In this document: positions 1 through 64,000 of the stretch, piece by piece
Layout: each line of letters opens with the position of its first letter
Numbering within the stretch: position 1 is the stretch's first letter
NCBI GenBank assembly: GCA_017411325.1
Contig: JAFQQJ010000064.1
Location: forward strand, 1-64,000
Direction of reading: 5' to 3'
DNA from: Clostridia bacterium
Lineage (GTDB): Bacteria > Bacillota > Clostridia > CAKSNL01 > HGM11501
DNA length: 64,000 bases
The notes under the pieces: model-generated
Databases searched by the model: none
Seen by the model: only the letters and a program-made list of their open reading frames with translations
Told to the model about the DNA's origin: nothing
Program-made: the position numbers and the translations under genes

Positions 1-538
1 CAAGTGTCTTAAGGTCGTCAGCTGTAAGCTCAACGTCCTGCTTAACACCCTTTTCTTCCTTCATCTTGTCGATAAGCTCTTCAAAGTACTTCTTACCAAC
101 TTCCATAACTACGTCAGAATACATCTGGATGAATCTTCTGTAGCAGTCCCAAGCCCATCTGGGGTTGCCAGAAGCAGTTGCCATATATTCAACAACTTCT
201 TCGTTAAGACCGAGGTTAAGGATTGTGTCCATCATACCGGGCATGGAAGCTCTTGCACCGGAACGAACGGAAACGAGTAAGGGATTAGTCTTATCGCCGA
301 ACTTCTTTCCGCAGATTTCTTCCATCTTTGCGATGTATTCAAGGATCTGAGCCTTGATATCATCGTTGATCTTTCTGCCGTCCTCATAGTACTGAGTACA
401 AGCTTCAGTTGTAACTGTGAAGCCCTGGGGAACGGGAAGACCGATCTTTGTCATTTCAGCAAGGTTAGCGCCTTTACCACCGAGAAGCTCTCTCATAGAC
501 GCGTCGCCTTCTTTGAACAAGTAAACAAACTTTGTCAT
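1..538 (-). CDS. ppdK: Pyruvate, phosphate dikinase, N-terminal part (runs off window)
   Basis: This is the first 179 residues of PPDK; the gene continues beyond position 1. PPDK interconverts pyruvate + ATP + phosphate and PEP + AMP + diphosphate in the cytoplasm, linking glycolysis and gluconeogenesis in anaerobes. The protein starts [12 protein letters not shown], followed by [21 protein letters not shown] and [16 protein letters not shown], all hallmarks of the N-terminal ATP-grasp nucleotide-binding domain. The ATG at 538 is preceded by AGGAGGT with 8-nt spacing. It lies downstream of recO in the same direction across a 142-nt AT-rich gap. That gap holds an AAAAAAGACAAA/TTTGTCTTTTTT pair (about 611-682) which could act as a weak recO terminator. 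Identification is secure; the rest of the enzyme (about 700 residues, with the phosphohistidine and PEP-binding domains) is not visible. Confidence 0.97.
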
Positions 539-680
539 TGGTTTTTACCTCCTAATTATAATTTAACATATCAATAATACACTAAAATCAAAAAAATTTC
601 CACCCTTTTTTGAAAAAAGACAAAACTTTTTTTAATCCGTGTATCTTTTTTATCATCTTTTACCAAATATTTGTCTTTTT

Positions 681-1430
681 TTATTGCATTTTCACCAATT
701 TTTTAAAATAATCAAGGGTTTTCATATGCTCCGCCACGTGGCAGGCTATGAAGCTTTCCGTGTAGGCGGTTGCCTTTTTCAAAGTAGGCTCATCCACTTC
801 CGTTTTGAAAAGGCCGCTTACAAATGGTGCTTTTATTATGTAGTCCATAAATGAAGCCGCCCTTGTCCCTTCCGCCTTCAATCCAAGAAGAGATGCACAT
901 CTTCTGCAGAGAACACCGCCCTGAACAGGGCTGAAAGCAAAGGGGCCTTCTTCCGTTTCACAGCTTACGCAGGAGGAAACACGCGGTTCAAATCCGGACT
1001 CCTTAAGTATCTTAAGGTCGTAGATTATTTTAAGCAGGTTTATGTCCTTTTCCTCATCTTGAAGCATATAAAGGCAGTTTAACAAAATCTTAAGCCCCAT
1101 TCCCATATCCTCCGGAGCCAGATGCCCCGCCAGGTCCGCCATATAAATTCCGAGGGCAAGACGAACGCAGTCATCCCGGAGGTGATAAAAGCTTTCGATG
1201 CACTCAGCTGAGCTTAAGGAATAAACATCGCCCTTTGGCGGATTTAAGACGAATTCGCCGAAACAGAGCAGCTCAGAAGCTGCTCTGTTTTTACTCTTCA
1301 TACTTCTTACGCCCTTGGCGCTTACGGAAATTTTTCCGAATTCGGCAGTAAGAAGAGTAAGCATTTTATCATAGTCCCCGAAGTTCACCTGCCTTATTAC
1401 AAGGCCTTTCACTTTTACAGGCTCTGCCAC
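681..1430 (-). CDS. recO: DNA repair protein RecO
   Basis: RecO (249 aa) anneals single strands and helps load RecA at gaps in the RecFOR pathway. The N-terminal OB-fold is seen in KVKGLVIRQVNFGDYDKML and ISVSAKGVRSMKSKN. The central helical domain carries a four-cysteine zinc site: CVSC near residue 153 and CRRC near residue 177. The start is a GTG at 1430, placed by AAAAGGAGG just upstream, and length is normal for the family. It follows era and a small YqzL-like gene whose reading frame overlaps the recO start by 62 nt. The era-recO linkage is typical of Firmicutes. Confidence 0.95.
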   Translation of the reverse strand: MAEPVKVKGLVIRQVNFGDYDKMLTLLTAEFGKISVSAKGVRSMKSKNRAASELLCFGEFVLNPPKGDVYSLSSAECIESFYHLRDDCVRLALGIYMADLAGHLAPEDMGMGLKILLNCLYMLQDEEKDINLLKIIYDLKILKESGFEPRVSSCVSCETEEGPFAFSPVQGGVLCRRCASLLGLKAEGTRAASFMDYIIKAPFVSGLFKTEVDEPTLKKATAYTESFIACHVAEHMKTLDYFKKLVKMQ

Positions 1431-1512
1431 ACTCTTCCCTCCTTTTGCCCTTTTCCTTCATAAAAAGATAATCGGATATTTTTCCGCTTTTGTAAAAATT
1501 TTTTTCTTCCAT
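1369..1512 (-). CDS. Small YqzL-like protein overlapping recO
   Basis: A 47-codon frame starts MEEKNFYKSGKISDYLFMKE with GGAGGTGCACC immediately upstream. Its first 20 residues match the pattern of YqzL, the roughly 47-residue protein of unknown function encoded just before recO in Firmicutes (aromatic-x(2,3)-SG-x-I-x-x-YL-x-x-KE). The frame runs 62 nt into recO in a different frame, and its basic, Cys-containing second half (KGKRREECGRACK) is constrained by the recO coding sequence. Position, ribosome binding site and motif support a real gene; there is no direct evidence that the distal half is functional. No role is known. Confidence 0.6.
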   Translation of the reverse strand: MEEKNFYKSGKISDYLFMKEKGKRREECGRACKSERPCNKAGELRGL

Positions 1513-1565
1513 GGTGCACCTCCATATATATTTTACGGAAAATACACCGTCACTATTTAAGGAAT

Positions 1566-2459
1566 TTACTTCCTTTCAAAGCCCAGCGTCTTTAAATCGC
1601 TCATACTGTTACGCCAGTCGGAGCGAACCTTTACCCATAATTTAAGGAATACTTTTTTGCCGAAAAACTTTTCCATATCGCTTCTCGCATAGCTTCCCAC
1701 TCTCTTTAAGGCTTCTCCTCCCTTGCCGATAATAATGGATTTATGGGAATTTTTCTCGCAGTAAATTGCCGCCTCAATTCTGAGAAGGTCTTCTCCGTCG
1801 GAAAATTTTTCAATTTCCACCGCGGTGCCGTGGGGAACTTCCTTATCGAAAAGTCTCAAAATTTTCTCTCTTATCATTTCTGATGCAATGTCCTTTTCCG
1901 GAACGTCGGTCATCTGGTCTTCAGGGTAGTACATAGGCCCTTCGGGAACTAATTTCAATACTTCCGAAATAACCTTGTCCGCACTTTCCTTAAGCGCCGA
2001 CATGGGAATTACAGCCTCGAAGTCACAAAGAGAAGTATATTGGGCAATTACTGGAAGGATTGCATCCTTTGAAGCCGCATCCGCCTTGTTAAGTACCAGT
2101 ATGGCGGGAATCTTTCTTGTCTTAAGCTGGGCAATAAGCTCCTTTTCGGTTTCGCCCGGTGTTTTGTCGCACTCTGCAACCAAAACCGCCGCATCAACAT
2201 CGGCGATGGTTTCCGTTACAACACGGTTCATAAATTCACCGAGACGGTTTTTCGGCTTATGAACGCCCGGAGTATCCACGAATACAAGCTGATAATCATC
2301 TGTTGTCTTTATGGTGAGAATGGAATTTCTCGTTGTCTGGGGCTTGTTTGAAACAATCGCCAGCTTGTCCCCTGTTATTTTATTAAGCAATGTACTTTTT
2401 CCTGTGTTAGGACGGCCCACTATTGCAACAAAGCCTGACTTGAATATTTTATCTTCCAT
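1566..2459 (-). CDS. era: GTPase Era
   Basis: Era is a cytoplasmic GTPase that binds the 3' end of 16S rRNA and aids 30S subunit maturation. The protein (297 aa) has G1 GRPNTGKS (15-22), G2 region NKPQTTRN (38-45), G3 DTPGVHK (62-68) and G4 NKAD (about 124), and a C-terminal KH domain with IIIGKGGEALKRVGSYAR. ATG 2459 is preceded by GAGGTAAACT. It follows ybeY by 8 nt, so both are surely co-transcribed; ybeY and era also cooperate in 16S rRNA processing in other bacteria. The dgkA and cdd genes often found between ybeY and era in Firmicutes are absent. Confidence 0.97.
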   Translation of the reverse strand: MEDKIFKSGFVAIVGRPNTGKSTLLNKITGDKLAIVSNKPQTTRNSILTIKTTDDYQLVFVDTPGVHKPKNRLGEFMNRVVTETIADVDAAVLVAECDKTPGETEKELIAQLKTRKIPAILVLNKADAASKDAILPVIAQYTSLCDFEAVIPMSALKESADKVISEVLKLVPEGPMYYPEDQMTDVPEKDIASEMIREKILRLFDKEVPHGTAVEIEKFSDGEDLLRIEAAIYCEKNSHKSIIIGKGGEALKRVGSYARSDMEKFFGKKVFLKLWVKVRSDWRNSMSDLKTLGFERK

Positions 2460-2467
2460 AGTTTACC

Positions 2468-2938
2468 TCATTCTCTCGGCAGGTTCATTGCCGCCAAAAT
2501 CTTTTTCTCTTTTGCCTGCATTTCTTCTCTGTCGCTATCCTCCATATGGTCATAGCCTAAAAGATGAAGCATTGAATGTACCGTTAAAAAACCCACTTCT
2601 CTTCTTTCGGAGTGGCCAAACTCCTCTGCCTGCTCTTTCGCCCTTTCAAGGGAGATTACTATGTCGCCGAGAAGGAGGTTGTCTCCGTTATAGGTTAAGC
2701 TCTCCTCATATATGCACTTATCCTCATCAAAGGCAAGCTGAGGGAAGGACAATACATCCGTGGGGCCTGTTCTATACATATATTCTTCGTTCAGCTCAGC
2801 AATTTCGGAATTTGTGCAGAGCGTTACGCTTATTTCGCAGTTTTCATCCATATCTTCCTCTGCCAATGCCGCTTTTACGGCAAGCTCAATAACCTCGTCA
2901 AAGGCGTTTTCCTCAATTGTCCTCTCTATCAGAAGATT
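2468..2938 (-). CDS. ybeY: Endoribonuclease YbeY
   Basis: YbeY is a zinc-dependent RNase needed for 16S rRNA 3'-end maturation and 70S quality control. The metal site HxxxHxxxxxH is seen as HSMLHLLGYDH at residues 121-131. I chose the ATG at 2938 (MNLLIERTIEENAF, 156 aa). The longer frame upstream overlaps pgpH heavily and would add 26 unconserved residues, whereas 2938 gives the usual family length and has AAAAGGAGC upstream. The first 26 nt overlap the 3' end of pgpH, indicating translational coupling within the yqfC-to-recO operon. Confidence 0.95.
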   Translation of the reverse strand, partial: NLLIERTIEENAFDEVIELAVKAALAEEDMDENCEISVTLCTNSEIAELNEEYMYRTGPTDVLSFPQLAFDEDKCIYEESLTYNGDNLLLGDIVISLERAKEQAEEFGHSERREVGFLTVHSMLHLLGYDHMEDSDREEMQAKEKKILAAMNLPRE

Positions 2939-4958
2939 CATCAGCTTTCTGCTCCTTTTCATCATATTTGATTCTCTTGTGGAAATGGCTTCCAAGCATT
3001 GAAACAAAGGCATCAATTATATCGCCAAGCTCGCGGAAGGAAAGGTCGCATTCGTCAAGCTCCCCTTCATTCATTCTGTGCTTTACTATCTTTGTTACCA
3101 TTGCACGAATGGATTCCTCCGTCTTGTCGTCAAGACTTCTTACCGCCGCCTCGCAGGAGTCAGCCAGCATTACAATTCCCGCTTCTTTGGATTCCGGCTT
3201 GGGCCCGGGATATCTGAAATCCTCTTCCCTCGCATCCGGATTCAATTCCAGTGCTTTTTTATAGAAAAATCCCGTCAGAGTTTCGCCGTGATGCTGTGCA
3301 ATAACATTTCTTATATCCTTGGGAAGGCGGTACTGTCTTGCAATTTCAAGACCGTCCTCGACGTGACTTCGGAGAACCTTTGCAGATTCTGCCGGCATAA
3401 GTACATCGTGAGGGTTATCCCCCATCTGATTTTCAAAGAAATAGTCCGGCCTTCTGAGCTTTCCTATATCGTGATAATAAGCTGCCACCCGCGCAAGCTG
3501 ATTGTTTGCCCCGATTCTGAGGCAAGCCGCCTCCGCCAGGTTTCCTACCATAAGGCAATGATGATATGTGCCCGGAGCCTCGAACATAAGCCTCTTTAAA
3601 AGGGGCTTTTCGGGATTTCCCAGATCGTTTAACTTAAAGGGGGTTATAATGTTGAATATGTTTTCAAAAACCGGGGTTGTTCCTATTGTAAGTACAGAAG
3701 AAACAAGACCGTTTATTGCCCCGAAAATTGCCGTCTTTACCACAATATCCGCCGTTTTACCGGTCATAAGCATAGCCATTGCCGCACAAAGAGCTCCCGC
3801 CACCATAGTATAAACCATTGCCTTGGCATAGCCGGATACACCCTCCACCTTTTTGAATATCATGGATGCTATTGTTGAGAGTGTTATCATCATTATGATA
3901 AATTCCTCAGGCTGTCCAAGCATAATCGATGCCGCAAAGCAAAGATAAATACTTACAATAGAAGAAAGGCGTGTGCTTACAAAGGTCGCCATAAGTATTG
4001 CGCAATAGGGAAGCGGCACAAGATACACATAATTCTTGGGTACTCCCCGCATCAGAAATACGATTAAGAGCATAAGAACGGGAAGAATGCTTGCCATAAT
4101 GATTTTTTCCTGTGAAAATTTATTTCTTTCTGATTTAAGCATTATGTAGTAAACAGAAAGTGCATAGGATGCCATCATTAAAATAAGGATTCCGATGGCG
4201 TACTTTACGTTAATGTGGCTTGCACCCTTTAATACGCCCATATCAGAAAGAAGGGCTATATGAGCATCACTTATTACTTCGCCGCGTCTTACAATAATCT
4301 GATTTTTCTTGTATACAGTGGGTTCAATAAGCTTTCTCGCCTTTTCTCTTTCCGCCTCGGTAAGCTCGTAATTGAATTCCTCATTGATTCTTGTATATCC
4401 TTCGAAAAATTCGTCAGCCACCTTCTTTTTGGCAAGCTCTGTTTCCTTTGTCAGGAAAAGTGCTTCCATCTGTGAAAGCGCTTCTCCGCGGTCAATTACT
4501 CCCTTATCCATTATTTCGGAAAATACCTCGCGGACATTCTGGGAAAACTTGCTGTAATCGGCTCCGGTCATTGTTATAAGATAGGAGATACTGTCGTCTG
4601 AAAGTGCAATGTCAATATCCTCTTTTATAAAGCTCACCTTTCCTGCCAGGGAAAGCTCCATGCTTCTTGCCTCGGTTATTGCCGCAAAGCTGTTCTGAAG
4701 CTTCGTAAGCTGATCCTCATTTACCTGGAAATTAACCGAATACTGATTTTCAACCTGATTGGCCGCCGCATCCCTTCTCCTCTGGGTTGTAACCTTATCC
4801 TCAATTTCCCGGGTAGCATAAATATCCTCTGTGCACACATCCCCCGTATTATAGTCATAGCTTTCGGGAACGGCAGATATGAGAATTATCAGAAATGATA
4901 AAACAAAGGATATCAAAAGTGCCAGAGAAACCTTAAGATTATTTTTAATTTTTCTCAT
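2913..4958 (-). CDS. pgpH: PgpH/YqfF-type membrane HD phosphohydrolase (c-di-AMP phosphodiesterase)
   Basis: This 681-residue membrane protein of the 7TMR-HD family is predicted to hydrolyse cyclic di-AMP at the inner face of the membrane. It has an N-terminal membrane segment (LALLISFVLSFLIILISAV), a long extracytoplasmic region of about 220 residues, a bundle of about seven membrane segments, and a C-terminal HD domain with YYHDIGKLRRPDYFFENQ, YHHCLMVGNLAEA and IAQHHGE. The ATG at 4958 (MRKIKNNLKVS) is chosen over the in-frame ATG at 5009 because GAGGAGAAAAA sits directly before it. It overlaps the phoH end by 14 nt. The c-di-AMP role comes from characterised Listeria PgpH; the HD metal ligands are present. 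Confidence 0.92.
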   Translation of the reverse strand: MRKIKNNLKVSLALLISFVLSFLIILISAVPESYDYNTGDVCTEDIYATREIEDKVTTQRRRDAAANQVENQYSVNFQVNEDQLTKLQNSFAAITEARSMELSLAGKVSFIKEDIDIALSDDSISYLITMTGADYSKFSQNVREVFSEIMDKGVIDRGEALSQMEALFLTKETELAKKKVADEFFEGYTRINEEFNYELTEAEREKARKLIEPTVYKKNQIIVRRGEVISDAHIALLSDMGVLKGASHINVKYAIGILILMMASYALSVYYIMLKSERNKFSQEKIIMASILPVLMLLIVFLMRGVPKNYVYLVPLPYCAILMATFVSTRLSSIVSIYLCFAASIMLGQPEEFIIMMITLSTIASMIFKKVEGVSGYAKAMVYTMVAGALCAAMAMLMTGKTADIVVKTAIFGAINGLVSSVLTIGTTPVFENIFNIITPFKLNDLGNPEKPLLKRLMFEAPGTYHHCLMVGNLAEAACLRIGANNQLARVAAYYHDIGKLRRPDYFFENQMGDNPHDVLMPAESAKVLRSHVEDGLEIARQYRLPKDIRNVIAQHHGETLTGFFYKKALELNPDAREEDFRYPGPKPESKEAGIVMLADSCEAAVRSLDDKTEESIRAMVTKIVKHRMNEGELDECDLSFRELGDIIDAFVSMLGSHFHKRIKYDEKEQKADESSDREDN

Positions 4959-5940
4959 TTTTTCTCCTCTCGGCAGCCTTTGCCGCCTTTTCTCTTTCGT
5001 ATTTTTCATAGCTTGTTATTATTTTCTGAACAAGGGGATGCCGCACAACGTCCTTTTCCGAAAGGGCGCAGAAGGCAATTCCCTCAATATTGCGAAGCAC
5101 CTTCATAGCTTCCTTAAGTCCCGAGGTTTTTCCGTCGGGAAGGTCAATCTGTGTTATGTCTCCCGTTACGATAACCCTTGAGCCGAAGCCGATTCTGGTT
5201 AAAAACATCTTCATCTGCTCGGGGGTGGTATTTTGCGCCTCGTCAAGAATGATGAAGGCATCATCCAATGTTCTTCCTCTCATATATGCAAGGGGGGCAA
5301 CCTCAATCTGTCCGCGCTCCTGATATTTCTGATATGCCTCAACACCCATCATTTCGTACATCGCATCATATAAAGGTCTTAAATAAGGATCCACCTTCAT
5401 CTGCAAATCTCCGGGTAAGAAGCCCAGCTTTTCTCCTGCTTCCACCGCAGGGCGGGTTAAAATAATTCTGCTCACTTCCTTTTTTCGGAAGGCTTCAACA
5501 GCCATTGCCACAGCCAGAAAGGTTTTTCCGGTTCCCGCGGGGCCTATTCCGAAGCAGATGGGGTTTTCCTTTATTGCCTTTATATACTCCTTTTGTCCGA
5601 GAGTTTTCGCCTTTATGGGTTTCCCCTTTGAGGTGATGCAAATAAAATCCCCGTTTAAGGAAACTATTCCCGATGCAGAGCCTTCCCTTGCCATAGCGAT
5701 ACAGTACCTTATACCCTGCTCCGTTAACGGCTCATTGTTTTTAAGCACACTCATCATTGCACCGATTGCCTCATATGCGGCATTTACATTTTCCTCAGAA
5801 CCCATAATTTTTATTACGCTTCCCCGGTTTATTATCTGCACATTAAGCTCGTGCTCCACAAGCTTGATGTTAAAGTCAAAGCTTCCGAAAAGCTCCGCCA
5901 CCTTTGACATATCTTCTATTTCATAATTTCTTTCAACCAT
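4945..5940 (-). CDS. phoH: PhoH family ATPase
   Basis: A 331-residue PhoH-like P-loop ATPase, a predicted RNA-associated NTPase or helicase; its exact role is unsettled even in model species. Visible motifs are Walker A GPAGTGKT, the Walker B region IILDEAQNTTPEQMKMFLTR, and a conserved VTGDITQIDLP segment. The N-terminal 100 residues form a KH-like nucleic-acid-binding region (VIKIMGSEENVNAAYEAI). Two ATGs are close together: 5949 has no room for a ribosome binding site, whereas 5940 (MVERNYEIEDM) has GAAAGG at normal spacing, so 5940 is preferred. The protein ends in a basic tail (RRKNEKN) that overlaps pgpH. It lies 19 nt after yqfD, the standard Firmicutes arrangement. Confidence 0.95.
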   Translation of the reverse strand: MVERNYEIEDMSKVAELFGSFDFNIKLVEHELNVQIINRGSVIKIMGSEENVNAAYEAIGAMMSVLKNNEPLTEQGIRYCIAMAREGSASGIVSLNGDFICITSKGKPIKAKTLGQKEYIKAIKENPICFGIGPAGTGKTFLAVAMAVEAFRKKEVSRIILTRPAVEAGEKLGFLPGDLQMKVDPYLRPLYDAMYEMMGVEAYQKYQERGQIEVAPLAYMRGRTLDDAFIILDEAQNTTPEQMKMFLTRIGFGSRVIVTGDITQIDLPDGKTSGLKEAMKVLRNIEGIAFCALSEKDVVRHPLVQKIITSYEKYEREKAAKAAERRKNEKN

Positions 5941-5959
5941 AGGTTTCATCCTTTCGGTA

Positions 5960-7123
5960 TTAATCTGTCTTCTGTGTGAGCGCTATGTTCTCCGAGCATT
6001 CAAAAATCACCGTAACATACGTTTCTCTGTCGCTCAGCTTCTCAGTTTTAAGAAGTGTATTTTTTATTTCCACACCTTCGGGGAGTTCTTTTTTATAATC
6101 CGCAATAATCTTCTTTTCCGCCTCTGAAACAGCCTTTTCTTCCGTAAGTACTATTTTGTCTTTTACGGCTTCCTTATATTCCGTCCGTATTATCCTCAAG
6201 GGCAGGGGAATTTCCCCGAATAGCAATACTTCTTTTTCGCTTTTTTTCTCACTGTAGCATTCATACGGTGCTTTTGAGGAAAAACGGAAGCTCATTCCGA
6301 AAGAGCCTATTACTATACTGTAATAATTCTTTTCCCTGCCGGTGTATGTAATAATTTCTTTTTCATGCCTGACCTCACAGCCCGACTTAGTCCAGAAAGA
6401 GGCATAAACATCTCCCATGGCATGAGTCGGCAAAGAGCCCTCTGTAACAGGCGAAATCAGCTCCTGTCCCCTTACAACGCTGTCTCCGACAGATACCGTC
6501 GCCCGTCCCCGCTTTACCGTTATGTCTGTAATTATCCCGCTTCGCTTCGCAATGACTCTTGCGGGTTCTTTAGTATCAACAGGCTTATCCCGAAGCTCCT
6601 TTTCCCTTACTCTTATATAGCAGACAGTTCCCTTTATTTCGGGCCATATCCAGGAAAGCCTCGGTTCTGACGCAAGGGCTTTTTCGCTGAAACTCTTTTC
6701 ATCCACTTTATATTTTACCACACCTTGACGCAATCCGCAATAGTTTGCCAAAATTTTTATTTCTTCTTTTGTGAGTTTTTCATTGCCTTCAATGCGGATT
6801 GACCACACAAAGGAGTTAAGAATGCCTACCGTAAGCAAAAATGCCACCGCTCCGAGCATAAGGAATTTACGTCTGAATATCTTCTTTGCAAAAAACGGAA
6901 GTCCCGCCTTTTTAATTATCCTTACCCTGCACCCCGACCGCTTGGCGGGAACTGTCATTTTACGGAAGTCCTTCTTTAACGTACAAAGAATTATCCCATC
7001 ATTTGTCCTCACCGCATCCGTTATATAAATTCCCTTAAGCGCACACAAATTAACAAAGCGCTCCGGATATTTTCCCGAAACGGATAAAACAAGATATCCC
7101 GAAATCCGATGTGAAAAATCCAT
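5960..7123 (-). CDS. yqfD: Sporulation protein YqfD
   Basis: YqfD is a membrane protein of the mother cell expressed during sporulation; its biochemical role is unknown. The 387-residue protein has a cytoplasmic N-terminal domain, one clear membrane segment at about 87-108 (LMLGAVAFLLTVGILNSFVW), and then an extracytoplasmic region with IRIEGNEKLTKEEI, resembling the POTRA-like element of this family. Length is normal. The next gene upstream is yqfC (10-nt gap) and downstream is phoH, the canonical order. The presence of yqfC-yqfD is good evidence that the organism belongs to a spore-forming lineage. Confidence 0.93.
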   Translation of the reverse strand: MDFSHRISGYLVLSVSGKYPERFVNLCALKGIYITDAVRTNDGIILCTLKKDFRKMTVPAKRSGCRVRIIKKAGLPFFAKKIFRRKFLMLGAVAFLLTVGILNSFVWSIRIEGNEKLTKEEIKILANYCGLRQGVVKYKVDEKSFSEKALASEPRLSWIWPEIKGTVCYIRVREKELRDKPVDTKEPARVIAKRSGIITDITVKRGRATVSVGDSVVRGQELISPVTEGSLPTHAMGDVYASFWTKSGCEVRHEKEIITYTGREKNYYSIVIGSFGMSFRFSSKAPYECYSEKKSEKEVLLFGEIPLPLRIIRTEYKEAVKDKIVLTEEKAVSEAEKKIIADYKKELPEGVEIKNTLLKTEKLSDRETYVTVIFECSENIALTQKTD

Positions 7124-7133
7124 GGGTAGCCTC

Positions 7134-7400
7134 CTATATAAACTCCAGGCTTTTTAATTTGCCCGATACCGATATTATTTCATCCGTAATTCCCGAAATG
7201 CAAAGCTCCCTGCCTTCCAGCCTTATTATTGCGCTTTTTGTGTTTATTTTTATACTTCCTTCGTCATAGCTTATAATCCCCATATGGTTTTCGATATTAC
7301 AGGAAAAATCCCCCGCCAGACTTATATAAGGGACATCCAGCAAAACCTCTCCGGGAAAGGATGTTTCCGCCATCGCCTTTTTCAATATGTCCTTTTTCAA
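7134..7400 (-). CDS. yqfC: Sporulation protein YqfC (YabP/YqfC family)
   Basis: An 88-residue protein of the YabP/YqfC family, with EVLLDVPYISLAGDF, a central NHMGIISYDEGSIKI strand region and a C-terminal GRELCISGITDEIISVSGKL motif. Its function is unknown, but it is a sigma-E-dependent sporulation gene in Bacillus. Translation appears to begin at a TTG (7400) since AAGGAGG lies 10 nt upstream and there is no closer ATG. It heads the yqfC-recO operon and is divergent from ylbJ. The 85-nt shared region contains CATACTGT on the minus strand and CATATAAA on the plus strand, which resemble sigma-E -10 boxes; -35 matches are poor, so this is only suggestive. Confidence 0.88.
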   Translation of the reverse strand: MKKDILKKAMAETSFPGEVLLDVPYISLAGDFSCNIENHMGIISYDEGSIKINTKSAIIRLEGRELCISGITDEIISVSGKLKSLEFI

Positions 7401-7485
7401 GAAAACGCCCCCTCCTTCACATTTTATGCAAAAATGTCCTTCTTATTACAGTATGTCCCGCATATAAATGCAATGGAGTGATTTT

Positions 7486-8505
7486 ATGAAAAAGCTTTTA
7501 TCCGCATTACCTCCCGTACTTATTCTCTTTCTGCTTTTCTCAATGCCTTTTTTGTCAGATTATGTAAAAGATTCGGTTAAAAGCGGAATCGAAATCTGTT
7601 TATCAAGCCTTGTCCCCTCGCTTTTTCCCTTCCTGTTCCTGTCATCTCTTGCTTCCTCCTTTGCATCGCCCTTACTGACAAGGCTTTTCGCACCGCTTTT
7701 TTGCCCTCTTTTCGGAATAACCCCTCCTTCGGTGTCAGCGGTTATTTCCGGGCTGCTTGGCGGCTTTCCTTCGGGAAGTGCAGAAAGCGCAAGGCTTTAT
7801 TCGGAAAAGAAAATATCAAAAGCCGAAGCTGAGCGTCTGCCCCTTTTCTGCAACAATGCGGGGCTTATGTTTGTCATCGGCACCGTCGGAGCAGAACATT
7901 TTTCCTCCTTTAAGGCAGGACTTATATTATATTTTTTTCACATTTTTTCATCCGTTGTATGCGGAATACTGACGCGGGACCCAAAAAATATATCCTCTTA
8001 CACTAAGGAGACCGCCTCATATGTTCCGCTGTCACAATTCCCTTCACTTTTTACCTCAGCCGTCAGAAATTCCGTATTTTCAATGGCTCTCATTTCCGGA
8101 AACTTTATGGTTTTCCGCGTTTTCACAGCCCTCCTTTGCGGTATTTTCGGAAACAGCATTATCATTTCCTTTATTTCGGGACTTTTTGAAGTAACCGGCG
8201 GAATTTTGTCTATGCCCGAAAATACAACCGGGCTTATTCTTTCCGCCTTTCTTTTGTCCTTTAACGGGTTTTGTGTGCATATGCAGGCGCTCACCTTCTT
8301 TTCTCCTCTCGGACTTTCAATGAAAAAGTGTATCATCGGCAAGTCCTTTTCCGCCGTTTTAACCGCCTTTTTAATGTATGTCGCTCTTCCGGAAAACTTT
8401 TTCCCCGAAAAGAGCCTTCCGCCGATGGTCATTTACATCATTATCATACTCATTCCCCTTCTGCTTCTCATTCCTCATGCAAAAAAGGCATCAGACGCTG
8501 TCTGA
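7486..8505 (+). CDS. ylbJ: Sporulation integral membrane protein YlbJ
   Basis: A 339-residue polytopic membrane protein of the nucleoside-recognition (Gate) superfamily, related to YlbJ, which is needed for spore cortex formation and heat resistance in Bacillus. Family motifs are GLLGGFPSGSAESARLY, then KISKAEAERLPLFCNNAG; about eight hydrophobic segments are visible. The ATG at 7486 (MKKLLSALPPV) has GGAG eight bases upstream; the in-frame ATG at 7468 lacks one. The protein is somewhat shorter than Bacillus YlbJ (about 400 aa). It is monocistronic and its stop codon lies inside the descending arm of a bidirectional terminator. Confidence 0.88.
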   Translation: MKKLLSALPPVLILFLLFSMPFLSDYVKDSVKSGIEICLSSLVPSLFPFLFLSSLASSFASPLLTRLFAPLFCPLFGITPPSVSAVISGLLGGFPSGSAESARLYSEKKISKAEAERLPLFCNNAGLMFVIGTVGAEHFSSFKAGLILYFFHIFSSVVCGILTRDPKNISSYTKETASYVPLSQFPSLFTSAVRNSVFSMALISGNFMVFRVFTALLCGIFGNSIIISFISGLFEVTGGILSMPENTTGLILSAFLLSFNGFCVHMQALTFFSPLGLSMKKCIIGKSFSAVLTAFLMYVALPENFFPEKSLPPMVIYIIIILIPLLLLIPHAKKASDAV

Positions 8506-8509
8506 TGCC
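8487..8509. terminator. Bidirectional terminator between ylbJ and the 8-oxoG glycosylase gene
   Basis: A perfect 10-bp stem GGCATCAGAC/GTCTGATGCC with a 3-nt loop is flanked by A6 on the left and T5 on the right, so it can terminate both converging transcripts. The ylbJ stop codon (8503-8505) is part of the stem. Confidence 0.9.
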
Positions 8510-8515
8510 TTTTTA

Positions 8516-9328
8516 TTATTTACTGCCGTTTCGCATTTTATAGAATAAATACTGCTGTGCAAAGCCCGAATCTTCGCCGAAAAGAGAATATCCGTCTGCT
8601 CCTTCAAAATATTCGTCCATTGCCCGCTTTACCCATACATCCACGGGGAAGGAATCAAACCTTGATAAGGAAAAAAGAAGCACACAGTCCGCCACCTTGT
8701 TTCCCACACCGAAAATTTCAAGGAGAGCGCTTCTTGCATCCGGAGTCTTGAGTGAGCGGATTTTCTTTTCGTCAATCTTGCCCGAAAGAATATCGGACAC
8801 CGCTTTTTCAAGATATTTTGCCCGGTAACCCACACCGAAAGCGGCATAGTCTTCTTCCTTTACATCACGGAGTGCTTCCGCGTCGGGAAATGTATAATAA
8901 ACCTTTCCCGAAAGCTCCCTTTCCTCACCGTAGGTTTTGCAGATTTTTTCAACGCAGCCTTTGATTTTCGGAATGGAGCTTCGCTGGGATATTATGAAGG
9001 ACATAAGACTTTCGAAAAATTCCTGTTTAAGTATTCTTATTCCGCTTCCGAAGGCAACCGCCTCTTTCATAACATCATTTTTCGAAACTCTTTTCTTTAT
9101 TTCGGAATAATCCCTGTCTATATCAAGATAGTCTCTGAAAAAGGCCTCGTCCTCTTTTTCTGCGCCGTCTATCCTGATTATGCTGCCGTCATAGGAAATG
9201 TTTACTGCCCTTTTTGCCGCAACTCCCGTATATGTCCCGTCGGCATTTTCATTCCACCTGAAGCACTGACCGCAGTCAAAAATGTGGCGAAGGGAAAAAT
9301 CTCTGTCAAGCTTTATTTCAATGCTCAT
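8516..9328 (-). CDS. ogg: 8-oxoguanine DNA glycosylase (OGG family)
   Basis: This bifunctional DNA glycosylase/AP lyase removes oxidised guanine. The 270-residue protein has the OGG N-terminal signature FDCGQCFRWNE, a helix-hairpin-helix plus GPD region with FGVGNKVADC (the Lys is the predicted Schiff-base nucleophile) and SFPVDVWVKRAM (the Asp is catalytic). Its compact size suits clostridial Ogg, which is shorter than the human enzyme. ATG 9328 has AAAGGAGG upstream; the first 11 nt overlap the preceding gene, so the two are translationally coupled. Confidence 0.92.
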   Translation of the reverse strand: MSIEIKLDRDFSLRHIFDCGQCFRWNENADGTYTGVAAKRAVNISYDGSIIRIDGAEKEDEAFFRDYLDIDRDYSEIKKRVSKNDVMKEAVAFGSGIRILKQEFFESLMSFIISQRSSIPKIKGCVEKICKTYGEERELSGKVYYTFPDAEALRDVKEEDYAAFGVGYRAKYLEKAVSDILSGKIDEKKIRSLKTPDARSALLEIFGVGNKVADCVLLFSLSRFDSFPVDVWVKRAMDEYFEGADGYSLFGEDSGFAQQYLFYKMRNGSK

Positions 9329-10172
9329 TTTCCTGCCTCCTTTTTCTTGTCTTTATTTTCATAAACCTTTGCTCTGTACGAAGAATCAGCTCCTCTGCCA
9401 GTTTCAGAGGCCTGAAGGAAGAATATAATATTTCTCCGCTTTTTGCCTCGCCCACGTCATAAAGCCACAGGCAAATTGCCAGAAGAGCTTCTTTCATGAG
9501 ATCTTCTGTTTCTATAAACATTTCTCTGCCGATTGCAGAGTATGGCACATATATGCTGTTTTTTCCGTTCATTATGTGGACAACACGGGGCTTTCCCATT
9601 TTGTTTTCCAGAATTGCCATAGCTCCGTTTTTAGTAAAAGCATCGCATATTATCACGTCGGGTATTTCTTCAAAAAGCTCATTTATATCACCTTCGTGAA
9701 AGTACCCGTTTTTCACATTCCCTTTTACCTCACTTATTCTTGAAGAATAGACGCGGGATCTTTCAAAGGGGGTTTCATTTATTGCCATAAAGCTTGCTCT
9801 GTCTGCCGCAGCATCAAGTATGCCGATTCTTTCCGCCAGGGTTTTACTTGCTTTTTCTCTGCTTTTATAGAAGTACTCTTCATTCAGATACGCGGGTATC
9901 ATAAGCTCGGATAAAAGGAGACAGGCCTTTCCCGTCTCTTCGGACAGAAACAAAAATTCCACCGTATCTGCATCCATACCCCTTATCATCATTTCAAGGC
10001 TTCCTCTGCCTCCCGAATCAAGACAGAGAAGGGAGGATGCCTCTTCATCAGGGCTGAATCTTTTACCCCACAGCGCTCTCTGATATCTTCTGCCAAGATT
10101 TCTTATCACGGATGAAAGCTCCTCCGTCACACTTTCACTTAAGGAGGAAATGTGCAAAATCTTCCGCTCCAT
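9318..10172 (-). CDS. Unrecognised cytoplasmic protein, 284 aa
   Basis: I do not recognise this family. The protein lacks a signal peptide and membrane segments, is mixed alpha/beta, and has a basic C-terminus (KIKTRKRRQENEH). Notable segments are LLCLDSGGRGSLEMMIRGMD, PDVIICDAFTKNGAMAILEN (a Rossmann-like strand and loop) and GKPRVVHIMNGKNSIYVPYS. The ATG at 10172 is preceded by CGGAGTGATTTT. It overlaps the glycosylase gene by 11 nt, so the two are co-transcribed and possibly functionally linked, but nothing in the sequence shows a nuclease or glycosylase motif. It is divergent from the HAD gene, with 105 nt between the two starts. Confidence 0.85.
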   Translation of the reverse strand: MERKILHISSLSESVTEELSSVIRNLGRRYQRALWGKRFSPDEEASSLLCLDSGGRGSLEMMIRGMDADTVEFLFLSEETGKACLLLSELMIPAYLNEEYFYKSREKASKTLAERIGILDAAADRASFMAINETPFERSRVYSSRISEVKGNVKNGYFHEGDINELFEEIPDVIICDAFTKNGAMAILENKMGKPRVVHIMNGKNSIYVPYSAIGREMFIETEDLMKEALLAICLWLYDVGEAKSGEILYSSFRPLKLAEELILRTEQRFMKIKTRKRRQENEH

Positions 10173-10205
10173 AAAATCACTCCGATAAATATCTCTACTA
10201 TAATA

Positions 10206-10234
10206 TTGATTTTTTCAATTCCAGGTGATATAAT
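10206..10234 (+). promoter_or_regulatory. Sigma-A promoter of the HAD/G1P dehydrogenase operon
   Basis: TTGATT (10206-10211), a 17-nt spacer, and TATAAT (10229-10234) preceded by TGA. The predicted transcription start near 10241 gives a leader of about 37 nt to the TTG start at 10278. Confidence 0.75.
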
Positions 10235-10277
10235 TATATCCGTAATTTTATTTTGTGTCAAGAAAGGATGCTTAACT

Positions 10278-10991
10278 TTGGCTATTAAACTTCTGGCGTT
10301 TGACTTAGACGGTACGCTTACCCAGCATAAAACAAAGCTTTCTGCAGAATACAGAGAGTTTTTATTTAAGCTTTCCGAAAAATACACCCTTATTATGGTG
10401 GGTGCGGGAAAATCGGAAAGAATTTTCAACCAGATGGACTCATTTCCCATTGACATAATCGGAAACTACGGGATGCAGTATGCAAAATATAACCCCGAAA
10501 CCGCATCTCAGGAGCTTATATATGATATAGTAGCTCCCTGCGACAGGGAAGAGTGCGAAAAACGCATAACCTACCTTCGTGAAAAGCACGGCTTCACAGA
10601 ATATGCCGGCGACAACGCGGAATTTCACTCCTCCGGCTGTGTGACCTTCCCCATTCTCGGAACAAAGGCAAAGCAGGAAGACAAGCTTGCCTTCGATCCT
10701 GACCGTAAGCGCCGCCGTGCATTTTACAAGGAAGTCTGCGACCTTTTCCCCGAATACAACGTATTTGTGGGCGGCTCTTCTTCCTTTGATATGGCCCCCA
10801 TACCCTACAATAAGTTTTATGCTCTCTCAAAATACTGCGAGGAAAATGGTATAGCCCACGACGAAGTGATTTTCTTCGGCGATGATTACGGCGAGGGCGG
10901 AAACGACGAGTCCGTTTACAAGTCGGATTTCGGATTTATCAAGGTGGACGATTACAGAGAATTTATGAGCCTTGCCGCTCATCTTTTATAA
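10278..10991 (+). CDS. HAD-IIB hydrolase, phosphomannomutase-like
   Basis: A 237-residue haloacid-dehalogenase family phosphatase or phosphomutase. Motif I is LLAFDLDGTLTQHKTKLS, and the C-terminal acidic motif FFGDDYGEGGNDESVYKSD resembles the FFGD-x-x-x-GGND block of eukaryotic-type phosphomannomutases. The start is assigned to the TTG at 10278 (LAIKLLAFD) because AGAAAGGA precedes it by 9 nt; the in-frame extension to 10152 lies upstream of the promoter. The next gene, a glycerol-1-phosphate dehydrogenase, begins 11 nt after the stop, so they form an operon. The true substrate is unknown: mannose/glucose phosphate or a glycerol-phosphate-type compound are both possible. Confidence 0.85.
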   Translation: MAIKLLAFDLDGTLTQHKTKLSAEYREFLFKLSEKYTLIMVGAGKSERIFNQMDSFPIDIIGNYGMQYAKYNPETASQELIYDIVAPCDREECEKRITYLREKHGFTEYAGDNAEFHSSGCVTFPILGTKAKQEDKLAFDPDRKRRRAFYKEVCDLFPEYNVFVGGSSSFDMAPIPYNKFYALSKYCEENGIAHDEVIFFGDDYGEGGNDESVYKSDFGFIKVDDYREFMSLAAHLL

Positions 10992-11002
10992 GGAGAAAAA
11001 TT

Positions 11003-12256
11003 ATGGACATTAAATCACTTTTAAAAACCTTTACCTGCTCCTGCGGAAAAGAGCACAGCTGTGACATAAAAGACGTTTTTATCGAAAAGGATGCCTCAAA
11101 GAGAATTACGGAGTCGGTAAAAGACTATAAAACAATCACCGTTGCCTGCGATAAAAACACCTACACGGCATACGGCAGAGAAGTGGAAGCAGCACTTTCA
11201 GGAAAGAACTTCAAAACCTACATTTTCCCCGATGAGCTTCTTGTTCCGAATGAAGATGCCATAGCGCGGCTTACCTCTGCACTTCTGCCGGAAACCGACC
11301 TCATCATAGGCATCGGAAGCGGCGTAATCCAGGATTTATGCAAATATGTAAGCTTTGAAAATAAGCTTCCCTACCATATTGTTGCAACCGCCCCTTCTAT
11401 GGACGGCTATGCGTCAAAGGGTGCGGCAATGATAATAGGCAATATGAAAATCACCTACAATGCCCACGTCCCCGAGGTTATTTATGCAGATACCGAGGTT
11501 TTGAAAAATGCGCCTCTTGATATGATAAAGTCGGGCTACGGCGATATTGTGGGAAAATATTCCTGTTTAAATGACTGGAAGCTTGCCAACGTGGTAAACG
11601 GCGAATACATATGCGACTATGTATACAATTTAACCTTTGATATGCTTCTTTCGGTGAAGGATCTGGGAAGTGCTCTCCTTAACCGTGACAGCGATGCGGT
11701 TAAAAAGCTTATGGAAGCTTTGGTTGGTGTGGGCATTGCCATGGCGTATGTGGGAAATTCCCGCCCCGCTTCGGGAAGTGAGCATCATATGTCTCACTTT
11801 TTCGAGGTCATCGGCATAATGAAAAACGAGCCTTACTTTATGCACGGTACCGATGTTTTATATTCCGCCTATTACACTGAGAAAATACGAGAAGAACTTA
11901 TAGCCCTTTCCGAAGTAAAGGCAAAAAATTCCTTCTCAAAGGACGAATGGGAAAAGAAAATAAAAGAGATTTATGCATCTGCCGCAGAGGGTGTTATTGC
12001 CCTTCAGGAGAAGCTTGGCTGGTATAACGAGGACAAATTGCCCGTATACAAAGAAAAATGGAACGAAATTGTAAAGATTTTATCGGAAGTTCCGTCAAGT
12101 GATGAGCTTTTATCCCTTATTGAAAGCATCGGTCTTGACATAAAGGAATTTGAAAGCCTTTACGGTGAAGAAAAAATTAAAAACGCCATGCTTTACGCCA
12201 AAGACTTAAAGGACAGATATTCAGTTCTGTGGTTATACTATGCACTGATGGCATAA
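11003..12256 (+). CDS. sn-Glycerol-1-phosphate dehydrogenase (AraM/EgsA family)
   Basis: The enzyme reduces dihydroxyacetone phosphate to sn-glycerol-1-phosphate with NAD(P)H; it belongs to the iron/zinc alcohol dehydrogenase-like superfamily. Motifs in this 417-residue protein are the nucleotide-binding GIGSGVIQDLCKY, the phosphate-binding VATAPSMDGYASKGAAMI, the metal ligands in KSGYGDIVGKYSCLNDW (Asp) and GSEHHMSHFFE (His), and FMHGTDVLY. An extra N-terminal CSCGKEHSC cluster could bind metal. Bacillus AraM feeds heptaprenylglyceryl phosphate synthesis; no PcrB partner lies in this window. ATG 11003 has AAGGAG upstream. It is followed by a strong terminator. Confidence 0.9.
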   Translation: MDIKSLLKTFTCSCGKEHSCDIKDVFIEKDASKRITESVKDYKTITVACDKNTYTAYGREVEAALSGKNFKTYIFPDELLVPNEDAIARLTSALLPETDLIIGIGSGVIQDLCKYVSFENKLPYHIVATAPSMDGYASKGAAMIIGNMKITYNAHVPEVIYADTEVLKNAPLDMIKSGYGDIVGKYSCLNDWKLANVVNGEYICDYVYNLTFDMLLSVKDLGSALLNRDSDAVKKLMEALVGVGIAMAYVGNSRPASGSEHHMSHFFEVIGIMKNEPYFMHGTDVLYSAYYTEKIREELIALSEVKAKNSFSKDEWEKKIKEIYASAAEGVIALQEKLGWYNEDKLPVYKEKWNEIVKILSEVPSSDELLSLIESIGLDIKEFESLYGEEKIKNAMLYAKDLKDRYSVLWLYYALMA

Positions 12257-12270
12257 AAGGCAAAATTAAA

Positions 12271-12299
12271 AGACGGTTGCGCTGCAACCGTCTTTTTTA
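12271..12299. terminator. Terminator of the G1P dehydrogenase operon (bidirectional)
   Basis: A 10-bp stem AGACGGTTGC/GCAACCGTCT with a GCT loop, then TTTTTT on the plus strand and an A-rich left flank that gives a minus-strand U-tract. It serves both the dehydrogenase and the converging lipoprotein gene. Confidence 0.88.
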
Positions 12300-12353
12300 G
12301 TGGATAATAAATCCATTAATTTATATGCCTTTAATGCGGACTTTTCCGCCCCA

Positions 12354-13004
12354 TTATTCGTAGGTGAAAAAGCCATCATTAGTCTCCACGTTGTGTATGC
12401 CGTAGTGCATAAGGGTTTCGGGCACTTCTTCGCTGAAGCGCTCGGGCCACCACCATAAAAATTCCTCGGAGACACTGTCGGCTTTTGTTTCAGGAGTATA
12501 GAGGATAAATTCCGTTCCGCCATCAATGCCGTAAGGTGTGCTTGCCACATATAAAACGCCGTCTTCAATCCAGCTTTCGCCTTCTTCTTTTTCGGTTTTA
12601 ATTTCAGAAAGCATCATTTTATAGGCCGTTTCGCTTATTTTCTCAGTAATTTCAAATTTTCCGGAGAAATTGCACACATAGCAGGTGCCGTAAGGATTTT
12701 CATCCCCGATTTCTCCCATATTGGTATCATGAAAGCCTCCTTCAAAGCTTCCGTCCTTTTCAAGATAAAGCTCGGTTGCCCATGCTCCCGCTCCGCTCGA
12801 AAAGTAAAATCCCATAGGCTCTTTGAAGGGAAGGCTTACTTCATCTATAACTTCTTTTTTTCCTTCTTCTGTTTCTCCCGTTATCTCTCCGTTTGTTATT
12901 TCAATTTCATCTTCGTTTTTTACTTTCTCTGCAGATTTATTACAACCGGAAAATATAGATAACACCAATATTAACGCCAATAAAATAACAAAAAACTTTT
13001 TCAT
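12354..13004 (-). CDS. Hypothetical lipoprotein
   Basis: A 216-residue secreted lipoprotein. The N-terminus MKKFFVILLALILVLSIFSG followed by Cys gives a lipobox with the lipidated cysteine at about position 21. An acidic linker (ETEEGKKEVIDE) follows, then a beta-rich domain with YFSSGAGAWATELYLEKDGS and GTCYVCNFSGKFEI. I do not recognise the domain; it looks like the small beta-barrel lipoproteins common in clostridia. Ribosome binding site AAAGGAGTG. It has no obvious own promoter because the terminator of the upstream SLH gene lies only about 20 nt before its start, so it may depend on read-through. Confidence 0.85.
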   Translation of the reverse strand: MKKFFVILLALILVLSIFSGCNKSAEKVKNEDEIEITNGEITGETEEGKKEVIDEVSLPFKEPMGFYFSSGAGAWATELYLEKDGSFEGGFHDTNMGEIGDENPYGTCYVCNFSGKFEITEKISETAYKMMLSEIKTEKEEGESWIEDGVLYVASTPYGIDGGTEFILYTPETKADSVSEEFLWWWPERFSEEVPETLMHYGIHNVETNDGFFTYE

Positions 13005-13021
13005 AAAAACACTCCTTTGCC

Positions 13022-13054
13022 AAAAAACGGCGGAAAAGTCTTCCGCCGTTTTTT
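13022..13054 (-). terminator. Terminator of the SLH-repeat protein gene
   Basis: Ten-bp core stem AACGGCGGAA/TTCCGCCGTT, extended by A4/T4, with a 5-nt loop; reading leftward it ends in a U-rich tract. Between it and the gene's stop codon lies a second weak fold (TTTGACTTTAGTCAAA). Confidence 0.8.
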
Positions 13055-13101
13055 ATTTGTTTTGACTTTAGTCAAAAATTTTCAACAAAGAAAATTTTTG
13101 C

Positions 13102-15726
13102 TTAAAACTCGTTTTCTCTTCTCTCTTCGGGAGCTACAACTCTTACGATAATTGCAGAAACCTCTGCTCTTGAGATATTGCTCTTGGGATTAAATGTACC
13201 TCTGGAATCGCTTCCCGAAAGAACGCCGACATTATAGAGGAAAAGAATTTCTTCATAGTAATCATCATCTTCCGAAACATCGGGAATTTCATAAACATCG
13301 TTTATTTCTTCCATAGCATCCTCAGGTATGATGTTTGCAAAGATATATGCCATTTCTTCACGGGTGATTGCCCTATCGTAGTCTGCAAAGTCGCCTCTTT
13401 TTATGATGTCTTCGTTGATGGCATATGCCACATATTCTTCATACCAGGTTTTGCCTGCTTCAAATTCTGTTCCGTTATCATAATAAATATCGTGAACTCT
13501 CGCTGCAATTGTAAGAGCCTCGGCAACTGTCATACTGCCGGAAGGATCAAAAGTTCCGTCAGCACGGCCTGCCATAAGCCCGTAGCGGTATGCAAGCTTA
13601 ACTGCGCCCGTCTGCTTGGAACCGTACCATGCATCTTCATCAATATCTGTGAAAATGCCTGTGTTATACATCTTCTTATAGCTGAAGTTGTCAGTTCCTT
13701 CCTTGCTTGCGGCAACCTTTATAAGAATTTTGCCTTCAAACTCATCCTCGTAGGTGGTAACACCGGTGTATTTAATTGTAATTGTACCGGACTTTTCGGG
13801 CACGAAGCTTACATCCGAGATTAACATATCATCGTCTTCGTAATAATACTCATAGCCCTTCTTTACTTCTTCCTCGTCTTTTCCGTCATAGTCATAGTAA
13901 AGTGTTCCGTAAGCAGACGTGGGAATTGTAAAGATTACATAGTCAAGGTCGTCACCGTAATAATCATCGCATACATCGTAGAAATCTTCTTCATCAAACT
14001 TAACAGGCTTGCCCTTTTCACCTGTGTAGGTGATAGCTTCTGCCTCATCCTCATCGTCTTCTTTTTCGGTTGTACCCGTAACCGTAATCTTTATCTTACC
14101 TGTAAAGCGCGTGTCATCCTCGGTAAAGCCTGTGTAGGAAATGGTTACAGTTCCCTTATAGCCAGACTTGGGAACGAAGGTTACATACTTTATGTAATCC
14201 GCTTCGTTAACATAATATCTTGTGGATGCGGAAACCTTTTCGCTGTCGCTTCCCTTGCTGGAGGAATACTTATAATAAAGTGTACCCTGACTTGTGGAAG
14301 GAAGTGTAAATTTTACATAGGAAAGCTTTTCGTCTGTTGCCTTGGTGCAGACAGAGGTGAAGCTTGAATTTGCAAATGTCTTATAGGATGTGTTCTTTAC
14401 GGAATATTCAATGTCTCCAGCCTTTTCAGCCTCGGCTGTGGAAACCTTTACGGTTACCGTTCCGTAGAAGCTTTCACCGTCAACATTGAAGCCTTCATAA
14501 TCAAGAGAAATTGTTCCCTCATAGTCTGCCTTGGGCACATATGCCACAAGATAGAGATAGGGGCTCTTTCCGTAGTAATACTTCTTGCTTGTGGAAATCT
14601 TTGCCTTTTCTCCTTCTTCATCCTCATAATCGTAGTAAAGATAGCCTACAGAAGGTGTATCAAACTTTACATAGGAAAGCTTTGTTCCTGTTTCTTCTTT
14701 ACATACATCGTTAAAATCAGAGGGTGTGAAGAACACGCATTCGCCTGATACTTCATAATAGATGTCATAATTATCAGCTTCGGATTCAACCTTTATGCTC
14801 ATAACGCCTTCGTACTTTTCATCATCCTCGTCATATGCATAATATGTAAGGTCGAAGTTTTCGCCCGCATCCTCGGAAATTAAAAGTGTAACCTTGTCGA
14901 TAACAGTTGACTTTTCGTCATCCTTATAATACTTCGTTGTTGCCTTTACCTTTGTGTTTGAAGTTTTGGATGCCTTATAGTCATAATAAAGCACGCCCTC
15001 TGTTTCGGCATCGGGCAAAACAAAGGTCATATAATTTAAGGAAAAGCCTGCATTACGGCACACAGAATTTATATCGGAAGAATCAAATGTGATTTTATCG
15101 CCGGGCTCAACATAGTGGTTTATCTTCTCAAGGTCGCCCTTTTCCTCTGCAAGGATAACAGTTACGATAACCATACCTTCAAAGGACTGCTTGTCCTCTG
15201 AATAGCCCTTATAATAAATTTTAGCTTCTCCTTCAAAGGTGGACTTGGGAATGTATGTAATCTTGGAAATAACCTTGGTAGTAGAGCTTGAAGAGGAACG
15301 CATAAACTTTGTTGTATCGCCCTTTAATTTAGCTTCGTTCTTTCCGTCATAATCATGCCACAAAGAACCGAAATCCGAATCTATTGCTTCAACTGTTATG
15401 TAGCTTAAAGCCTTTCCTGTTTCGTCCTTGCAGGCTCTTTCAAAATCCTGTACCTTAAAGGAAATCTGCTCATCGCTTTCTATCTCATATGTGATTGCCT
15501 TGTCTTCTATGGTAAGCTCGGGCTCTTCGTCAGGCTCTTCCCCGGGTTCTTCCGGATCGCCGGAAGGTTCGCCATCGGGGGTTTCGGAAGGTTCGCCCGA
15601 AGGCTCTTCTCCGGTTGCCGCAGTAACTGTGTTTTCAGCCTCCGCCTCTTCCGCAAAGGATGGCACAAGACTTATGCACATTACTATCGCCAGAAGCCAA
15701 ACAAGTATTTTTTTCATCATTTTCAT
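13102..15726 (-). CDS. SLH-anchored surface protein with five Cys-containing repeats
   Basis: An 874-residue exported protein. A signal peptide (residues 1-26, ending SLVPSFA) is followed by an acidic Glu/Pro/Gly/Ser linker (about 35-70, for example GEPSETPDGEPSGDPEEPGE). Five repeats of 105-120 residues follow (about 78-690). Each has a conserved pattern: DF-x(3)-C, then LSYV-x-F-x-LPS, GTLYYDY, a YY-rich turn, VTFVPKS-x-Y-x-GT, and a final F-x-GKI-x-I-x-V strand. Three SLH motifs close the protein (about 695-865, including YRYGLMAGRADGTFDPSGSM and GVLSGSDSRGTFNPKSNISR), which would bind pyruvylated wall polymer. The repeats look like beta-sandwich adhesion modules I cannot name. Each repeat keeps one Cys, odd for an extracellular Gram-positive protein. 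It has its own consensus promoter and terminator. Confidence 0.9.
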   Translation of the reverse strand: MKMMKKILVWLLAIVMCISLVPSFAEEAEAENTVTAATGEEPSGEPSETPDGEPSGDPEEPGEEPDEEPELTIEDKAITYEIESDEQISFKVQDFERACKDETGKALSYITVEAIDSDFGSLWHDYDGKNEAKLKGDTTKFMRSSSSSTTKVISKITYIPKSTFEGEAKIYYKGYSEDKQSFEGMVIVTVILAEEKGDLEKINHYVEPGDKITFDSSDINSVCRNAGFSLNYMTFVLPDAETEGVLYYDYKASKTSNTKVKATTKYYKDDEKSTVIDKVTLLISEDAGENFDLTYYAYDEDDEKYEGVMSIKVESEADNYDIYYEVSGECVFFTPSDFNDVCKEETGTKLSYVKFDTPSVGYLYYDYEDEEGEKAKISTSKKYYYGKSPYLYLVAYVPKADYEGTISLDYEGFNVDGESFYGTVTVKVSTAEAEKAGDIEYSVKNTSYKTFANSSFTSVCTKATDEKLSYVKFTLPSTSQGTLYYKYSSSKGSDSEKVSASTRYYVNEADYIKYVTFVPKSGYKGTVTISYTGFTEDDTRFTGKIKITVTGTTEKEDDEDEAEAITYTGEKGKPVKFDEEDFYDVCDDYYGDDLDYVIFTIPTSAYGTLYYDYDGKDEEEVKKGYEYYYEDDDMLISDVSFVPEKSGTITIKYTGVTTYEDEFEGKILIKVAASKEGTDNFSYKKMYNTGIFTDIDEDAWYGSKQTGAVKLAYRYGLMAGRADGTFDPSGSMTVAEALTIAARVHDIYYDNGTEFEAGKTWYEEYVAYAINEDIIKRGDFADYDRAITREEMAYIFANIIPEDAMEEINDVYEIPDVSEDDDYYEEILFLYNVGVLSGSDSRGTFNPKSNISRAEVSAIIVRVVAPEERRENEF

Positions 15727-15801
15727 CAGTCCCTTTCTTTAGTGTATTCTGATTTTTCACATTTAATTTCCCTCAGAACAATTTACATTAATACATATTA
15801 A

Positions 15802-15830
15802 ATTATACCATTTATGCCTCACTATGTCAA
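15802..15830 (-). promoter_or_regulatory. Consensus sigma-A promoter of the SLH-repeat protein gene
   Basis: On the minus strand TTGACA (15825-15830), 17-nt spacer, TATAAT (15802-15807): a perfect match to the housekeeping consensus, predicting strong expression. The leader is about 70 nt; the ribosome binding site is AAAGGGA before the ATG at 15726. Confidence 0.9.
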
Positions 15831-15870
15831 GGCATTAAGGCTTCTTTTATTTGTAAACTTTTAGTTAAAA

Positions 15871-15895
15871 AGAGGATGCAGAATCTGCATCCTCT
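15871..15895 (-). terminator. Terminator of the proBAC operon
   Basis: Perfect 11-bp stem AGAGGATGCAG/CTGCATCCTCT with a 3-nt loop, followed on the minus strand by TTTTTAACT. It starts 6 nt past the proC stop codon. Confidence 0.9.
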
Positions 15896-15900
15896 GAATT

Positions 15901-16710
15901 TCATTTACCGAGCTTTTTCGTCTTTTCGTATGCCTTTACAACTGCATTCATACACGTTGCACGGAAAGCCCCTTCTTCCAGGGCTTTTACGCCTTCAATG
16001 GTGCTTCCGCCCGGGCTTGTAACCTTATCCTTTAATTCCGACGGGCTTAAAGTGGATTCCTTTGCCAATTTTGATGAGCCGATAAGAGTCTGAATTGCCA
16101 TTTCAAGCGCCTTATCCTTCGGAATGCCGCAGCTTACAGCCCCGTCTGCAAGGGCATCTAAAAACATAAAGCAGTAGGCAGGGCCGCAGCCCGATACTGC
16201 CGTACCGGCATCGATTAATTTTTCGGGGAGTTCCTCAATTTTTCCCGACTTTGCCATAATGCGCTTAAATTCTTCCGTTTCGTCCTTTGTGACAGAATCG
16301 CTTACAGCCATAAGAATCATTCCTTCACCCACGGAAACGGGAGTGTTGGGCATAATTCTTATAATTTTTGTATCCGTGCCAAACTTTTCGGAAAGCTTTT
16401 TCATTTCAACCCCCGCAAGCATTGAAACAAGGATGAAGTTATCGCTTCTGCCTTTAAGTACATCTGCAAGCTCATCTGCAATTTCGTCCAGATTCTGCGG
16501 CTTTACCGCAAGAAAGATAAATTCTGCATTTTTTGCTGCTTCTCCCGCTGTTCCGTAAGATGCTAAAAGCTCCTTCGCCTTTGATTCCGCTTCGCTTTCC
16601 TCTTTTGCGGAAAGAATTATTTCTTTTCCGCCCACTGTCTTTTCCGCCGCCTTTGCAAGGGCAAAGCCCATATTACCGCAGCCTATAAAGCCAACCTTAT
16701 ATTTACCCAT
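15901..16710 (-). CDS. proC: Pyrroline-5-carboxylate reductase
   Basis: ProC (269 aa) performs the last step of proline synthesis, reducing 1-pyrroline-5-carboxylate with NAD(P)H. The N-terminal Rossmann motif is VGFIGCGNMGFALAKA; FLAVKPQNLDEI, RIMPNTPVSVGEGM and the C-terminal DKVTSPGGSTIEGVKALEE are family signatures. It is the third gene of proB-proA-proC, 4 nt after proA, and has AAGGTGA as ribosome binding site. It is complete and of normal length. Confidence 0.97.
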   Translation of the reverse strand: MGKYKVGFIGCGNMGFALAKAAEKTVGGKEIILSAKEESEAESKAKELLASYGTAGEAAKNAEFIFLAVKPQNLDEIADELADVLKGRSDNFILVSMLAGVEMKKLSEKFGTDTKIIRIMPNTPVSVGEGMILMAVSDSVTKDETEEFKRIMAKSGKIEELPEKLIDAGTAVSGCGPAYCFMFLDALADGAVSCGIPKDKALEMAIQTLIGSSKLAKESTLSPSELKDKVTSPGGSTIEGVKALEEGAFRATCMNAVVKAYEKTKKLGK

Positions 16711-16714
16711 AAAA

Positions 16715-17971
16715 TCACCTTACCTGTCCGTTACCTTCAATTATATATTTATATGCCGTAAGCTCGGAAAGCCCCATAGGGCCACGGGCGTGCATTTTCT
16801 GGGTGGAGATACCCATTTCACAGCCCAGCCCGAACTCGCCCCCGTCGGTAAAACGGGTGGAAGCATTTACATAAACTGCCGCGGAATCCGTTTCGATGCA
16901 GAACTTTTCCGCCGTATCCCTGTTTTCCGTGATTATTGCTTCACTGTGGCCTGTTGAGTGCGTAAGTATATGCTCGATTGCTTCATCAACCGAAGACACA
17001 ACCTTCACGGCCAAGATATAATCCAGAAATTCGGTATCAAAATCGTTTTCTCCGGCCATTACGCCTTCGATTATTTTTGCCGATGAGCCGCAGAGCCTTA
17101 ATTCCACGGGAATTTTCCCCTCTGCTTTTCTCTTGTCAGAAAGAGTTTCCTTTACCACGGGCAGGAATTTTTCCGCAACATCCTTATGAACAAGCAGCAC
17201 CTCCGCCGCATTGCACACGGAAGGACGGCTCGTTTTCGCATTTTCAAGGATTTTTATTGCCCGTAAGAGGTCTGCATCCTTATCTACATATATGTGGCAG
17301 ATGCCCGTACCCGTATGGATGCAGGGAACGGTGGCATTTTTAACGCAGGCATTAATCAGTCCTGCACCGCCACGGGGGATTAAAAGGTCAACAAGCCCTT
17401 CTGCCGTCATTAATACGTTTGCACTTTCCCTTGTCAAGTCGCTGACCAGGTTTATGATGTCGGAGGAAAGCCCTGCCGAAACAAGCCCTTTTTTAAGAGC
17501 ATCAACTATCGCCTTGCTTGTGTTATAGGCTTCCTTTCCGCCACGGAGAACTACCGCATTTCCGCTTTTTACAGCAAGTGATGCGGCATCGCTTGTTACG
17601 TTGGGGCGGCTTTCGTAAATAATTGCGATAAGTCCCATAGGAACTCTTCTTTTCACAATTTTAAGACCGTTGGGGCGCACGGTTTCTGATATTTCCTCAC
17701 CCACCGGATCGGGAAGAAGGGCAATTTCCTTCATTCCCTTTGCCATTGATGCAATTCTTTCTTCATTAAGCATAAGGCGGTCAATCATAACATCGGAAAT
17801 TTTGCCTTTGGCGTTTTCAATATCAACTGCATTTGCAGAAAGGATTTCCTTAGCACTTGAAACAAGGCTTTCCGCCATAAGATTTATCGCCTTATTTTTG
17901 GTTTCGGTGCTTGCGGTTTTTATAAATTTCACCGCTTTTTTTGTCTCTTTTATAAGCTCAATCGTATCCAT
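16715..17971 (-). CDS. proA: Gamma-glutamyl phosphate reductase
   Basis: ProA (418 aa) reduces gamma-glutamyl phosphate to glutamate semialdehyde with NADPH in proline synthesis. It belongs to the aldehyde dehydrogenase superfamily. The catalytic Cys is in SRPSVCNAAEVLLVH; KRRVPMGLIAIIYESRPNVT, VDLLIPRGGAGLI and TRFTDGGEFGLGCEMGIST are typical. It starts 3 nt after the proB stop with AGAGGTAA as ribosome binding site, so translation is coupled. The complete proBAC order lets all proline enzymes be made from one transcript. Confidence 0.97.
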   Translation of the reverse strand: MDTIELIKETKKAVKFIKTASTETKNKAINLMAESLVSSAKEILSANAVDIENAKGKISDVMIDRLMLNEERIASMAKGMKEIALLPDPVGEEISETVRPNGLKIVKRRVPMGLIAIIYESRPNVTSDAASLAVKSGNAVVLRGGKEAYNTSKAIVDALKKGLVSAGLSSDIINLVSDLTRESANVLMTAEGLVDLLIPRGGAGLINACVKNATVPCIHTGTGICHIYVDKDADLLRAIKILENAKTSRPSVCNAAEVLLVHKDVAEKFLPVVKETLSDKRKAEGKIPVELRLCGSSAKIIEGVMAGENDFDTEFLDYILAVKVVSSVDEAIEHILTHSTGHSEAIITENRDTAEKFCIETDSAAVYVNASTRFTDGGEFGLGCEMGISTQKMHARGPMGLSELTAYKYIIEGNGQVR

Positions 17972-17974
17972 AAA

Positions 17975-18739
17975 TTACCTCTTTAAAAATCGCGTGCCGA
18001 TGCTTTTTCCTTCAACTATATCGTAAAGAACTTCGGGCTCTGCACCGTTTGCGATTATCATATCACAGTGTGCCGCCGTTGCAATTTCAGCCGCGCGGAT
18101 TTTCGTAATCATACCGCCTGTGCCAAGGCTGCTGCCGCTTCCGCCTGCAAGGGCTTTTATATCCTCCGTAATTTCAGAAACCACGGGGATTAACTTTGCA
18201 TCGGGGTTGTTTTTGGGATTTTTATCATAAAGCCCGTCGATATCCGAAAGAATTACAAGCAAATCCGCACCGATGGATGCCGAAACCTCGGCAGACAAGG
18301 TATCGTTGTCGCCGATTTCGATTTCCTCGGTTGAAACGGTGTCGTTTTCGTTTATTACGGGAAGCACGGAAAGTGCCAATAACCTCTCCAGTGTATTATG
18401 GAAATTAGTCTTACGCTCGGGATTTTTAACGTCCGGCGCGGTGATTAATATCTGTGCCACGTTGTGGTTGTATTCTGAGAAAAGCTTGTCATATGTATAC
18501 ATAAGCTCGCACTGGCCCACCGCTGCCGCCGCCTGCTTTCCCGGAATGTCGGAAGGTCTTTCCGTAAGTCCCAGCTTGCCGACGCCCATACCGATGGCAC
18601 CGGAGGAAACTAAAATAATTTCATGTCCGGCGTTTTTAAGGTCACTTAAAACCTTGCAGAGCATTTCTATTCTTCTTATGTTAAGCCTGCCCGTTGCGTG
18701 AGCAAGGGTGCTTGTTCCGACTTTAACCACAATTTTCAT
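17975..18739 (-). CDS. proB: Glutamate 5-kinase lacking the PUA domain
   Basis: ProB phosphorylates glutamate, the committed step of proline synthesis. This 254-residue version is only the amino-acid-kinase domain: [52 protein letters not shown] and [16 protein letters not shown]. It ends [11 protein letters not shown], exactly where most bacterial ProBs (about 365 aa) continue into a C-terminal PUA domain. There is no frameshift, and proA starts 3 nt later, so the short form looks native. In E. coli ProB the PUA domain is not essential for catalysis but affects oligomerisation and proline feedback. The ribosome binding site is GAAAGGA. Confidence 0.95.
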
Positions 18740-18773
18740 TTTTTCAGGTCCTTTCGCCTTTTAATTGCCTATC

Positions 18774-18802
18774 ATTTTACCACAATAAAGCGATATTGTA
18801 AA
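18774..18802 (-). promoter_or_regulatory. Sigma-A promoter of proBAC
   Basis: On the minus strand TTTACA (18797-18802), 17-nt spacer ending TGG, and TAAAAT (18774-18779); the TG makes it an extended -10 promoter. The leader is about 30 nt, with no T-box or attenuator seen. Confidence 0.8.
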
Positions 18803-18832
18803 GTCCAAATCATTCTGCTTCAGACTGAGGCA

Positions 18833-19186
18833 TCATTTAGATTTTACTGTTTTTAATGATGAAATGAGCATTCTTCGGATAGCTCCACATTCATTTTTCA
18901 TCTTTTTATATTTTTCTTCGTTCACACAATCTGTTTCGAAAAGCAATTCCACCCAATATTCTGTTTCATAGCATTCTTTTTGTGCAATTTCGAGCTTTGA
19001 GATAAAATCGTTTTTACTTTGAGCATATTGTGCTTCATGAAGATTTGCACCTATTGAAGTCGCTGAACGCAATAATTGATTTGCCAATACTGCTTCTTTA
19101 TGATTTGCCTTAATTTCTCTGCAGAAAAAAACAATATCCTTTGCAAACTGCTTTGATTTCTCCCTTAAAACACTATCTGCCATCAT
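18833..19186 (-). CDS. Four-helix-bundle protein (23S rRNA IVS-type/S23 family)
   Basis: A 117-residue, all-helical protein of the family named after ORFs inside 23S rRNA intervening sequences; relatives include the Avd accessory proteins of diversity-generating retroelements. Diagnostic segments are SVLREKSKQFAKDIV, LANQLLRSATSIGANLHEAQ and FISKLEIAQKECYETEYWVE. Family members are pentameric basic bundles thought to bind nucleic acid. AGAGGTG precedes the double ATG at 19186. It has its own promoter (19204-19232), which abuts the first unit of the hairpin array at 19232-19427. No reverse transcriptase and no rRNA is nearby. I infer that gene and array form one unit inserted between proB and the surface-protein operon. 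Confidence 0.9.
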   Translation of the reverse strand: MMADSVLREKSKQFAKDIVFFCREIKANHKEAVLANQLLRSATSIGANLHEAQYAQSKNDFISKLEIAQKECYETEYWVELLFETDCVNEEKYKKMKNECGAIRRMLISSLKTVKSK

Positions 19187-19203
19187 AATTCACCTCTGAT
19201 GCT

Positions 19204-19232
19204 ATTATACTGCAATACAATCATTTTTTCAA
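19204..19232 (-). promoter_or_regulatory. Promoter of the four-helix-bundle gene
   Basis: On the minus strand TTGAAA (19227-19232), 17-nt spacer, TATAAT (19204-19209). The first T of the -35 box is the last base of the outermost AATATCACT unit of the adjacent array. Confidence 0.8.
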
Positions 19233-19404
19233 GTGATATTCCGAACGATGCTCGGAGTGATATTTTTGACAAATCAAAAGTGGTATTAAAACCTTTGGTT
19301 TTAGTGATATTTTATCCGCTTATAAACTGCCTAAGGCAATACCACTGCTAAGGCAATATCACTTGCTAAAAGCAAATACAACTCGCCCGACGGCGAATAA
19401 AACT
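19232..19404. repeat. Array of small hairpins separated by a 9-nt motif that inverts midway
   Basis: Reading the plus strand, the 9-nt units AGTGATATT (19232-19240, 19256-19264), AGTGGTATT (19279-19287) and AGTGATATT (19303-19311) alternate with short self-complementary inserts such as TTTGA-CAAA-TCAAA and AAAACC-TTT-GGTTTT. After a centre at about 19312-19328 the units become the reverse complement: AATACCACT (19338-19346), AATATCACT (19355-19363), AATACAACT (19375-19383) and AATAAAACT (19396-19404), again separated by mini-hairpins (GCCTAAGGC, TGCTAAAAGCA, CGCCCGACGGCG). The left and right units pair in nested order, so a single strand can fold into a long stem with many side hairpins. It lies between the stop of the discoidin gene and the promoter of the four-helix-bundle gene. 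Confidence 0.85.
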
Positions 19405-19427
19405 GCCGGATGTCAAAGACATCCGGC
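19405..19427 (-). terminator. Probable terminator of the GH71/99-like and discoidin operon
   Basis: Perfect 10-bp stem GCCGGATGTC/GACATCCGGC with a 3-nt loop, 6 nt past the stop codon at 19434; the following minus-strand tract (AGTTTTATT) is only moderately U-rich. It directly joins the hairpin array and could also be the array's outermost element. Confidence 0.6.
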
Positions 19428-19433
19428 ATAAAA

Positions 19434-22076
19434 TCAATTACTCTCTATTGTGATTTTCTGTGTTTCTCCGTCCCATCCCACAGTATATCCAAGGATTTCG
19501 GAAACGATTCTTAAGGGAATCAATGTTCTTCCGTCAACAATTCTCGGTGCAACGATGGCGCTGTAACGAACACCGTCAGCAAGTACTCTGTTATCCTCTA
19601 TTCTGAAGGTAACCGTCATATCGTCCTTCTTAACTTCAATCTGCTGAGTGTCGCCGTGCCATATAACTTCGGCTCCCATTTCCTCAAAGAGACCTCTTAA
19701 GGGAATAAGTGTTGTGCCGTTTACTATCTGCGGTGCAACGTCGATTGTCTTTGTGAAGGCATCTGCCTTACCCTTCTTAACTAAGATGTCATTTGAGCCT
19801 ATTGTAAGCTCAAAATGCTGTCTGCTTTCAGCTTTTTCGGCCTCCACAACGCTGTCCTGAACAAGGAAGTTAACCTCGCAAAGTGTTGCGTGGCGGTTTG
19901 AAATTTTGCAGGAGTCAGACAACGATGAGGTTATGTCAAATCTTATATATCTGGTCGTAATATACTCATAGAAGAAGTAATACTGGTCGTCGAAGGATAC
20001 CGCCTCGGGCATTGTTGCATCAAATGCAACATAGGGCTCCCAGTTTACACCGTCATCGGAAATGCTGATTTCAAACGCCTTCCAGTGACCGCCTCTTGCG
20101 TGGCTTCCTCTGGGCTTTAATGCAATACCGCAGAAGGTTTTTTCGCCGGCTAAATCAATTTCAAGCCAAGCGGGGAACACCTGCTTTGAAAAGCCATCCG
20201 TTGTACCGTCTTCGTTCATATACTGAGTATGCCAGATGGAGTTGTTATCCTCTAAAACGTGCTGAGGAATTAACGAAAGGTTATATGCATTTGATGCGTT
20301 CATACCGTGATAGGGCTGTTCGCTGGATGCCTTTGCAGTCATACCCTCTCTGTCAATAAAGCTGAAGGTAAATTCAGAAAGTCTTTCGTAGTATTCCTTT
20401 GCTGTAACGGTTTCACTCCAGAACGGATCCGGCTTAAGGAGAGCAAGCTCTGCAAGAACAGCAAGGCTGTTCCAGGAGTCTGTTACAATAACCTTAACCG
20501 CCTTTGCCTTGATGTTTGCACCGAACTTTACGGTGTTGGGTGCTTCAATGGGGCTTGTTGCGGCGCCGCTTCTGCCGTTATCATAGGTTTTGTCGTGAAC
20601 GTGGTAGAAGTTTTCACCGTCATCGGGAACGTAAATTTCAGCCTGGTTGAAGTAACCGGAGTAGTTGTTCTTTCTTACATAGAAACGAAGACCTGAAAAT
20701 TCGGTTTCCTCGTTGAAGTTTACCGTAAATTCGTAGGGAGGGGGATCCTTGTGGGTGATTTTACCGTCCGCCTCGTCATAGTTTGTGTGCCAACAGTTGG
20801 TTTTATCTCCATCGATGATTTTTTCGATCTTACCCCAGGACTTTTCACTGGATGCTGTAGCTGTCCACTTAGCCTTGGGTGTGATTTCGGAAGGATCAAG
20901 GCTCTTATCAGAATAAACCTTTGATAAATCCTCTGTTACTTCGGGGATATTAAGTACTCTTTCGCCGGACTCGGTTGTGCCTGCCTGGGGAGCACTTGTT
21001 CCTGCCTGGGGAGCAGTAGCTGTTCCTGCATTTGCACTGCCTCCGATTACACCGGGCGTTAAGAACTTAAGCTCGGCTCCTGAGCCGTAGCCACCATCTG
21101 CTTCAAGCACTTCAAAACGGATTGCCTTGTATTCACCGCTCTTTGCAAGCATATAGTTTTTGGGAGTTTTATCTTCCATATTGGGGGTGTAGGTAAATGT
21201 ACCTTCACCGATTAAATTAAAGTCTGTTCCATTTTCGGATCCGTAAAGCTTGAACTTCTTAACCTTACCTGCGTATCCGCCCCAGGTTCTGGGATAATAA
21301 CGGATTCCGCCGATTTCGATTTTTTCGGGGAATGTTGCTGTTACGGACTGGGGAAGCTCATCTTTGCCGGTGATTTTTCCTTCCTCTTCGGCATAGTTTG
21401 TGTGCCAGATGGTTTCCATATTGTCGTCAAACAATCTTTCTGCCTTACCCCAGGACTTTTCGCTGGTTGCAGTGATAACCCATTTATCATTGATGATTTC
21501 TGTGGGCTCGTCTGTATTGATTTCACCTGCAGGCTTTAAGAAGCGGAGCTCGCCGCCTGTGCCGTAGTCGGAATCTGCCGCAGTTATTTCAATTTTTATT
21601 GCCTTATAGGTTCCTGCCTTGGGAAGCTTATATTCCTTCGGAGTAATGTCAGCCATGCCGGGAGTGTAGGTAAATGTGCCCTTGCCGATAATGGAGAAGC
21701 TGCTTCCGTCAGCTGAGCCGTAAACGGAAAATTCCTTTACCTTACCGGATGTTCCGCCCCAGGTTCTGGGATAATAGCGGAAGCCGGCTATATCCATTGC
21801 CTCGGGGAAGGTTACTGTTACTGTGTGGGGAAGGGGACTTTTTTCTGTAACCTTGCCGTCCGCTTCCTTATAATCCGAGTGCCAGATTTTTGTGTGAGTT
21901 CCGTCAAAGAGATTTTCCACCTTGCCCCAGGACTTTTCGGAGCTTGCCACATAAGTCCACTGGAAAGGCACATATTCGTCTGCTAAAACGGGAATGTCCG
22001 CTGATTCCTCGGCGGAAATGGGTCCTATAAGAGTTAAAAGCATTAAAACTGCCATTAATAAAGCTAATTTTTTCAT
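19434..22076 (-). CDS. Secreted protein with four F5/8C (discoidin) modules and a copper-amine-oxidase-like stalk domain
   Basis: An 880-residue exported protein with a signal peptide (about 1-22, ending LIGPISA). Units 1 and 2 (about 35-185 and 195-345) are close copies, each beginning ASSEKSWGK with a WH-x(2)-Y motif (IWHSDY, IWHTNY) and RYYPRTWGG. An Ala/Gln/Gly/Thr linker (APQAGTSAPQAGT) leads to unit 3 (about 395-560) and a divergent unit 4 (about 575-755; SIWHTQYMNEDG). The C-terminus (about 768-880) has two hydrophobic half-motifs, NGTTLIPLRGLFEEMGAEV and DGRTLIPLRIVSEILGYTV, typical of the copper-amine-oxidase N-terminal-like domain, here a stalk rather than an enzyme. No catalytic domain is seen; carbohydrate binding is inferred from the family. 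It is 12 nt downstream of the GH71/99-like gene, so co-transcribed. Confidence 0.9.
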   Translation of the reverse strand: MKKLALLMAVLMLLTLIGPISAEESADIPVLADEYVPFQWTYVASSEKSWGKVENLFDGTHTKIWHSDYKEADGKVTEKSPLPHTVTVTFPEAMDIAGFRYYPRTWGGTSGKVKEFSVYGSADGSSFSIIGKGTFTYTPGMADITPKEYKLPKAGTYKAIKIEITAADSDYGTGGELRFLKPAGEINTDEPTEIINDKWVITATSEKSWGKAERLFDDNMETIWHTNYAEEEGKITGKDELPQSVTATFPEKIEIGGIRYYPRTWGGYAGKVKKFKLYGSENGTDFNLIGEGTFTYTPNMEDKTPKNYMLAKSGEYKAIRFEVLEADGGYGSGAELKFLTPGVIGGSANAGTATAPQAGTSAPQAGTTESGERVLNIPEVTEDLSKVYSDKSLDPSEITPKAKWTATASSEKSWGKIEKIIDGDKTNCWHTNYDEADGKITHKDPPPYEFTVNFNEETEFSGLRFYVRKNNYSGYFNQAEIYVPDDGENFYHVHDKTYDNGRSGAATSPIEAPNTVKFGANIKAKAVKVIVTDSWNSLAVLAELALLKPDPFWSETVTAKEYYERLSEFTFSFIDREGMTAKASSEQPYHGMNASNAYNLSLIPQHVLEDNNSIWHTQYMNEDGTTDGFSKQVFPAWLEIDLAGEKTFCGIALKPRGSHARGGHWKAFEISISDDGVNWEPYVAFDATMPEAVSFDDQYYFFYEYITTRYIRFDITSSLSDSCKISNRHATLCEVNFLVQDSVVEAEKAESRQHFELTIGSNDILVKKGKADAFTKTIDVAPQIVNGTTLIPLRGLFEEMGAEVIWHGDTQQIEVKKDDMTVTFRIEDNRVLADGVRYSAIVAPRIVDGRTLIPLRIVSEILGYTVGWDGETQKITIESN

Positions 22077-22088
22077 ATTTCCGCCTCC

Positions 22089-24776
22089 TTAAAACTGATT
22101 TTTAACAGCATCAACAGTTGCTTTGTCAACGCTTTCGCCAAATGCATATACGTTGTCGCCTGCATCATAAACTTCCATTCCGAAAGCCTCCGCCATAAAG
22201 GTTACGGGGATGTAGGGGATGCCGTCGATATTTCTTACGGGTGTCGTAATTGTCTTATAAGCACCGTTTGCATAAGCATAGTCGCCGCCAATATAGGTGT
22301 AAACTAAAATGTCGTGGTTCTGCATCTTTACAAAATTACGGTCGGTTTCAAATATAATTCTACTCTTACCGAAGGTAAGTGTTTCCTTTAAGAGATTTAC
22401 GGGGAAGTAGGTCACACCGTCTTCCAGAACTCTTGCACCATAGCGAAGGTCTGCTTCGTAAGTGAACATCTTTGCACCGTTTACAGCCGCTCTGTTTGAG
22501 CCACCCTTAACGATGGTAGTGCCGGAAAGGGATGCCCTCTGTTCTTTAGTCATAGAAACGATTTCTTTTTCGGTATATCTGTAATTGAAACGTCCGAGAG
22601 GTGCTGCATTACCGTCAACATAGAAATTAAGGATGTCGGAATCGTCTGCATTGTCAACCCACTTGAATTCAAAGTCAAGTGTGCCGGTAAGTGCTGCATC
22701 GGCTCTGGGGATAGCAATCTGCAAGGTCTTTTCTCCGGTCTTGTATGCTACACTTCCCTTAAGAACCCACGCGCCGTTTTCGTAAACCTCGAAAGAGCCT
22801 GCGCTCTGTCCGTTTATTCTTAATTCATAGCCTTCCCAGCCGGTTGCACGGTTACGGTCGGTATTTATGTAAAGTCTCATCCACTTATCGTCTGTTTCGG
22901 GAGTGAGCTTATCCAATGTTTCTGCATAGAAGTAAACCTTTTCTGTATCTCTTGCAACCTTTGACAAAATCACGTTGTTTCTTGCTGTGTAGTTTTCATA
23001 AACCACGCCGCCGTAGCCAAGCTGATTTCTCTCATAGGTACCGCGGTTATTGATAAATTCGGGAGCAACGCCGTTCCACTGAGAAATGTCTCCCGCAATG
23101 TCGATTGTAACTTCGGCTGATGCTGCCACCGGCTTATTTAAGCCCTTCCACTTTCTTACAAAGTCACAAAGGAGTGAGTAAGAATAGTCCTTGGAGCTGC
23201 CCTTGGTCATTTCGCAGTCACGACTGGTCTTTTCATCAAAAAGGTCGATAAAGGAGTTTTTGTAGTAAACGTCGTCCTTACCCATATTGGAATAGTCCTT
23301 CTGTCTGCCTACCTGCCACTCGTTCCAGCTGTCAATAAGAAGGATGTCTGCATCAACGTCCTTTGCCGCTGCATACTGTTCCTCTGCGAATATGTCATAA
23401 AGGTGCATATTCTCACGGTAGTCTCTGCCGTAGAAGTGAGTATCGCCCTGAGTGTAAACGTGGGGAGAGCTTGCCGCAACCTTTTTGCCTGTAACATGAT
23501 GGTCCAAGCTTGCAAAGTTCAAGGAAATTGCTTCCGATCTACCGTTGGGACCTTGTGTCATTACAGGCTCCTTGGGGGCATATGCATCGAGGGACTGCCA
23601 CTTTCCGAGGGTATAGGGTGCACCTGCATAGTTTCCTCTGAAGGTGAAGAAGTCCATAATTTCATTGGCAAGAGCCACATCTGCAGGGTCGTTTTTGTCA
23701 TAGAATTCTTCGATGCTCTCAATATGTCCCATAAAGAGGGGCTTACCCTCGAAGTAGTACCAGGTTTCCTTGTACATACCGGGCTTGTAGAAAGAAAGGT
23801 ATGCATGCTTTATCTGAGGCCAGGTCTGAGCAACGGGATAGGATAAGTTACTCAGCATAGCAATCTTGGGCGAGGGTGTTCCCATTTTCATTGCATCGGA
23901 AAACGCCTGTGCAAGAGTTGACATATTCTTATGGAAATAGCGGCTTCCGTTGGTATCGTCGAAGTAAAGGAAGTTTACGCCCGCACTTCCCAGGAGCTCT
24001 GCGTGCTTACGGTATACCCAGTAGTCAACGCCGGAATAGTGACCGAATAAGGGCTCATCCCAGAAATAAACTGCGTCAGCGGGCCACTGGGGGTTCATAT
24101 ACTGGTCGGGCGCAAAAATTTCGGGGTATTTTTTGAACCACTCGGTGTTATTTACGGTAGGTCTTCCGTCTTCCCAGCTTGCGTGCCAGGTGTGATAGAA
24201 AAGACCAACGTTTCTTGTGGAATCAAAGTCGCCAACCTCTTCGTAGTCTGCAAGGGTTCTTCCAAGGCCGTCTGTCATAGCCCAGTTTTCCACGTGAAGG
24301 TCCAAAACATCCGCATCGGAAACAGTTCCGTCATAGGAAAGCTCCTTGCACTCTTCCTTTGAAAGGGTGATGCTCTTAATGGAAGCGTTATTTGCAACGA
24401 TGGGTGAAACGAAAACATCGTGTGTTCCGCTCACATTTACGTTAACGCCGAAGGATGCTTCTTCGTTTGTTCCTATCATGGGAACATAGCCAAGGAGCGC
24501 GCCGTTCATGGAGTCAAGTCTGAGTTCCATAACCTCGCCGTCCTGCGCCGTTCCGTAGTTGGGCGTACCTGTAATTAAAACAGACTTTACGCCGTCAAAA
24601 TTTACGCCGGTAAACTTAACGTACTGACCGGCTGCAAGTGTTACCTCATCTGCAATCTTTACGCCTTCGCCTGCAGTTGCATCTTTAACCAAAAGCGTTA
24701 CTTCACCTTCGGCAAAGGACGGCACAAAGGAAAGCACAAAGATTAAGACGAGTGCCAGGGATAATGCCTTTTTCAT
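22089..24776 (-). CDS. Secreted GH71/GH99-like glycosidase with binding modules and stalk domain
   Basis: An 895-residue exported protein. The ATG at 24776 (MKKALSLALVLIFVLSFVPS) has AAGGAGGAATAAAACT upstream and starts a classic signal peptide; the longer frame is leader. After it come a CBM6-like beta domain (about 25-160), a predicted TIM barrel (about 165-560) with GLFYHTWHASWED, FWDEPLFGHYSG, VNFLYFDDTNGSRYF and LLIDSWNEWQVGRQKDY, a CBM9/DOMON-like domain (about 575-740; IDIAGDISQWNGVAP, RLYINTDRNRATGWEGYE) and a stalk-like copper-amine-oxidase domain (about 770-895; NIDGIPYIPVTFMAEAFGMEV). The barrel resembles the GH71/GH99 group, where acidic residues in such FDD and WNEW motifs do catalysis; the substrate cannot be read. 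First gene of a two-gene operon. Confidence 0.82.
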   Translation of the reverse strand: MKKALSLALVLIFVLSFVPSFAEGEVTLLVKDATAGEGVKIADEVTLAAGQYVKFTGVNFDGVKSVLITGTPNYGTAQDGEVMELRLDSMNGALLGYVPMIGTNEEASFGVNVNVSGTHDVFVSPIVANNASIKSITLSKEECKELSYDGTVSDADVLDLHVENWAMTDGLGRTLADYEEVGDFDSTRNVGLFYHTWHASWEDGRPTVNNTEWFKKYPEIFAPDQYMNPQWPADAVYFWDEPLFGHYSGVDYWVYRKHAELLGSAGVNFLYFDDTNGSRYFHKNMSTLAQAFSDAMKMGTPSPKIAMLSNLSYPVAQTWPQIKHAYLSFYKPGMYKETWYYFEGKPLFMGHIESIEEFYDKNDPADVALANEIMDFFTFRGNYAGAPYTLGKWQSLDAYAPKEPVMTQGPNGRSEAISLNFASLDHHVTGKKVAASSPHVYTQGDTHFYGRDYRENMHLYDIFAEEQYAAAKDVDADILLIDSWNEWQVGRQKDYSNMGKDDVYYKNSFIDLFDEKTSRDCEMTKGSSKDYSYSLLCDFVRKWKGLNKPVAASAEVTIDIAGDISQWNGVAPEFINNRGTYERNQLGYGGVVYENYTARNNVILSKVARDTEKVYFYAETLDKLTPETDDKWMRLYINTDRNRATGWEGYELRINGQSAGSFEVYENGAWVLKGSVAYKTGEKTLQIAIPRADAALTGTLDFEFKWVDNADDSDILNFYVDGNAAPLGRFNYRYTEKEIVSMTKEQRASLSGTTIVKGGSNRAAVNGAKMFTYEADLRYGARVLEDGVTYFPVNLLKETLTFGKSRIIFETDRNFVKMQNHDILVYTYIGGDYAYANGAYKTITTPVRNIDGIPYIPVTFMAEAFGMEVYDAGDNVYAFGESVDKATVDAVKNQF

Positions 24777-24902
24777 AGTTTTATTCCTCCTTTTATCTTG
24801 CGGATTTTTTTCATTTATCACACTTTTATAAGCTTGTAAATGACAAATCAAAGCAAATCCGGTTGATATTTATTTACATTTGCATGTATAAGTCCAATAT
24901 TA

Positions 24903-24931
24903 ATTATAACAGAGCGCACTTTTTTTGTAAA
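24903..24931 (-). promoter_or_regulatory. Promoter of the GH71/99-like and discoidin operon
   Basis: On the minus strand TTTACA (24926-24931), 17-nt spacer, TATAAT (24903-24908). The predicted leader is about 120 nt. Confidence 0.75.
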
Positions 24932-25590
24932 TAGGAAAAAAGGAATATTTTTTGTGTTTTTTCCACTTTATACTTTCACTGCGATTCTGACGAATCACTG
25001 TCGGGAACCTACCGTAGGGGCAGGGCTTGCTCTGCCCGTATTTATGCGGGTGCTCCGCTGTTTCGGAATGCATAAATGCATTCCCTACGGTGTCCAGCAG
25101 ACATTTACCGGGATGCATCGTAGGGTTCGGCGGTTCCCGACGAACCGCTTTTTCGTTGCGGTGTTTTATAGGGAGGTTGTCACTCTGAACAGAGTCGACT
25201 CTTTCTTTGTCATTCAGCAAAGCGCTCTGCCTCCTTTTGTCATTCTGAACGAGCCGTAAGGCGAAGTGAAGAATCTCTGCGACACACCTTTGTACGGAAA
25301 AAGGAGATTCTTCGGTCTTCGGCGTTTTTTATCAAAACGCCTACGCCTCAGAATGACAGCGGTAGGCGGGGGATAATGACAGCGTGGGCGAAACACAATC
25401 CCTCCGTCATCGGAGATTTTCGCCTTCGGCTGAAAAATATCCGATGACACCTCCCTTTACACAAGGGAGGCTTTAAGGCGTATTTTTCGGGCGGATGAAG
25501 GGGCAGGGCTTGCTCTGCCCGTGTTTATGTGAGGGCAGCACCCGTATTCGGGAGGGGACAGAGCCCCTCCCCTACGGTGCCACGCAACAA
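24932..25590. repeat. Intergenic repeat mosaic 1
   Basis: No gene is seen. The stretch contains: a GC-rich block beginning TAGGGGCAGGGCTTGCTCTG (25014 on; a second copy near 25499) with a matching block GGGACAGAGCCCCTCCCCTA near 25554; the GGAATGCATAAATGCATTCC palindrome (25065-25085); a long GTCATTCTGA...TCAGAATGAC palindrome (25239-25357); and a CACAATCCCTCC...GGGAGGCTTT foldback (25393-25476). Short ORFs through it are translations of the repeats. Confidence 0.85.
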
Positions 25591-25621
25591 AAAAACACAG
25601 AGGCATCGCCTCTGTGTTTTT
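25591..25621 (-). terminator. Terminator of giant gene A
   Basis: Fourteen-bp stem AAAAACACAGAGGC/GCCTCTGTGTTTTT with an ATC loop and U-tract on the minus strand, 13 nt past the stop codon. Confidence 0.92.
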
Positions 25622-25633
25622 CGGATTTTTTAA

Positions 25634-28600
25634 TCAGCCAACTTTTATGATTTCGGTATAAACTGTCTTTACAGCGCCGCCTTCAACATATGTGATGAAG
25701 CCGCGAGCAGCGATTCCGAGCTCATAATAGCTTGCAGTAAGCTTATACTGACCGGAAGCTGTTTTGTCGCATGTAGCAACCTTGATTGCCTTGCCGTTTA
25801 CGCTTGTTGCGCCAACCTTATCAATTGTAAGGCCGGTTTCATCGGCGTCCTTAGTGTAGATGATACCTGTTTCAATAACCGTTTCCTTAAGCTCTACAGG
25901 AACAATTCTTGTTGTAAGGAAGCTTGCAACATTAATTCCGTTTACGCTGTCCTCTGTTACGGTCATAACGATGTCTATCTCTTCTGTTACTGTTGTACCG
26001 GATGCAACGTAAACTGCTGTAAGAGTGATATCGTGGTCGGGAGCGAAGAATACATAGGGGTTTTCATAGCTTACGATCTCGTCTTTGGAATTTTTCCAAT
26101 GGCTGAACTTTTCGCCGGAGGGTGCTGCATTTGCTGTTACCTCAACAACAGCATCGTATACATAGGTTCCGCTGCCTTCTCCGTTTGTTACGGTAATTTT
26201 GCTCTGCTTGGATTCCTTTGCAACATACTTTGCATAGAAGGACTTGCCTGCATTAAGTACATCTGTAATTGTTACATCTTCACCGTCTTTGTCTACCCAC
26301 TTTTCAAACTCATAACCTGTGGTATAGAGCTTATCAAGAGAAGGAGTTACGGGTGCTGTACCCTTCTTAATGTATCCGTGAGATACTATTGATTTTGCAT
26401 CTCTTCCGTAGAAGCTTACGAAAATTTCTGAAGAGTCGGGATCAGCGAATACAGCCTTGATATCCTTACCAACTGTTGTCTGTACGCTGAGGGAAGGATC
26501 ATTGCCAAGAATCTTACCTGTATTTGCTTCGATCCAGTACTGGAAGAAGCTCTGGTCAGAATTGCCAACCTTGAAGGTAACTTCTGTATTTGCTGATACT
26601 ACGTTATCACCAAGTGAAGGAGTTTCTGTTTCACCTTTAACGATATATACGTTACCGCCTGTGGTGGGTGTAACCTTGATGTTTACTTCTTCTTCTTTTA
26701 CTTCTACTTCGGGAATAGTTTTAAGGAAGGTGATTGCCTTTGCTGTTGAAAGATCTGAAGCATCAACTATAATTCTTACTTCCTTATATGTAACCTTTTC
26801 TGTAAAGTTTACTTCTGCAGTGCCTGCAGCCACGCCCTTAAGTGCTGTCACATCAAATGCCTGGCTCTTTATGAGTACCCAGTTACCGGATGCATCTTTA
26901 CCGTAAACGCTTGCACCGTTCCAGAGACCGGAGTCGGAACTTACTCTTTCGTAATAACGGATACCTGCAATTTCGGTTTCGGTTCCGAAATCAACATCGA
27001 TGTAGAGACGGTTTGTTGTAGCATCTTTTGTAGCAACTCCCGGGGATGTCTCTGTATAAGCAGAGTGCCAGTTATAGTTTACTCCACCTCTGTTTGCAAA
27101 TGCGAAGTTTATATGCTCATCCGCTGTATTTGAGGGGCTGGCTGTAATTGTCCAAGCACCGTCTGTGGGGATGATTTCATCTGCAGCAAATGCTTCTGTG
27201 TTGATGCCGGTTAATTTCTTTCCTTCCTTGGAAAGGGCAACAGTGTATTCCTTTGAAGTTTCATCAGTAAAGTTTACGTTAATCTTGATTTCTGTCTTAT
27301 CAAATATGTCGTCAAGGTCTCTTATTACATAACGCTTAATTGTAAGAGTGCCGTCACCTGCAACAAGGTCAACGGGAATCTTTTCAGGATCAATTGTAAC
27401 TGTCTTGTCGCCATAGGTGATGCCTGTGGGAGTTTTACCTGCGGGAAGCTTAAGTACAAGGTCGTTTGTACCTCTTCCGGTTGCTTCATCAACAATTACA
27501 TAGCTTGCAGAATAAATGTCTTTTCTTGTAATTGTTACATCAATTGCTGCTTCTCCGATTGTAACTGTTAAGGTTGTGTCTCCTGCGCCAAGAGTTCCAA
27601 CAAAGTCTGCAGCAAATGTTAATACGCCGTCTTCAAGGCTGTAGTTTGCAGCGTCAACTGCTTCTCCGCCCTTTGTTACGCTTGTAACAGTTGCACCTGC
27701 GGGAACGTAGAACTTAAAGCTTGCTGCTTCTGCATCGTTTATGTCTGTAATTGCTGTTGCATCTCCGGTAAGTCTTGCAAGGTCCTTTATAAGGTGGATT
27801 GTGTCAACTGTTACATGGGCAGAACCACCGTCAAACTGCATTCTCATATAACGGTAGTTAAACGCCTTATCAAACATAAGGTTGTTTGCATTGGGTGCAA
27901 CTGCACCTGCGGGACCTGAGAAGAATTCTTCCCATTCGTCACTGTCGGAGTTTTTACCGGAAATTGTAATCTTTATATATGTGGAGCCTGATACACGCTC
28001 GGTTACTCTTACACCGGAAAATTCGGGAACATTTGTAGTACCGAAGTCAACATCGATGTAGTGGTCGGCATTTGTATCCTGAATTGCATCGGGGCTGATA
28101 TAGGTGTATGCGGTATGCCAGTTCTGGCTGTCCTTCTTATTTCTTAAAACTTCAACGAATGCTGCCTTAGGATGGCTTCCTCCATTGTTTGCAGAGCTTG
28201 TTCTTACCTTCCACTCGCCTGCAACGGGAGTTATTTCGTCATCGGCAAATGTGCCGTTAACAGCACCTGTTGCAACCCAATCAGCGGAAAGTGTAACAGT
28301 GTATTCCTTTGTTGTTTCATCCGCATAGGTCAAAACAACGGGAACTGTTGCGGTTGAGCCATCTGCGAGACCTATCTTTGTATAAAGGTCAGCAGTTTTT
28401 CTTATTATGTATCTGGGAATTGTGATTACTGTATTGTCGTCAGATGCGGTAAATGCGGGATATACTCTGCTTCCGCCACCTGCTTCAAAGGGAGTCGCCT
28501 CAACACCGTCAATGGTAATTTTGGAAACTTCTTTTCCGTTTGTGCTTGTAAGTACAAGTGCATCTGTACCTCTTCCGTTTGCATCGGAAACAACATAGCT

Positions 28601-31600
28601 TGCCTTTGAATAGTCCTTAACATTAAGTGTAAGTGTAAAGGACTGACCGTTTGTAACAGCAAATGTAAATGCATGAGTTCCGTCTGCAAGGTTTTTAACA
28701 TAATCACTTTCAATGGTGATTAATGCCTGCTTGCCGGAAACGTTTACCTTGTAGTCAACGTTATTTGTAAGCGTATTTCCTGATGCATCTGTAAAGCTCT
28801 TTATTCCTTCGCCGCCTGCAAGGAGGAATTCAAATTCAACAGCACAGTTATCTTCTGATGTATCAACCGTCACTGTATCTTCGCTTCTAAGATATGTCTT
28901 GGGAACTAAGAATGCAATTTCGGAAATGGATATGGTGTGCTTATAAGCACTGCCGTTTGACTTGAGCACAGAACCCTTATAGTATCTGTATGCCACGTTT
29001 TCACCGAAATCAGCTGTCTTTTCAGTGAGATCTGTTTTAGGATCTGATGTAAAGTTGTAATCGCCAAGGTTTACCCAGTCAACACCGTTGTTGGAGCCCC
29101 AGTATCTGATAGTAGTGGGGCAGCCTGCTGCGCTACCTGCTGTCTTATCTTCCTTATAGGAGGAAGTTCTGGGATAAAGTCTTACACCGGAAACAGTTGT
29201 TGCTTCGCCCATGTCAATTGCAAAGTCCATACGAACGGGCTTATATGCAATTACGACTGTTGTTGTGGTATCGTCGGTTTTGCGGATGTTACCTGCGATA
29301 TAGTCGGATTCATAACGGTTACCGGTTGTATCGCCTGCCTTACGGAGAAGATATTCTGCCTTACCATCGAATGCACTGTTCATGTTATAGTTCTGGTTTG
29401 TGGTTGTGGACTTCCATGTTGCCTTGGGTGTCATTTCGTCGGTATATTCTGTGCCCGTAATTGCAGCAGCACTTGTAAGTGTCTGCCATACGGGAGTTGT
29501 CTTGATGTTTAATACATAAGTAACATCATCTTCAAAGGTAACTTCAACAAAGTGGTCACCAAAACCGTCGGATGCAACCTCTCTTACAAAGATACCTGTA
29601 AAGAATTCGGGAAGAATCTGCTGGTCCTTTGTCCATCCGTAGTTTGTGTTTGTATCATTGTGATAATATGTACCACTTCCGTCAGAATAACCTGTAAGAC
29701 CTGTTTCGGTGGTATAGTTGCCCGCAAGGGTTATTGTCATATTTCCGCTTTCTTCATCAACTGTAATGCTTGTTGCAGCCAATCCGTCGTGGTCAACGCC
29801 AAAGGTATCTTCATAGGTAACGGACTTAATTGTCGTATTTTCTCTCTTGGGCATTGTGAAGGTTGCATGCTTTAAGCCTGTGTTTGCATTTGTTGCCAAT
29901 GTGAATACAAAGCCTGCATTTGCAGCCTCTGCCTTGGTAAGTGCACTGAGAGAATCCTCAGAAACATAGGGCTTTGCAGCTTCGGGAAGGTTATCGTATG
30001 CCTTTCTTGCAGCAACAACATCTTCATTATAGGATGTGATTTCAGCAGGAAGTGCTGCGATTAAGGTTTCAACCGCTGCTGCTTCTGCATCCATAGCAGC
30101 AATAAGCTCAGTTACGGTCTTTGTCTCATTATCTTCTTCGGGCTTAACCAGCATTGCCTGCTGCCATGACCAGTGGTCACCGCCGGCTGTATTTATGCAG
30201 TAAATTCTTACGTAACGTGCGGTAATGTTCATATCCTTGCCGAAGTCTAAGGGGATATCGGTATAACAGTCGCCCGTTGAAGCATACTTTGCCATACCGC
30301 CGACATTTGTAATAGAATCTGTGTACGTGTCGGTACGGTACCAGTCAGTTCCGTTGTCGGAAACCAGAAGATAACCCTTTATGAGGGACTGACCTGCCTG
30401 ATTCCATCTTCCGAAAAGACGGATAGCAGAGAAGGTGTGAGTCTTTCCAAGGTCAAGGTCATACCAAGCCTCGTGAAGTCCGCCCATATCAGTGGAGCCG
30501 TTATAACCGTCAAAGTATACGTAGTTGTTCTCCATATGGGGGTCGCTTCCCTCAATATTGTAAAAGCCTTCGTTTGTATTTACACACTGTTGGATAACGC
30601 CGCTGAAGGGGTCTGTGGAAACATTGTTCCAGTTGTTGTCATAGTTGTCGCCGCCGTCTATAACCACAGGCTTTGCATTAAGCACAGCAACGTCATCCAT
30701 GCCCCAATAGCCGGTTGCCGCCGTCTGAATACCGGGAGTGAAAATCTGGAACTCGGGAAGAACAACATAGTTGTTAACCTTAAGACCAACCATCTTAAGA
30801 TAAGTTAATTTTACTTCCATTTTTCCGGGAAGTATGTAGTCAATAGGTGCAGCATAGCCGACAGCACCGAGGGCACTGTTATTATCAAGCACAAATGAAA
30901 GGGGATACCAGTTTTCACCGTCATCGGAGCCGAAGAACTGTACCTTTCTTGCCATAGAACCGCCGTTCTGAACGGGAGATGCCTGGGTTCCGTCATTTCT
31001 GGGGAACATTCTTATACCGCCGATTGCGGTTGCTTCCTTAAACTTCACTGTAACAGTTCTGTCTTCATCTGTTGCAGCGTCACCTAAAGCAGCGTCGCCG
31101 TGCCAGTAGGAGTTAAGTGCAAGGTTGTTATCGTATGCGGGTGCTATTGTATAGTTACCCCAGTTGGAGCCTGATTCTACGCTTTCATATGCACTCACCG
31201 GAATTTCATAGCCTGTAAGAGACCAGGTAGGATTTGCCGTAACAGCATCAAGCATTACAATTTCTTCAAATCCAACTGCATCGCCTGTGACAATTGCTGT
31301 CGGCAGAAATCTTATATAACGGGCATTAATGTTCATAACACCGCCGCTTGACTTAGATTCTTTTCCGGTGGATGCATCAACTTTTGTTACTTCAATGTTT
31401 GAGTTAAATGTAAAGGGAAGGTCGGAATAATATCCCTCTTCATTGTGAACGGCTGTCGTCTGACCAACCTCATACCAGTTTACAGCATCATCAGAAAACT
31501 GAATCCTGTTGGTTTTAATTCTGTTTGCGCCATCGGTCGGATTTGAATAATTTTCCGAGCCGAAATAACGTGTTCTGGAAGAGTCATATACACGGATACC

Positions 31601-32014
31601 GGAAAAGCTTCTCTTTTCGCCAAAGTCAAATATAAAGTAGCCTCCCGAAGCAACCTCCGCACCTTCCTGAGGACTGCCGATAAAGCTTTCACCAAGGTCA
31701 TTTCCCTCGGTAATTTTACCATTGTAAAGAGATTCCAGAGTACCTCTTTTACCCGTTCCTTTAAAATCGATTTTAAATCCGGGAATTTCTGTCAGAAGGG
31801 TGATACCATCGCTTTCAGATGTTTCGATTGCAACAATACCTGTCGTCTCCTCTGTAACTTCTTCTGCGAAGAGTTCTACCTCCGCAAGTTCTTCTTCCGT
31901 AACTTCTTCTATTACGGGGATGTCAAATGCTACGTCTTCCTCTGCCCAAGCGGGAACTGCCGTCATAGTAGCCAGCATAGCAAGGGTCAAGAGCAAAGCC
32001 AATGCCTTTTTCAT
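25634..32014 (-). CDS. Giant multi-discoidin surface protein A (2126 aa)
   Basis: Exported protein; ATG 32014 follows AAAGGAGTGG, and the signal peptide ends AVPAWA at about 24. Approximate order: acidic leader FDIPVIEEVTEEEL; three F5/8C-like domains (70-260, 265-435, 470-640; GIRVYDSSRTRYFG, SYWHGDAALG, WYDLDLGKTHTFSAIRLFGR); a FIVAR-like helical segment (640-715; ARKAYDNLPEAAKPYVSE); an Ig-like domain; a fourth F5/8C; then two rounds of X2-like Ig domain, RGT domain (RGTNDLVLKLPAGKTP, TIKRYVIRDLDDIFD) and F5/8C (1250-1400, 1600-1755); three InlB/Flg_new-like repeats (1765-2010; YWIEANTGKILG, GYEFEKWVDKDG); and a conserved C-terminal domain ending RGFITYVEGG. No catalytic, SLH, LPXTG or dockerin motif is seen. 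Glycan binding is inferred. First of four tandem paralogs. Confidence 0.9.
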   Translation of the reverse strand: MKKALALLLTLAMLATMTAVPAWAEEDVAFDIPVIEEVTEEELAEVELFAEEVTEETTGIVAIETSESDGITLLTEIPGFKIDFKGTGKRGTLESLYNGKITEGNDLGESFIGSPQEGAEVASGGYFIFDFGEKRSFSGIRVYDSSRTRYFGSENYSNPTDGANRIKTNRIQFSDDAVNWYEVGQTTAVHNEEGYYSDLPFTFNSNIEVTKVDASTGKESKSSGGVMNINARYIRFLPTAIVTGDAVGFEEIVMLDAVTANPTWSLTGYEIPVSAYESVESGSNWGNYTIAPAYDNNLALNSYWHGDAALGDAATDEDRTVTVKFKEATAIGGIRMFPRNDGTQASPVQNGGSMARKVQFFGSDDGENWYPLSFVLDNNSALGAVGYAAPIDYILPGKMEVKLTYLKMVGLKVNNYVVLPEFQIFTPGIQTAATGYWGMDDVAVLNAKPVVIDGGDNYDNNWNNVSTDPFSGVIQQCVNTNEGFYNIEGSDPHMENNYVYFDGYNGSTDMGGLHEAWYDLDLGKTHTFSAIRLFGRWNQAGQSLIKGYLLVSDNGTDWYRTDTYTDSITNVGGMAKYASTGDCYTDIPLDFGKDMNITARYVRIYCINTAGGDHWSWQQAMLVKPEEDNETKTVTELIAAMDAEAAAVETLIAALPAEITSYNEDVVAARKAYDNLPEAAKPYVSEDSLSALTKAEAANAGFVFTLATNANTGLKHATFTMPKRENTTIKSVTYEDTFGVDHDGLAATSITVDEESGNMTITLAGNYTTETGLTGYSDGSGTYYHNDTNTNYGWTKDQQILPEFFTGIFVREVASDGFGDHFVEVTFEDDVTYVLNIKTTPVWQTLTSAAAITGTEYTDEMTPKATWKSTTTNQNYNMNSAFDGKAEYLLRKAGDTTGNRYESDYIAGNIRKTDDTTTTVVIAYKPVRMDFAIDMGEATTVSGVRLYPRTSSYKEDKTAGSAAGCPTTIRYWGSNNGVDWVNLGDYNFTSDPKTDLTEKTADFGENVAYRYYKGSVLKSNGSAYKHTISISEIAFLVPKTYLRSEDTVTVDTSEDNCAVEFEFLLAGGEGIKSFTDASGNTLTNNVDYKVNVSGKQALITIESDYVKNLADGTHAFTFAVTNGQSFTLTLNVKDYSKASYVVSDANGRGTDALVLTSTNGKEVSKITIDGVEATPFEAGGGSRVYPAFTASDDNTVITIPRYIIRKTADLYTKIGLADGSTATVPVVLTYADETTKEYTVTLSADWVATGAVNGTFADDEITPVAGEWKVRTSSANNGGSHPKAAFVEVLRNKKDSQNWHTAYTYISPDAIQDTNADHYIDVDFGTTNVPEFSGVRVTERVSGSTYIKITISGKNSDSDEWEEFFSGPAGAVAPNANNLMFDKAFNYRYMRMQFDGGSAHVTVDTIHLIKDLARLTGDATAITDINDAEAASFKFYVPAGATVTSVTKGGEAVDAANYSLEDGVLTFAADFVGTLGAGDTTLTVTIGEAAIDVTITRKDIYSASYVIVDEATGRGTNDLVLKLPAGKTPTGITYGDKTVTIDPEKIPVDLVAGDGTLTIKRYVIRDLDDIFDKTEIKINVNFTDETSKEYTVALSKEGKKLTGINTEAFAADEIIPTDGAWTITASPSNTADEHINFAFANRGGVNYNWHSAYTETSPGVATKDATTNRLYIDVDFGTETEIAGIRYYERVSSDSGLWNGASVYGKDASGNWVLIKSQAFDVTALKGVAAGTAEVNFTEKVTYKEVRIIVDASDLSTAKAITFLKTIPEVEVKEEEVNIKVTPTTGGNVYIVKGETETPSLGDNVVSANTEVTFKVGNSDQSFFQYWIEANTGKILGNDPSLSVQTTVGKDIKAVFADPDSSEIFVSFYGRDAKSIVSHGYIKKGTAPVTPSLDKLYTTGYEFEKWVDKDGEDVTITDVLNAGKSFYAKYVAKESKQSKITVTNGEGSGTYVYDAVVEVTANAAPSGEKFSHWKNSKDEIVSYENPYVFFAPDHDITLTAVYVASGTTVTEEIDIVMTVTEDSVNGINVASFLTTRIVPVELKETVIETGIIYTKDADETGLTIDKVGATSVNGKAIKVATCDKTASGQYKLTASYYELGIAARGFITYVEGGAVKTVYTEIIKVG

Positions 32015-32088
32015 AAAGAACCACTCCTTTATATAAATTATGCATTGATTATAACCAAAAGGGTACAATAACACATTTTAGCTATATT

Positions 32089-32117
32089 ATTATAGCATAA
32101 CAAATTTAAAAAAGCAA
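32089..32117 (-). promoter_or_regulatory. Promoter of giant gene A
   Basis: On the minus strand TTGCTT (32112-32117), 17-nt spacer ending TGC, TATAAT (32089-32094), then the AATATAGCTAAAATG tract shared with gene B. The leader is about 70 nt. Confidence 0.8.
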
Positions 32118-32801
32118 GGAGAATTTTTCCGTTTGCGCGGAATGAGAGTAGGGAACGGATTTATCCGTTCCGCTAATTCGGAATGTATAAATGCATTCCC
32201 TACGATTACATTTGTTATTCTAAACGGCCGACGGTGTTTATGAGAAAACTCCTATCGAAGATTCTCTACGGCGAGCAGGCGGGGAAACTGTGTTCTCCCT
32301 AACGTGTGAGCGGCACGGACAATGCGGCAGGAGCAAGCCCCTGCCCTACAGTACTTTTTGTCATTCTGAACGAAGCCGGTGTTTTCTTCCTCTGCCATCT
32401 GAGTGACAGCGTTTTTTGTCATTCTGAACGTAGTGAAGAATCCCCTGAAACACTCGCGGTTGCACTCTATATGAGATTCTTCGCCCTTCGGACTCAGAAT
32501 GACAGCAGTGGGGTGACACAGAATGACAGCGGAGGGGTGGCTCAGAATGACAATGGCGGGGGAAGCGCAATCCCTCCGTCTTTGTCAATCCAAAGACACC
32601 TCCCTTTACACAAGGGAGGCTTTAAAGCGCCTTTTTCAGGCGGATGTAGGGGCAGGGCTTGCTCTGCCCGTGTTTATGCGGGTGCATCGCAGAGTTTTCG
32701 GGAGGGGCAAGCCCCTCCCCTACAACCCCCTTTTTCATTCTGCATAGCCCACGACCGCCGGCATTTTCTTCCGTTGTCTTTCCGAATGACAGCGGTGGAA
32801 T
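32118..32801. repeat. Intergenic repeat mosaic 2
   Basis: No gene. In order: TGTATAAATGCATTCCC (32187 on), a conserved block with GAGCAAGCCCCTGCCCTACA (32331 on), the GTCATTCTGA...TCAGAATGAC palindrome (32418-32503), runs of CAGAATGACAGC, the CAATCCCTCC...GGGAGGCTTT foldback (32567-32635) whose inner stem is GTCTTTG/CAAAGAC, and the TAGGGGCAGGGCTTGCTCTG block (32646 on). From about 32180 to 32810 it is almost identical to 39398-40030, so the spacer was duplicated with its gene. Confidence 0.9.
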
Positions 32802-32844
32802 AAAACAAAAAGCACAGAGGCAGCGCCTCTGTGCTTTTTGTTTT
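32802..32844 (-). terminator. Terminator of giant gene B
   Basis: A 20-bp stem centred on GCACAGAGGC/GCCTCTGTGC with an AGC loop, extended by A/T-rich arms; it begins at the stop codon of gene B. Confidence 0.9.
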
Positions 32845-32847
32845 ATT

Positions 32848-35800
32848 TTAGTTTGTTTTTGGTACAGTTATTGTATCTGTGTAAATTGTTTTGATGCTTC
32901 CATCCGTTAACTTATAAGTGATGAAGCCTCTTGCCTTGATACCAAGAGCTGTATAGCTTGCGGAAAGCTTGTGCTGACCGGATGCTGTATCGCTTGCGAA
33001 TGCAGCCTTTACAGCCTTGCCGTTTGTGCTTGTCTTTCCTACTTCTGCTATTGTAAGCTCTCCGTAAGATGCATCCTTTACGTAAATTACACCTGTTTCA
33101 ATAACTTCTGTTCCTTCGGGAACGTATCTTGTTGTGATGAAACCTGCAACATTTACGCCGTTTATCACGTCGGATGTCTCTGTGATTGTGATGGTTACTT
33201 CCTTTTCGACAGTTTCTGTATCTGCTACAAATACCGCTTCAAGAGTTATGTTTGCGTCAGGTGCAAAGAAACTATATTCCGTTAAATAGCTTACTACCTT
33301 GCCGTCAAGAGTCCAGTGGCTGAACTTATAGCCTGTTTCTGCAGTATTAGCTTTTGCTGTTACATATGTATCATAATCATATGTGCCGCTTGTTGTAGCT
33401 GCACTTCCGGCAGACTTGATTGTTCCGCCTGTTACTGTGATAGTGCTCTTTCGAACGTCTGTGTCAGCCTTCTTTTCATACTGTGCATAGAAGTCTGTAT
33501 CTTTCACGATTGCAGCCGTTACATCTAACTCTTCTCCATTTTTGTCTACCCACTTATCAAACTTATAGCCTGTGGAGTAAAGCTTATCAAGAGAAGGTGC
33601 TACAGCCTTATCGCCCTTCTTTACATAGCCTGTTGCAAGAATCTTGTCGCCGTTTAAGCCGTAGAAGCTTACGAATGCTTCGTGTGCGGAGGGATCGGAG
33701 AATACTGCCTTAATGTCCTTACCGATTACAGACTTGATTGTAAGAGTATTATCTGTTCCGAGAATCTTACCTGTATTTGCTTCTATCCAGTACTTAAATC
33801 CGCCTTCAACATCACTTGATGCGGTGAAGGTTACGTCAGTATTGGATGCAACATAGTTATCGCCTAAGGAAGGAGCTCCATCCACTGTTACGTTACCGCC
33901 TGTGGTGGGTGTAACCTTGATGTTTACTTCTTTTTCGGGAACTACGGGAGCGGGAATTGTGTTAAGGAAGGTGATTGCCTTTGCTGTTACATAGTCTGTG
34001 CCGTCAATAACAAGTCTTACTTCTTCGTACTTAACCTTTTCCGTGAAGTTTACGTCTACAACGGCTGCAGCAACATCCTTAAGAGCCTCTACATCAAACG
34101 CCTGGCTCTTTATGAGAACCCAGTTACCTGATGCGTCCTTACCGTAAACGCTTACGCCGTTCCATACACCTGAATCGTGGCTTACTCTTTCGTAATAACG
34201 GATACCTGCGATTTCGGTTTCAGCGCCGAAGTCAACATCTACATAGAAACGGGTTAAACTTGAGTCTCTCTTAGCAACGGTCGAACCTGCTTCATTCTTA
34301 ACGCCTGTGTATGCGCTGTGCCAAGCATTGTTGCCGGCTGCCGACTTTGCAAATGCAAGGTTTACATGCTCACCTGAGTTGTTTGAAGCACTTGCTGTAA
34401 TTGTCCAAGCGCCTTCTGCGGGGATGATTTCATCAGCTTCAAAGGCTTCTGTCTTAACGCCCGTCAAGGCCTTTCCTTCCTTAGAAAGTGTAACTTTGTA
34501 TTCCTTGGAAGTTTCATCGGAGAAGTTTACGTTAAACTTGATTTCTGACATATCGAAAAGATCGTCAAGGTCTCTTATCACATAACGCTTGATTGTAAGA
34601 GATTTTTCGCCTGCAACAAGCTCAACGGGAATCTTTTCGGGATCAACTGCGATTGTTCTTTCACCATAGGTGATGCCTGTGGGAGTCTTACCTGCGGGAA
34701 TTACAAGTACAAGGTCATCTGTTCCTCTTCCTTCCACTCCGCCTGTTATCATATAGGATACGGAATAGATATCCTTTCTTACAATTGTTACATCAATTGC
34801 TGCACCGTCGATTGTAACGGTCAAGGTTGTACTTGCACCAAGAGTTGCAACATAGTCAGCTTTTATTGTGAGTACACCATCTGCAAAAGTGTAGTTTGCC
34901 GCATCAACTGTTGTTTCTCCGTTTGCTACGCTTACTACGCCTGCAGCATTTTCAGGAAGATAGAAGCTGAAGCTTGCTTCTTCTGCTTCAACGATATCGC
35001 CTGTAACGGTTGCTTCGCTTGTAAGTCTTGCGGTATCTTTAAGAATCTTGATGTTGTCCGCTGTGATATGCTCACTTGAAGATTTGATATGAATTTTTAC
35101 ATAACGATAGGTGTAAGAATCGTCAAATCTCATTTCGGTCTGATATCTCTGAACTGTACCGTCAGAATCGGTATATGTGCCGATGGAGGTATATATGGGC
35201 TTTCCGTTATAAAGCTCTGTCCACTCATCTTCAGCTGCGTTCTTTGCAACAATTGTTACGTTGTTGTTCCAGGTTGTACCGCTGGCTCTTTCAAGGTGAC
35301 GGATACCGTTGTAGGGGTCGGGATTTTCACCGAAGTCAATTTCGTAATAGTGACCGATAGCTGCGGTGGAGTCACCATAGGTTGTTCCGTTGATTCCGCC
35401 GAAGTATGTATGCCAGTGCTGTTCGTTTCTCTTGCCAACGGGTGCCTTGATAAGAGGATGAGGACCTGCGTTAATGTTGTTACCGGAGCTTACTCTTACC
35501 TTCCATGCACCGGGAACGATTTCATCGTATGCATAGGTTGCAGTTTTCTCTCCTGTAACATCTATCCAGGAAGAATCAACCGTTACTTCGTAGGTGAAGG
35601 TTTCATTGTCGTCAAACTTAACTTCAACATTTACCTTACCGGGAGTATCAACGTCAATCGTTGAGTAAAGGTCTGTTGCACGTCTGAAGAGCTGTCTCTT
35701 AACTGTGATTGTGTTCGTGTCATCGGACTGGATGAATGCAACATCTGCTCGTACGTCGCCGTTTACAACTGTTACGGCAGAAACTGTTTTACCTGTCTTG

Positions 35801-38800
35801 TTGGTAAGAACAAGGTCTGTTGAGTTATTGTAGCCGTAAAGGAGGTAATCCACTTTGGATGTGTCGCCCTTTGTAACCTTTAATGTAAAGGTCTGGCCGT
35901 TAGTGAATGTAACTGTGAAGGTGTGTGCACCGTCAGCTACTCCTTTAAGATAGGAATCAGCAATTGTAAGTGTGCCGTCCTCCATGGTATATGGAACGTC
36001 AGCATCTGACTCGTCCTTAAGGCTTGTAATAGCTTCGCCTGCAAGCACGTCAAAGTCGAACTCTGCCACATCGCCTGCACCTGTGTCAACAGCGATTTCA
36101 GATGCACTTACAAGATATGTCTTGGGAGCAAGAACTGCGATTTCTACAAGTCTGTTCCATTTTTCAGCACCGTAATTGGGCATTACAATTCTTATGTACT
36201 GATAGCTTACATTTTCGCCAAAGTCAATTGTCATATCTCTTGTGCCGCCGCTTGTTGCGGTGCCGAGAAGTGTCCAGTTTGTGCTGTCAAGGTCATTTGA
36301 GCCGTAAACCTGACCTTCATAGAAGAAGCAGTTTCCTGTTTCCTTCATATGAAGACGTACGCCGGAAAGTGATGTAGGCTCACCAAAGTCAAGCCATACG
36401 CCGTTTACCCATGCAATTGCAATGTGGTTATTGCCATGGTTTTTAGAAACTGTTCCGTCTGCCGCATATTCATTTATGGGAGATGTATATGTTCCGGAAT
36501 AGTTATCGTACAGATAATCACCGTCGAAGAACTTAGCACCTCTGCTTGTTACATTATTGCCGGAATAGAGGTTTGTTGCATACTTCCAGCTTGTCTTGGG
36601 TGTGATTGCATCGGTGTCCTTTGAGCCTGTAGCAGAGCCTGCGGGAACGCTTGCCCATACATAATCTGCCACAAGGTTAATTTCCTTTGTTGTGCCGTCG
36701 GAAAGATTTACTGTGATTATGTTATCACCGATGTGGTTCATAGTGATTTCTCTTACAAACTTACCGCTGAAGGTATCCTCGGTAAGCTCTGTAACGCCTG
36801 TTGTCAGGCCGCTGATTGCGCCGGTTGTCTTAGAATAATAACCATGGGATTCATTTAAACCGTTCTGGATACTTGTTATAACAGTATCTGCAAGACGGCC
36901 CTGCATATCGGAGCCGTAATATCTTCCGCCAAGGGTAAGTGTTACGCTTCCGTCTGCTGCTTTTTCGCTCACAACCCATTCCTTATTGGTATTGGAAATT
37001 GCTTCGCCGTCATAGGTTACGCCTGTAATTGTAACGCCGTCAGCAAGATAAAGCTTGTAATCAACGGTTGCAAAACCGAGATTACCTGCATGAACTGTGC
37101 CGCTGGGAGCTGCTGCAGATGCAGTGTTGACCTGTACGGTGTGAGTAAGCTCTGTTGCCGCATCGTTAAGAACGGCAAGCTTATCGCCGTCAACCGTTTC
37201 CTTCTGTGCATCGTTTAAGATGTTATCGTAAAGTGACTTTGCTTCCATAACTTCCTGTGCATCTTCAAGAGTTATTTCATAAGCTTCGTACTTATCTATA
37301 ACATCTGTAACAGCTGATATTGCGTTATCGTAGATAGTCTTGATTTCGGCAGCGGTCTTTGTTTCCTTGTCATCGTCTGCCTTAAGCAATCTTACTTCTT
37401 CAAACGCCCAGTGATAAGTCGCCTGGCTTGCTGTACAGTGAATCTTTATATATCTCGTCTTTAAGTTATATGCCGTTGCACCGAACTTAACATCGGAAAT
37501 TGTGGATATAACAGAAGGTGTTACTGTGATTTTATCTGAAGTTACCCAGTTTTCACCGTCTTCGGAAATGGAGATATAACCTTCCTTGAAGTTCTGGTTA
37601 CCGTTTACACGCTGGTAGAGACGGATTCCGGAAAATTCATAAACCTTTCCCATGTCATATACGATGTATACAGAATCTGCGGTATATGTGCTCTGACTTG
37701 AAGCATTAATACACCAGTCGTTATGAATCTGATAATCGGTGTATCCTCCGCCGGAGCCGCCAAGCTCCTGGAACCATGCGGGGGTAAGGTATATACCGTC
37801 GTATACGATATAGCCTGCGCCGCTTCTTGTTTCCGTAACAGTATCGCCCTTTATACGATAAACGTGAGCATCACCAACGGGATAACCCATGGTAACTTCG
37901 TCTGTACCCAAGGGAGAACGGGGAGTAACGGGCTTTAACACCTCAAGCTCTGTAAAGCAGGTGTGGCCTGTTGTCGCACCGCTGGTACTGCCTACTCGAT
38001 CAATTAAAACCTTGATTCCCTTAAGGGGTGTGGTGTCTCTTCCGGGATATACATAAGCACTTCCGGGAGCTTCCACCTGCCAGTTAATACCGAGATTTGC
38101 CTTTTTCACCATATAAAACCAGGTTTCACCGTCATATGTACCCTGAAGAGAAATTACACTGGGAGATGCACCGCCGTTAACTGTTCTGGGGTAGATTCTT
38201 ACACCGCCCACAGCCTTCGGCTCATCAAACATAATTGTGATGGGGGAGTCGTTTAAAGATGCCTGACTTGTGGGGGAATGATAGCAGTTGCCCTGGTCGC
38301 CGTAGTATGTACCGTCATAAAGCTTGGTTACGGGAGTACCTGTGTTCCATACATTTGCCTCCCATGTCCAGTTTGCAGCGTCGGTATAATAGTCAAGTTC
38401 AAATCCTGCAGGAGCAAGTGTTTCGTTATCTGCATTTTCATCCAAAAGAATGATTTCCTCTATTTCAAACTCTGCATGAGCATTAACGCCATTAACCGTA
38501 AATCTTATGTATCTTGCTTCAGCGTTTGTAAGAACTCCTTTTTTAGCAAAGAAGAAATCCGCATGATTGTCGCCTTCTGCTCTTGTCGAGGAAATAACAC
38601 CCATAGAAAACCATTCTGTTGCGTCATCAGATACCTCGATTCTTAATCCTGTTGCTCTTCTCGCGTTCATACCGCGCGCCTTGACGTTGTCAACCAGTCT
38701 GATACCGGAATAAGCTGAAACAGCTTCGCTTTCACCAAGGTCAATTGTTACGGCAGTATCACCTGCACCTGCAATTTTTCCCATAAAGCCTTCTGTTTTA

Positions 38801-39240
38801 CCGTCAATAGTGGGATAGGCGTCGTTCATCGCATTAAAAGACTCTGCAGTCTCGCCTTCGGGCAAGTTAGCTTTATATTCTTCATATTCTTCTGCCGTCA
38901 TCTTAACGCCTTCGGTATAAATACCGTTATATACCGATTCAATGTTTCCCTGCTTGGTTCCGGTTGCACTTACATTCGCACCGTCAAGCTCAGTAAGGTA
39001 TGTAACAGCGTCATCTTCGGCAGCAACATAGCTGTCATATGTTACGTTTGCTATGTTGGTTTCATTTGCCGCCATAAGCTCAACTTCGCCGAAAAGCTCA
39101 AGCTCTTCTTCCAATTCTTCTTCCGTAACTTCTTCTATTACGGGGATGTCAAATTCTACGTCTTCCTCTGCCCATGCAGGTACTGTGCCAAGTGTTGCCA
39201 GCATAGCAAGGGTTAAGAGTAAAGCCAATGCCTTTTTCAT
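32848..39240 (-). CDS. Giant multi-discoidin surface protein B (2130 aa)
   Basis: Paralog of A with the same layout. Signal peptide MKKALALLLTLAMLATLGTV-PAWA, then EFDIPVIEEVTEEEL and ELFGEVELM. Six F5/8C-like regions are seen, for example SAYSGIRLVDNVKARGMN, NCYHSPTSQ with GGVRIYPRTVNGG, VYEFSGIRLYQRVNGN, LSGVRLHMKETGNC, HWHTYFGGINGTTYGD and GIRYYERVSHDSGVWNG. A helical segment (DNAISAVTDVIDKYEAYE), X2-like domains (TIADSYLKGVADGAHTFTVT), two RGT domains (RGTDDLVLVIPAGKTP), three InlB-like repeats (KFDKWVDKNGEELDV) and the C-terminal domain (ETGVIYVKDASYGELTI) follow. Its last 700 residues resemble C far more than A or D. The start at 39240 has AAAGGAGTGG. No enzyme domain, wall sorting signal or SLH is seen, so attachment to the cell is unexplained. 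Confidence 0.9.
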   Translation of the reverse strand: MKKALALLLTLAMLATLGTVPAWAEEDVEFDIPVIEEVTEEELEEELELFGEVELMAANETNIANVTYDSYVAAEDDAVTYLTELDGANVSATGTKQGNIESVYNGIYTEGVKMTAEEYEEYKANLPEGETAESFNAMNDAYPTIDGKTEGFMGKIAGAGDTAVTIDLGESEAVSAYSGIRLVDNVKARGMNARRATGLRIEVSDDATEWFSMGVISSTRAEGDNHADFFFAKKGVLTNAEARYIRFTVNGVNAHAEFEIEEIILLDENADNETLAPAGFELDYYTDAANWTWEANVWNTGTPVTKLYDGTYYGDQGNCYHSPTSQASLNDSPITIMFDEPKAVGGVRIYPRTVNGGASPSVISLQGTYDGETWFYMVKKANLGINWQVEAPGSAYVYPGRDTTPLKGIKVLIDRVGSTSGATTGHTCFTELEVLKPVTPRSPLGTDEVTMGYPVGDAHVYRIKGDTVTETRSGAGYIVYDGIYLTPAWFQELGGSGGGYTDYQIHNDWCINASSQSTYTADSVYIVYDMGKVYEFSGIRLYQRVNGNQNFKEGYISISEDGENWVTSDKITVTPSVISTISDVKFGATAYNLKTRYIKIHCTASQATYHWAFEEVRLLKADDDKETKTAAEIKTIYDNAISAVTDVIDKYEAYEITLEDAQEVMEAKSLYDNILNDAQKETVDGDKLAVLNDAATELTHTVQVNTASAAAPSGTVHAGNLGFATVDYKLYLADGVTITGVTYDGEAISNTNKEWVVSEKAADGSVTLTLGGRYYGSDMQGRLADTVITSIQNGLNESHGYYSKTTGAISGLTTGVTELTEDTFSGKFVREITMNHIGDNIITVNLSDGTTKEINLVADYVWASVPAGSATGSKDTDAITPKTSWKYATNLYSGNNVTSRGAKFFDGDYLYDNYSGTYTSPINEYAADGTVSKNHGNNHIAIAWVNGVWLDFGEPTSLSGVRLHMKETGNCFFYEGQVYGSNDLDSTNWTLLGTATSGGTRDMTIDFGENVSYQYIRIVMPNYGAEKWNRLVEIAVLAPKTYLVSASEIAVDTGAGDVAEFDFDVLAGEAITSLKDESDADVPYTMEDGTLTIADSYLKGVADGAHTFTVTFTNGQTFTLKVTKGDTSKVDYLLYGYNNSTDLVLTNKTGKTVSAVTVVNGDVRADVAFIQSDDTNTITVKRQLFRRATDLYSTIDVDTPGKVNVEVKFDDNETFTYEVTVDSSWIDVTGEKTATYAYDEIVPGAWKVRVSSGNNINAGPHPLIKAPVGKRNEQHWHTYFGGINGTTYGDSTAAIGHYYEIDFGENPDPYNGIRHLERASGTTWNNNVTIVAKNAAEDEWTELYNGKPIYTSIGTYTDSDGTVQRYQTEMRFDDSYTYRYVKIHIKSSSEHITADNIKILKDTARLTSEATVTGDIVEAEEASFSFYLPENAAGVVSVANGETTVDAANYTFADGVLTIKADYVATLGASTTLTVTIDGAAIDVTIVRKDIYSVSYMITGGVEGRGTDDLVLVIPAGKTPTGITYGERTIAVDPEKIPVELVAGEKSLTIKRYVIRDLDDLFDMSEIKFNVNFSDETSKEYKVTLSKEGKALTGVKTEAFEADEIIPAEGAWTITASASNNSGEHVNLAFAKSAAGNNAWHSAYTGVKNEAGSTVAKRDSSLTRFYVDVDFGAETEIAGIRYYERVSHDSGVWNGVSVYGKDASGNWVLIKSQAFDVEALKDVAAAVVDVNFTEKVKYEEVRLVIDGTDYVTAKAITFLNTIPAPVVPEKEVNIKVTPTTGGNVTVDGAPSLGDNYVASNTDVTFTASSDVEGGFKYWIEANTGKILGTDNTLTIKSVIGKDIKAVFSDPSAHEAFVSFYGLNGDKILATGYVKKGDKAVAPSLDKLYSTGYKFDKWVDKNGEELDVTAAIVKDTDFYAQYEKKADTDVRKSTITVTGGTIKSAGSAATTSGTYDYDTYVTAKANTAETGYKFSHWTLDGKVVSYLTEYSFFAPDANITLEAVFVADTETVEKEVTITITETSDVINGVNVAGFITTRYVPEGTEVIETGVIYVKDASYGELTIAEVGKTSTNGKAVKAAFASDTASGQHKLSASYTALGIKARGFITYKLTDGSIKTIYTDTITVPKTN

Positions 39241-39308
39241 AAAGAACCACTCCTTTATTTATTTTACATCAACCCCAAAAGGGTATACAGATGCATTTTA
39301 GCTATATT

Positions 39309-39337
39309 ATTATATCACAACAAGTTCCAAAAAGCAA
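39309..39337 (-). promoter_or_regulatory. Promoter of giant gene B
   Basis: On the minus strand TTGCTT (39332-39337), 17-nt spacer ending TGTGA, TATAAT (39309-39314), followed by the same AATATAGCTAAAATG tract as gene A. Confidence 0.8.
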
Positions 39338-40030
39338 GGGGAAAATATAGTTTGTGCAGCCGGGGAGATAGGGAACGAATTTATCCTTTACGCTGTTTCG
39401 GAACGCATAAATGCATTCCCTGCGATTCCATTTGTTATTTTAAACGGCCGACGGTGTTTATAAGAAAACTCCTATCGAAGATTCTCTACGGCGAACAGGC
39501 GGGGAAAACCGTGTTCTCCCTAACGTGTGAGCGGCACGGACAATGCGGCAGGAGCAAGCCCCTGCCCTACAGTACTTTTTGTCATTCTGAGCGAAGCCGG
39601 TGTTTTCTTCCTCTGCCATCTGAGTGACAGCGTTTTCTTTGTCATTCTGAACGTAGTGAAGAATCTCCTGAAACACTCGCGGTTGCATTCTATATGAGAT
39701 TCTTCGCCCTTCGGACTCAGAATGACAGCAGTGGGGTGACATAAAATGACAGCGGAGGGGTGGCTCAGAATGACAATGGCGGGGGAAGCGCAATCCCTCC
39801 GTCTTTGTCAAGCCAAAGACACCTCCCTTTACACAACGGAGGCTTTAAAGCGCCTTTTTCAGGCGGATGTAGGGGCAGGGCTCGCTCTGCCCGTGTTTAT
39901 GCGGGTGCAACGCAGAGTTTTCGGGAGGGGCAAGCCCCTGCCCTACAACCCTCTTTTTCATTCTGCATAGCCCACGACCGCCGGCATTTTCTTCCGTTGT
40001 CATTCCGAATGACAGCGGTGGAATAAAACA
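39338..40030. repeat. Intergenic repeat mosaic 3
   Basis: No gene. It is a near copy of mosaic 2 (about 39398-40030 against 32180-32810). It contains the CATAAATGCATTCCC block, the GTCATTCTGA...TCAGAATGAC palindrome (39641-39726), the CAATCCCTCC foldback (39789-39850; inner stem GTCTTTG/CAAAGAC) and the TAGGGGCAGGGCTCGCTCTG block (39869 on). Confidence 0.9.
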
Positions 40031-40064
40031 AAAAAACGCAGAGGCTTTCGCCTCTGCGTTTTTT
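40031..40064 (-). terminator. Terminator of giant gene C
   Basis: Stem AAAAAACGCAGAGGC/GCCTCTGCGTTTTTT with a TTTC loop; U-rich tail on the minus strand, 9 nt past the stop codon. Confidence 0.92.
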
Positions 40065-40072
40065 GTTTTATT

Positions 40073-43000
40073 TTAGTTTGTTTTTGTTACTGTTATTGTA
40101 TCTGTGTAAATTGTTGTAAGAGCGCCATCCTTCATATAGGTTAAGAAGCCTCTTGCCTTGATACCGAGCTCTGCATAGCTTGCGGAAAGCTTGTGCTGAC
40201 CGGTTCCAGTTTCGGAAGCGAATGCCGCCTTTACAGCCTTGCCGTTTGTGCTTGTCTTACCAACAGATGCGATTGTAAGATCGCCGTAGGATGCATCCTT
40301 TACGTAAATTACACCGGTTTCTATAACTTCTGTTCCTGTAGGAACGTATCTTGTTGTGATGAAACCTGCAACATTTACGCCGTTTATCACGTCGGATGTC
40401 TCTGTGATTGTGATGGTTACTTCCTTTTCGACAGCTTCTGTATCTGCTACAAATACTGCTTTAAGAGTGATATCAGCATCGGGTGCGAAGAAGAAATAAT
40501 CGGATGCGTAGCTTACTGTCTTACCATCAAGTGTCCAATGGCTGAACTTCTGTCCATCGGGAGCTGTATTAGCTGTTGCACATACCTTTGTATCGTATGC
40601 AAATGTGCCGCTCTCAGTACCTGCAACACCGCTGCCTACTTCAGCAATAGTACCGCCTGTTACGGTGATTACGCTCTGTCTTACGCTGTCTTCCTTCTTT
40701 TCATAATAAGCATAGAATTCCGTATTTTCAGTTACTGCAGCAGCTGCGTCAACCGCTGTTCCTTCCTTATTTGTCCAGAACTTAAATTCATAACCTGTGG
40801 TGTAAAGCTTTTCTTCAGAAGGAACTGTAGGTGCATTACCCTTCTTTACATAGCTGGATGCAAGAATATTCTTAGCATTTCTGCCATAGAAGCTTACGAA
40901 TGCTTCAAATGCGGAAGGATCAGCAAATACCGCCTTGATATCCTTACCGATTGCAGACTTAACAGTAAGAGAAGGATTGGTTCCTAAAATCTTACCTGTG
41001 TTTGCTTCAATCCAGTACTGGAAGCCGCCTTCAACATCACTTGATGCGGTAAAGGTTACTTCCTTGTTTGCCGCAACATAGTTATCGCCCAAGGACGGAG
41101 TTTCATTAACTGTTACGTTACCGCCTGTGGTGGGTGTAACCTTGATGTTAATCTCGTCTTCTACCTCAGGAACAGAAGCTCTTGTGCCGGCCTTAAGGAA
41201 TGTAAAGTGCTTAGCTGTTGCGTGAGTTGAGCAGTCGATAACGATTCTTACCTGACTGTAGGTTACATCCTCGCCGAAGTAAACTGTTGCTTCACGTGTG
41301 TTATAAATGCTGCCTGCATTAACGGCGGGCTCACTCTTGTTGTAATTGCTTGTGTCAAATGCCTGGCTCTTTATGAGAGTCCATTCGTCTGTATCGGCGT
41401 TACGTCCGTAAAGCGCAGCACCGTGCCATACACCGGAATCATCATATCCCGATGCCGCTGTAGAACTGGTGTTTGTTCTTGCGTAATAACGGAAGCCTGC
41501 AAAGGACTCAGCCTCGGCGAAGTATACATCAACAGTGTGACGGTTTGTTCTGATATCGGCAACACCGTTTCCTGTGTAGCCCGTGTGGTATGTCATTGCA
41601 ACACCGCTGTATTTTTTGAACATACGGTCGGGGGATGCATCATTGTTGTTTGCTGTGATGTACTTAACTGACCACTCGTTATCCTCAGGGATTATTTCGT
41701 CCTCCAGGAAGTTATCGGTAACCACACCGGTAACAGCAACTATAACATTTGTAAGATTTACTGTGTAAGGCTTATCAGCTTCGCCTTCAAAGCTTACGGT
41801 AAGCTTGATGCTTGTCATATCAAACATATCGTCAAGATTTCTGAAGTCGGGACGGGCAATCTTAATCTTACCCTCTTCAACAACGAAGGGAACATTCTTT
41901 TCACCGTATTTAACGGCTGTTACTGTCTTTTCGCCGACGATGGGAAGATAAAGCTCTTCGTCACCTCTTGCATTAGTTGCTCCGCCTGTAAGTGCATAAG
42001 TTACAGCGTACTTATCCTGCTTTGTTACGGTGATTTCTGATGCGAAGCCGTCGATTGTGGCAACAAGTGTTGTGTCGCCCACGGGAAGATTATTTGTATA
42101 AGAAGCCTTTACTGTAAGAGTACCTGTTTCCTTATCCCATGCGTAATCGTCTTCTGTAAGGGTAACATCACCGTTTGTAAGGGTAAGTGCACTTTCGTTG
42201 CCGCTTACAAGCTTGAAGGTAAATATTGCATCTTCCTCTGTGTTGATATCAACAATTGAGTTATCAATTACGGGCTTTGCAACTGCCTTTATAATGTGAA
42301 TTGTATCCGCTGTGATATGAGCTGATGTGGATATAGCCTGGATTCTTAAGTAACGGTAGGTTACGGGTTCAGCAAACAAGATGTCTGTGCTGAACATGGG
42401 GTGGTTGCCTTCTACGGAATAACCGAGCAGCTTATAAACGGGTTTAGCGTTGTGGAGTTCTACCCAGTCGTCATTTGCATTAGCCTTACCCCAAACGATA
42501 ACCTTTGTATTCCAGGTTGTACCGCCGGCTCTTTCTCTGTGACGGATACCTGCATACTTTGTCATATTTTCACCGAAGTCAACTTCAACGTAGTGACCGC
42601 GGGCTGCAACAGAGTCGGCAACGCCGCCCTGACCGTCAACTGTGGAGAATGCGGAGTGCCAGTTCTGATTGTCCTTCTTTTCTACTGCCTTTTTGTAGAA
42701 TGCAAATGCAGCAAGGTTTGCTGTTGAAGAGTAGGAGCTGCCTCTTACCTTCCATGCGCCTGCTGCAGGCTTGATTTCGTCTGCTAAGAAATCAGCCACG
42801 GGCTCACCTGTTGCAATCCAGTCAGACTTGATTGTAACATAATAGGTCTTTGTTGAATCATCCTCGTAGGTAACGAGAATTTCAACAACGCCGTCTTCTG
42901 CCACATCCATTGTAGCAAAGAGGTCATACGCCTGTCTTAATACTGTACGTCCGATTGTTATGGTCTTATTATCAACGCTCTGTGTGAATGCGAGTGCTAT

Positions 43001-46000
43001 ATTACCATCGGTAATTGCAACGCTTTCTGCCTTTACGCCACGAAGGCTCTCAAATACCAGGTTTTCACTTGCACGGCTTGTAGAATTTGCAAGAGTATAT
43101 GTTACCTTACTTGTATCCTTCTTATCAACGGTAAGTGTAAGTGTTGCACCGTTTGAGAAGGTAGCTGTGAATACGTGCGATCCGTCAGCAAGAGATGTAA
43201 TATAATCATCGTTGAATGTAAGTGTGCCGTCTTCGTAAGTATATTCTGTTACGGCTGCACCGGAAAGTGTTACACCTGTCAAGGTTTCGTCTGCTGCGAA
43301 AGCAAACTTGAAGGAAGCTTTATTTCCCTCAGAAGGATCAACACTTATGGTGGATTCGCCTGAAACTCTTGTCATGGGCTTTAAGAATACGATTTCATCC
43401 ATGAAGAGGTAGGTTGCATTGCCGTTCTGGAATTTATCAAAACGAATCTGGATATAACGATAAGTTTCGTTTTCATCAAAGATAACCTCTGTCTTCTTTG
43501 CGGCATTGTCTTTCTTTTCGCCGATAAGAGTCCATGTTACAAGGTCATCTGAACCGTAAACAGAAGTATCGTTTAAGTTATAGCTCTTATCTGTTGCTCT
43601 GATACCGCCGAGTGTTGTAGCAGTACCGAAGTCAACCCATACGGAAAGAGGACCGGGAGCATATACAAGGTGCTGAACGCCCTTATCTGTACCTGCCGTG
43701 TCTCTCCATCTTGCAGTATAGGTTTCGGCATTTGTAGCGTCACCATAACCGCCGTTGAACCAGCGAGCATAGCCGCCGTTTGGTGCAAGGTTGTTTGATG
43801 CAACCTTAATCTTTGAAACGGAAATTGCATCAGCAGCGTCGTCTGAACCAACCGTTACATTTACATCGTTCCACTGATACTTAGCGGAAAGGATAATTTC
43901 CTTTGTTGTGCCGTCGGAAAGAGTAAGGACTAACTTGTGGTCGCCCATTTTTTCACTTGTAAGCTTACGAACGAAGAATCCCTTGAAGAGCTCTTCAGAA
44001 ATGTTGTCGCCGGCCTTAGCCCCTAAAGCAGACATATCATCTACGAAGGTGTAGTAGCCTGTTCCCGCCTTACCGCTCTGGATACTTGCTCTTGTCATGG
44101 AGTAGAGCCACTTATTCCACTCGGGGCTGTCCCAATAGTTACCGCCGAGGGTAAAGGTCATTGTTCCGTCGCCGTTGTTTACATATGTCCATTCGTCATA
44201 GGTGTTTGTAACTGCTTCACCTTCATAGGTTACGCCTGTAACAGTTACGTCGTTTCCTGATACGTAGAGAGTATAGTCAACGGTTGTATAACCAAGCTCG
44301 CCGCCCTTATTGGTTTCTGTTCTGGGGCTTAAGTTCTGGGGCCATACTTCTTCCGTAAGACCGGATAAAGCAGCCTTAAGGGTGTCGAAGCCGACAATGT
44401 TTGCCTTTGCACCGTCGGAAAGTGCATCATATTCAGCCTGAAGGTCTGCAATTTCAGAAGCATCTTCAAGTGTTACGTCATAGGGATTGATTGCCGCAAT
44501 CTTTGCATTGAGGGCAGCCACATCAAAGCTTTCAAGTGCAGCTTCTGCCTCAAGAAGTGTTTCGTAGTTTTCTACCTTGCTCTTAAGACCATCGGGAAGA
44601 AGGTCATAAGCTTCACGTGCAGCGATAACCTTATCTGCGCTTTCTTCCGTTACTTCGCCGATTGCTTCGATCAATGCTTCAACCGCATCAATTCTTTCAG
44701 CGAAAACAGCTTCAAGCTCGGTAGGAGTCTTTGTTTCGTTTGCATCTACAGGGTTAAGAAGTCTTATTTCTTCCATTGACCAGTGACCGGAATTAGTTGC
44801 AAGACAGTGAATCTTAACATAACGCGCTCTTGCGTTGTATGCCGTTCCGTCAAACTTAAAGGAAAGGTCGTTTACCATAGGGCTATCGGTTACAAATTCA
44901 TCAGCCGCAAGCCAGTTTACACCATCTTCTGATACATAAACATAACCTGACTTGAACGCCTGGCTTCCGTGAGCGGTTCTTCCGTAAATTCTTACACCGG
45001 AGAAATCAACAGTTGAGCCAAGGTCATATAAGATATAAGCAGATTCTGATGTGTACTTTGACTTTTCGGCATGATCGTCTGCAATGCATCCGCCGATTTT
45101 ATAGTCGTGGGATACCTGATACGCATACTGATCTCCGCCGCTTGCCTGAATTTCGGCAAGGATAGCAGAATCGATTATAACACCGTCAATAAGCTTCATG
45201 GAGTTCTGTCCATTGCTGTGAAGGCTTGCTGTACCGTCTTTTGCAACTGTGTATGTCTCCACCTTACCTACGGGATAGGGGATAAAGTCGCCCTCGTGAA
45301 GGTCAACACCGAAATCAATGGGCTTTAATACCTGAAGCTCTGCATAGCAGGTGTGTGCTGTAGTTGAGCCTGAGCCTGCTGTTGCATTAACCACAAACTT
45401 ATAATACTTATAAGCAGGAAGGTTCTTTTCAACCTTAACTGTTGCAGGAGCCGTGGGAGTAGAATTTGAAAAGCCTGTTGATGCACTGTTCAATACCTTT
45501 ATATATTCTTCTCCGTCGTTTGAGGCATATACACTTACTCTGTAGGGGTTACCGCCCATATTGTCGGTTCTTCCGTAAATACGGAAACCGCCGATAGCTT
45601 TTGCCTCGTTAAAGGTAATGGTAATTGTTCTGATTTCTTCGGGAATCGGAACATAGGGTGCGTTACCGTCTCCGTTTACGGAAATATTGGCAGCTGTATG
45701 GTAATAGCTTGTTCCGGAAAGGTTTCCGTCGAAAAGGAGATCGGAACTATTCCAGTTTCCTGTATTTGTATAGGTTTTTCCTTCGTATTCAATGGGAATA
45801 CCGGCGCCGGATGTGTGTGTGAAATATTTAGCCTGTTTATAATAGTCATACTGTGCGTCAATTGCCGCAACAGAATCAAAGCTCTTTTCAAGGGAATCGT
45901 CGGTGTTGATAAGCGCAACTTCACCTATTTCCCATTCTCCCCAGCCGTCCTTAATAGCCTTGGGAATTACGCGGATGTACTTTGCAGTAAAGTTTGCAGC

Positions 46001-47206
46001 CACGCTTTCCTCAGCAAGGGCAATGTCAAGATACCAGTAGGTATCGTTTCTTTCGATTGTTGCACCAAGCTCTTCCCAGTTTTCGCCGTCGTCGGAAACT
46101 TTAACGAGAACACTGGTGGGGATTCTTCTTACATTTCCGTTCTGAGAAGTGTCAGCTGACCAATATCCGTTTGCCCAGCTTGCGGTTCTTGTGTTCATCC
46201 ACATACGGACACCACGGAACGCCTTAGCTTCGCTGAGAACAACTTCCGCATAGTGACCTGCTGTATTGTTCGAAGAACCAAGACTCCAGGTTTCGCCGCC
46301 TCTTGTGCCGTCGATGAGAGAAGCCTTTGCTGTACCGTCAAAGTTAACGCTGTCACCGGCTGTAAGCATAGTTACGCCCTGCTTTTCAGCATCGGTAAGT
46401 GCTGCAGACATATTTATGTTAACCGTGATATCTGTGTCCATAACCTTTGTTGCGTTTTCTGTAACGGGGTCAAGCATAACAATTTCTTCAAGCTCGAATT
46501 CACCAAAGCCGTTAATTGCGGATACCGTGAAACGAAGATAACGTGCTGTTACGTTGATTGCTGTGCCGCCGGATTTAAACACAAAGTCTCCCGACTCTGT
46601 TGCGGTCGCATCGGTGCTTCTTGCTGCAGCATCAAGGCCATGCCACTTGAAAAGATTATCATTGGAAACCTGCATATTTATGGTCTTTATATCTCTTACA
46701 CCGCCGGTTGAATAGCTACGGCTTCTTGAAGCATCATAGATTCTTACACCGGAAAAGGTTTTGGGTTCACCAAAGTCAATCGTTATTGTTGTAGGATTCG
46801 CATTGTTTGCAGGGAGACCCAAAAAGCCTTCAGCCTTACCGTTTGAATGGTAATAGAAAGAATGCTTTGATGTATCGCCCCATGTACCTGTGGTGTACAT
46901 GCCGTTAGTGATGCTTCCAAAATCACCTTCTGAGCCTCCGGTGTAGCTTACGGACGCATCGGTAAGTTCTGTAAAATAGGTTACACCGTCGCCTTCGGCA
47001 GGCTCAAAAGTCTGAAGCGCCATGGTTGATTCCATAAGCTCAACCTCATCGCCGAAGATTTCAACATAATCTTCTTCCAATTCTTCTTCCGTAACTTCTT
47101 CTATTACGGGGATGTCAAATGCTACGTCTTCCTCTGCCCATGCAGGAACTGCCGTCATAGTCGCCAGCATAGCAAGGGTTAAGAGTAAAGCCAATGCCTT
47201 TTTCAT
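40073..47206 (-). CDS. Giant multi-discoidin surface protein C (2377 aa)
   Basis: Largest of the four paralogs. ATG 47206 follows AAAGGAGTGG; the signal peptide and leader (MKKALALLLTLAMLATMTAV to FDIPVIEEVTEEEL) match protein A exactly. It has the common architecture but adds one F5/8C-like domain near the N-terminus (SSNNTAGHYAEVVLSEAKAF, FRGVRMWMNTRTAS) and a second helical segment (FAERIDAVEALIEAIGEV, then NPYDVTLEDASEIADLQAEY), explaining about 240 extra residues. F5/8C examples are TFSGVRIYDASRSRSYSTGG, DFSGVRIYGRTAHG and YAGIRHRERAGGTTWN. X2-like and RGT domains (ARGDEELYLPIVGEKTV) are more divergent than in A and B. The InlB-like repeats and the C-terminal domain are nearly identical to B, fitting a duplication of this end together with the downstream spacer. 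Confidence 0.9.
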   Translation of the reverse strand: MKKALALLLTLAMLATMTAVPAWAEEDVAFDIPVIEEVTEEELEEDYVEIFGDEVELMESTMALQTFEPAEGDGVTYFTELTDASVSYTGGSEGDFGSITNGMYTTGTWGDTSKHSFYYHSNGKAEGFLGLPANNANPTTITIDFGEPKTFSGVRIYDASRSRSYSTGGVRDIKTINMQVSNDNLFKWHGLDAAARSTDATATESGDFVFKSGGTAINVTARYLRFTVSAINGFGEFELEEIVMLDPVTENATKVMDTDITVNINMSAALTDAEKQGVTMLTAGDSVNFDGTAKASLIDGTRGGETWSLGSSNNTAGHYAEVVLSEAKAFRGVRMWMNTRTASWANGYWSADTSQNGNVRRIPTSVLVKVSDDGENWEELGATIERNDTYWYLDIALAEESVAANFTAKYIRVIPKAIKDGWGEWEIGEVALINTDDSLEKSFDSVAAIDAQYDYYKQAKYFTHTSGAGIPIEYEGKTYTNTGNWNSSDLLFDGNLSGTSYYHTAANISVNGDGNAPYVPIPEEIRTITITFNEAKAIGGFRIYGRTDNMGGNPYRVSVYASNDGEEYIKVLNSASTGFSNSTPTAPATVKVEKNLPAYKYYKFVVNATAGSGSTTAHTCYAELQVLKPIDFGVDLHEGDFIPYPVGKVETYTVAKDGTASLHSNGQNSMKLIDGVIIDSAILAEIQASGGDQYAYQVSHDYKIGGCIADDHAEKSKYTSESAYILYDLGSTVDFSGVRIYGRTAHGSQAFKSGYVYVSEDGVNWLAADEFVTDSPMVNDLSFKFDGTAYNARARYVKIHCLATNSGHWSMEEIRLLNPVDANETKTPTELEAVFAERIDAVEALIEAIGEVTEESADKVIAAREAYDLLPDGLKSKVENYETLLEAEAALESFDVAALNAKIAAINPYDVTLEDASEIADLQAEYDALSDGAKANIVGFDTLKAALSGLTEEVWPQNLSPRTETNKGGELGYTTVDYTLYVSGNDVTVTGVTYEGEAVTNTYDEWTYVNNGDGTMTFTLGGNYWDSPEWNKWLYSMTRASIQSGKAGTGYYTFVDDMSALGAKAGDNISEELFKGFFVRKLTSEKMGDHKLVLTLSDGTTKEIILSAKYQWNDVNVTVGSDDAADAISVSKIKVASNNLAPNGGYARWFNGGYGDATNAETYTARWRDTAGTDKGVQHLVYAPGPLSVWVDFGTATTLGGIRATDKSYNLNDTSVYGSDDLVTWTLIGEKKDNAAKKTEVIFDENETYRYIQIRFDKFQNGNATYLFMDEIVFLKPMTRVSGESTISVDPSEGNKASFKFAFAADETLTGVTLSGAAVTEYTYEDGTLTFNDDYITSLADGSHVFTATFSNGATLTLTVDKKDTSKVTYTLANSTSRASENLVFESLRGVKAESVAITDGNIALAFTQSVDNKTITIGRTVLRQAYDLFATMDVAEDGVVEILVTYEDDSTKTYYVTIKSDWIATGEPVADFLADEIKPAAGAWKVRGSSYSSTANLAAFAFYKKAVEKKDNQNWHSAFSTVDGQGGVADSVAARGHYVEVDFGENMTKYAGIRHRERAGGTTWNTKVIVWGKANANDDWVELHNAKPVYKLLGYSVEGNHPMFSTDILFAEPVTYRYLRIQAISTSAHITADTIHIIKAVAKPVIDNSIVDINTEEDAIFTFKLVSGNESALTLTNGDVTLTEDDYAWDKETGTLTVKASYTNNLPVGDTTLVATIDGFASEITVTKQDKYAVTYALTGGATNARGDEELYLPIVGEKTVTAVKYGEKNVPFVVEEGKIKIARPDFRNLDDMFDMTSIKLTVSFEGEADKPYTVNLTNVIVAVTGVVTDNFLEDEIIPEDNEWSVKYITANNNDASPDRMFKKYSGVAMTYHTGYTGNGVADIRTNRHTVDVYFAEAESFAGFRYYARTNTSSTAASGYDDSGVWHGAALYGRNADTDEWTLIKSQAFDTSNYNKSEPAVNAGSIYNTREATVYFGEDVTYSQVRIVIDCSTHATAKHFTFLKAGTRASVPEVEDEINIKVTPTTGGNVTVNETPSLGDNYVAANKEVTFTASSDVEGGFQYWIEANTGKILGTNPSLTVKSAIGKDIKAVFADPSAFEAFVSFYGRNAKNILASSYVKKGNAPTVPSEEKLYTTGYEFKFWTNKEGTAVDAAAAVTENTEFYAYYEKKEDSVRQSVITVTGGTIAEVGSGVAGTESGTFAYDTKVCATANTAPDGQKFSHWTLDGKTVSYASDYFFFAPDADITLKAVFVADTEAVEKEVTITITETSDVINGVNVAGFITTRYVPTGTEVIETGVIYVKDASYGDLTIASVGKTSTNGKAVKAAFASETGTGQHKLSASYAELGIKARGFLTYMKDGALTTIYTDTITVTKTN

Positions 47207-47292
47207 ATAAACCACTCCTTTGGTTGATATTTTATGGCACATAGGTGCCGGAACATTGTACAAAAGTGCCAAGATACACTTTCAGTACTACT

Positions 47293-47321
47293 ATTTTATC
47301 ACAACCGCCTTTAATTTCCAA
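47293..47321 (-). promoter_or_regulatory. Promoter of giant gene C
   Basis: On the minus strand TTGGAA (47316-47321), 17-nt spacer ending TTGTGA, TAAAAT (47293-47298). The TTGTGA-TAaAAT core is shared with genes B and D. Confidence 0.72.
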
Positions 47322-47424
47322 TCCTTTTTTGTCACACAGTGTTTTTTCTACTTTTTGCACAAACAACAATACCTTCTTTTGTGCAAAAAAGCAAAGCCGC
47401 TATCCGGACAGGCGGACAAACATA

Positions 47425-47635
47425 TGAGATTCTTCGCCCTGCGGCGTTTTCTTGGAAAAAGCCTGTGGGCTCAGAATGACAGCGGCGGGAGAAGGCAACG
47501 CCGTAGGGTTCGGCGGTCTGTGGCAAACAAACAATCAGGGAAGAAATGCGTTCTCCCAAAAGGGTGTGCAGCACGGGATAATGCGGCAGGAGCAAGATTC
47601 TGCCCTACAGTGCTTTTTATCATTCTGAACGGAGC
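47425..47635. repeat. 211-bp direct repeat, copy 1 (in mosaic 4)
   Basis: Begins TGAGATTCTTCGCCCTGCGG and ends CATTCTGAACGGAGC. Nearly identical to 47711-47922, which lies 75 bp further on; it includes a right palindrome half, a CAACGCCGTAGGGTTCGGCG block and a GTGTGCAGCACGGGATAATG block. Confidence 0.92.
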
Positions 47636-47710
47636 GCGGCGCTATTCTGTCATTCTGAGTGAGCGTGGCGAGCGAAGAATCCCTTTCCGGAATGCCGGGT
47701 ATTATTTATT

Positions 47711-47922
47711 TGAGATTCTTCGCCCTGCGGCGTTTTCTTGGAAAAAGCCTGTGGGCTCAGAATGACAGCGGCGGGCGAATGGCAACGCCGTAGGGTTCGG
47801 CGGTCTGTGACGAACAAACAATCAGGGAAGAAGTGCGTTCTCCCAAAAGGGTGTGCAGCACGGGATAATGCGGCAGGAGCAAGATTCTGCCCTACAGTGC
47901 TTTTTATCATTCTGAACGGAGC
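47711..47922. repeat. 211-bp direct repeat, copy 2 (in mosaic 4)
   Basis: Second copy of 47425-47635, differing at only a few bases. Such closely spaced, near-identical copies suggest recent local duplication of repeat elements. Confidence 0.92.
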
Positions 47923-48197
47923 CGGTTCCATTTTGTCATTCTGAACGAGCACAGCGAGTGAAGAATCTCCTGCGACACACCTTTATACAGAAAAAAGCAG
48001 ATTCTTCGTTCATTGCATTCTATCAGAATGACAGCGATGGACGTGGATAATGCATCGCAGGCGAAACACAATCCCTCCGTCATCGGAGATTTTCGCCTTC
48101 GGCTGAAAAATCTCCGATGACACCTCCCTTTACACAGGGAAGGCTTTATAAAATGTTTCGGAATTCATAAATGCATTCCCTGCGATATCGCAACAAA

Positions 48198-48229
48198 AAA
48201 AAGGACGATGCTTTTGCATCGTCCTTTTT
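48198..48229 (-). terminator. Terminator of giant gene D
   Basis: Perfect 14-bp stem AAAAAGGACGATGC/GCATCGTCCTTTTT with a TTTT loop, 9 nt past the stop codon. Its stem sequence is unrelated to the CAGAGGC terminators of A, B, C and the S-layer gene. Confidence 0.93.
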
Positions 48230-48238
48230 AAGCTTTAA

Positions 48239-51200
48239 TTAATTTTCCGAGCAGTCGATTTTGTAGAAATCGGTATAAACTGTCTTAACTTCTTCGCCGT
48301 CAAGATATGTGATAAAGCCTCGTGCAGAGATTCCGCCGTAATCCTTATAGCTTGCAGTAAGCTTATACTGACCGGAGGTCTTTGAATCGCAAAGAGCTAC
48401 CTTTATCTTCTTGCCGTCCGCAGTAGTCGTTCCGATCATATCTATGGTAAGGTCTGTTACACCGTCGTCCTTAACATAGATTACGCCTGTTTCAAGAACT
48501 GTTACGCCTTCGGGAACAACTCTTGTGGTAAGGAAGCTTGCAACAAGTATTGTTTCATCTTCGTTTGCCACTGTATCCTGTGATACTGTCATTGTGATGC
48601 CCACAGCTTTTTCAACAACTGCATCTTCTGCTACATAAACCGCAGTAAGAGCCACATCCATATCGGGTGCGAAGAAGATGTATGTTTCTGTGTAGCAAAC
48701 AATCTTTTCGTCAATAGTCCAGTATGCAAATTTCTGTCCTTCTTCTGCCTCTGCTGCCACAGCCTTAACCTTTGTATCGTATGCATAGGTCTTTTCGGAA
48801 GCAGCTTCGTCGGTTTCGTCGAAGAGTCCAACTGTACCGTTTGTTACTGTAATAGTGCTCTGTTTTGTTCCCTTTGCTTCGTATAATGCATAGTATTCTG
48901 TTTCTGCATTTATCTTGGCTGTTACATCAACGTCGCCGCCGTCCTTGTTAACCCACTTCACAAAGCTGTAGCCTGTGGTGTAAAGCTGATCAGCGGAGGG
49001 AGCAACGGGAGCAGTACCCTTCTTTACATAACCGGAGGATACAAGCTTAGCACCGTCTCTTCCGATGAATGCATAGAATGCTTCAAATGCGGAGGGATCT
49101 GCAAATATTGCTCTGATGTCCTTACCAACAGATGTTTTTATGGTGATACCTGTTGTTGCATCTGTGCCAAGGATTTTACCTGTGTTTGCTTCAATCCAGT
49201 ACTTGAAGAGTGCTTCATCTGCCGTTAATGTAATGCTGTCGTTTGCAGCTACGTTGGCAGAACCGAGAGAAGGTACACCGTCGATATAAACGTTACCGCC
49301 TGTTGTGGGTGTTACATCAATCTTAACCTCATCCTCTTCTGCACCGGGAGCGCTTGCGCCTTCCTTAAGAAGTGTAAGAGCCTTTGCGGTTGCATACTTA
49401 AAGTAACCTGCATCTGCAACAATTAAAACATCATCTGCATATACGGGCTCGTCAAAGTAAACGGTTGCAACCCTTGTTTCACCGAGGGTTGTCTTATCAA
49501 AGTTCTGAGACTTTACAAGTGTCCATTCTTCGTCGTCTAACTCTTTTACATATACGGTTACACCGTCCCATGTACCTGCAAGATTATCTGTTCTTGAATA
49601 GTAACGGATACCGGAGAAGGTAACGCCGCTGTCAGTAGAGAGCATAATATAGTGTCTGCCTTCCTCGGAGTCTGCCACAGCCTTTACATTATCGGGATCG
49701 CTTCTGTCCTCGGTGTATGCACTGTGCCAGTAAGTACCTGTCTTACTGAAGATACTTGAAACCACGTTATTGTCGGAATTTGTGGATAATGTGGTTGCAG
49801 ACCACATATCAGGCACAATTTCGTCATCGAGGAACAATGTCTCATCTGCTTCGGGAACCTCAAGCCATTCGGTCTGAAGGTTTATTGTGTAAGTAGCCGT
49901 TTCAGTGTCGCTGAAGGTTGCATTAAGAGTAACACTATCTACCTCGAAGAAGTTATCAAGACCTCTGAAGTTGTAACGAAGTACGGTTGCCTTGCCATCT
50001 GCCTGAGTGAAGGCAACATCCTTATCCCCATACTTAAGGGTGCTTAATGTCTTTCCTTCGGGAATGGTGATTACAAGATTGTCTGTACCTCTTGCATTGT
50101 CTGTTTCCGTTAAATAGTAGGTTTCAGAATAGTAGTCCTTAAGTTCTACATCCATTTCAAAGTACTCGGAGGAGTCAATCTGTACCTTTACTTCGAAAGA
50201 ACCTGTTCCAAGAGTCTTTAAGTAATCAGCCTTTAATGTAAGAGCTCCTGCATCTACATCCCATGTGTAATTTGCCGCATCAACTGCAGCATCTGCCACC
50301 TTAACGTTGATTATTCCTTCCGCATCCGCAGGTACGTGGAAGGTAAACTTCGCATCGGTTACGTTATCCTTGTCGATAACCACCTTTTCGGGGCCTGTGA
50401 ATGTAACCTTATCCTTTATAAAGTGGATTGTGTCCGCTGTTATATGGTTGGATGTGGATACAATGTGAATTCTTAAGTAACGGTAGGAAACTGCCTTACC
50501 GAAGAGAATGTCGGAAGAATAAATCGGAACACTGTTTTCGCCGACTGTATAATCGCCAACCTTTTCATAGTAGGGCTTAGCAGAGTAAACCTCTGTCCAC
50601 TCTTCATCTGCACTGTTTTTACCTGTTACCGTAACCAAAGTATTCCAGGTTGTTCCGCCGGGACGTTCAAGATGACGGATACCTGTGTAGGGAGTCACGT
50701 TCTCGCCGAAGTCAACGTCTAAGTAGTGACCGATTGCCGCGGTGGAGTCGCCTGTTCCGCCAACGCCGTTAACTGTGCTGTGGTAGGAGTGCCAGTTCTG
50801 GTAATCCTTCTTGCCTATCGCCTTTGCAGAAAGCACGTTGCTGGGCTGATTTACATCAAGAGCAGAGCTTACTCTTGCCTTCCACTTAGTAGTGTCGGGA
50901 ATGATTTCGTCATCGGCAAATTCGCCCGATGTACCTGTTACTGCTACCCATGCAGCATCAACAGTAACCGTGTAGGTCTTGGTTGTACTGTCGCTGAAGG
51001 TTGCAACAACCTTAACCTCGCCGCCCTTATTAACATCGATTAAAGAGAAGAAGTCGCCTGAACGTCTGAAGTACTGTCTTATAACGGTAATTTCCTTGTT
51101 GTCATCAGACTGGGTAAACTCAAGTTCAGTTCCGTCTTCAAGCTCAAGGGCTGTTACTTCCTTAGCCGATGTGTTTGTAAGAACAAGAGCACCTGTTCCG

Positions 51201-54200
51201 TTACTTGCATCAAAGAGCATATAAGTAACCTTTGATGTGTCTGTCTTATTTACCGTAAGAGTAAACTCAGCATCGTTTGTGAAGGTTACTGTAAATACGT
51301 TTTCGCCGTTTGCTAAAGTTGCAACTGTATCCTTGGAAATTGCAAGAACACCGTCAGCAAAGGTGTATGCAACGTCGCTGCCATCAGCATCCTTGAGAGA
51401 AGCAACGGTTTCATCGTCAACAAGGGCAAAAGTAAATTCTGCCGCCTTATTTTCTGATGCATCAACTGTAACAACCTCATCGGAGGTAAGCATTGTATCA
51501 GCCTTTAAGAGTGTGATTTCGGAAATGGATATTGTCTGCTTGTATTCCAATCCGTTGGACTTTGTTACAGAGCCCTTATAGTATCTGTAAGAAACGATGT
51601 CGGAGAATTTCGCTGTCTTTTCGGTAAGGTTTGTTGTGAAGGTGTAGTCACCGAGGCTTACCCAGTCTTCACCGTCATCAGAGCCCCAGTATCTTATCTG
51701 GGTGGGTGCGCCTGCCGCTGAGCCCGCAGTTTTATCTTCCTTATAGGAAGAAACTCTGGGATAAATTCTTATACCGGAAATTTCTGTTTCCTCGCCTGTG
51801 TCAAGGATAAAGTCAAGACGAACGGGAGGATAGAGAAGTACCTGCTCAACCGCACCTGAAAGGTCAGCGTTTGCAGTGTACTTTCCTGCAACGAAGTCAG
51901 TTTCATAGCGGTTGTTAGCGGTTGTTGCTCCGCCCTTACGGATAAGGTACTCAACCTGACCGTCGAATGCCTTATTCATATCTCTGTTTCTTATGGTTGT
52001 CGTTGCCTTCCATGTTGTCTTGGGTGCGATTTCGTCATCATATTCGCTGCCTTCGATTGCAGCTGCACTTGTAAGCTGAATAAAGTCAGCAGTTGTCTTT
52101 ATGTTTACTGTTGCAGTTGAATCGTCACCGAAGGTGATGGTGATATAGTGGTTACCAATACCGTCGGATGTTACCTTTCTTACGAAAGAGCCTGTAAAGA
52201 AGGAGGGCTGGATTTCCTGACCTGCAGTCCATCCGTAGGTTGTATTTGCTGTTCCGAAGTAAAGTGTACCCTTGGATCCGTCTGTGTAGGCTGTAAGACC
52301 TGTAGCGGTTTCGTAGCCGCCTGCCAGGGTAATTGTCATATTGGTGCCGTCATTTGTAACACTTGCAGCATCGGTTCCGTCAATAACTCTGCCTAAAGTA
52401 TCGGTATATGTAACGGACTTGATTTCCATATTATCTCTTACGGGAAGAGTGAAAGTTGCCTTGTTAAGACCTGTGCTCTGTGCCACAGACATTTCGTAGA
52501 TGGAGCCCTTTACAAGAGCCTCGGCATCGGCGAGCTTATTTAATGTCTCTTCCGTAACAAGCTCCTTTGCACCTTCGGGAAGAGCCTCGTATGCGCTTCT
52601 TGCCGCTTCGATATCAGCTATAGCGGAGGATGCGGAAAGTGCATTGATAACTGCTGTAACCTCATCAGCCTCTGCCTTAAGTATTACGCCAAGCTCGGTA
52701 GGTGTCTTTGTGGGGTTTGCATTGTCGGGTGCTGTAAGTAAAAGCTCCTGGAAGGACCAGTGATTTCCGCCGCCTGTTTCAGCACAGTGAATACGGATAT
52801 AACGTGCAGTTATATTGTAATCCTCGCCGAATGTTGCGGGGATGTCTGTATAAATTTCACCGGTTGATGCATATTTTGCAAGAGCAACTCTTTCAATTGC
52901 ACCGCCTTCAAAGGCTATGTTTACGGTTGTACCGCCGTCTTCATGTAAGTCGGACTTATACCAGGTTTCACCGTCATCGGATACCCAGATATGTCCCTTG
53001 GTTAATGCCTGACCGGGCTGATTCCAACGGCCGAAGATACGGGCGCCGGAGAAGGTATAGCTCTTACCTAAGTCAAAGTCAACGGTTACATAACCGTCGC
53101 CTGTCAAAGCGTTGTCGATTTCCCAGTGGGGATCGTTGTTTGCTGTGAGCCAGGTTGCATAATAGCCTTCGCCTTCGTTAATTACCTGATGTACCTGACC
53201 GTCAAATACGCTTGTGTTTACGGCTATGCTCTTTCCGAGGGAGCTGTAGAATGCAGTCTGGGCAGGAACGGCTTTCCAGGTAACAACGTCATCATCAGAA
53301 AGGTAAGCAGAAACTGTACCTGTCTTTGCACCTTCGTCCAGAAGCTGGAATTCAGCAAGACATACATAGTTGTCAACCTTTTCGCCGACAACCTTAATAT
53401 ATTTAAGGTCAGCATCTATGAAGGAAGGAATAATTACATCAACGGGCATCATATAGCCGTTTGCATCGTAAGTATTATGAAGGTCTGCTGTTACGGATGT
53501 AATATTGTACCAGTTTGTGCCGTCCTCAGAACCCATAAGTCTTACCTTACGCATCGTTGCAGTGCTTTTGGCATTGGCTTCTGCAGTAGCGTCATTTCTG
53601 GGCCAGAGTCTGATACCGCCGATTTTTGTCTTTTCCTTAAGGGTTATAACAAAGCTTCTGTCTTCATCGGTATAAACACGGTCGGGGTACTGGTTGCTGG
53701 GATCAGCAAAAGAATGCCAGTAGCTTGAAAGGCTTATCATACCGTCGTATGCATTTGATACCTTATAGCTTATGGTGTTCCATTCACTGCCCGCTACGAC
53801 AGATTCGATTGCGCTGTTCGGAATTTCGTGTCCGTCAAGAGACCAGGTCTTCAAGTCGCTGTTTGCATCTATCATGGCGATTTCTTCCATTTCAAGCTCG
53901 CCCCAGGTCTCTGTTACTGTTGTTGCTTCAAATTTAATGTATCTTGCGTTAAGGTTAATCTTTGCGCCTTTTCCGTTCATGGGGAAGAGGAGGTCTGAAT
54001 AGAGCCCTTCTTCATTATATACGGCTGCTGCGGGGAAAGTTCTGTACCAGTTTTCACCGTCATCGGAGAAGTAAACGGTGCTCGTTACAATTCTTCTTGC
54101 ACCGGGACGGGGTTCATTACCTGTTCCGTCAGTTCCGTAGGTTCCGAAATAACGGGTTCTGGAAGAATCCCACAAACGGATACCGGAAAATGCCATCTTT

Positions 54201-54613
54201 TCACCAAAGTCGATGGTGATGGTATCCCCCTTGAAAATCATGTAGCCTTCTTCAACGTCGCCGTCTTTGATAAACTGACCGCCAAGGTCATCGCCAACGG
54301 TAATCTGTCCGTTGTAAAGAGAAGCGATGGCACCTTCTGAGCCTTTACCTGTTACGTTCTGAAATGAAACGTCTACACCGTCAATTTCAGAAAGAAGGGT
54401 AATTCCATCGGTTTCGGATGTTTCGATTGCGGCAAAATCTTCATCTGCCATAAGTTCAATCTCTTCACCGAAGAGGTCCACTTCTGTAAGCTCTTCCTCA
54501 GTAACCTCTTCGATTACGGGAAGGTCCAATGTTGCGTCTTCTGCCCATGCCGGTACTGTGCAAAGAGTTGCCAGCATCGTGAGTGTGAGCAGTATTGACA
54601 ATGCCTTTTTCAT
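48239..54613 (-). CDS. Giant multi-discoidin surface protein D (2124 aa)
   Basis: Fourth paralog, most like A in its N-terminal half and helical segment. Signal peptide MKKALSILLTLTMLATLCTV-PAWA, then LDLPVIEEVTEEELTEVDLF. F5/8C-like regions include AFSGIRLWDSSRTRYFGT, SSYWHSFADPSNQYPDR with IGGIRLWPRNDATAEAN, YTFSGARIFGRWNQPGQAL, ISGIRIYPRVSSYKED, YTGIRHLERPGGTTWN and VTFSGIRYYSRTDNLAG. A helical segment (SAIADIEAARSAYEALPEGA), an Ig-like domain, X2-like domains (TWDVDAGALTLKADYLKTLG), two RGT domains (RGTDNLVITIPEGKTLS), three InlB-like repeats (YSFVKWVNKDGGDVDV) and the conserved C-terminal domain (SARGFITYLDGEEVKTVYTD) complete it. The ATG at 54613 has AAAGGAGTG. No anchor or enzyme motif is visible; probable secreted glycan-binding protein. 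Confidence 0.9.
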   Translation of the reverse strand: MKKALSILLTLTMLATLCTVPAWAEDATLDLPVIEEVTEEELTEVDLFGEEIELMADEDFAAIETSETDGITLLSEIDGVDVSFQNVTGKGSEGAIASLYNGQITVGDDLGGQFIKDGDVEEGYMIFKGDTITIDFGEKMAFSGIRLWDSSRTRYFGTYGTDGTGNEPRPGARRIVTSTVYFSDDGENWYRTFPAAAVYNEEGLYSDLLFPMNGKGAKINLNARYIKFEATTVTETWGELEMEEIAMIDANSDLKTWSLDGHEIPNSAIESVVAGSEWNTISYKVSNAYDGMISLSSYWHSFADPSNQYPDRVYTDEDRSFVITLKEKTKIGGIRLWPRNDATAEANAKSTATMRKVRLMGSEDGTNWYNITSVTADLHNTYDANGYMMPVDVIIPSFIDADLKYIKVVGEKVDNYVCLAEFQLLDEGAKTGTVSAYLSDDDVVTWKAVPAQTAFYSSLGKSIAVNTSVFDGQVHQVINEGEGYYATWLTANNDPHWEIDNALTGDGYVTVDFDLGKSYTFSGARIFGRWNQPGQALTKGHIWVSDDGETWYKSDLHEDGGTTVNIAFEGGAIERVALAKYASTGEIYTDIPATFGEDYNITARYIRIHCAETGGGNHWSFQELLLTAPDNANPTKTPTELGVILKAEADEVTAVINALSASSAIADIEAARSAYEALPEGAKELVTEETLNKLADAEALVKGSIYEMSVAQSTGLNKATFTLPVRDNMEIKSVTYTDTLGRVIDGTDAASVTNDGTNMTITLAGGYETATGLTAYTDGSKGTLYFGTANTTYGWTAGQEIQPSFFTGSFVRKVTSDGIGNHYITITFGDDSTATVNIKTTADFIQLTSAAAIEGSEYDDEIAPKTTWKATTTIRNRDMNKAFDGQVEYLIRKGGATTANNRYETDFVAGKYTANADLSGAVEQVLLYPPVRLDFILDTGEETEISGIRIYPRVSSYKEDKTAGSAAGAPTQIRYWGSDDGEDWVSLGDYTFTTNLTEKTAKFSDIVSYRYYKGSVTKSNGLEYKQTISISEITLLKADTMLTSDEVVTVDASENKAAEFTFALVDDETVASLKDADGSDVAYTFADGVLAISKDTVATLANGENVFTVTFTNDAEFTLTVNKTDTSKVTYMLFDASNGTGALVLTNTSAKEVTALELEDGTELEFTQSDDNKEITVIRQYFRRSGDFFSLIDVNKGGEVKVVATFSDSTTKTYTVTVDAAWVAVTGTSGEFADDEIIPDTTKWKARVSSALDVNQPSNVLSAKAIGKKDYQNWHSYHSTVNGVGGTGDSTAAIGHYLDVDFGENVTPYTGIRHLERPGGTTWNTLVTVTGKNSADEEWTEVYSAKPYYEKVGDYTVGENSVPIYSSDILFGKAVSYRYLRIHIVSTSNHITADTIHFIKDKVTFTGPEKVVIDKDNVTDAKFTFHVPADAEGIINVKVADAAVDAANYTWDVDAGALTLKADYLKTLGTGSFEVKVQIDSSEYFEMDVELKDYYSETYYLTETDNARGTDNLVITIPEGKTLSTLKYGDKDVAFTQADGKATVLRYNFRGLDNFFEVDSVTLNATFSDTETATYTINLQTEWLEVPEADETLFLDDEIVPDMWSATTLSTNSDNNVVSSIFSKTGTYWHSAYTEDRSDPDNVKAVADSEEGRHYIMLSTDSGVTFSGIRYYSRTDNLAGTWDGVTVYVKELDDEEWTLVKSQNFDKTTLGETRVATVYFDEPVYADDVLIVADAGYFKYATAKALTLLKEGASAPGAEEDEVKIDVTPTTGGNVYIDGVPSLGSANVAANDSITLTADEALFKYWIEANTGKILGTDATTGITIKTSVGKDIRAIFADPSAFEAFYAFIGRDGAKLVSSGYVKKGTAPVAPSADQLYTTGYSFVKWVNKDGGDVDVTAKINAETEYYALYEAKGTKQSTITVTNGTVGLFDETDEAASEKTYAYDTKVKAVAAEAEEGQKFAYWTIDEKIVCYTETYIFFAPDMDVALTAVYVAEDAVVEKAVGITMTVSQDTVANEDETILVASFLTTRVVPEGVTVLETGVIYVKDDGVTDLTIDMIGTTTADGKKIKVALCDSKTSGQYKLTASYKDYGGISARGFITYLDGEEVKTVYTDFYKIDCSEN

Positions 54614-54710
54614 AAAGAATCACTCCTTTTTCCGGGGCAAAGCCCCTTATTTATTCGTGCCTTCAGGCACCAAACATTAAAAAGCGTACAAAGACACTTT
54701 TAGTAATATT

Positions 54711-54740
54711 ATTTTATCACAATCCCGGCGTGTTTTCCAA
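54711..54740 (-). promoter_or_regulatory. Promoter of giant gene D
   Basis: On the minus strand TTGGAA (54735-54740), 18-nt spacer ending TTGTGA, TAAAAT (54711-54716), followed by AATATTACTAAAAGTG. Same design as gene C. Confidence 0.7.
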
Positions 54741-55720
54741 CTGTTTTTTATCATCCGTATGATATTTGGGACATTGCACAAAATAGCAACTTTTCCTTTG
54801 TGCAAGATTTCCAAGAGAAAAAGAGACGATATGTCGATGTGTCAGGTTGGCTGTCATTCCGGGTGAGCGCAACGAGATGTTTGCGGTCCGTCGGGGACGC
54901 CGTACCTTACATAATACATCGACAGTACAAGGATGAGTCTCTGCATTTGAATTTTATTTTTCAGTTTCCTTCATTAAAACAGCAATGCGGATGTCTGCCA
55001 TTCTGAGTAAGCACAATCCCCGTTTTGTCATTCTGAGCCGCAGGCGAAGAATCCCTTTCCGGAATGCCGGTTATTATTTATTTGAGATTTTTCGTTCATT
55101 GCATTCTCTCAGAATGACAGCGATGGGCGGGGGGGAGAATGACAGCGATGGGGGAAAGGCAATGCCGTAGGCTTCGGCGGTTTGAGGCAAACAATCAATG
55201 GAGAACTGCGTTCTCCCGAAAGGGTGTGCAGCACGGACAAAGCGGCAGGAGCAAGCCCCTGCCCTACAGTACTTTTTGCCATTCCGAGTGAGCGCGGCCC
55301 TATTCTGTCATTCTGAGTAAGCGCGGCCCTATTCTGTCATTCTGAGCCGCAGGCGAAGAATCCCTTTTCGGAATATCTGTTATTATTTATTTGAGATTCT
55401 TCGCCCTACGGCGTTTTTACCAAAACGGCCTACGGCTCAGAATGACAGCGATGGATGTGGGATAATGCATCGCAAACGAAACACAATCCCTCCGTCATCA
55501 GAGATTTTCGCCTTCGGCTGAAAAACCTCCGATGCCACCTCCCTTTACACAAGGGAGGCTTTATAAAATGTCTCGGAATGCATAAATGCACTCCCTGCGA
55601 TTTTATCATCCGGGTGAAGGAGATTCTTGCTCCTGCCGAAACTATGGCGAATATCCCGGAACGAGCAAGCCCGTTCCCTACAATGATATACAAATGTAAA
55701 GGGCAAAAGTATGATTTAAA
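54741..55720. repeat. Intergenic repeat mosaic 5
   Basis: No gene. It contains GTCATTCTGA...TCAGAATGAC palindromes at 55027-55128 and 55336-55446, a conserved block at about 55152-55285 (GCAATGCCGTAGG, GAGAACTGCGTTCTCCCGAA, GAGCAAGCCCCTGCCCTACA), a CACAATCCCTCC foldback at 55481-55565, and a CATAAATGCACTCCC block. The 55152-55285 block recurs almost unchanged at about 59321-59455. The first 250 bases (54741-54990) are not obviously repetitive. Confidence 0.87.
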
Positions 55721-55725
55721 GCAAA

Positions 55726-55755
55726 AAAACACAGAGGCTTTCGCCTCTGTGTTTT
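55726..55755 (-). terminator. Terminator of the S-layer-type gene
   Basis: Thirteen-bp stem AAAACACAGAGGC/GCCTCTGTGTTTT with a TTTC loop and an A-rich left flank giving a minus-strand U-tract. The stem matches that of giant gene A. Confidence 0.9.
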
Positions 55756-55772
55756 AATTAATCGTAAACTGA

Positions 55773-58760
55773 TTAAGCTTCAACTTCGAATACTACAGTG
55801 TAAACTACGATGTCAAGAACGTCGCCGTCAAGAACCTTAGCTACTGCGAAGCATACTTCTGTTTCTTTCTCAACCATAGTTGCGATTTCGTCTGCTCCGA
55901 TTTCGCCTTCATCGTCAGTGATGAAGCTGTCAAGGAAGCCTTCAATGCTATCTTCAACAGAGAACTTAGCGCTCTTTCTTGTAAGATCAACATTTACTAT
56001 TCTCGCACCCTTAACGTTGAGTTCGTTCTCACCGAAGAATGTGTAGTTACCGTCAAGTTCTTCGTCTGTAAGCCAGCCGTATACATATGCTACGCCTTCT
56101 TCTTCTTCAGCATCATAGCCTTCTTCTGTGAAGATATATCCGCCGTCGAATTCGTCGTTGAGGTTAGCATCAACATATACAACCTTAATGTCTGTTACAA
56201 GACCTGCATCGTCCTGAGCAACTTCAAGGATAGCTCCGTTAAGATACATATCTTCTGTGTAGTTATCAAAGAAGTCTGCATAGCCTTCTACAAGGTATTC
56301 AACATCGAATGCAGATTCGATATCTGTATCAGCTACAGTTTCAAGAGTAACTTCTTCGCCGTTCATATAACCTGTGATTACAAGGTATACTTCTTCTTCG
56401 TCGTTCTCTTCTTCGTAAATGTCCTTTACAACTAAGAGAGCTGCATCTTCAGCGATGTCGCTGTCAGAACCTGTGATTACTAAGCATCCGTATGTCTTGT
56501 CTACGCAGTCAAATGCAAGACCGGTATAGATGTCTTCATCCTTGAAGAGAGAAGCGCTTGCAAGAGAAACTTCCTTCTTCTTCTGTACGTCAACAAGGTC
56601 AACTTCTGTAGTAAATACTACTGTAGACTCAGCAACGCCACCCTTACCTGTTACGCCTGCAAATCTGTTACGGTTTGCATCGTATTCATCTTCTTCAAGT
56701 GCGCCTGCCATAGAGAAGTTTTCTTCGTCAACCTTATCTTCCTCAAGGTCGTTCTTGGGGATTGTGATAGAAGAAATTTCACCAGCGGAGTTAAGAGAAT
56801 ACTTAACAACTCTGTAGTCAGCAACGTCACCTAAAGCAAGTACGTCATAATCTTCATCAGCATCTTCATCAACTGTGAACCAGCTGTCTGTAGCGTCAGA
56901 AAGTCCAGCAAGACCGTCTTCTAATTCGATAGATGTCTTTACGAAATCTTCTTCGTCTGCATCCCAAGCATAGAAGGAAACCTTGTCAGCAAGTTCAGCC
57001 TGAACCCATTCACCCTTTTCGTTCATGAAGAGAACGGTGTAGACGGGAGTACCGAAGATGGGCTCTCTGGAGTTTACATCAAGAACGAATGCATAGTTAC
57101 CGCCTGTTACCTTTTCAGCTTCGGAGTAAGCAATCTTACCATTGTAGTTAAGGAAGAATGTTCCTTCGTCACCCTTAGCAATTGTATCGGTGTACTGGTT
57201 AGACTTAGAGTAGATGTTACCAGCAATCTTATAGTTATTTGTTGTAGAGGTTACTCTGCCTTCAACTGTTTCAGAGGAGATGTAAACCTTAAGAACCTTA
57301 CCGCCGTAGAGTTCTACGATAGAAAGGATGTCATCTTCAGCGATGTCTTCAAATGTTGCTACTGCGCCGTCCTTATAAAGAACTGTGTAGTAGTCTTCAT
57401 CTTCAGGATCAAGAGTAACAGAGTCTGTACCTGCCTTACCTGTTACCTTGTAGCTCTTTTCGTTGATGGACTTAACAGCAACTTCTGCAGTTACAGTTTC
57501 GATGAATACGAAATCGTATACGCCGTTGCCATCGTTGTCAAGAAGTCTGATGATACCGTCATCTGTGCAATCTTCGCCATAAGTTGCGTCAATGTCAGAA
57601 GCGAAATCGTTGATATCAACGTCACCGTCTTCATCATAAACACCATTTACGAAGTAGAGAGCATCATCCTGATCGTCGTCGTTGTTCTTAAGAACCTTTG
57701 CAACAACGGGATCTTCATCTTCGAGATCTTCGTAGTATTCGAATGTGTAGTAGTTTGACTTGTTGGACTTCCAAGAACCAGCTTCGATTTCGTCAAATGC
57801 GATTTCAAGAGTAGAGTTCTTGTTGCCCTTGGGAGCGATTGCAACGAGTTCATCGTCTTCTTCAAAGCCCTTAACATAAGCGGTGATTGTGTAACCGAAA
57901 TAGTTTTCAGCGCCTGTGCCGTTAGCTTCAAATTCGATAGCCTCTCCGGGCTCTGTGGTGAATTCATATTCGCTGTCTTTGTCATCAAAGTTCTTAGCTG
58001 TGTAACCGTCGATAACAGTTGTTGTGATTTCAACTTCCTGATCATCTCTGTCTTCGAAAGTAGCATAGAATGTGCTTGTTACAACACCTTCAAGCTTTGT
58101 AACTTCGAGATAGTCCTTTAAGAGAGTCTGATCGCCCTGAACGTATTCAGGATCAGATGCGGACCATGTTTCCTGTTCCATGATCTTTGCTTCAAGAGAA
58201 TTGAAGAGAAGTCTTGCAACTACCCATCTCTTAGCAGCGTCGCCTGTTACGCCTGTAGCACCCTTGGTGATCTTAAGCATGTTGTTTGCAACATAAAGAT
58301 AACCTGTGGGATAACCACCCTTAACGTTTGCAACAGGTGTGTAGCCGAGCATTGCAACTACCATCTTAACGATTTCTTCGTAGGTTACGGGAGCTTCGGG
58401 ATCGAAGATGCCGTTGCCTCTACCTGCGATGATACCGAAGTTAGATGCATAGTTTACATAACCGGCAGCCCAGTGAGAAGCAGGAACGTCTGTGAAGATT
58501 TCGTCTGCTACCATACCTTCTGCCTGTTCAGCAGCGTTGAGAGCGCAAACTAAAACCTTTGCAGCTTCTGCTCTTGTGATTGTGTTATCAGGAAGGAAGG
58601 TTCCATCCTCATAACCGTTGATGATTCCCAACTTGCTAAGCATTGTTACTGCTTCAAGGTAAGAAGCGTCTTCTGCAACGTCTGTGAATGCAAAAGAGCT
58701 CATTGTGAAGAGCATTGCGCATGCCATTACAAGTGCGAGAACTTTCTTGAGATTTTTCAT
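55773..58760 (-). CDS. S-layer-type protein with N-terminal SLH domains
   Basis: A 995-residue exported protein. A signal peptide (about 1-25, ending TMSSFA) is followed by two clear SLH motifs (about 25-75, LGIINGYEDGTFLPDNTITR; about 88-145, FGIIAGRGNGIFDPEAPVTY) and a degenerate third (about 148-195). The remaining 800 residues are acidic, rich in Asp/Glu/Tyr/Val, low in Cys and Trp, and unmatched to any family I know, as is usual for S-layer proteins. Very strong promoter, roughly 128-nt leader, AAGGAGG ribosome binding site and a good terminator suggest abundant expression. The SLH motifs would bind wall polysaccharide. It could be the main S-layer subunit or one of several surface-array proteins; I favour the former. 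Confidence 0.88.
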   Translation of the reverse strand: MKNLKKVLALVMACAMLFTMSSFAFTDVAEDASYLEAVTMLSKLGIINGYEDGTFLPDNTITRAEAAKVLVCALNAAEQAEGMVADEIFTDVPASHWAAGYVNYASNFGIIAGRGNGIFDPEAPVTYEEIVKMVVAMLGYTPVANVKGGYPTGYLYVANNMLKITKGATGVTGDAAKRWVVARLLFNSLEAKIMEQETWSASDPEYVQGDQTLLKDYLEVTKLEGVVTSTFYATFEDRDDQEVEITTTVIDGYTAKNFDDKDSEYEFTTEPGEAIEFEANGTGAENYFGYTITAYVKGFEEDDELVAIAPKGNKNSTLEIAFDEIEAGSWKSNKSNYYTFEYYEDLEDEDPVVAKVLKNNDDDQDDALYFVNGVYDEDGDVDINDFASDIDATYGEDCTDDGIIRLLDNDGNGVYDFVFIETVTAEVAVKSINEKSYKVTGKAGTDSVTLDPEDEDYYTVLYKDGAVATFEDIAEDDILSIVELYGGKVLKVYISSETVEGRVTSTTNNYKIAGNIYSKSNQYTDTIAKGDEGTFFLNYNGKIAYSEAEKVTGGNYAFVLDVNSREPIFGTPVYTVLFMNEKGEWVQAELADKVSFYAWDADEEDFVKTSIELEDGLAGLSDATDSWFTVDEDADEDYDVLALGDVADYRVVKYSLNSAGEISSITIPKNDLEEDKVDEENFSMAGALEEDEYDANRNRFAGVTGKGGVAESTVVFTTEVDLVDVQKKKEVSLASASLFKDEDIYTGLAFDCVDKTYGCLVITGSDSDIAEDAALLVVKDIYEEENDEEEVYLVITGYMNGEEVTLETVADTDIESAFDVEYLVEGYADFFDNYTEDMYLNGAILEVAQDDAGLVTDIKVVYVDANLNDEFDGGYIFTEEGYDAEEEEGVAYVYGWLTDEELDGNYTFFGENELNVKGARIVNVDLTRKSAKFSVEDSIEGFLDSFITDDEGEIGADEIATMVEKETEVCFAVAKVLDGDVLDIVVYTVVFEVEA

Positions 58761-58894
58761 GTCTCAATTCCTCCTTATAAAAAATATTATTTTTGGCGAA
58801 AGAGATTTGCTTTCCGCAGCGATGGGCCCCTCTTTCAAAGTCCTGCTGCAGTGCCGAAAGCCTGTATCGGATACAGTCCTCCAACCATAGTCAC

Positions 58895-58923
58895 ATTATA
58901 GCACCTACTTTTTCTTAAGTCAA
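58895..58923 (-). promoter_or_regulatory. Strong promoter of the S-layer-type gene
   Basis: On the minus strand TTGACT (58918-58923), 17-nt spacer ending TGC (extended -10), TATAAT (58895-58900). Transcription would start near 58888, leaving a long leader whose 5' end can form the hairpin CTGTAT/ATACAG (about 58862-58877), a feature that often stabilises abundant mRNAs. Confidence 0.88.
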
Positions 58924-58994
58924 TGCTATTCGATGACTTGTAACATAACTGTAAAAAAGCAAACACACAGCTGCAAAAAAACACATCTTTTCCA

Positions 58995-59132
58995 GCCAAT
59001 AACTATACTATCATATAGTTTTTGGCACTTTTTGTCAAGTCTTTTTAAAGATTTTTCGTATTTTTTGCGTTTTGAGCGATATTTCTGTAACATTGGCTGT
59101 TTTTCTGTAACAAATGCCTTTGTTACAGAAAA
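58995..59132. promoter_or_regulatory. Inverted repeats and TTTCTGTAACA motifs upstream of the S-layer-type promoter
   Basis: A perfect 14-bp inverted repeat TTTTCTGTAACAAA/TTTGTTACAGAAAA (59101-59114 and 59119-59132, 4-nt loop) is preceded by another TTTCTGTAACA (59082-59092), 20 bp from the matching motif. A second, nearly perfect inverted repeat (GCCAATAACTAT/ATAGTTTTTGGC, 58995-59026) lies nearer the promoter. None has a terminator-like U-tract, so protein-binding sites are more likely. Which gene they serve is inferred from position. Confidence 0.55.
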
Positions 59133-59189
59133 TGCAAAGTGCAGAATTTCTCATTTCTCATTTAATTTACGTAACAGAATACATAGCAG

Positions 59190-59605
59190 TCTGTCATTCT
59201 GAGCGAGCGCGGCCCCATTTTGTCATTCTAAGCGAGCGCGGCGAGCGAAGAATCCCTTTCCGGAATACCGAGTATTATTTATTTGAGATTCTTCGCCTAC
59301 GGCTCAGAATGACAGCGGTGGGGGAAAGGCAATGCCGTAGGGTTCGGCGGTTTGAGGCAAACAATCAATGGAGAACTGCGTTCTCCCGAAAGGGTGTGCA
59401 GCACGGACAAAGCGGCAGGAGCAAGCCCCTGCCCTACAGTACTTTTTGTCATTCTGAGCGAGCGCGGCGAGCGAAGAATCCCTTTCCGGAATACCGGGTA
59501 TTATTTATTTGAGATTCTTCGCCTGCGGCTCAGAATGACAGTGGTGGACGGCTCAGAATGACAGCGGCTGTGGCACGGAATGACAGTGGTGGGCGTGGGG
59601 ACAAT
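59190..59605. repeat. Intergenic repeat mosaic 6
   Basis: No gene. GTCATTCTGA...TCAGAATGAC palindromes (one base off in the first) lie at 59222-59313 and 59448-59539, around the conserved block 59321-59455 that matches 55152-55285. The end (59540-59600) is three degenerate tandem copies of GAATGACAGCGG-like sequence. Confidence 0.88.
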
Positions 59606-59613
59606 AACAGAAA

Positions 59614-59642
59614 AAAGGCACTGCCCGGCGGGCAGTGCCTTT
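59614..59642 (-). terminator. Terminator of the stalk-domain protein gene
   Basis: Thirteen-bp stem AAAGGCACTGCCC/GGGCAGTGCCTTT with a GGC loop, then TTTTTT on the minus strand. Confidence 0.92.
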
Positions 59643-59653
59643 AATAAGTTCAA

Positions 59654-61075
59654 TTATTTTACAATTGTAACCTTCTGAGTCTCTCCGTTCCAGAATACCT
59701 TAGCACCGAGGTTTTCGGAGATAAAGCGGATAGGTGTATAGGTTCTGTCGTTTTCGATGAATGCGGGAGAGTCAAGCTTAACTTCCTTGCCGTTTACAAG
59801 TGCTGTTTCTGCATCAATTGTAATTTCGATTACGACATCACCCTTTGTGATTGTAACCTTTCTTGCTGCTTCATCCCAGGCAACGGTTGCACCTAAGTGT
59901 TCAGCAACGAATCTTGCGGGAAGCATTGTGCGGTCATTTACAATCTTGGGAGCAACGTCATTTGTCTTTTCATCGCCGAATACATGAGCGTCATGTTCGT
60001 CGATTGTAAGAATCATAACTTCTTCTTCGGTTGCAGCTTCGATTGTATATTCGCCTGCTTCGCCTGCGGGGAATGTGATGGTTCCCTTTTCAGCATCGTA
60101 TTCCACTTCAACAACTTCGCCGTTCTTATCAACAACAACGATTGTGTCAGCAACTACCTTTTCGGGAGCCTTATAGGATACTGTTACCTTGTCTTCCTTG
60201 TAATCTTTGGGAACTGTAACAACATCTTCCTTAACTGTTGCTTCGGGATCCTTTGCGGTTGTTCCGCCTGTTGTTCCGCCTGATGTGCTTGTTCCTGCAT
60301 CAGAAGAAGAGGTGCCGCCTGTTCTCTTCTTAACATTTACTGTTGCAGTAAGGTTACCTTCTGCATCAGCATCATCCTGAATAGCTTCATATGTAATTGT
60401 AGCGATTGTTGCTTCGCCTTCCTTAATAACAGTTGTACCTTCCATAGAACCGGAAACTTCATATGTGCCTTCTTCAGCAACACTTACGCCTTCACAGGTA
60501 AGAGTAAGCTTACCGTTAAAAAGCTTTTCCTCAATGTCCTTAGCCTTTACGCCGTCAGCTACGTTAACTGTAAGTGTAACTGTGCCTTCTCCGTCATCAA
60601 CGGGAGCTTCCCATGTAAAGAGAGTTTCGTCAGCATCAAGCATATCAGCTGTCATTTCGGGAAGAGTAAGAGAATTATCATAGTTAACAGTAATTACGAA
60701 TGAGCCTGTAACAGCAAGCTCATCAAATGCTGCCATATAGTCTGCAACGTCAGCTTCTTCAAGCTCTGCATTAAATGCCTTTTCCGCAAGAGCCTTACCT
60801 GCTGCATACTTGGTCTCTACATTAGCAAGGTCAATAACCGCTCTGAAATCAAAGGAACGGCCAAGAGAAGAATAATAAGCTTCAACAGTTCCTTCGGTTA
60901 CATATTTAGCAGCACCTGCTGCCTTTGCCATAGCATCAGCTTCAACATCAACAGCCAAAGTAAGTGCAGTGCCGACAACAGTAGCAATTCCGCCTTCCTC
61001 ATAAGCTGCAAATGCGTTTCCAACCATACCGATTATCATAAGCATGGAAAGAACGATTGCTGTAATTTTTTTCAT
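59654..61075 (-). CDS. Secreted protein with C-terminal copper-amine-oxidase-like stalk domain
   Basis: A 473-residue exported protein. ATG 61075 (MKKITAIVLSMLMIIG) has AAGGAG at good spacing and starts a signal peptide ending GNAFA. The N-terminal 230 residues are acidic, with a helical part (GKALAEKAFNAELEEADVAD) and a beta part (TVTLTVNVADGVKAKDIEEK); I do not recognise them. A Gly/Ser/Thr linker (GGTSSSDAGTSTSGGTTGGT) leads to an Ig-like strand region and then the double motif NDRTMLPARFVAEHLGATVA and NDRTYTPIRFISENLGAKVF (about 365-473). This domain is shared with the discoidin protein at 19434-22076 and is common on clostridial surfaces, where it probably acts as a wall-associated or structural module. 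Own promoter and terminator. Confidence 0.88.
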   Translation of the reverse strand: MKKITAIVLSMLMIIGMVGNAFAAYEEGGIATVVGTALTLAVDVEADAMAKAAGAAKYVTEGTVEAYYSSLGRSFDFRAVIDLANVETKYAAGKALAEKAFNAELEEADVADYMAAFDELAVTGSFVITVNYDNSLTLPEMTADMLDADETLFTWEAPVDDGEGTVTLTVNVADGVKAKDIEEKLFNGKLTLTCEGVSVAEEGTYEVSGSMEGTTVIKEGEATIATITYEAIQDDADAEGNLTATVNVKKRTGGTSSSDAGTSTSGGTTGGTTAKDPEATVKEDVVTVPKDYKEDKVTVSYKAPEKVVADTIVVVDKNGEVVEVEYDAEKGTITFPAGEAGEYTIEAATEEEVMILTIDEHDAHVFGDEKTNDVAPKIVNDRTMLPARFVAEHLGATVAWDEAARKVTITKGDVVIEITIDAETALVNGKEVKLDSPAFIENDRTYTPIRFISENLGAKVFWNGETQKVTIVK

Positions 61076-61134
61076 AGATATCACTCCTTATAAATTTTAA
61101 CACGCAAAAAGATACTTCTATGGTATCATGTTTT

Positions 61135-61164
61135 ATTATATATCCTAACATATGGATTTGTCAA
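61135..61164 (-). promoter_or_regulatory. Promoter of the stalk-domain protein gene
   Basis: On the minus strand TTGACA (61159-61164), 18-nt spacer, TATAAT (61135-61140). The leader is about 55 nt. Confidence 0.82.
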
Positions 61165-61277
61165 GCCTTAATTTTTAAAGATTTTTTAAGGGGCCGGAAT
61201 ACCGAAAAGCAGACGGATACAAAGAGCTGTACACGCCTGCTTTTAAAAATTCTTTCCTTTATTATATATATTGTATT

Positions 61278-62672
61278 TTACTTAATTTCGTACATATCGA
61301 GATACTTTTTGGTGTTTTCAATCATTTCGTTGAAAAGTTCCTTTGCATCAGCAACAGGAATGTCAACAAGAGGATCGTTGCAGAATGCATCAAATGCAAG
61401 GTCGATATTTTTCTCAACTCCCGCTTTTACAACCCCGGCCTGAGCGCCTGCGTTTCTTGCGATTAAAGGATAAATTCTTTCGGGGATTGCTCCTGCCATA
61501 ACGGGAGTTGCGCTGTCTGCACGGAATACCGCATTGGTTTCAACAACAACGCCAAGGGGGAGATTAGGAATCTGACCAACGTTGGGAAGGTTGATATTTG
61601 TAACAAGATCGCCCAGTCCGAGAAGTGCCTTCATCTGACGAACGCCTTCTTCTCCGGTCTTTTTAAGCTCTATTGCCTGCTCACCGCTTATAAGTCTCTT
61701 GGATTTTGCAAGTCTGCCTTCCATATCCTGCTTTCTCCACTTAACTGCGGTTAATCCAAAGTTCCACTTCTTTTCAACCATTTCAACATCTTTTAAGTAC
61801 CATTCCTTTTCGCAGAATTCGGCAAGATGTCTGTCACCTGCAGCTGCGATTACGCCATAGCGAAGGAAAAGATCCTTTTTAACCTTGTTTGTGGTCTGCC
61901 ACTGCTTGTTTGCCCAGTTATCGTCTGCAGCCTTACCCGAATCGTCATCATAGTGCTTTTCGCAGAATTCCCTGTAAATGGGGAAGAGATCGATATTTCT
62001 GTACTGTGCGCTTGTAAGCCATGTAAAGTGGTTTACACCAACTACATTTACGGTGATATCGTCTCTCTCCGCTTTGATTCCGGTTGCTTCCTCAAGTGCT
62101 GTTGCAAGAAGTCGCTGTGTGCCGAATACTTCGTGGCAGCATCCGAACGCCTTGATGCCGGGGAAGGTTTTATAAAGAGTATTTACGCATATTGCCATGG
62201 GATTGGTGTAGTTTATTACCCAGGCATCGGGGCAGTTTTTCTCAATTGCCTTTGCAATTACTTCAAACATGGGAATTGTACGGAGCGCTCTTACCACACC
62301 GCCGGGGCCGGTGGTGTCACCAACGGGCTGATAGATTCCGTACTTTTCGGGTGCGTGAACGTCAGACTCCATTTCGTCGAAGGTGCCCGGAAGAATGGAG
62401 ATTACAACGAAGTTTGCGCCTGTCAGGGCTTCGTCAATGGTTTCTACGGCGTGATAGCCCCATTTTGATACCGCATCGGGAAGGTCGTTGTACTTGTTTC
62501 CGATAATTTCGTTTGCCTTTGCAGCTTCTAAGTCGATGTCATAAAGATAAACGTCACCGCTTATGCCCTCGGAGGATGCAAGATCGCTCATAAGTCCCCA
62601 CGCCCAGCCGCGGGAGCCGCCGCCGATGTAGGCAATTTTGACATCTGTTGCCATATTGTTTTCAATTTTCAT
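61278..62672 (-). CDS. Glycoside hydrolase family 4 enzyme, probable alpha-galacturonidase
   Basis: A 464-residue cytoplasmic GH4 enzyme. These use NAD+ and Mn2+ and an oxidation-elimination-reduction mechanism. The Rossmann motif is VKIAYIGGGSRGWAW; INYTNPMAI, FGCCHEVFGTQ and VVGVNHFTW carry substrate and metal ligands (Asn, Cys, His). The CHEV tetrad was reported as the signature of alpha-galacturonidases such as Bacillus LplD, distinct from CHSV (alpha-galactosidase) and CDMP or CNVP types (phosphoglucosidases). Hence digestion of unphosphorylated galacturonide oligosaccharides from pectin is predicted. The ATG at 62672 (MKIENNMATDVK) is chosen for GAAAGGAGAA upstream; the extension to 62711 lacks one. 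No transporter is adjacent in the window. Confidence 0.9.
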   Translation of the reverse strand: MKIENNMATDVKIAYIGGGSRGWAWGLMSDLASSEGISGDVYLYDIDLEAAKANEIIGNKYNDLPDAVSKWGYHAVETIDEALTGANFVVISILPGTFDEMESDVHAPEKYGIYQPVGDTTGPGGVVRALRTIPMFEVIAKAIEKNCPDAWVINYTNPMAICVNTLYKTFPGIKAFGCCHEVFGTQRLLATALEEATGIKAERDDITVNVVGVNHFTWLTSAQYRNIDLFPIYREFCEKHYDDDSGKAADDNWANKQWQTTNKVKKDLFLRYGVIAAAGDRHLAEFCEKEWYLKDVEMVEKKWNFGLTAVKWRKQDMEGRLAKSKRLISGEQAIELKKTGEEGVRQMKALLGLGDLVTNINLPNVGQIPNLPLGVVVETNAVFRADSATPVMAGAIPERIYPLIARNAGAQAGVVKAGVEKNIDLAFDAFCNDPLVDIPVADAKELFNEMIENTKKYLDMYEIK

Positions 62673-62870
62673 AAAGATTCTCCTTTCGGAATTGTTTGCA
62701 GCGCTATACAATAAGGAAGCTTTTTAAATCCCTTTGCAATACGCCGCTTTGCTCAATTTACGGATTTTCACCGCTTCGAGGACAGTATATCACTATTTTT
62801 AGCAAAATTCCTTAAGTTTTTTGCCCACTTGATGGCAATTCTTTAATTTCTTGCGGTATTTTTTCTTTGA

Positions 62871-62961
62871 TTCAATCGAAATTGCTCAATTGTAATCCGA
62901 AAAGTCGCATTTGTAATCGAAACGCAAGTTTGTAATCTGAAATGCACGATTTGTAAGCGAA
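62871..62961. promoter_or_regulatory. Direct repeats, about 20-bp period, upstream of the GH4 gene
   Basis: TTGTAATC-n-GAAA-type units begin at about 62890, 62911, 62930 and 62951 (the last is TTGTAAGCGAA), with a degenerate TTCAATCGAAA at 62871. Spacings of 19-21 bp equal about two helical turns, so all copies face the same side of DNA. They lie 200-290 bp before the GH4 start. The rest of the 62673-63164 gap holds a terminator (62973-63022), a second hairpin (63092-63131) and AT-rich sequence. Confidence 0.6.
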
Positions 62962-62972
62962 TTTAGGTTTAT

Positions 62973-63022
62973 AAAAAAACAAACGGAAACGAGTTTGAAA
63001 TCATTCAACTTCATTTCCGTTT
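62973..63022 (-). terminator. Probable terminator of the lipoprotein gene
   Basis: AAACGGAAA (62981-62989) pairs with TTTCCGTTT (63014-63022), with further imperfect pairing inside (TTTGAA/TTCAA) around a 4-nt loop; the minus strand continues GTTTTTTTATA. Confidence 0.7.
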
Positions 63023-63091
63023 AATTTAATTATTTCTACTGTATTGCAATTCAGGCAAATTATTTCTTGCTATCATCATATCGTCAGATAC

Positions 63092-63131
63092 ACCAAAGGC
63101 ACTCCATTTGGAGTGCCTTTGGTAGTTTTTT
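63092..63131 (+). terminator. Terminator-like hairpin on the plus strand with no upstream plus-strand gene
   Basis: Perfect 14-bp stem ACCAAAGGCACTCC/GGAGTGCCTTTGGT with an ATTT loop, then AGTTTTTTG on the plus strand. The U-tract is on the strand opposite to all neighbouring genes, so it might end an antisense RNA or be an inverted terminator. Confidence 0.5.
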
Positions 63132-63164
63132 GCATTCGATTTTTCTCAATACACTGTTCTGCTA

Positions 63165-63644
63165 TTAATACTCAACTTCTGAGCCGTGCTCTTTAGCAAG
63201 TTCTTCTAATGCTTTGTTATATTCGTCAAGAAGTTCAACAGCTTCTTCAAGCTTTTGGATTCCTGCATTTATTGTTGCTTCCTCCTGAGTTTCACAACCT
63301 TCAGAGAGAGCTTCAAAGCCTGTCTTATAAGTTTCCATCACCTTAACGTACTTATCCTTTATTGCTTTAACTTCTTCTGTTTCAGGGGTAATACCCTTGA
63401 GTTTTTCAAGTGAACCGTTTACAAGAGGAAGAAGTGTATCGTCAATACTTTTCTTGATAGCAGCATCATCTTCAAGTGTTTCCCAAGTTCCAACCTCTGT
63501 CGTGATTTTTGTATAATTTTCAGTAACTTCTTTCATTTCAACATTTAAGAAGTTTTCCAAATCATCATAGACAGGATCACTGCAACCTGTTAAAAGTGTA
63601 AATGACATAACTGCCATAAGTAAAAGTGCTAAAAGTTTTTTCAT
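63165..63644 (-). CDS. Small helical lipoprotein
   Basis: A 159-residue secreted lipoprotein: MKKLLALLLMAVMSFTLLTG followed by Cys gives a lipobox, with the lipidated Cys at residue 21. The mature part is acidic and almost wholly helical (YDDLENFLNVEMKEVTENYT, IQKLEEAVELLDEYNKALEE), like a small helical bundle; one further Cys occurs in EGCETQEE. The family is not recognised. GGAGG precedes the ATG, and the gene starts 28 nt after the stop of the incomplete upstream gene, so both are probably one operon. Confidence 0.88.
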   Translation of the reverse strand: MKKLLALLLMAVMSFTLLTGCSDPVYDDLENFLNVEMKEVTENYTKITTEVGTWETLEDDAAIKKSIDDTLLPLVNGSLEKLKGITPETEEVKAIKDKYVKVMETYKTGFEALSEGCETQEEATINAGIQKLEEAVELLDEYNKALEELAKEHGSEVEY

Positions 63645-63672
63645 AAAAAATCCTCCATTTATTTAAATTAAT

Positions 63673-64000
63673 TTATTTAGTTCCCTTATATGCCGGTGCG
63701 ACAAAAGCCTTGAATTTGTCAACATTGTTTTTATTGTAATACTCATACGCAGAGATGTCATCCTCGCTAAGCTCTCTTACGGGTTTGAAATCTTCATAGT
63801 ACGCCCAAATCTGTTCTCCGTTATATTTGTCTGTGACAGGCAGAGTATCACCGACTTTCGGCCCTGTCACCCAGATTCTGTCGCCATTCGCATAAGAGTG
63901 CTGAAGCATCATCCATTGATTATCCGAAGTGGGCAGGAAGTTTTTACCGTTTGTACCGCCCTTCCAGCCGCGAAGATTTTTTTCATCAGGAAGTACCGCC
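63673..64000 (-). CDS. C-terminal part of an unrecognised protein (runs off window)
   Basis: The open frame continues to the window edge, so the true start is outside; the internal double ATG at 63912 is not a start. About 108 residues are visible, containing RGWKGGTNGKNFLPT, NGDRIWVTGPKVGDTLPVTD, GEQIWAYYEDFKPVRELSED and the C-terminus FVAPAYKGTK. It is rich in Trp, Tyr and Asp; no family is recognised. Its link to the downstream lipoprotein (28-nt gap) suggests a cell-envelope or extracellular role, which is inference only. Confidence 0.8.
   Translation of the reverse strand, partial: AVLPDEKNLRGWKGGTNGKNFLPTSDNQWMMLQHSYANGDRIWVTGPKVGDTLPVTDKYNGEQIWAYYEDFKPVRELSEDDISAYEYYNKNNVDKFKAFVAPAYKGTK

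Follow-up and report, generated by a model that had tools for sequence, protein, structure and literature searches.

The window, i.e. the whole 64,000-nucleotide stretch that was analysed, comes from an uncultured Clostridia bacterium and harbors four giant genes, which lie head to tail on the minus strand and occupy 25.6–54.6 kb. Counted from a shared MKKAL start, giant 1 (P0001, 25634..32074, likely ATG at 32014) comprises 2126 codons, giant 2 (P0002, 32848..39240) 2130, giant 3 (P0003, 40073..47272, likely ATG at 47206) 2377 and giant 4 (P0004, 48239..54613) 2124, in agreement with the sequence-only reading, which had described four genes of 2124–2377 codons in the same direction. The reading frames of all four are intact in translation, and giants 2–4 exhibit 40–50% overall identity to giant 1. 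The same reading had placed an operon of a glycoside hydrolase and a discoidin protein upstream of the array and an S-layer-type gene downstream; with respect to transcription the order is reversed. The gene of an SLH-domain surface protein (55773..58760, minus strand) lies upstream, while a GH-like secreted protein (22089..24851, minus strand) and its partner protein with 4 F5/8C domains and CuAO_N1 (19434..22076, minus strand) are encoded downstream.

Iterated HMMs built from the giant proteins themselves revealed one shared module order. The N-terminal part comprises a signal peptide, an acidic leader, 3 F5/8C modules (4 in giant 3) and a FIVAR-like helical module (2 in giant 3); the remaining part comprises a long X2-like module of ~155–180 aa, F5/8C, X2-X2, F5/8C, X2-X2, F5/8C and a C-terminal module, which in all four giants consists of three InlB-type repeats followed by a terminal Ig-like domain. 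In giant 1 (ORF numbering) the F5/8C modules correspond to aa 81–278, 279–448, 456–646, 871–1059, 1271–1432 and 1624–1787, the FIVAR-like module to aa 649–716, the X2-like long Ig to aa 717–872, the X2 pairs to aa 1061–1269 and 1434–1621, and the three InlB repeats with the terminal Ig to aa 1788–2146. Giant 2 follows the same plan with 6 F5/8C modules, giant 4 also possesses 6, and giant 3 keeps the plan but has 7, owing to an additional F5/8C, and also a second FIVAR-like module. The common domain order proposed earlier is retained, but the F5/8C modules also occur beyond the N-terminal region: in each protein, three of them lie between X2-type Ig pairs. The C-terminal modules are encoded on the minus strand at 25637..26713 (giant 1), 32851..33954 (giant 2, 75% identical to that of giant 3), 40076..41185 (giant 3) and 48242..49357 (giant 4).

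The Pfam families identified in the giants are F5_F8_type_C, CBM_X2 and Flg_new(_2). The whole proteins match F5_F8_type_C with E-values of 1e-31 to 1e-41, and 23 of the 25 F5/8C modules match PF00754 singly at E<=0.01 (best 1.9e-13), their closest solved relatives being galactose oxidase and CBM32 domains; the earlier assignment of these modules as F5/8C-like is thereby supported. Their identity to the first one is 13–52%. CBM_X2 (PF03442) gave weak matches in 8 of 16 Ig modules (best E-value 3.4e-7), and the first and second Ig of each X2 pair are related (hhalign probability 92, E-value 6.6e-7). It had been suggested that the copies differ mostly in their F5/8C modules, but the X2 and linker modules vary as much (from one copy to another, X2 identity ranges over ~33–74%); relative conservation among the giants is confined to the signal peptide/leader and the last ~360 aa.

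No enzyme, cohesin, dockerin or SLH families were identified in the four giants by Pfam, and NCBIfam gave no match for giants 1 and 3, in line with the proposed lack of a recognisable enzyme domain; with neither cohesin nor dockerin found, the designation "non-cellulosomal" stands as well. The long X2-like module matches no family and is linked to the second X2 weakly by hhalign, which makes an elaborated Ig module more likely than an enzyme. That this stretch without assignment hides a catalytic domain is unlikely, given the absence of any enzyme family in Pfam or, for giants 1 and 3, NCBIfam and the weak tie to X2, although the low confidence of the structure model of the FIVAR and long X2 region (pLDDT 65) keeps some room for a new fold. 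The C-terminal module of giant 1 is predicted to be an all-β string (pLDDT 88); comparison with PDB sequences yielded no convincing match, and Foldseek returned weak all-β matches of the surface-protein, pilin, GhpA and InlB type with low TM-scores. The proteins end in ...YTEIIKVG, ...VPKTN, ...VTKTN and ...KIDCSEN (giants 1–4, respectively), and an LPXTG motif with a hydrophobic stretch and a basic tail is absent from all four C-termini.

The genes are separated by repeat-rich spacers. That upstream of giant 1 (32075..32847) has a near-duplicate at 39241..40072, and between giants 1 and 2 the spacer together with the start of the signal peptide shows 91% identity across 914 bp. The spacer at 47207..48238 contains an internal tandem duplication with 142-nt and 72-nt repeats at ~286-nt spacing and elements of the TCAGAATGACA...GATTCTTCG type, and the same element family (TCAGAATGACA/GATTCTTCG) is found upstream of giant 4 (54614..55772). 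These elements are concentrated at the locus: one motif has 10 exact copies in the assembly, 8 of them within the window. A search of the whole window against Rfam gave no match, so the spacers fit no described RNA family. In the 39.2–59.0 kb region promoters are not in excess (27 found, shuffle mean 29.8), and terminator-like sites number 29 versus 18.9 in shuffles; giant 3, giant 4 and the SLH gene are followed by clear hairpins.

The neighborhood points to carbohydrates. The GH-like protein downstream of the array has 46 relatives in the 2.94 Mb genome, which together make up 124 kb; an F5/8C match lies directly downstream of 34 of the 46 genes, among the matches listed, and the genome contains at least 150 F5/8C matches. 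The previous label "GH71/99-like" is unproven, since only the CBM6-like N-terminus and the CuAO_N1 C-terminus are recognised, and the middle part, which carries a WNEW motif, has no Pfam match even at E<=1.

The earlier view of a system of four is too narrow. Besides the four array genes, the same assembly encodes on another contig (C14) a fifth paralogue of 3480 aa with twelve F5/8C modules, which shares the core FIVAR - long X2 - F5/8C - X2 - X2 - F5/8C and terminates in three SLH repeats. A second genus within the family possesses a 2377-aa protein with FIVAR, X2, F5/8C and C-terminal modules, which carries also sialate-esterase-type (SASA) and CE2/GDSL domains and BspA-type repeats. Looked for in other Clostridia, as the sequence-only reading had suggested, the same architecture came to light in this genus alone, the second genus joining the modules to carbohydrate esterases; outside the family the whole profile was found in 0 of 391 sampled Clostridia genomes at E<=1e-40 (best two candidates per genome). 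The C-terminal module alone was found in 8 of the 391 at E<=1e-20. It ends giant fn3/CARDB/PKD proteins in other Clostridia, forms a small secreted protein on its own both in the present genome and in the second genus, and is carried by a partner protein beside another GH-like gene (contig C46). Searches of phages and viral contigs revealed no relatives, so a phage origin is not indicated. The architecture is real, lineage-restricted and unusual in scale, and it is built from known modules.

What is new here is the mosaic structure of the giant genes. The nearest paralogue of giant 1 is giant 4 from the first through the fourth F5/8C module and giant 2 at aa ~1440 to 1790, while the most similar C-termini in the array are those of giants 2 and 3. 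The tree of the FIVAR - long X2 - F5/8C4 segment groups giants 1 and 4 (support 100/100) and rejects 1+2 (p-AU 5.9e-6), whereas that of the X2-X2-F5/8C6 segment groups giants 1 and 2 (support 100/100) and rejects 1+4 (p-AU 3.5e-4); these P-values are optimistic, because the groups were named after the similarity profile had been seen, but the log-likelihood differences between the rival groupings in the two segments are large (142 and 33 units). Synonymous divergence is 0.5–1.0 between giants 1 and 2 in the X2-X2-F5/8C6 block and 0.4–0.8 between giants 2 and 3 in the C-terminus, and elsewhere between the giants it is mostly >1 or saturated. As judged from these alignments, the giant genes are mosaics with conflicting trees for different modules, and the array reveals both tandem duplication and mosaicism between paralogues. 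The mosaicism adds evidence for the earlier suggestion that the array diversifies binding, although the diversity reaches beyond the F5/8C modules. No recombinase was named among those window genes that were scanned with Pfam.

Comparison with the sister species, whose genome is a draft of 540 contigs and 75% complete, extends this picture to evolution between species. Seven ordinary gene pairs served as the background sample (one evident non-orthologue pairing, 57%, was left out) and exhibit 94.6–98.9% protein identity and dS of 0.17–0.57. Giant 4, alone of the array copies, has a full-length close orthologue among the sister-species contigs examined (94.3% identity, dS 0.10). Giant 3 and its counterpart are 53.5% identical (dS 1.14, aligned C-terminal part), with dS falling back to 0.3–0.7 in the C-terminal module, and the fragment at the position of giant 1 is ~40% identical to giant 1, while the adjoining GH-like gene is 96% identical. 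One complete giant-type copy and several fragments were found in the sister genome; as the draft is fragmented, its giant genes may be assembly chimeras. In the SLH paralogue dS is mostly 0–0.35 in the first ~850 codons and after ~2390, versus 0.35 to saturation in the central block (aa ~850–2390), and at the second boundary (aa ~2390) it falls from ~0.8 to 0.04 within a few tens of codons. Such a block-wise rise of dS goes beyond what amino-acid selection alone would produce and suggests exchange with diverged sources or long-kept alleles. Recombination is supported both by the conflicting segment trees of the array and by synonymous divergence that changes block by block, within the array and between the species. 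Our strongest result concerns evolution: by sequence comparison with the sister species, the middles of giant-type genes have been exchanged or have diverged piecewise, while the two ends have been kept.

Taken together, these features suggest with fair probability that the giants are extracellular, non-catalytic, multivalent glycan-binding adhesins diversified by intragenic recombination. X2-type Ig spacers would carry the CBM32-like F5/8C modules along an elongated chain that closes with a β-rich C-terminal module, so that a single molecule could make six or seven contacts with a polysaccharide or glycoprotein; the giants would probably keep the cell, or the many GH/discoidin proteins that it has, attached to a complex substrate. 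First tandem duplication and later intragenic recombination would build up the repertoire, with the middle swapped or replaced but the 5' leader and the C-terminal module retained. Glycan binding by the F5/8C modules is predicted from their relatives, and the multi-CBM32 enzymes provide a precedent, in which glycans are bound through some, not all, modules (PMC3313936). Against this prediction speaks the divergence of the modules (13–52% identity to the first one), and CBM32-like modules can be non-functional; two of the six in CpGH89 have been suggested to be so (PMC3313936). The X2-type modules may also contribute to attachment: in a double X2 mutant of the scaffoldin CipC, the attachment of cells to cellulose fell by 70% (PMC9022034). 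Attachment of the giants to the cell surface is likewise a prediction; for the family, a place on the surface is supported by the paralogue that shares the plan and bears SLH repeats. Selection may be the cause of the diversity.

Could the array and the SLH paralogue constitute a cassette system for making new multivalent lectins? We regard this as a possible but tentative extension. The conserved 5' leaders, the C-terminal modules and the locus-enriched intergenic repeats would provide homology for recombination, and F5/8C/X2 blocks would be replaced from paralogues or other lineages, leaving the sister species almost wholly different in the middle of otherwise orthologous genes.

Or perhaps the giants, having no recognised anchor, are released from the cell? 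In this variant of the adhesin reading they would be substrate-targeting lectins that cover the substrate without being attached to the cell and that bring in or help the GH-like/discoidin pairs. We consider it possible, although less likely than not: the lack of SLH and LPXTG in the four giants, the GH-like/discoidin pair directly downstream and the C46 partner protein that shares the C-terminal module beside a GH-like gene all fit it, but the SLH paralogue has the same module plan and the C-terminal module could itself be an anchor. A structural or defensive coat is unlikely. The giants would then be S-layer-associated or fibrous proteins, whose middle is varied by phage, predator or host-immunity targeting and whose F5/8C modules are folded spacers or protein-protein contacts instead of sugar binders. 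Such a role agrees with the SLH gene directly upstream of the array, with the SLH-bearing paralogue, with the use of the C-terminal module at the ends of fn3/CARDB/PKD giants and with the conserved ends and variable middle, whose block-wise replacement with raised dS resembles the C. difficile S-layer cassette types (PMC8881574); the 46 GH-like genes, the at least 150 F5/8C matches and the esterase fusions of the second genus favor glycan work instead, and neither host nor phage evidence speaks for the coat. Neutral divergence of old paralogues under relaxed constraint, with the mosaicism only apparent due to uneven rates or alignment error, might draw on the high divergence, the repeat-rich spacers and the fragmented sister genome, but is very improbable and already disfavored by dS itself, which shifts block by block inside a single gene (in the SLH paralogue from ~0.8 to 0.04 at aa ~2390), by the strong topology conflicts and by the intact reading frames of the giants.

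If the adhesin reading with intragenic recombination is true, the lineage, i.e. one family with four genomes, one of which has the above-mentioned wealth of F5/8C matches and GH-like genes, would possess a natural module-exchange system that builds multivalent sugar-binding proteins without enzymes. It would serve as a model, open to testing, for the diversification of bacterial lectin repertoires, and would supply many diverse CBM32-like modules to assay.

Several known systems resemble the giants in part. CpGH89 of C. perfringens (PMC3313936) likewise combines several F5/8C/CBM32 modules in one secreted protein, but it has a catalytic GH89 module, whereas in the giants no catalytic module is recognised and X2-type pairs and a tandem mosaic array are present. 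The cellulosomal scaffoldin CipC (PMC9022034) is likewise a binding protein with non-catalytic X2 modules of the Ig type; cohesin, dockerin and CBM3 were not found in the giants, and CBM_X2 gives weak matches in only half of their Ig modules. SLH-anchored giant surface or S-layer-associated proteins are approached by the C14 paralogue, which has the same plan and ends in three SLH repeats, while the four array giants have no SLH repeats and another kind of module at the C-terminus. In the C. difficile S-layer cassette, of which 13 types are known (PMC8881574) and for which recombinational switching is named in the title of a work cited there, a surface-protein gene is similarly present as diverged variants; the giants, as far as the between-species data reach, change at the scale of module blocks within multi-F5/8C genes.

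The GH-like protein (22089-24851) and the multi-F5/8C protein (19434-22076) encoded transcriptionally downstream of the giant array, both with CuAO_N1, constitute a two-gene unit that is hugely expanded genome-wide. The GH-like protein, for the middle part of which the Pfam search returned no match, has 46 matches in the 2.94-Mb genome, and among the matches listed 34 of these 46 are followed immediately downstream by an F5/8C match. At a threshold of E<=1e-60, 23 of the 391 Clostridia genomes sampled contain relatives.

Six long spacers of the window (24852-25633, 32075-32847, 39241-40072, 47207-48238, 54614-55772 and 58761-59653) are filled by a dispersed repeat family, TCAGAATGACA / GATTCTTCG, which is strongly concentrated at the giant-array locus and found no match in the Rfam search.

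Two small secreted proteins (L095:2685-3812 and L067:1384-2496) consist solely of the module found at the C-terminus of the giants, i.e. three InlB repeats and the terminal Ig domain. Within the window itself, 13102-15726 encodes a secreted protein that has repeated units of beta type and carries SLH repeats at its C-terminus; no further family was recognised in it. A 4900-codon open frame on contig C37 of the source assembly (L039:4070-18769) contains four F5/8C modules, and its C-terminal sequence reads like an SLH repeat. Contig C14 harbors an SLH-bearing giant paralogue of 3480 aa (L011:6204-16646) with twelve F5/8C modules; another GH-like/F5/8C pair is located upstream of it. Compared with the sister species, the central block of this paralogue is strongly diverged.
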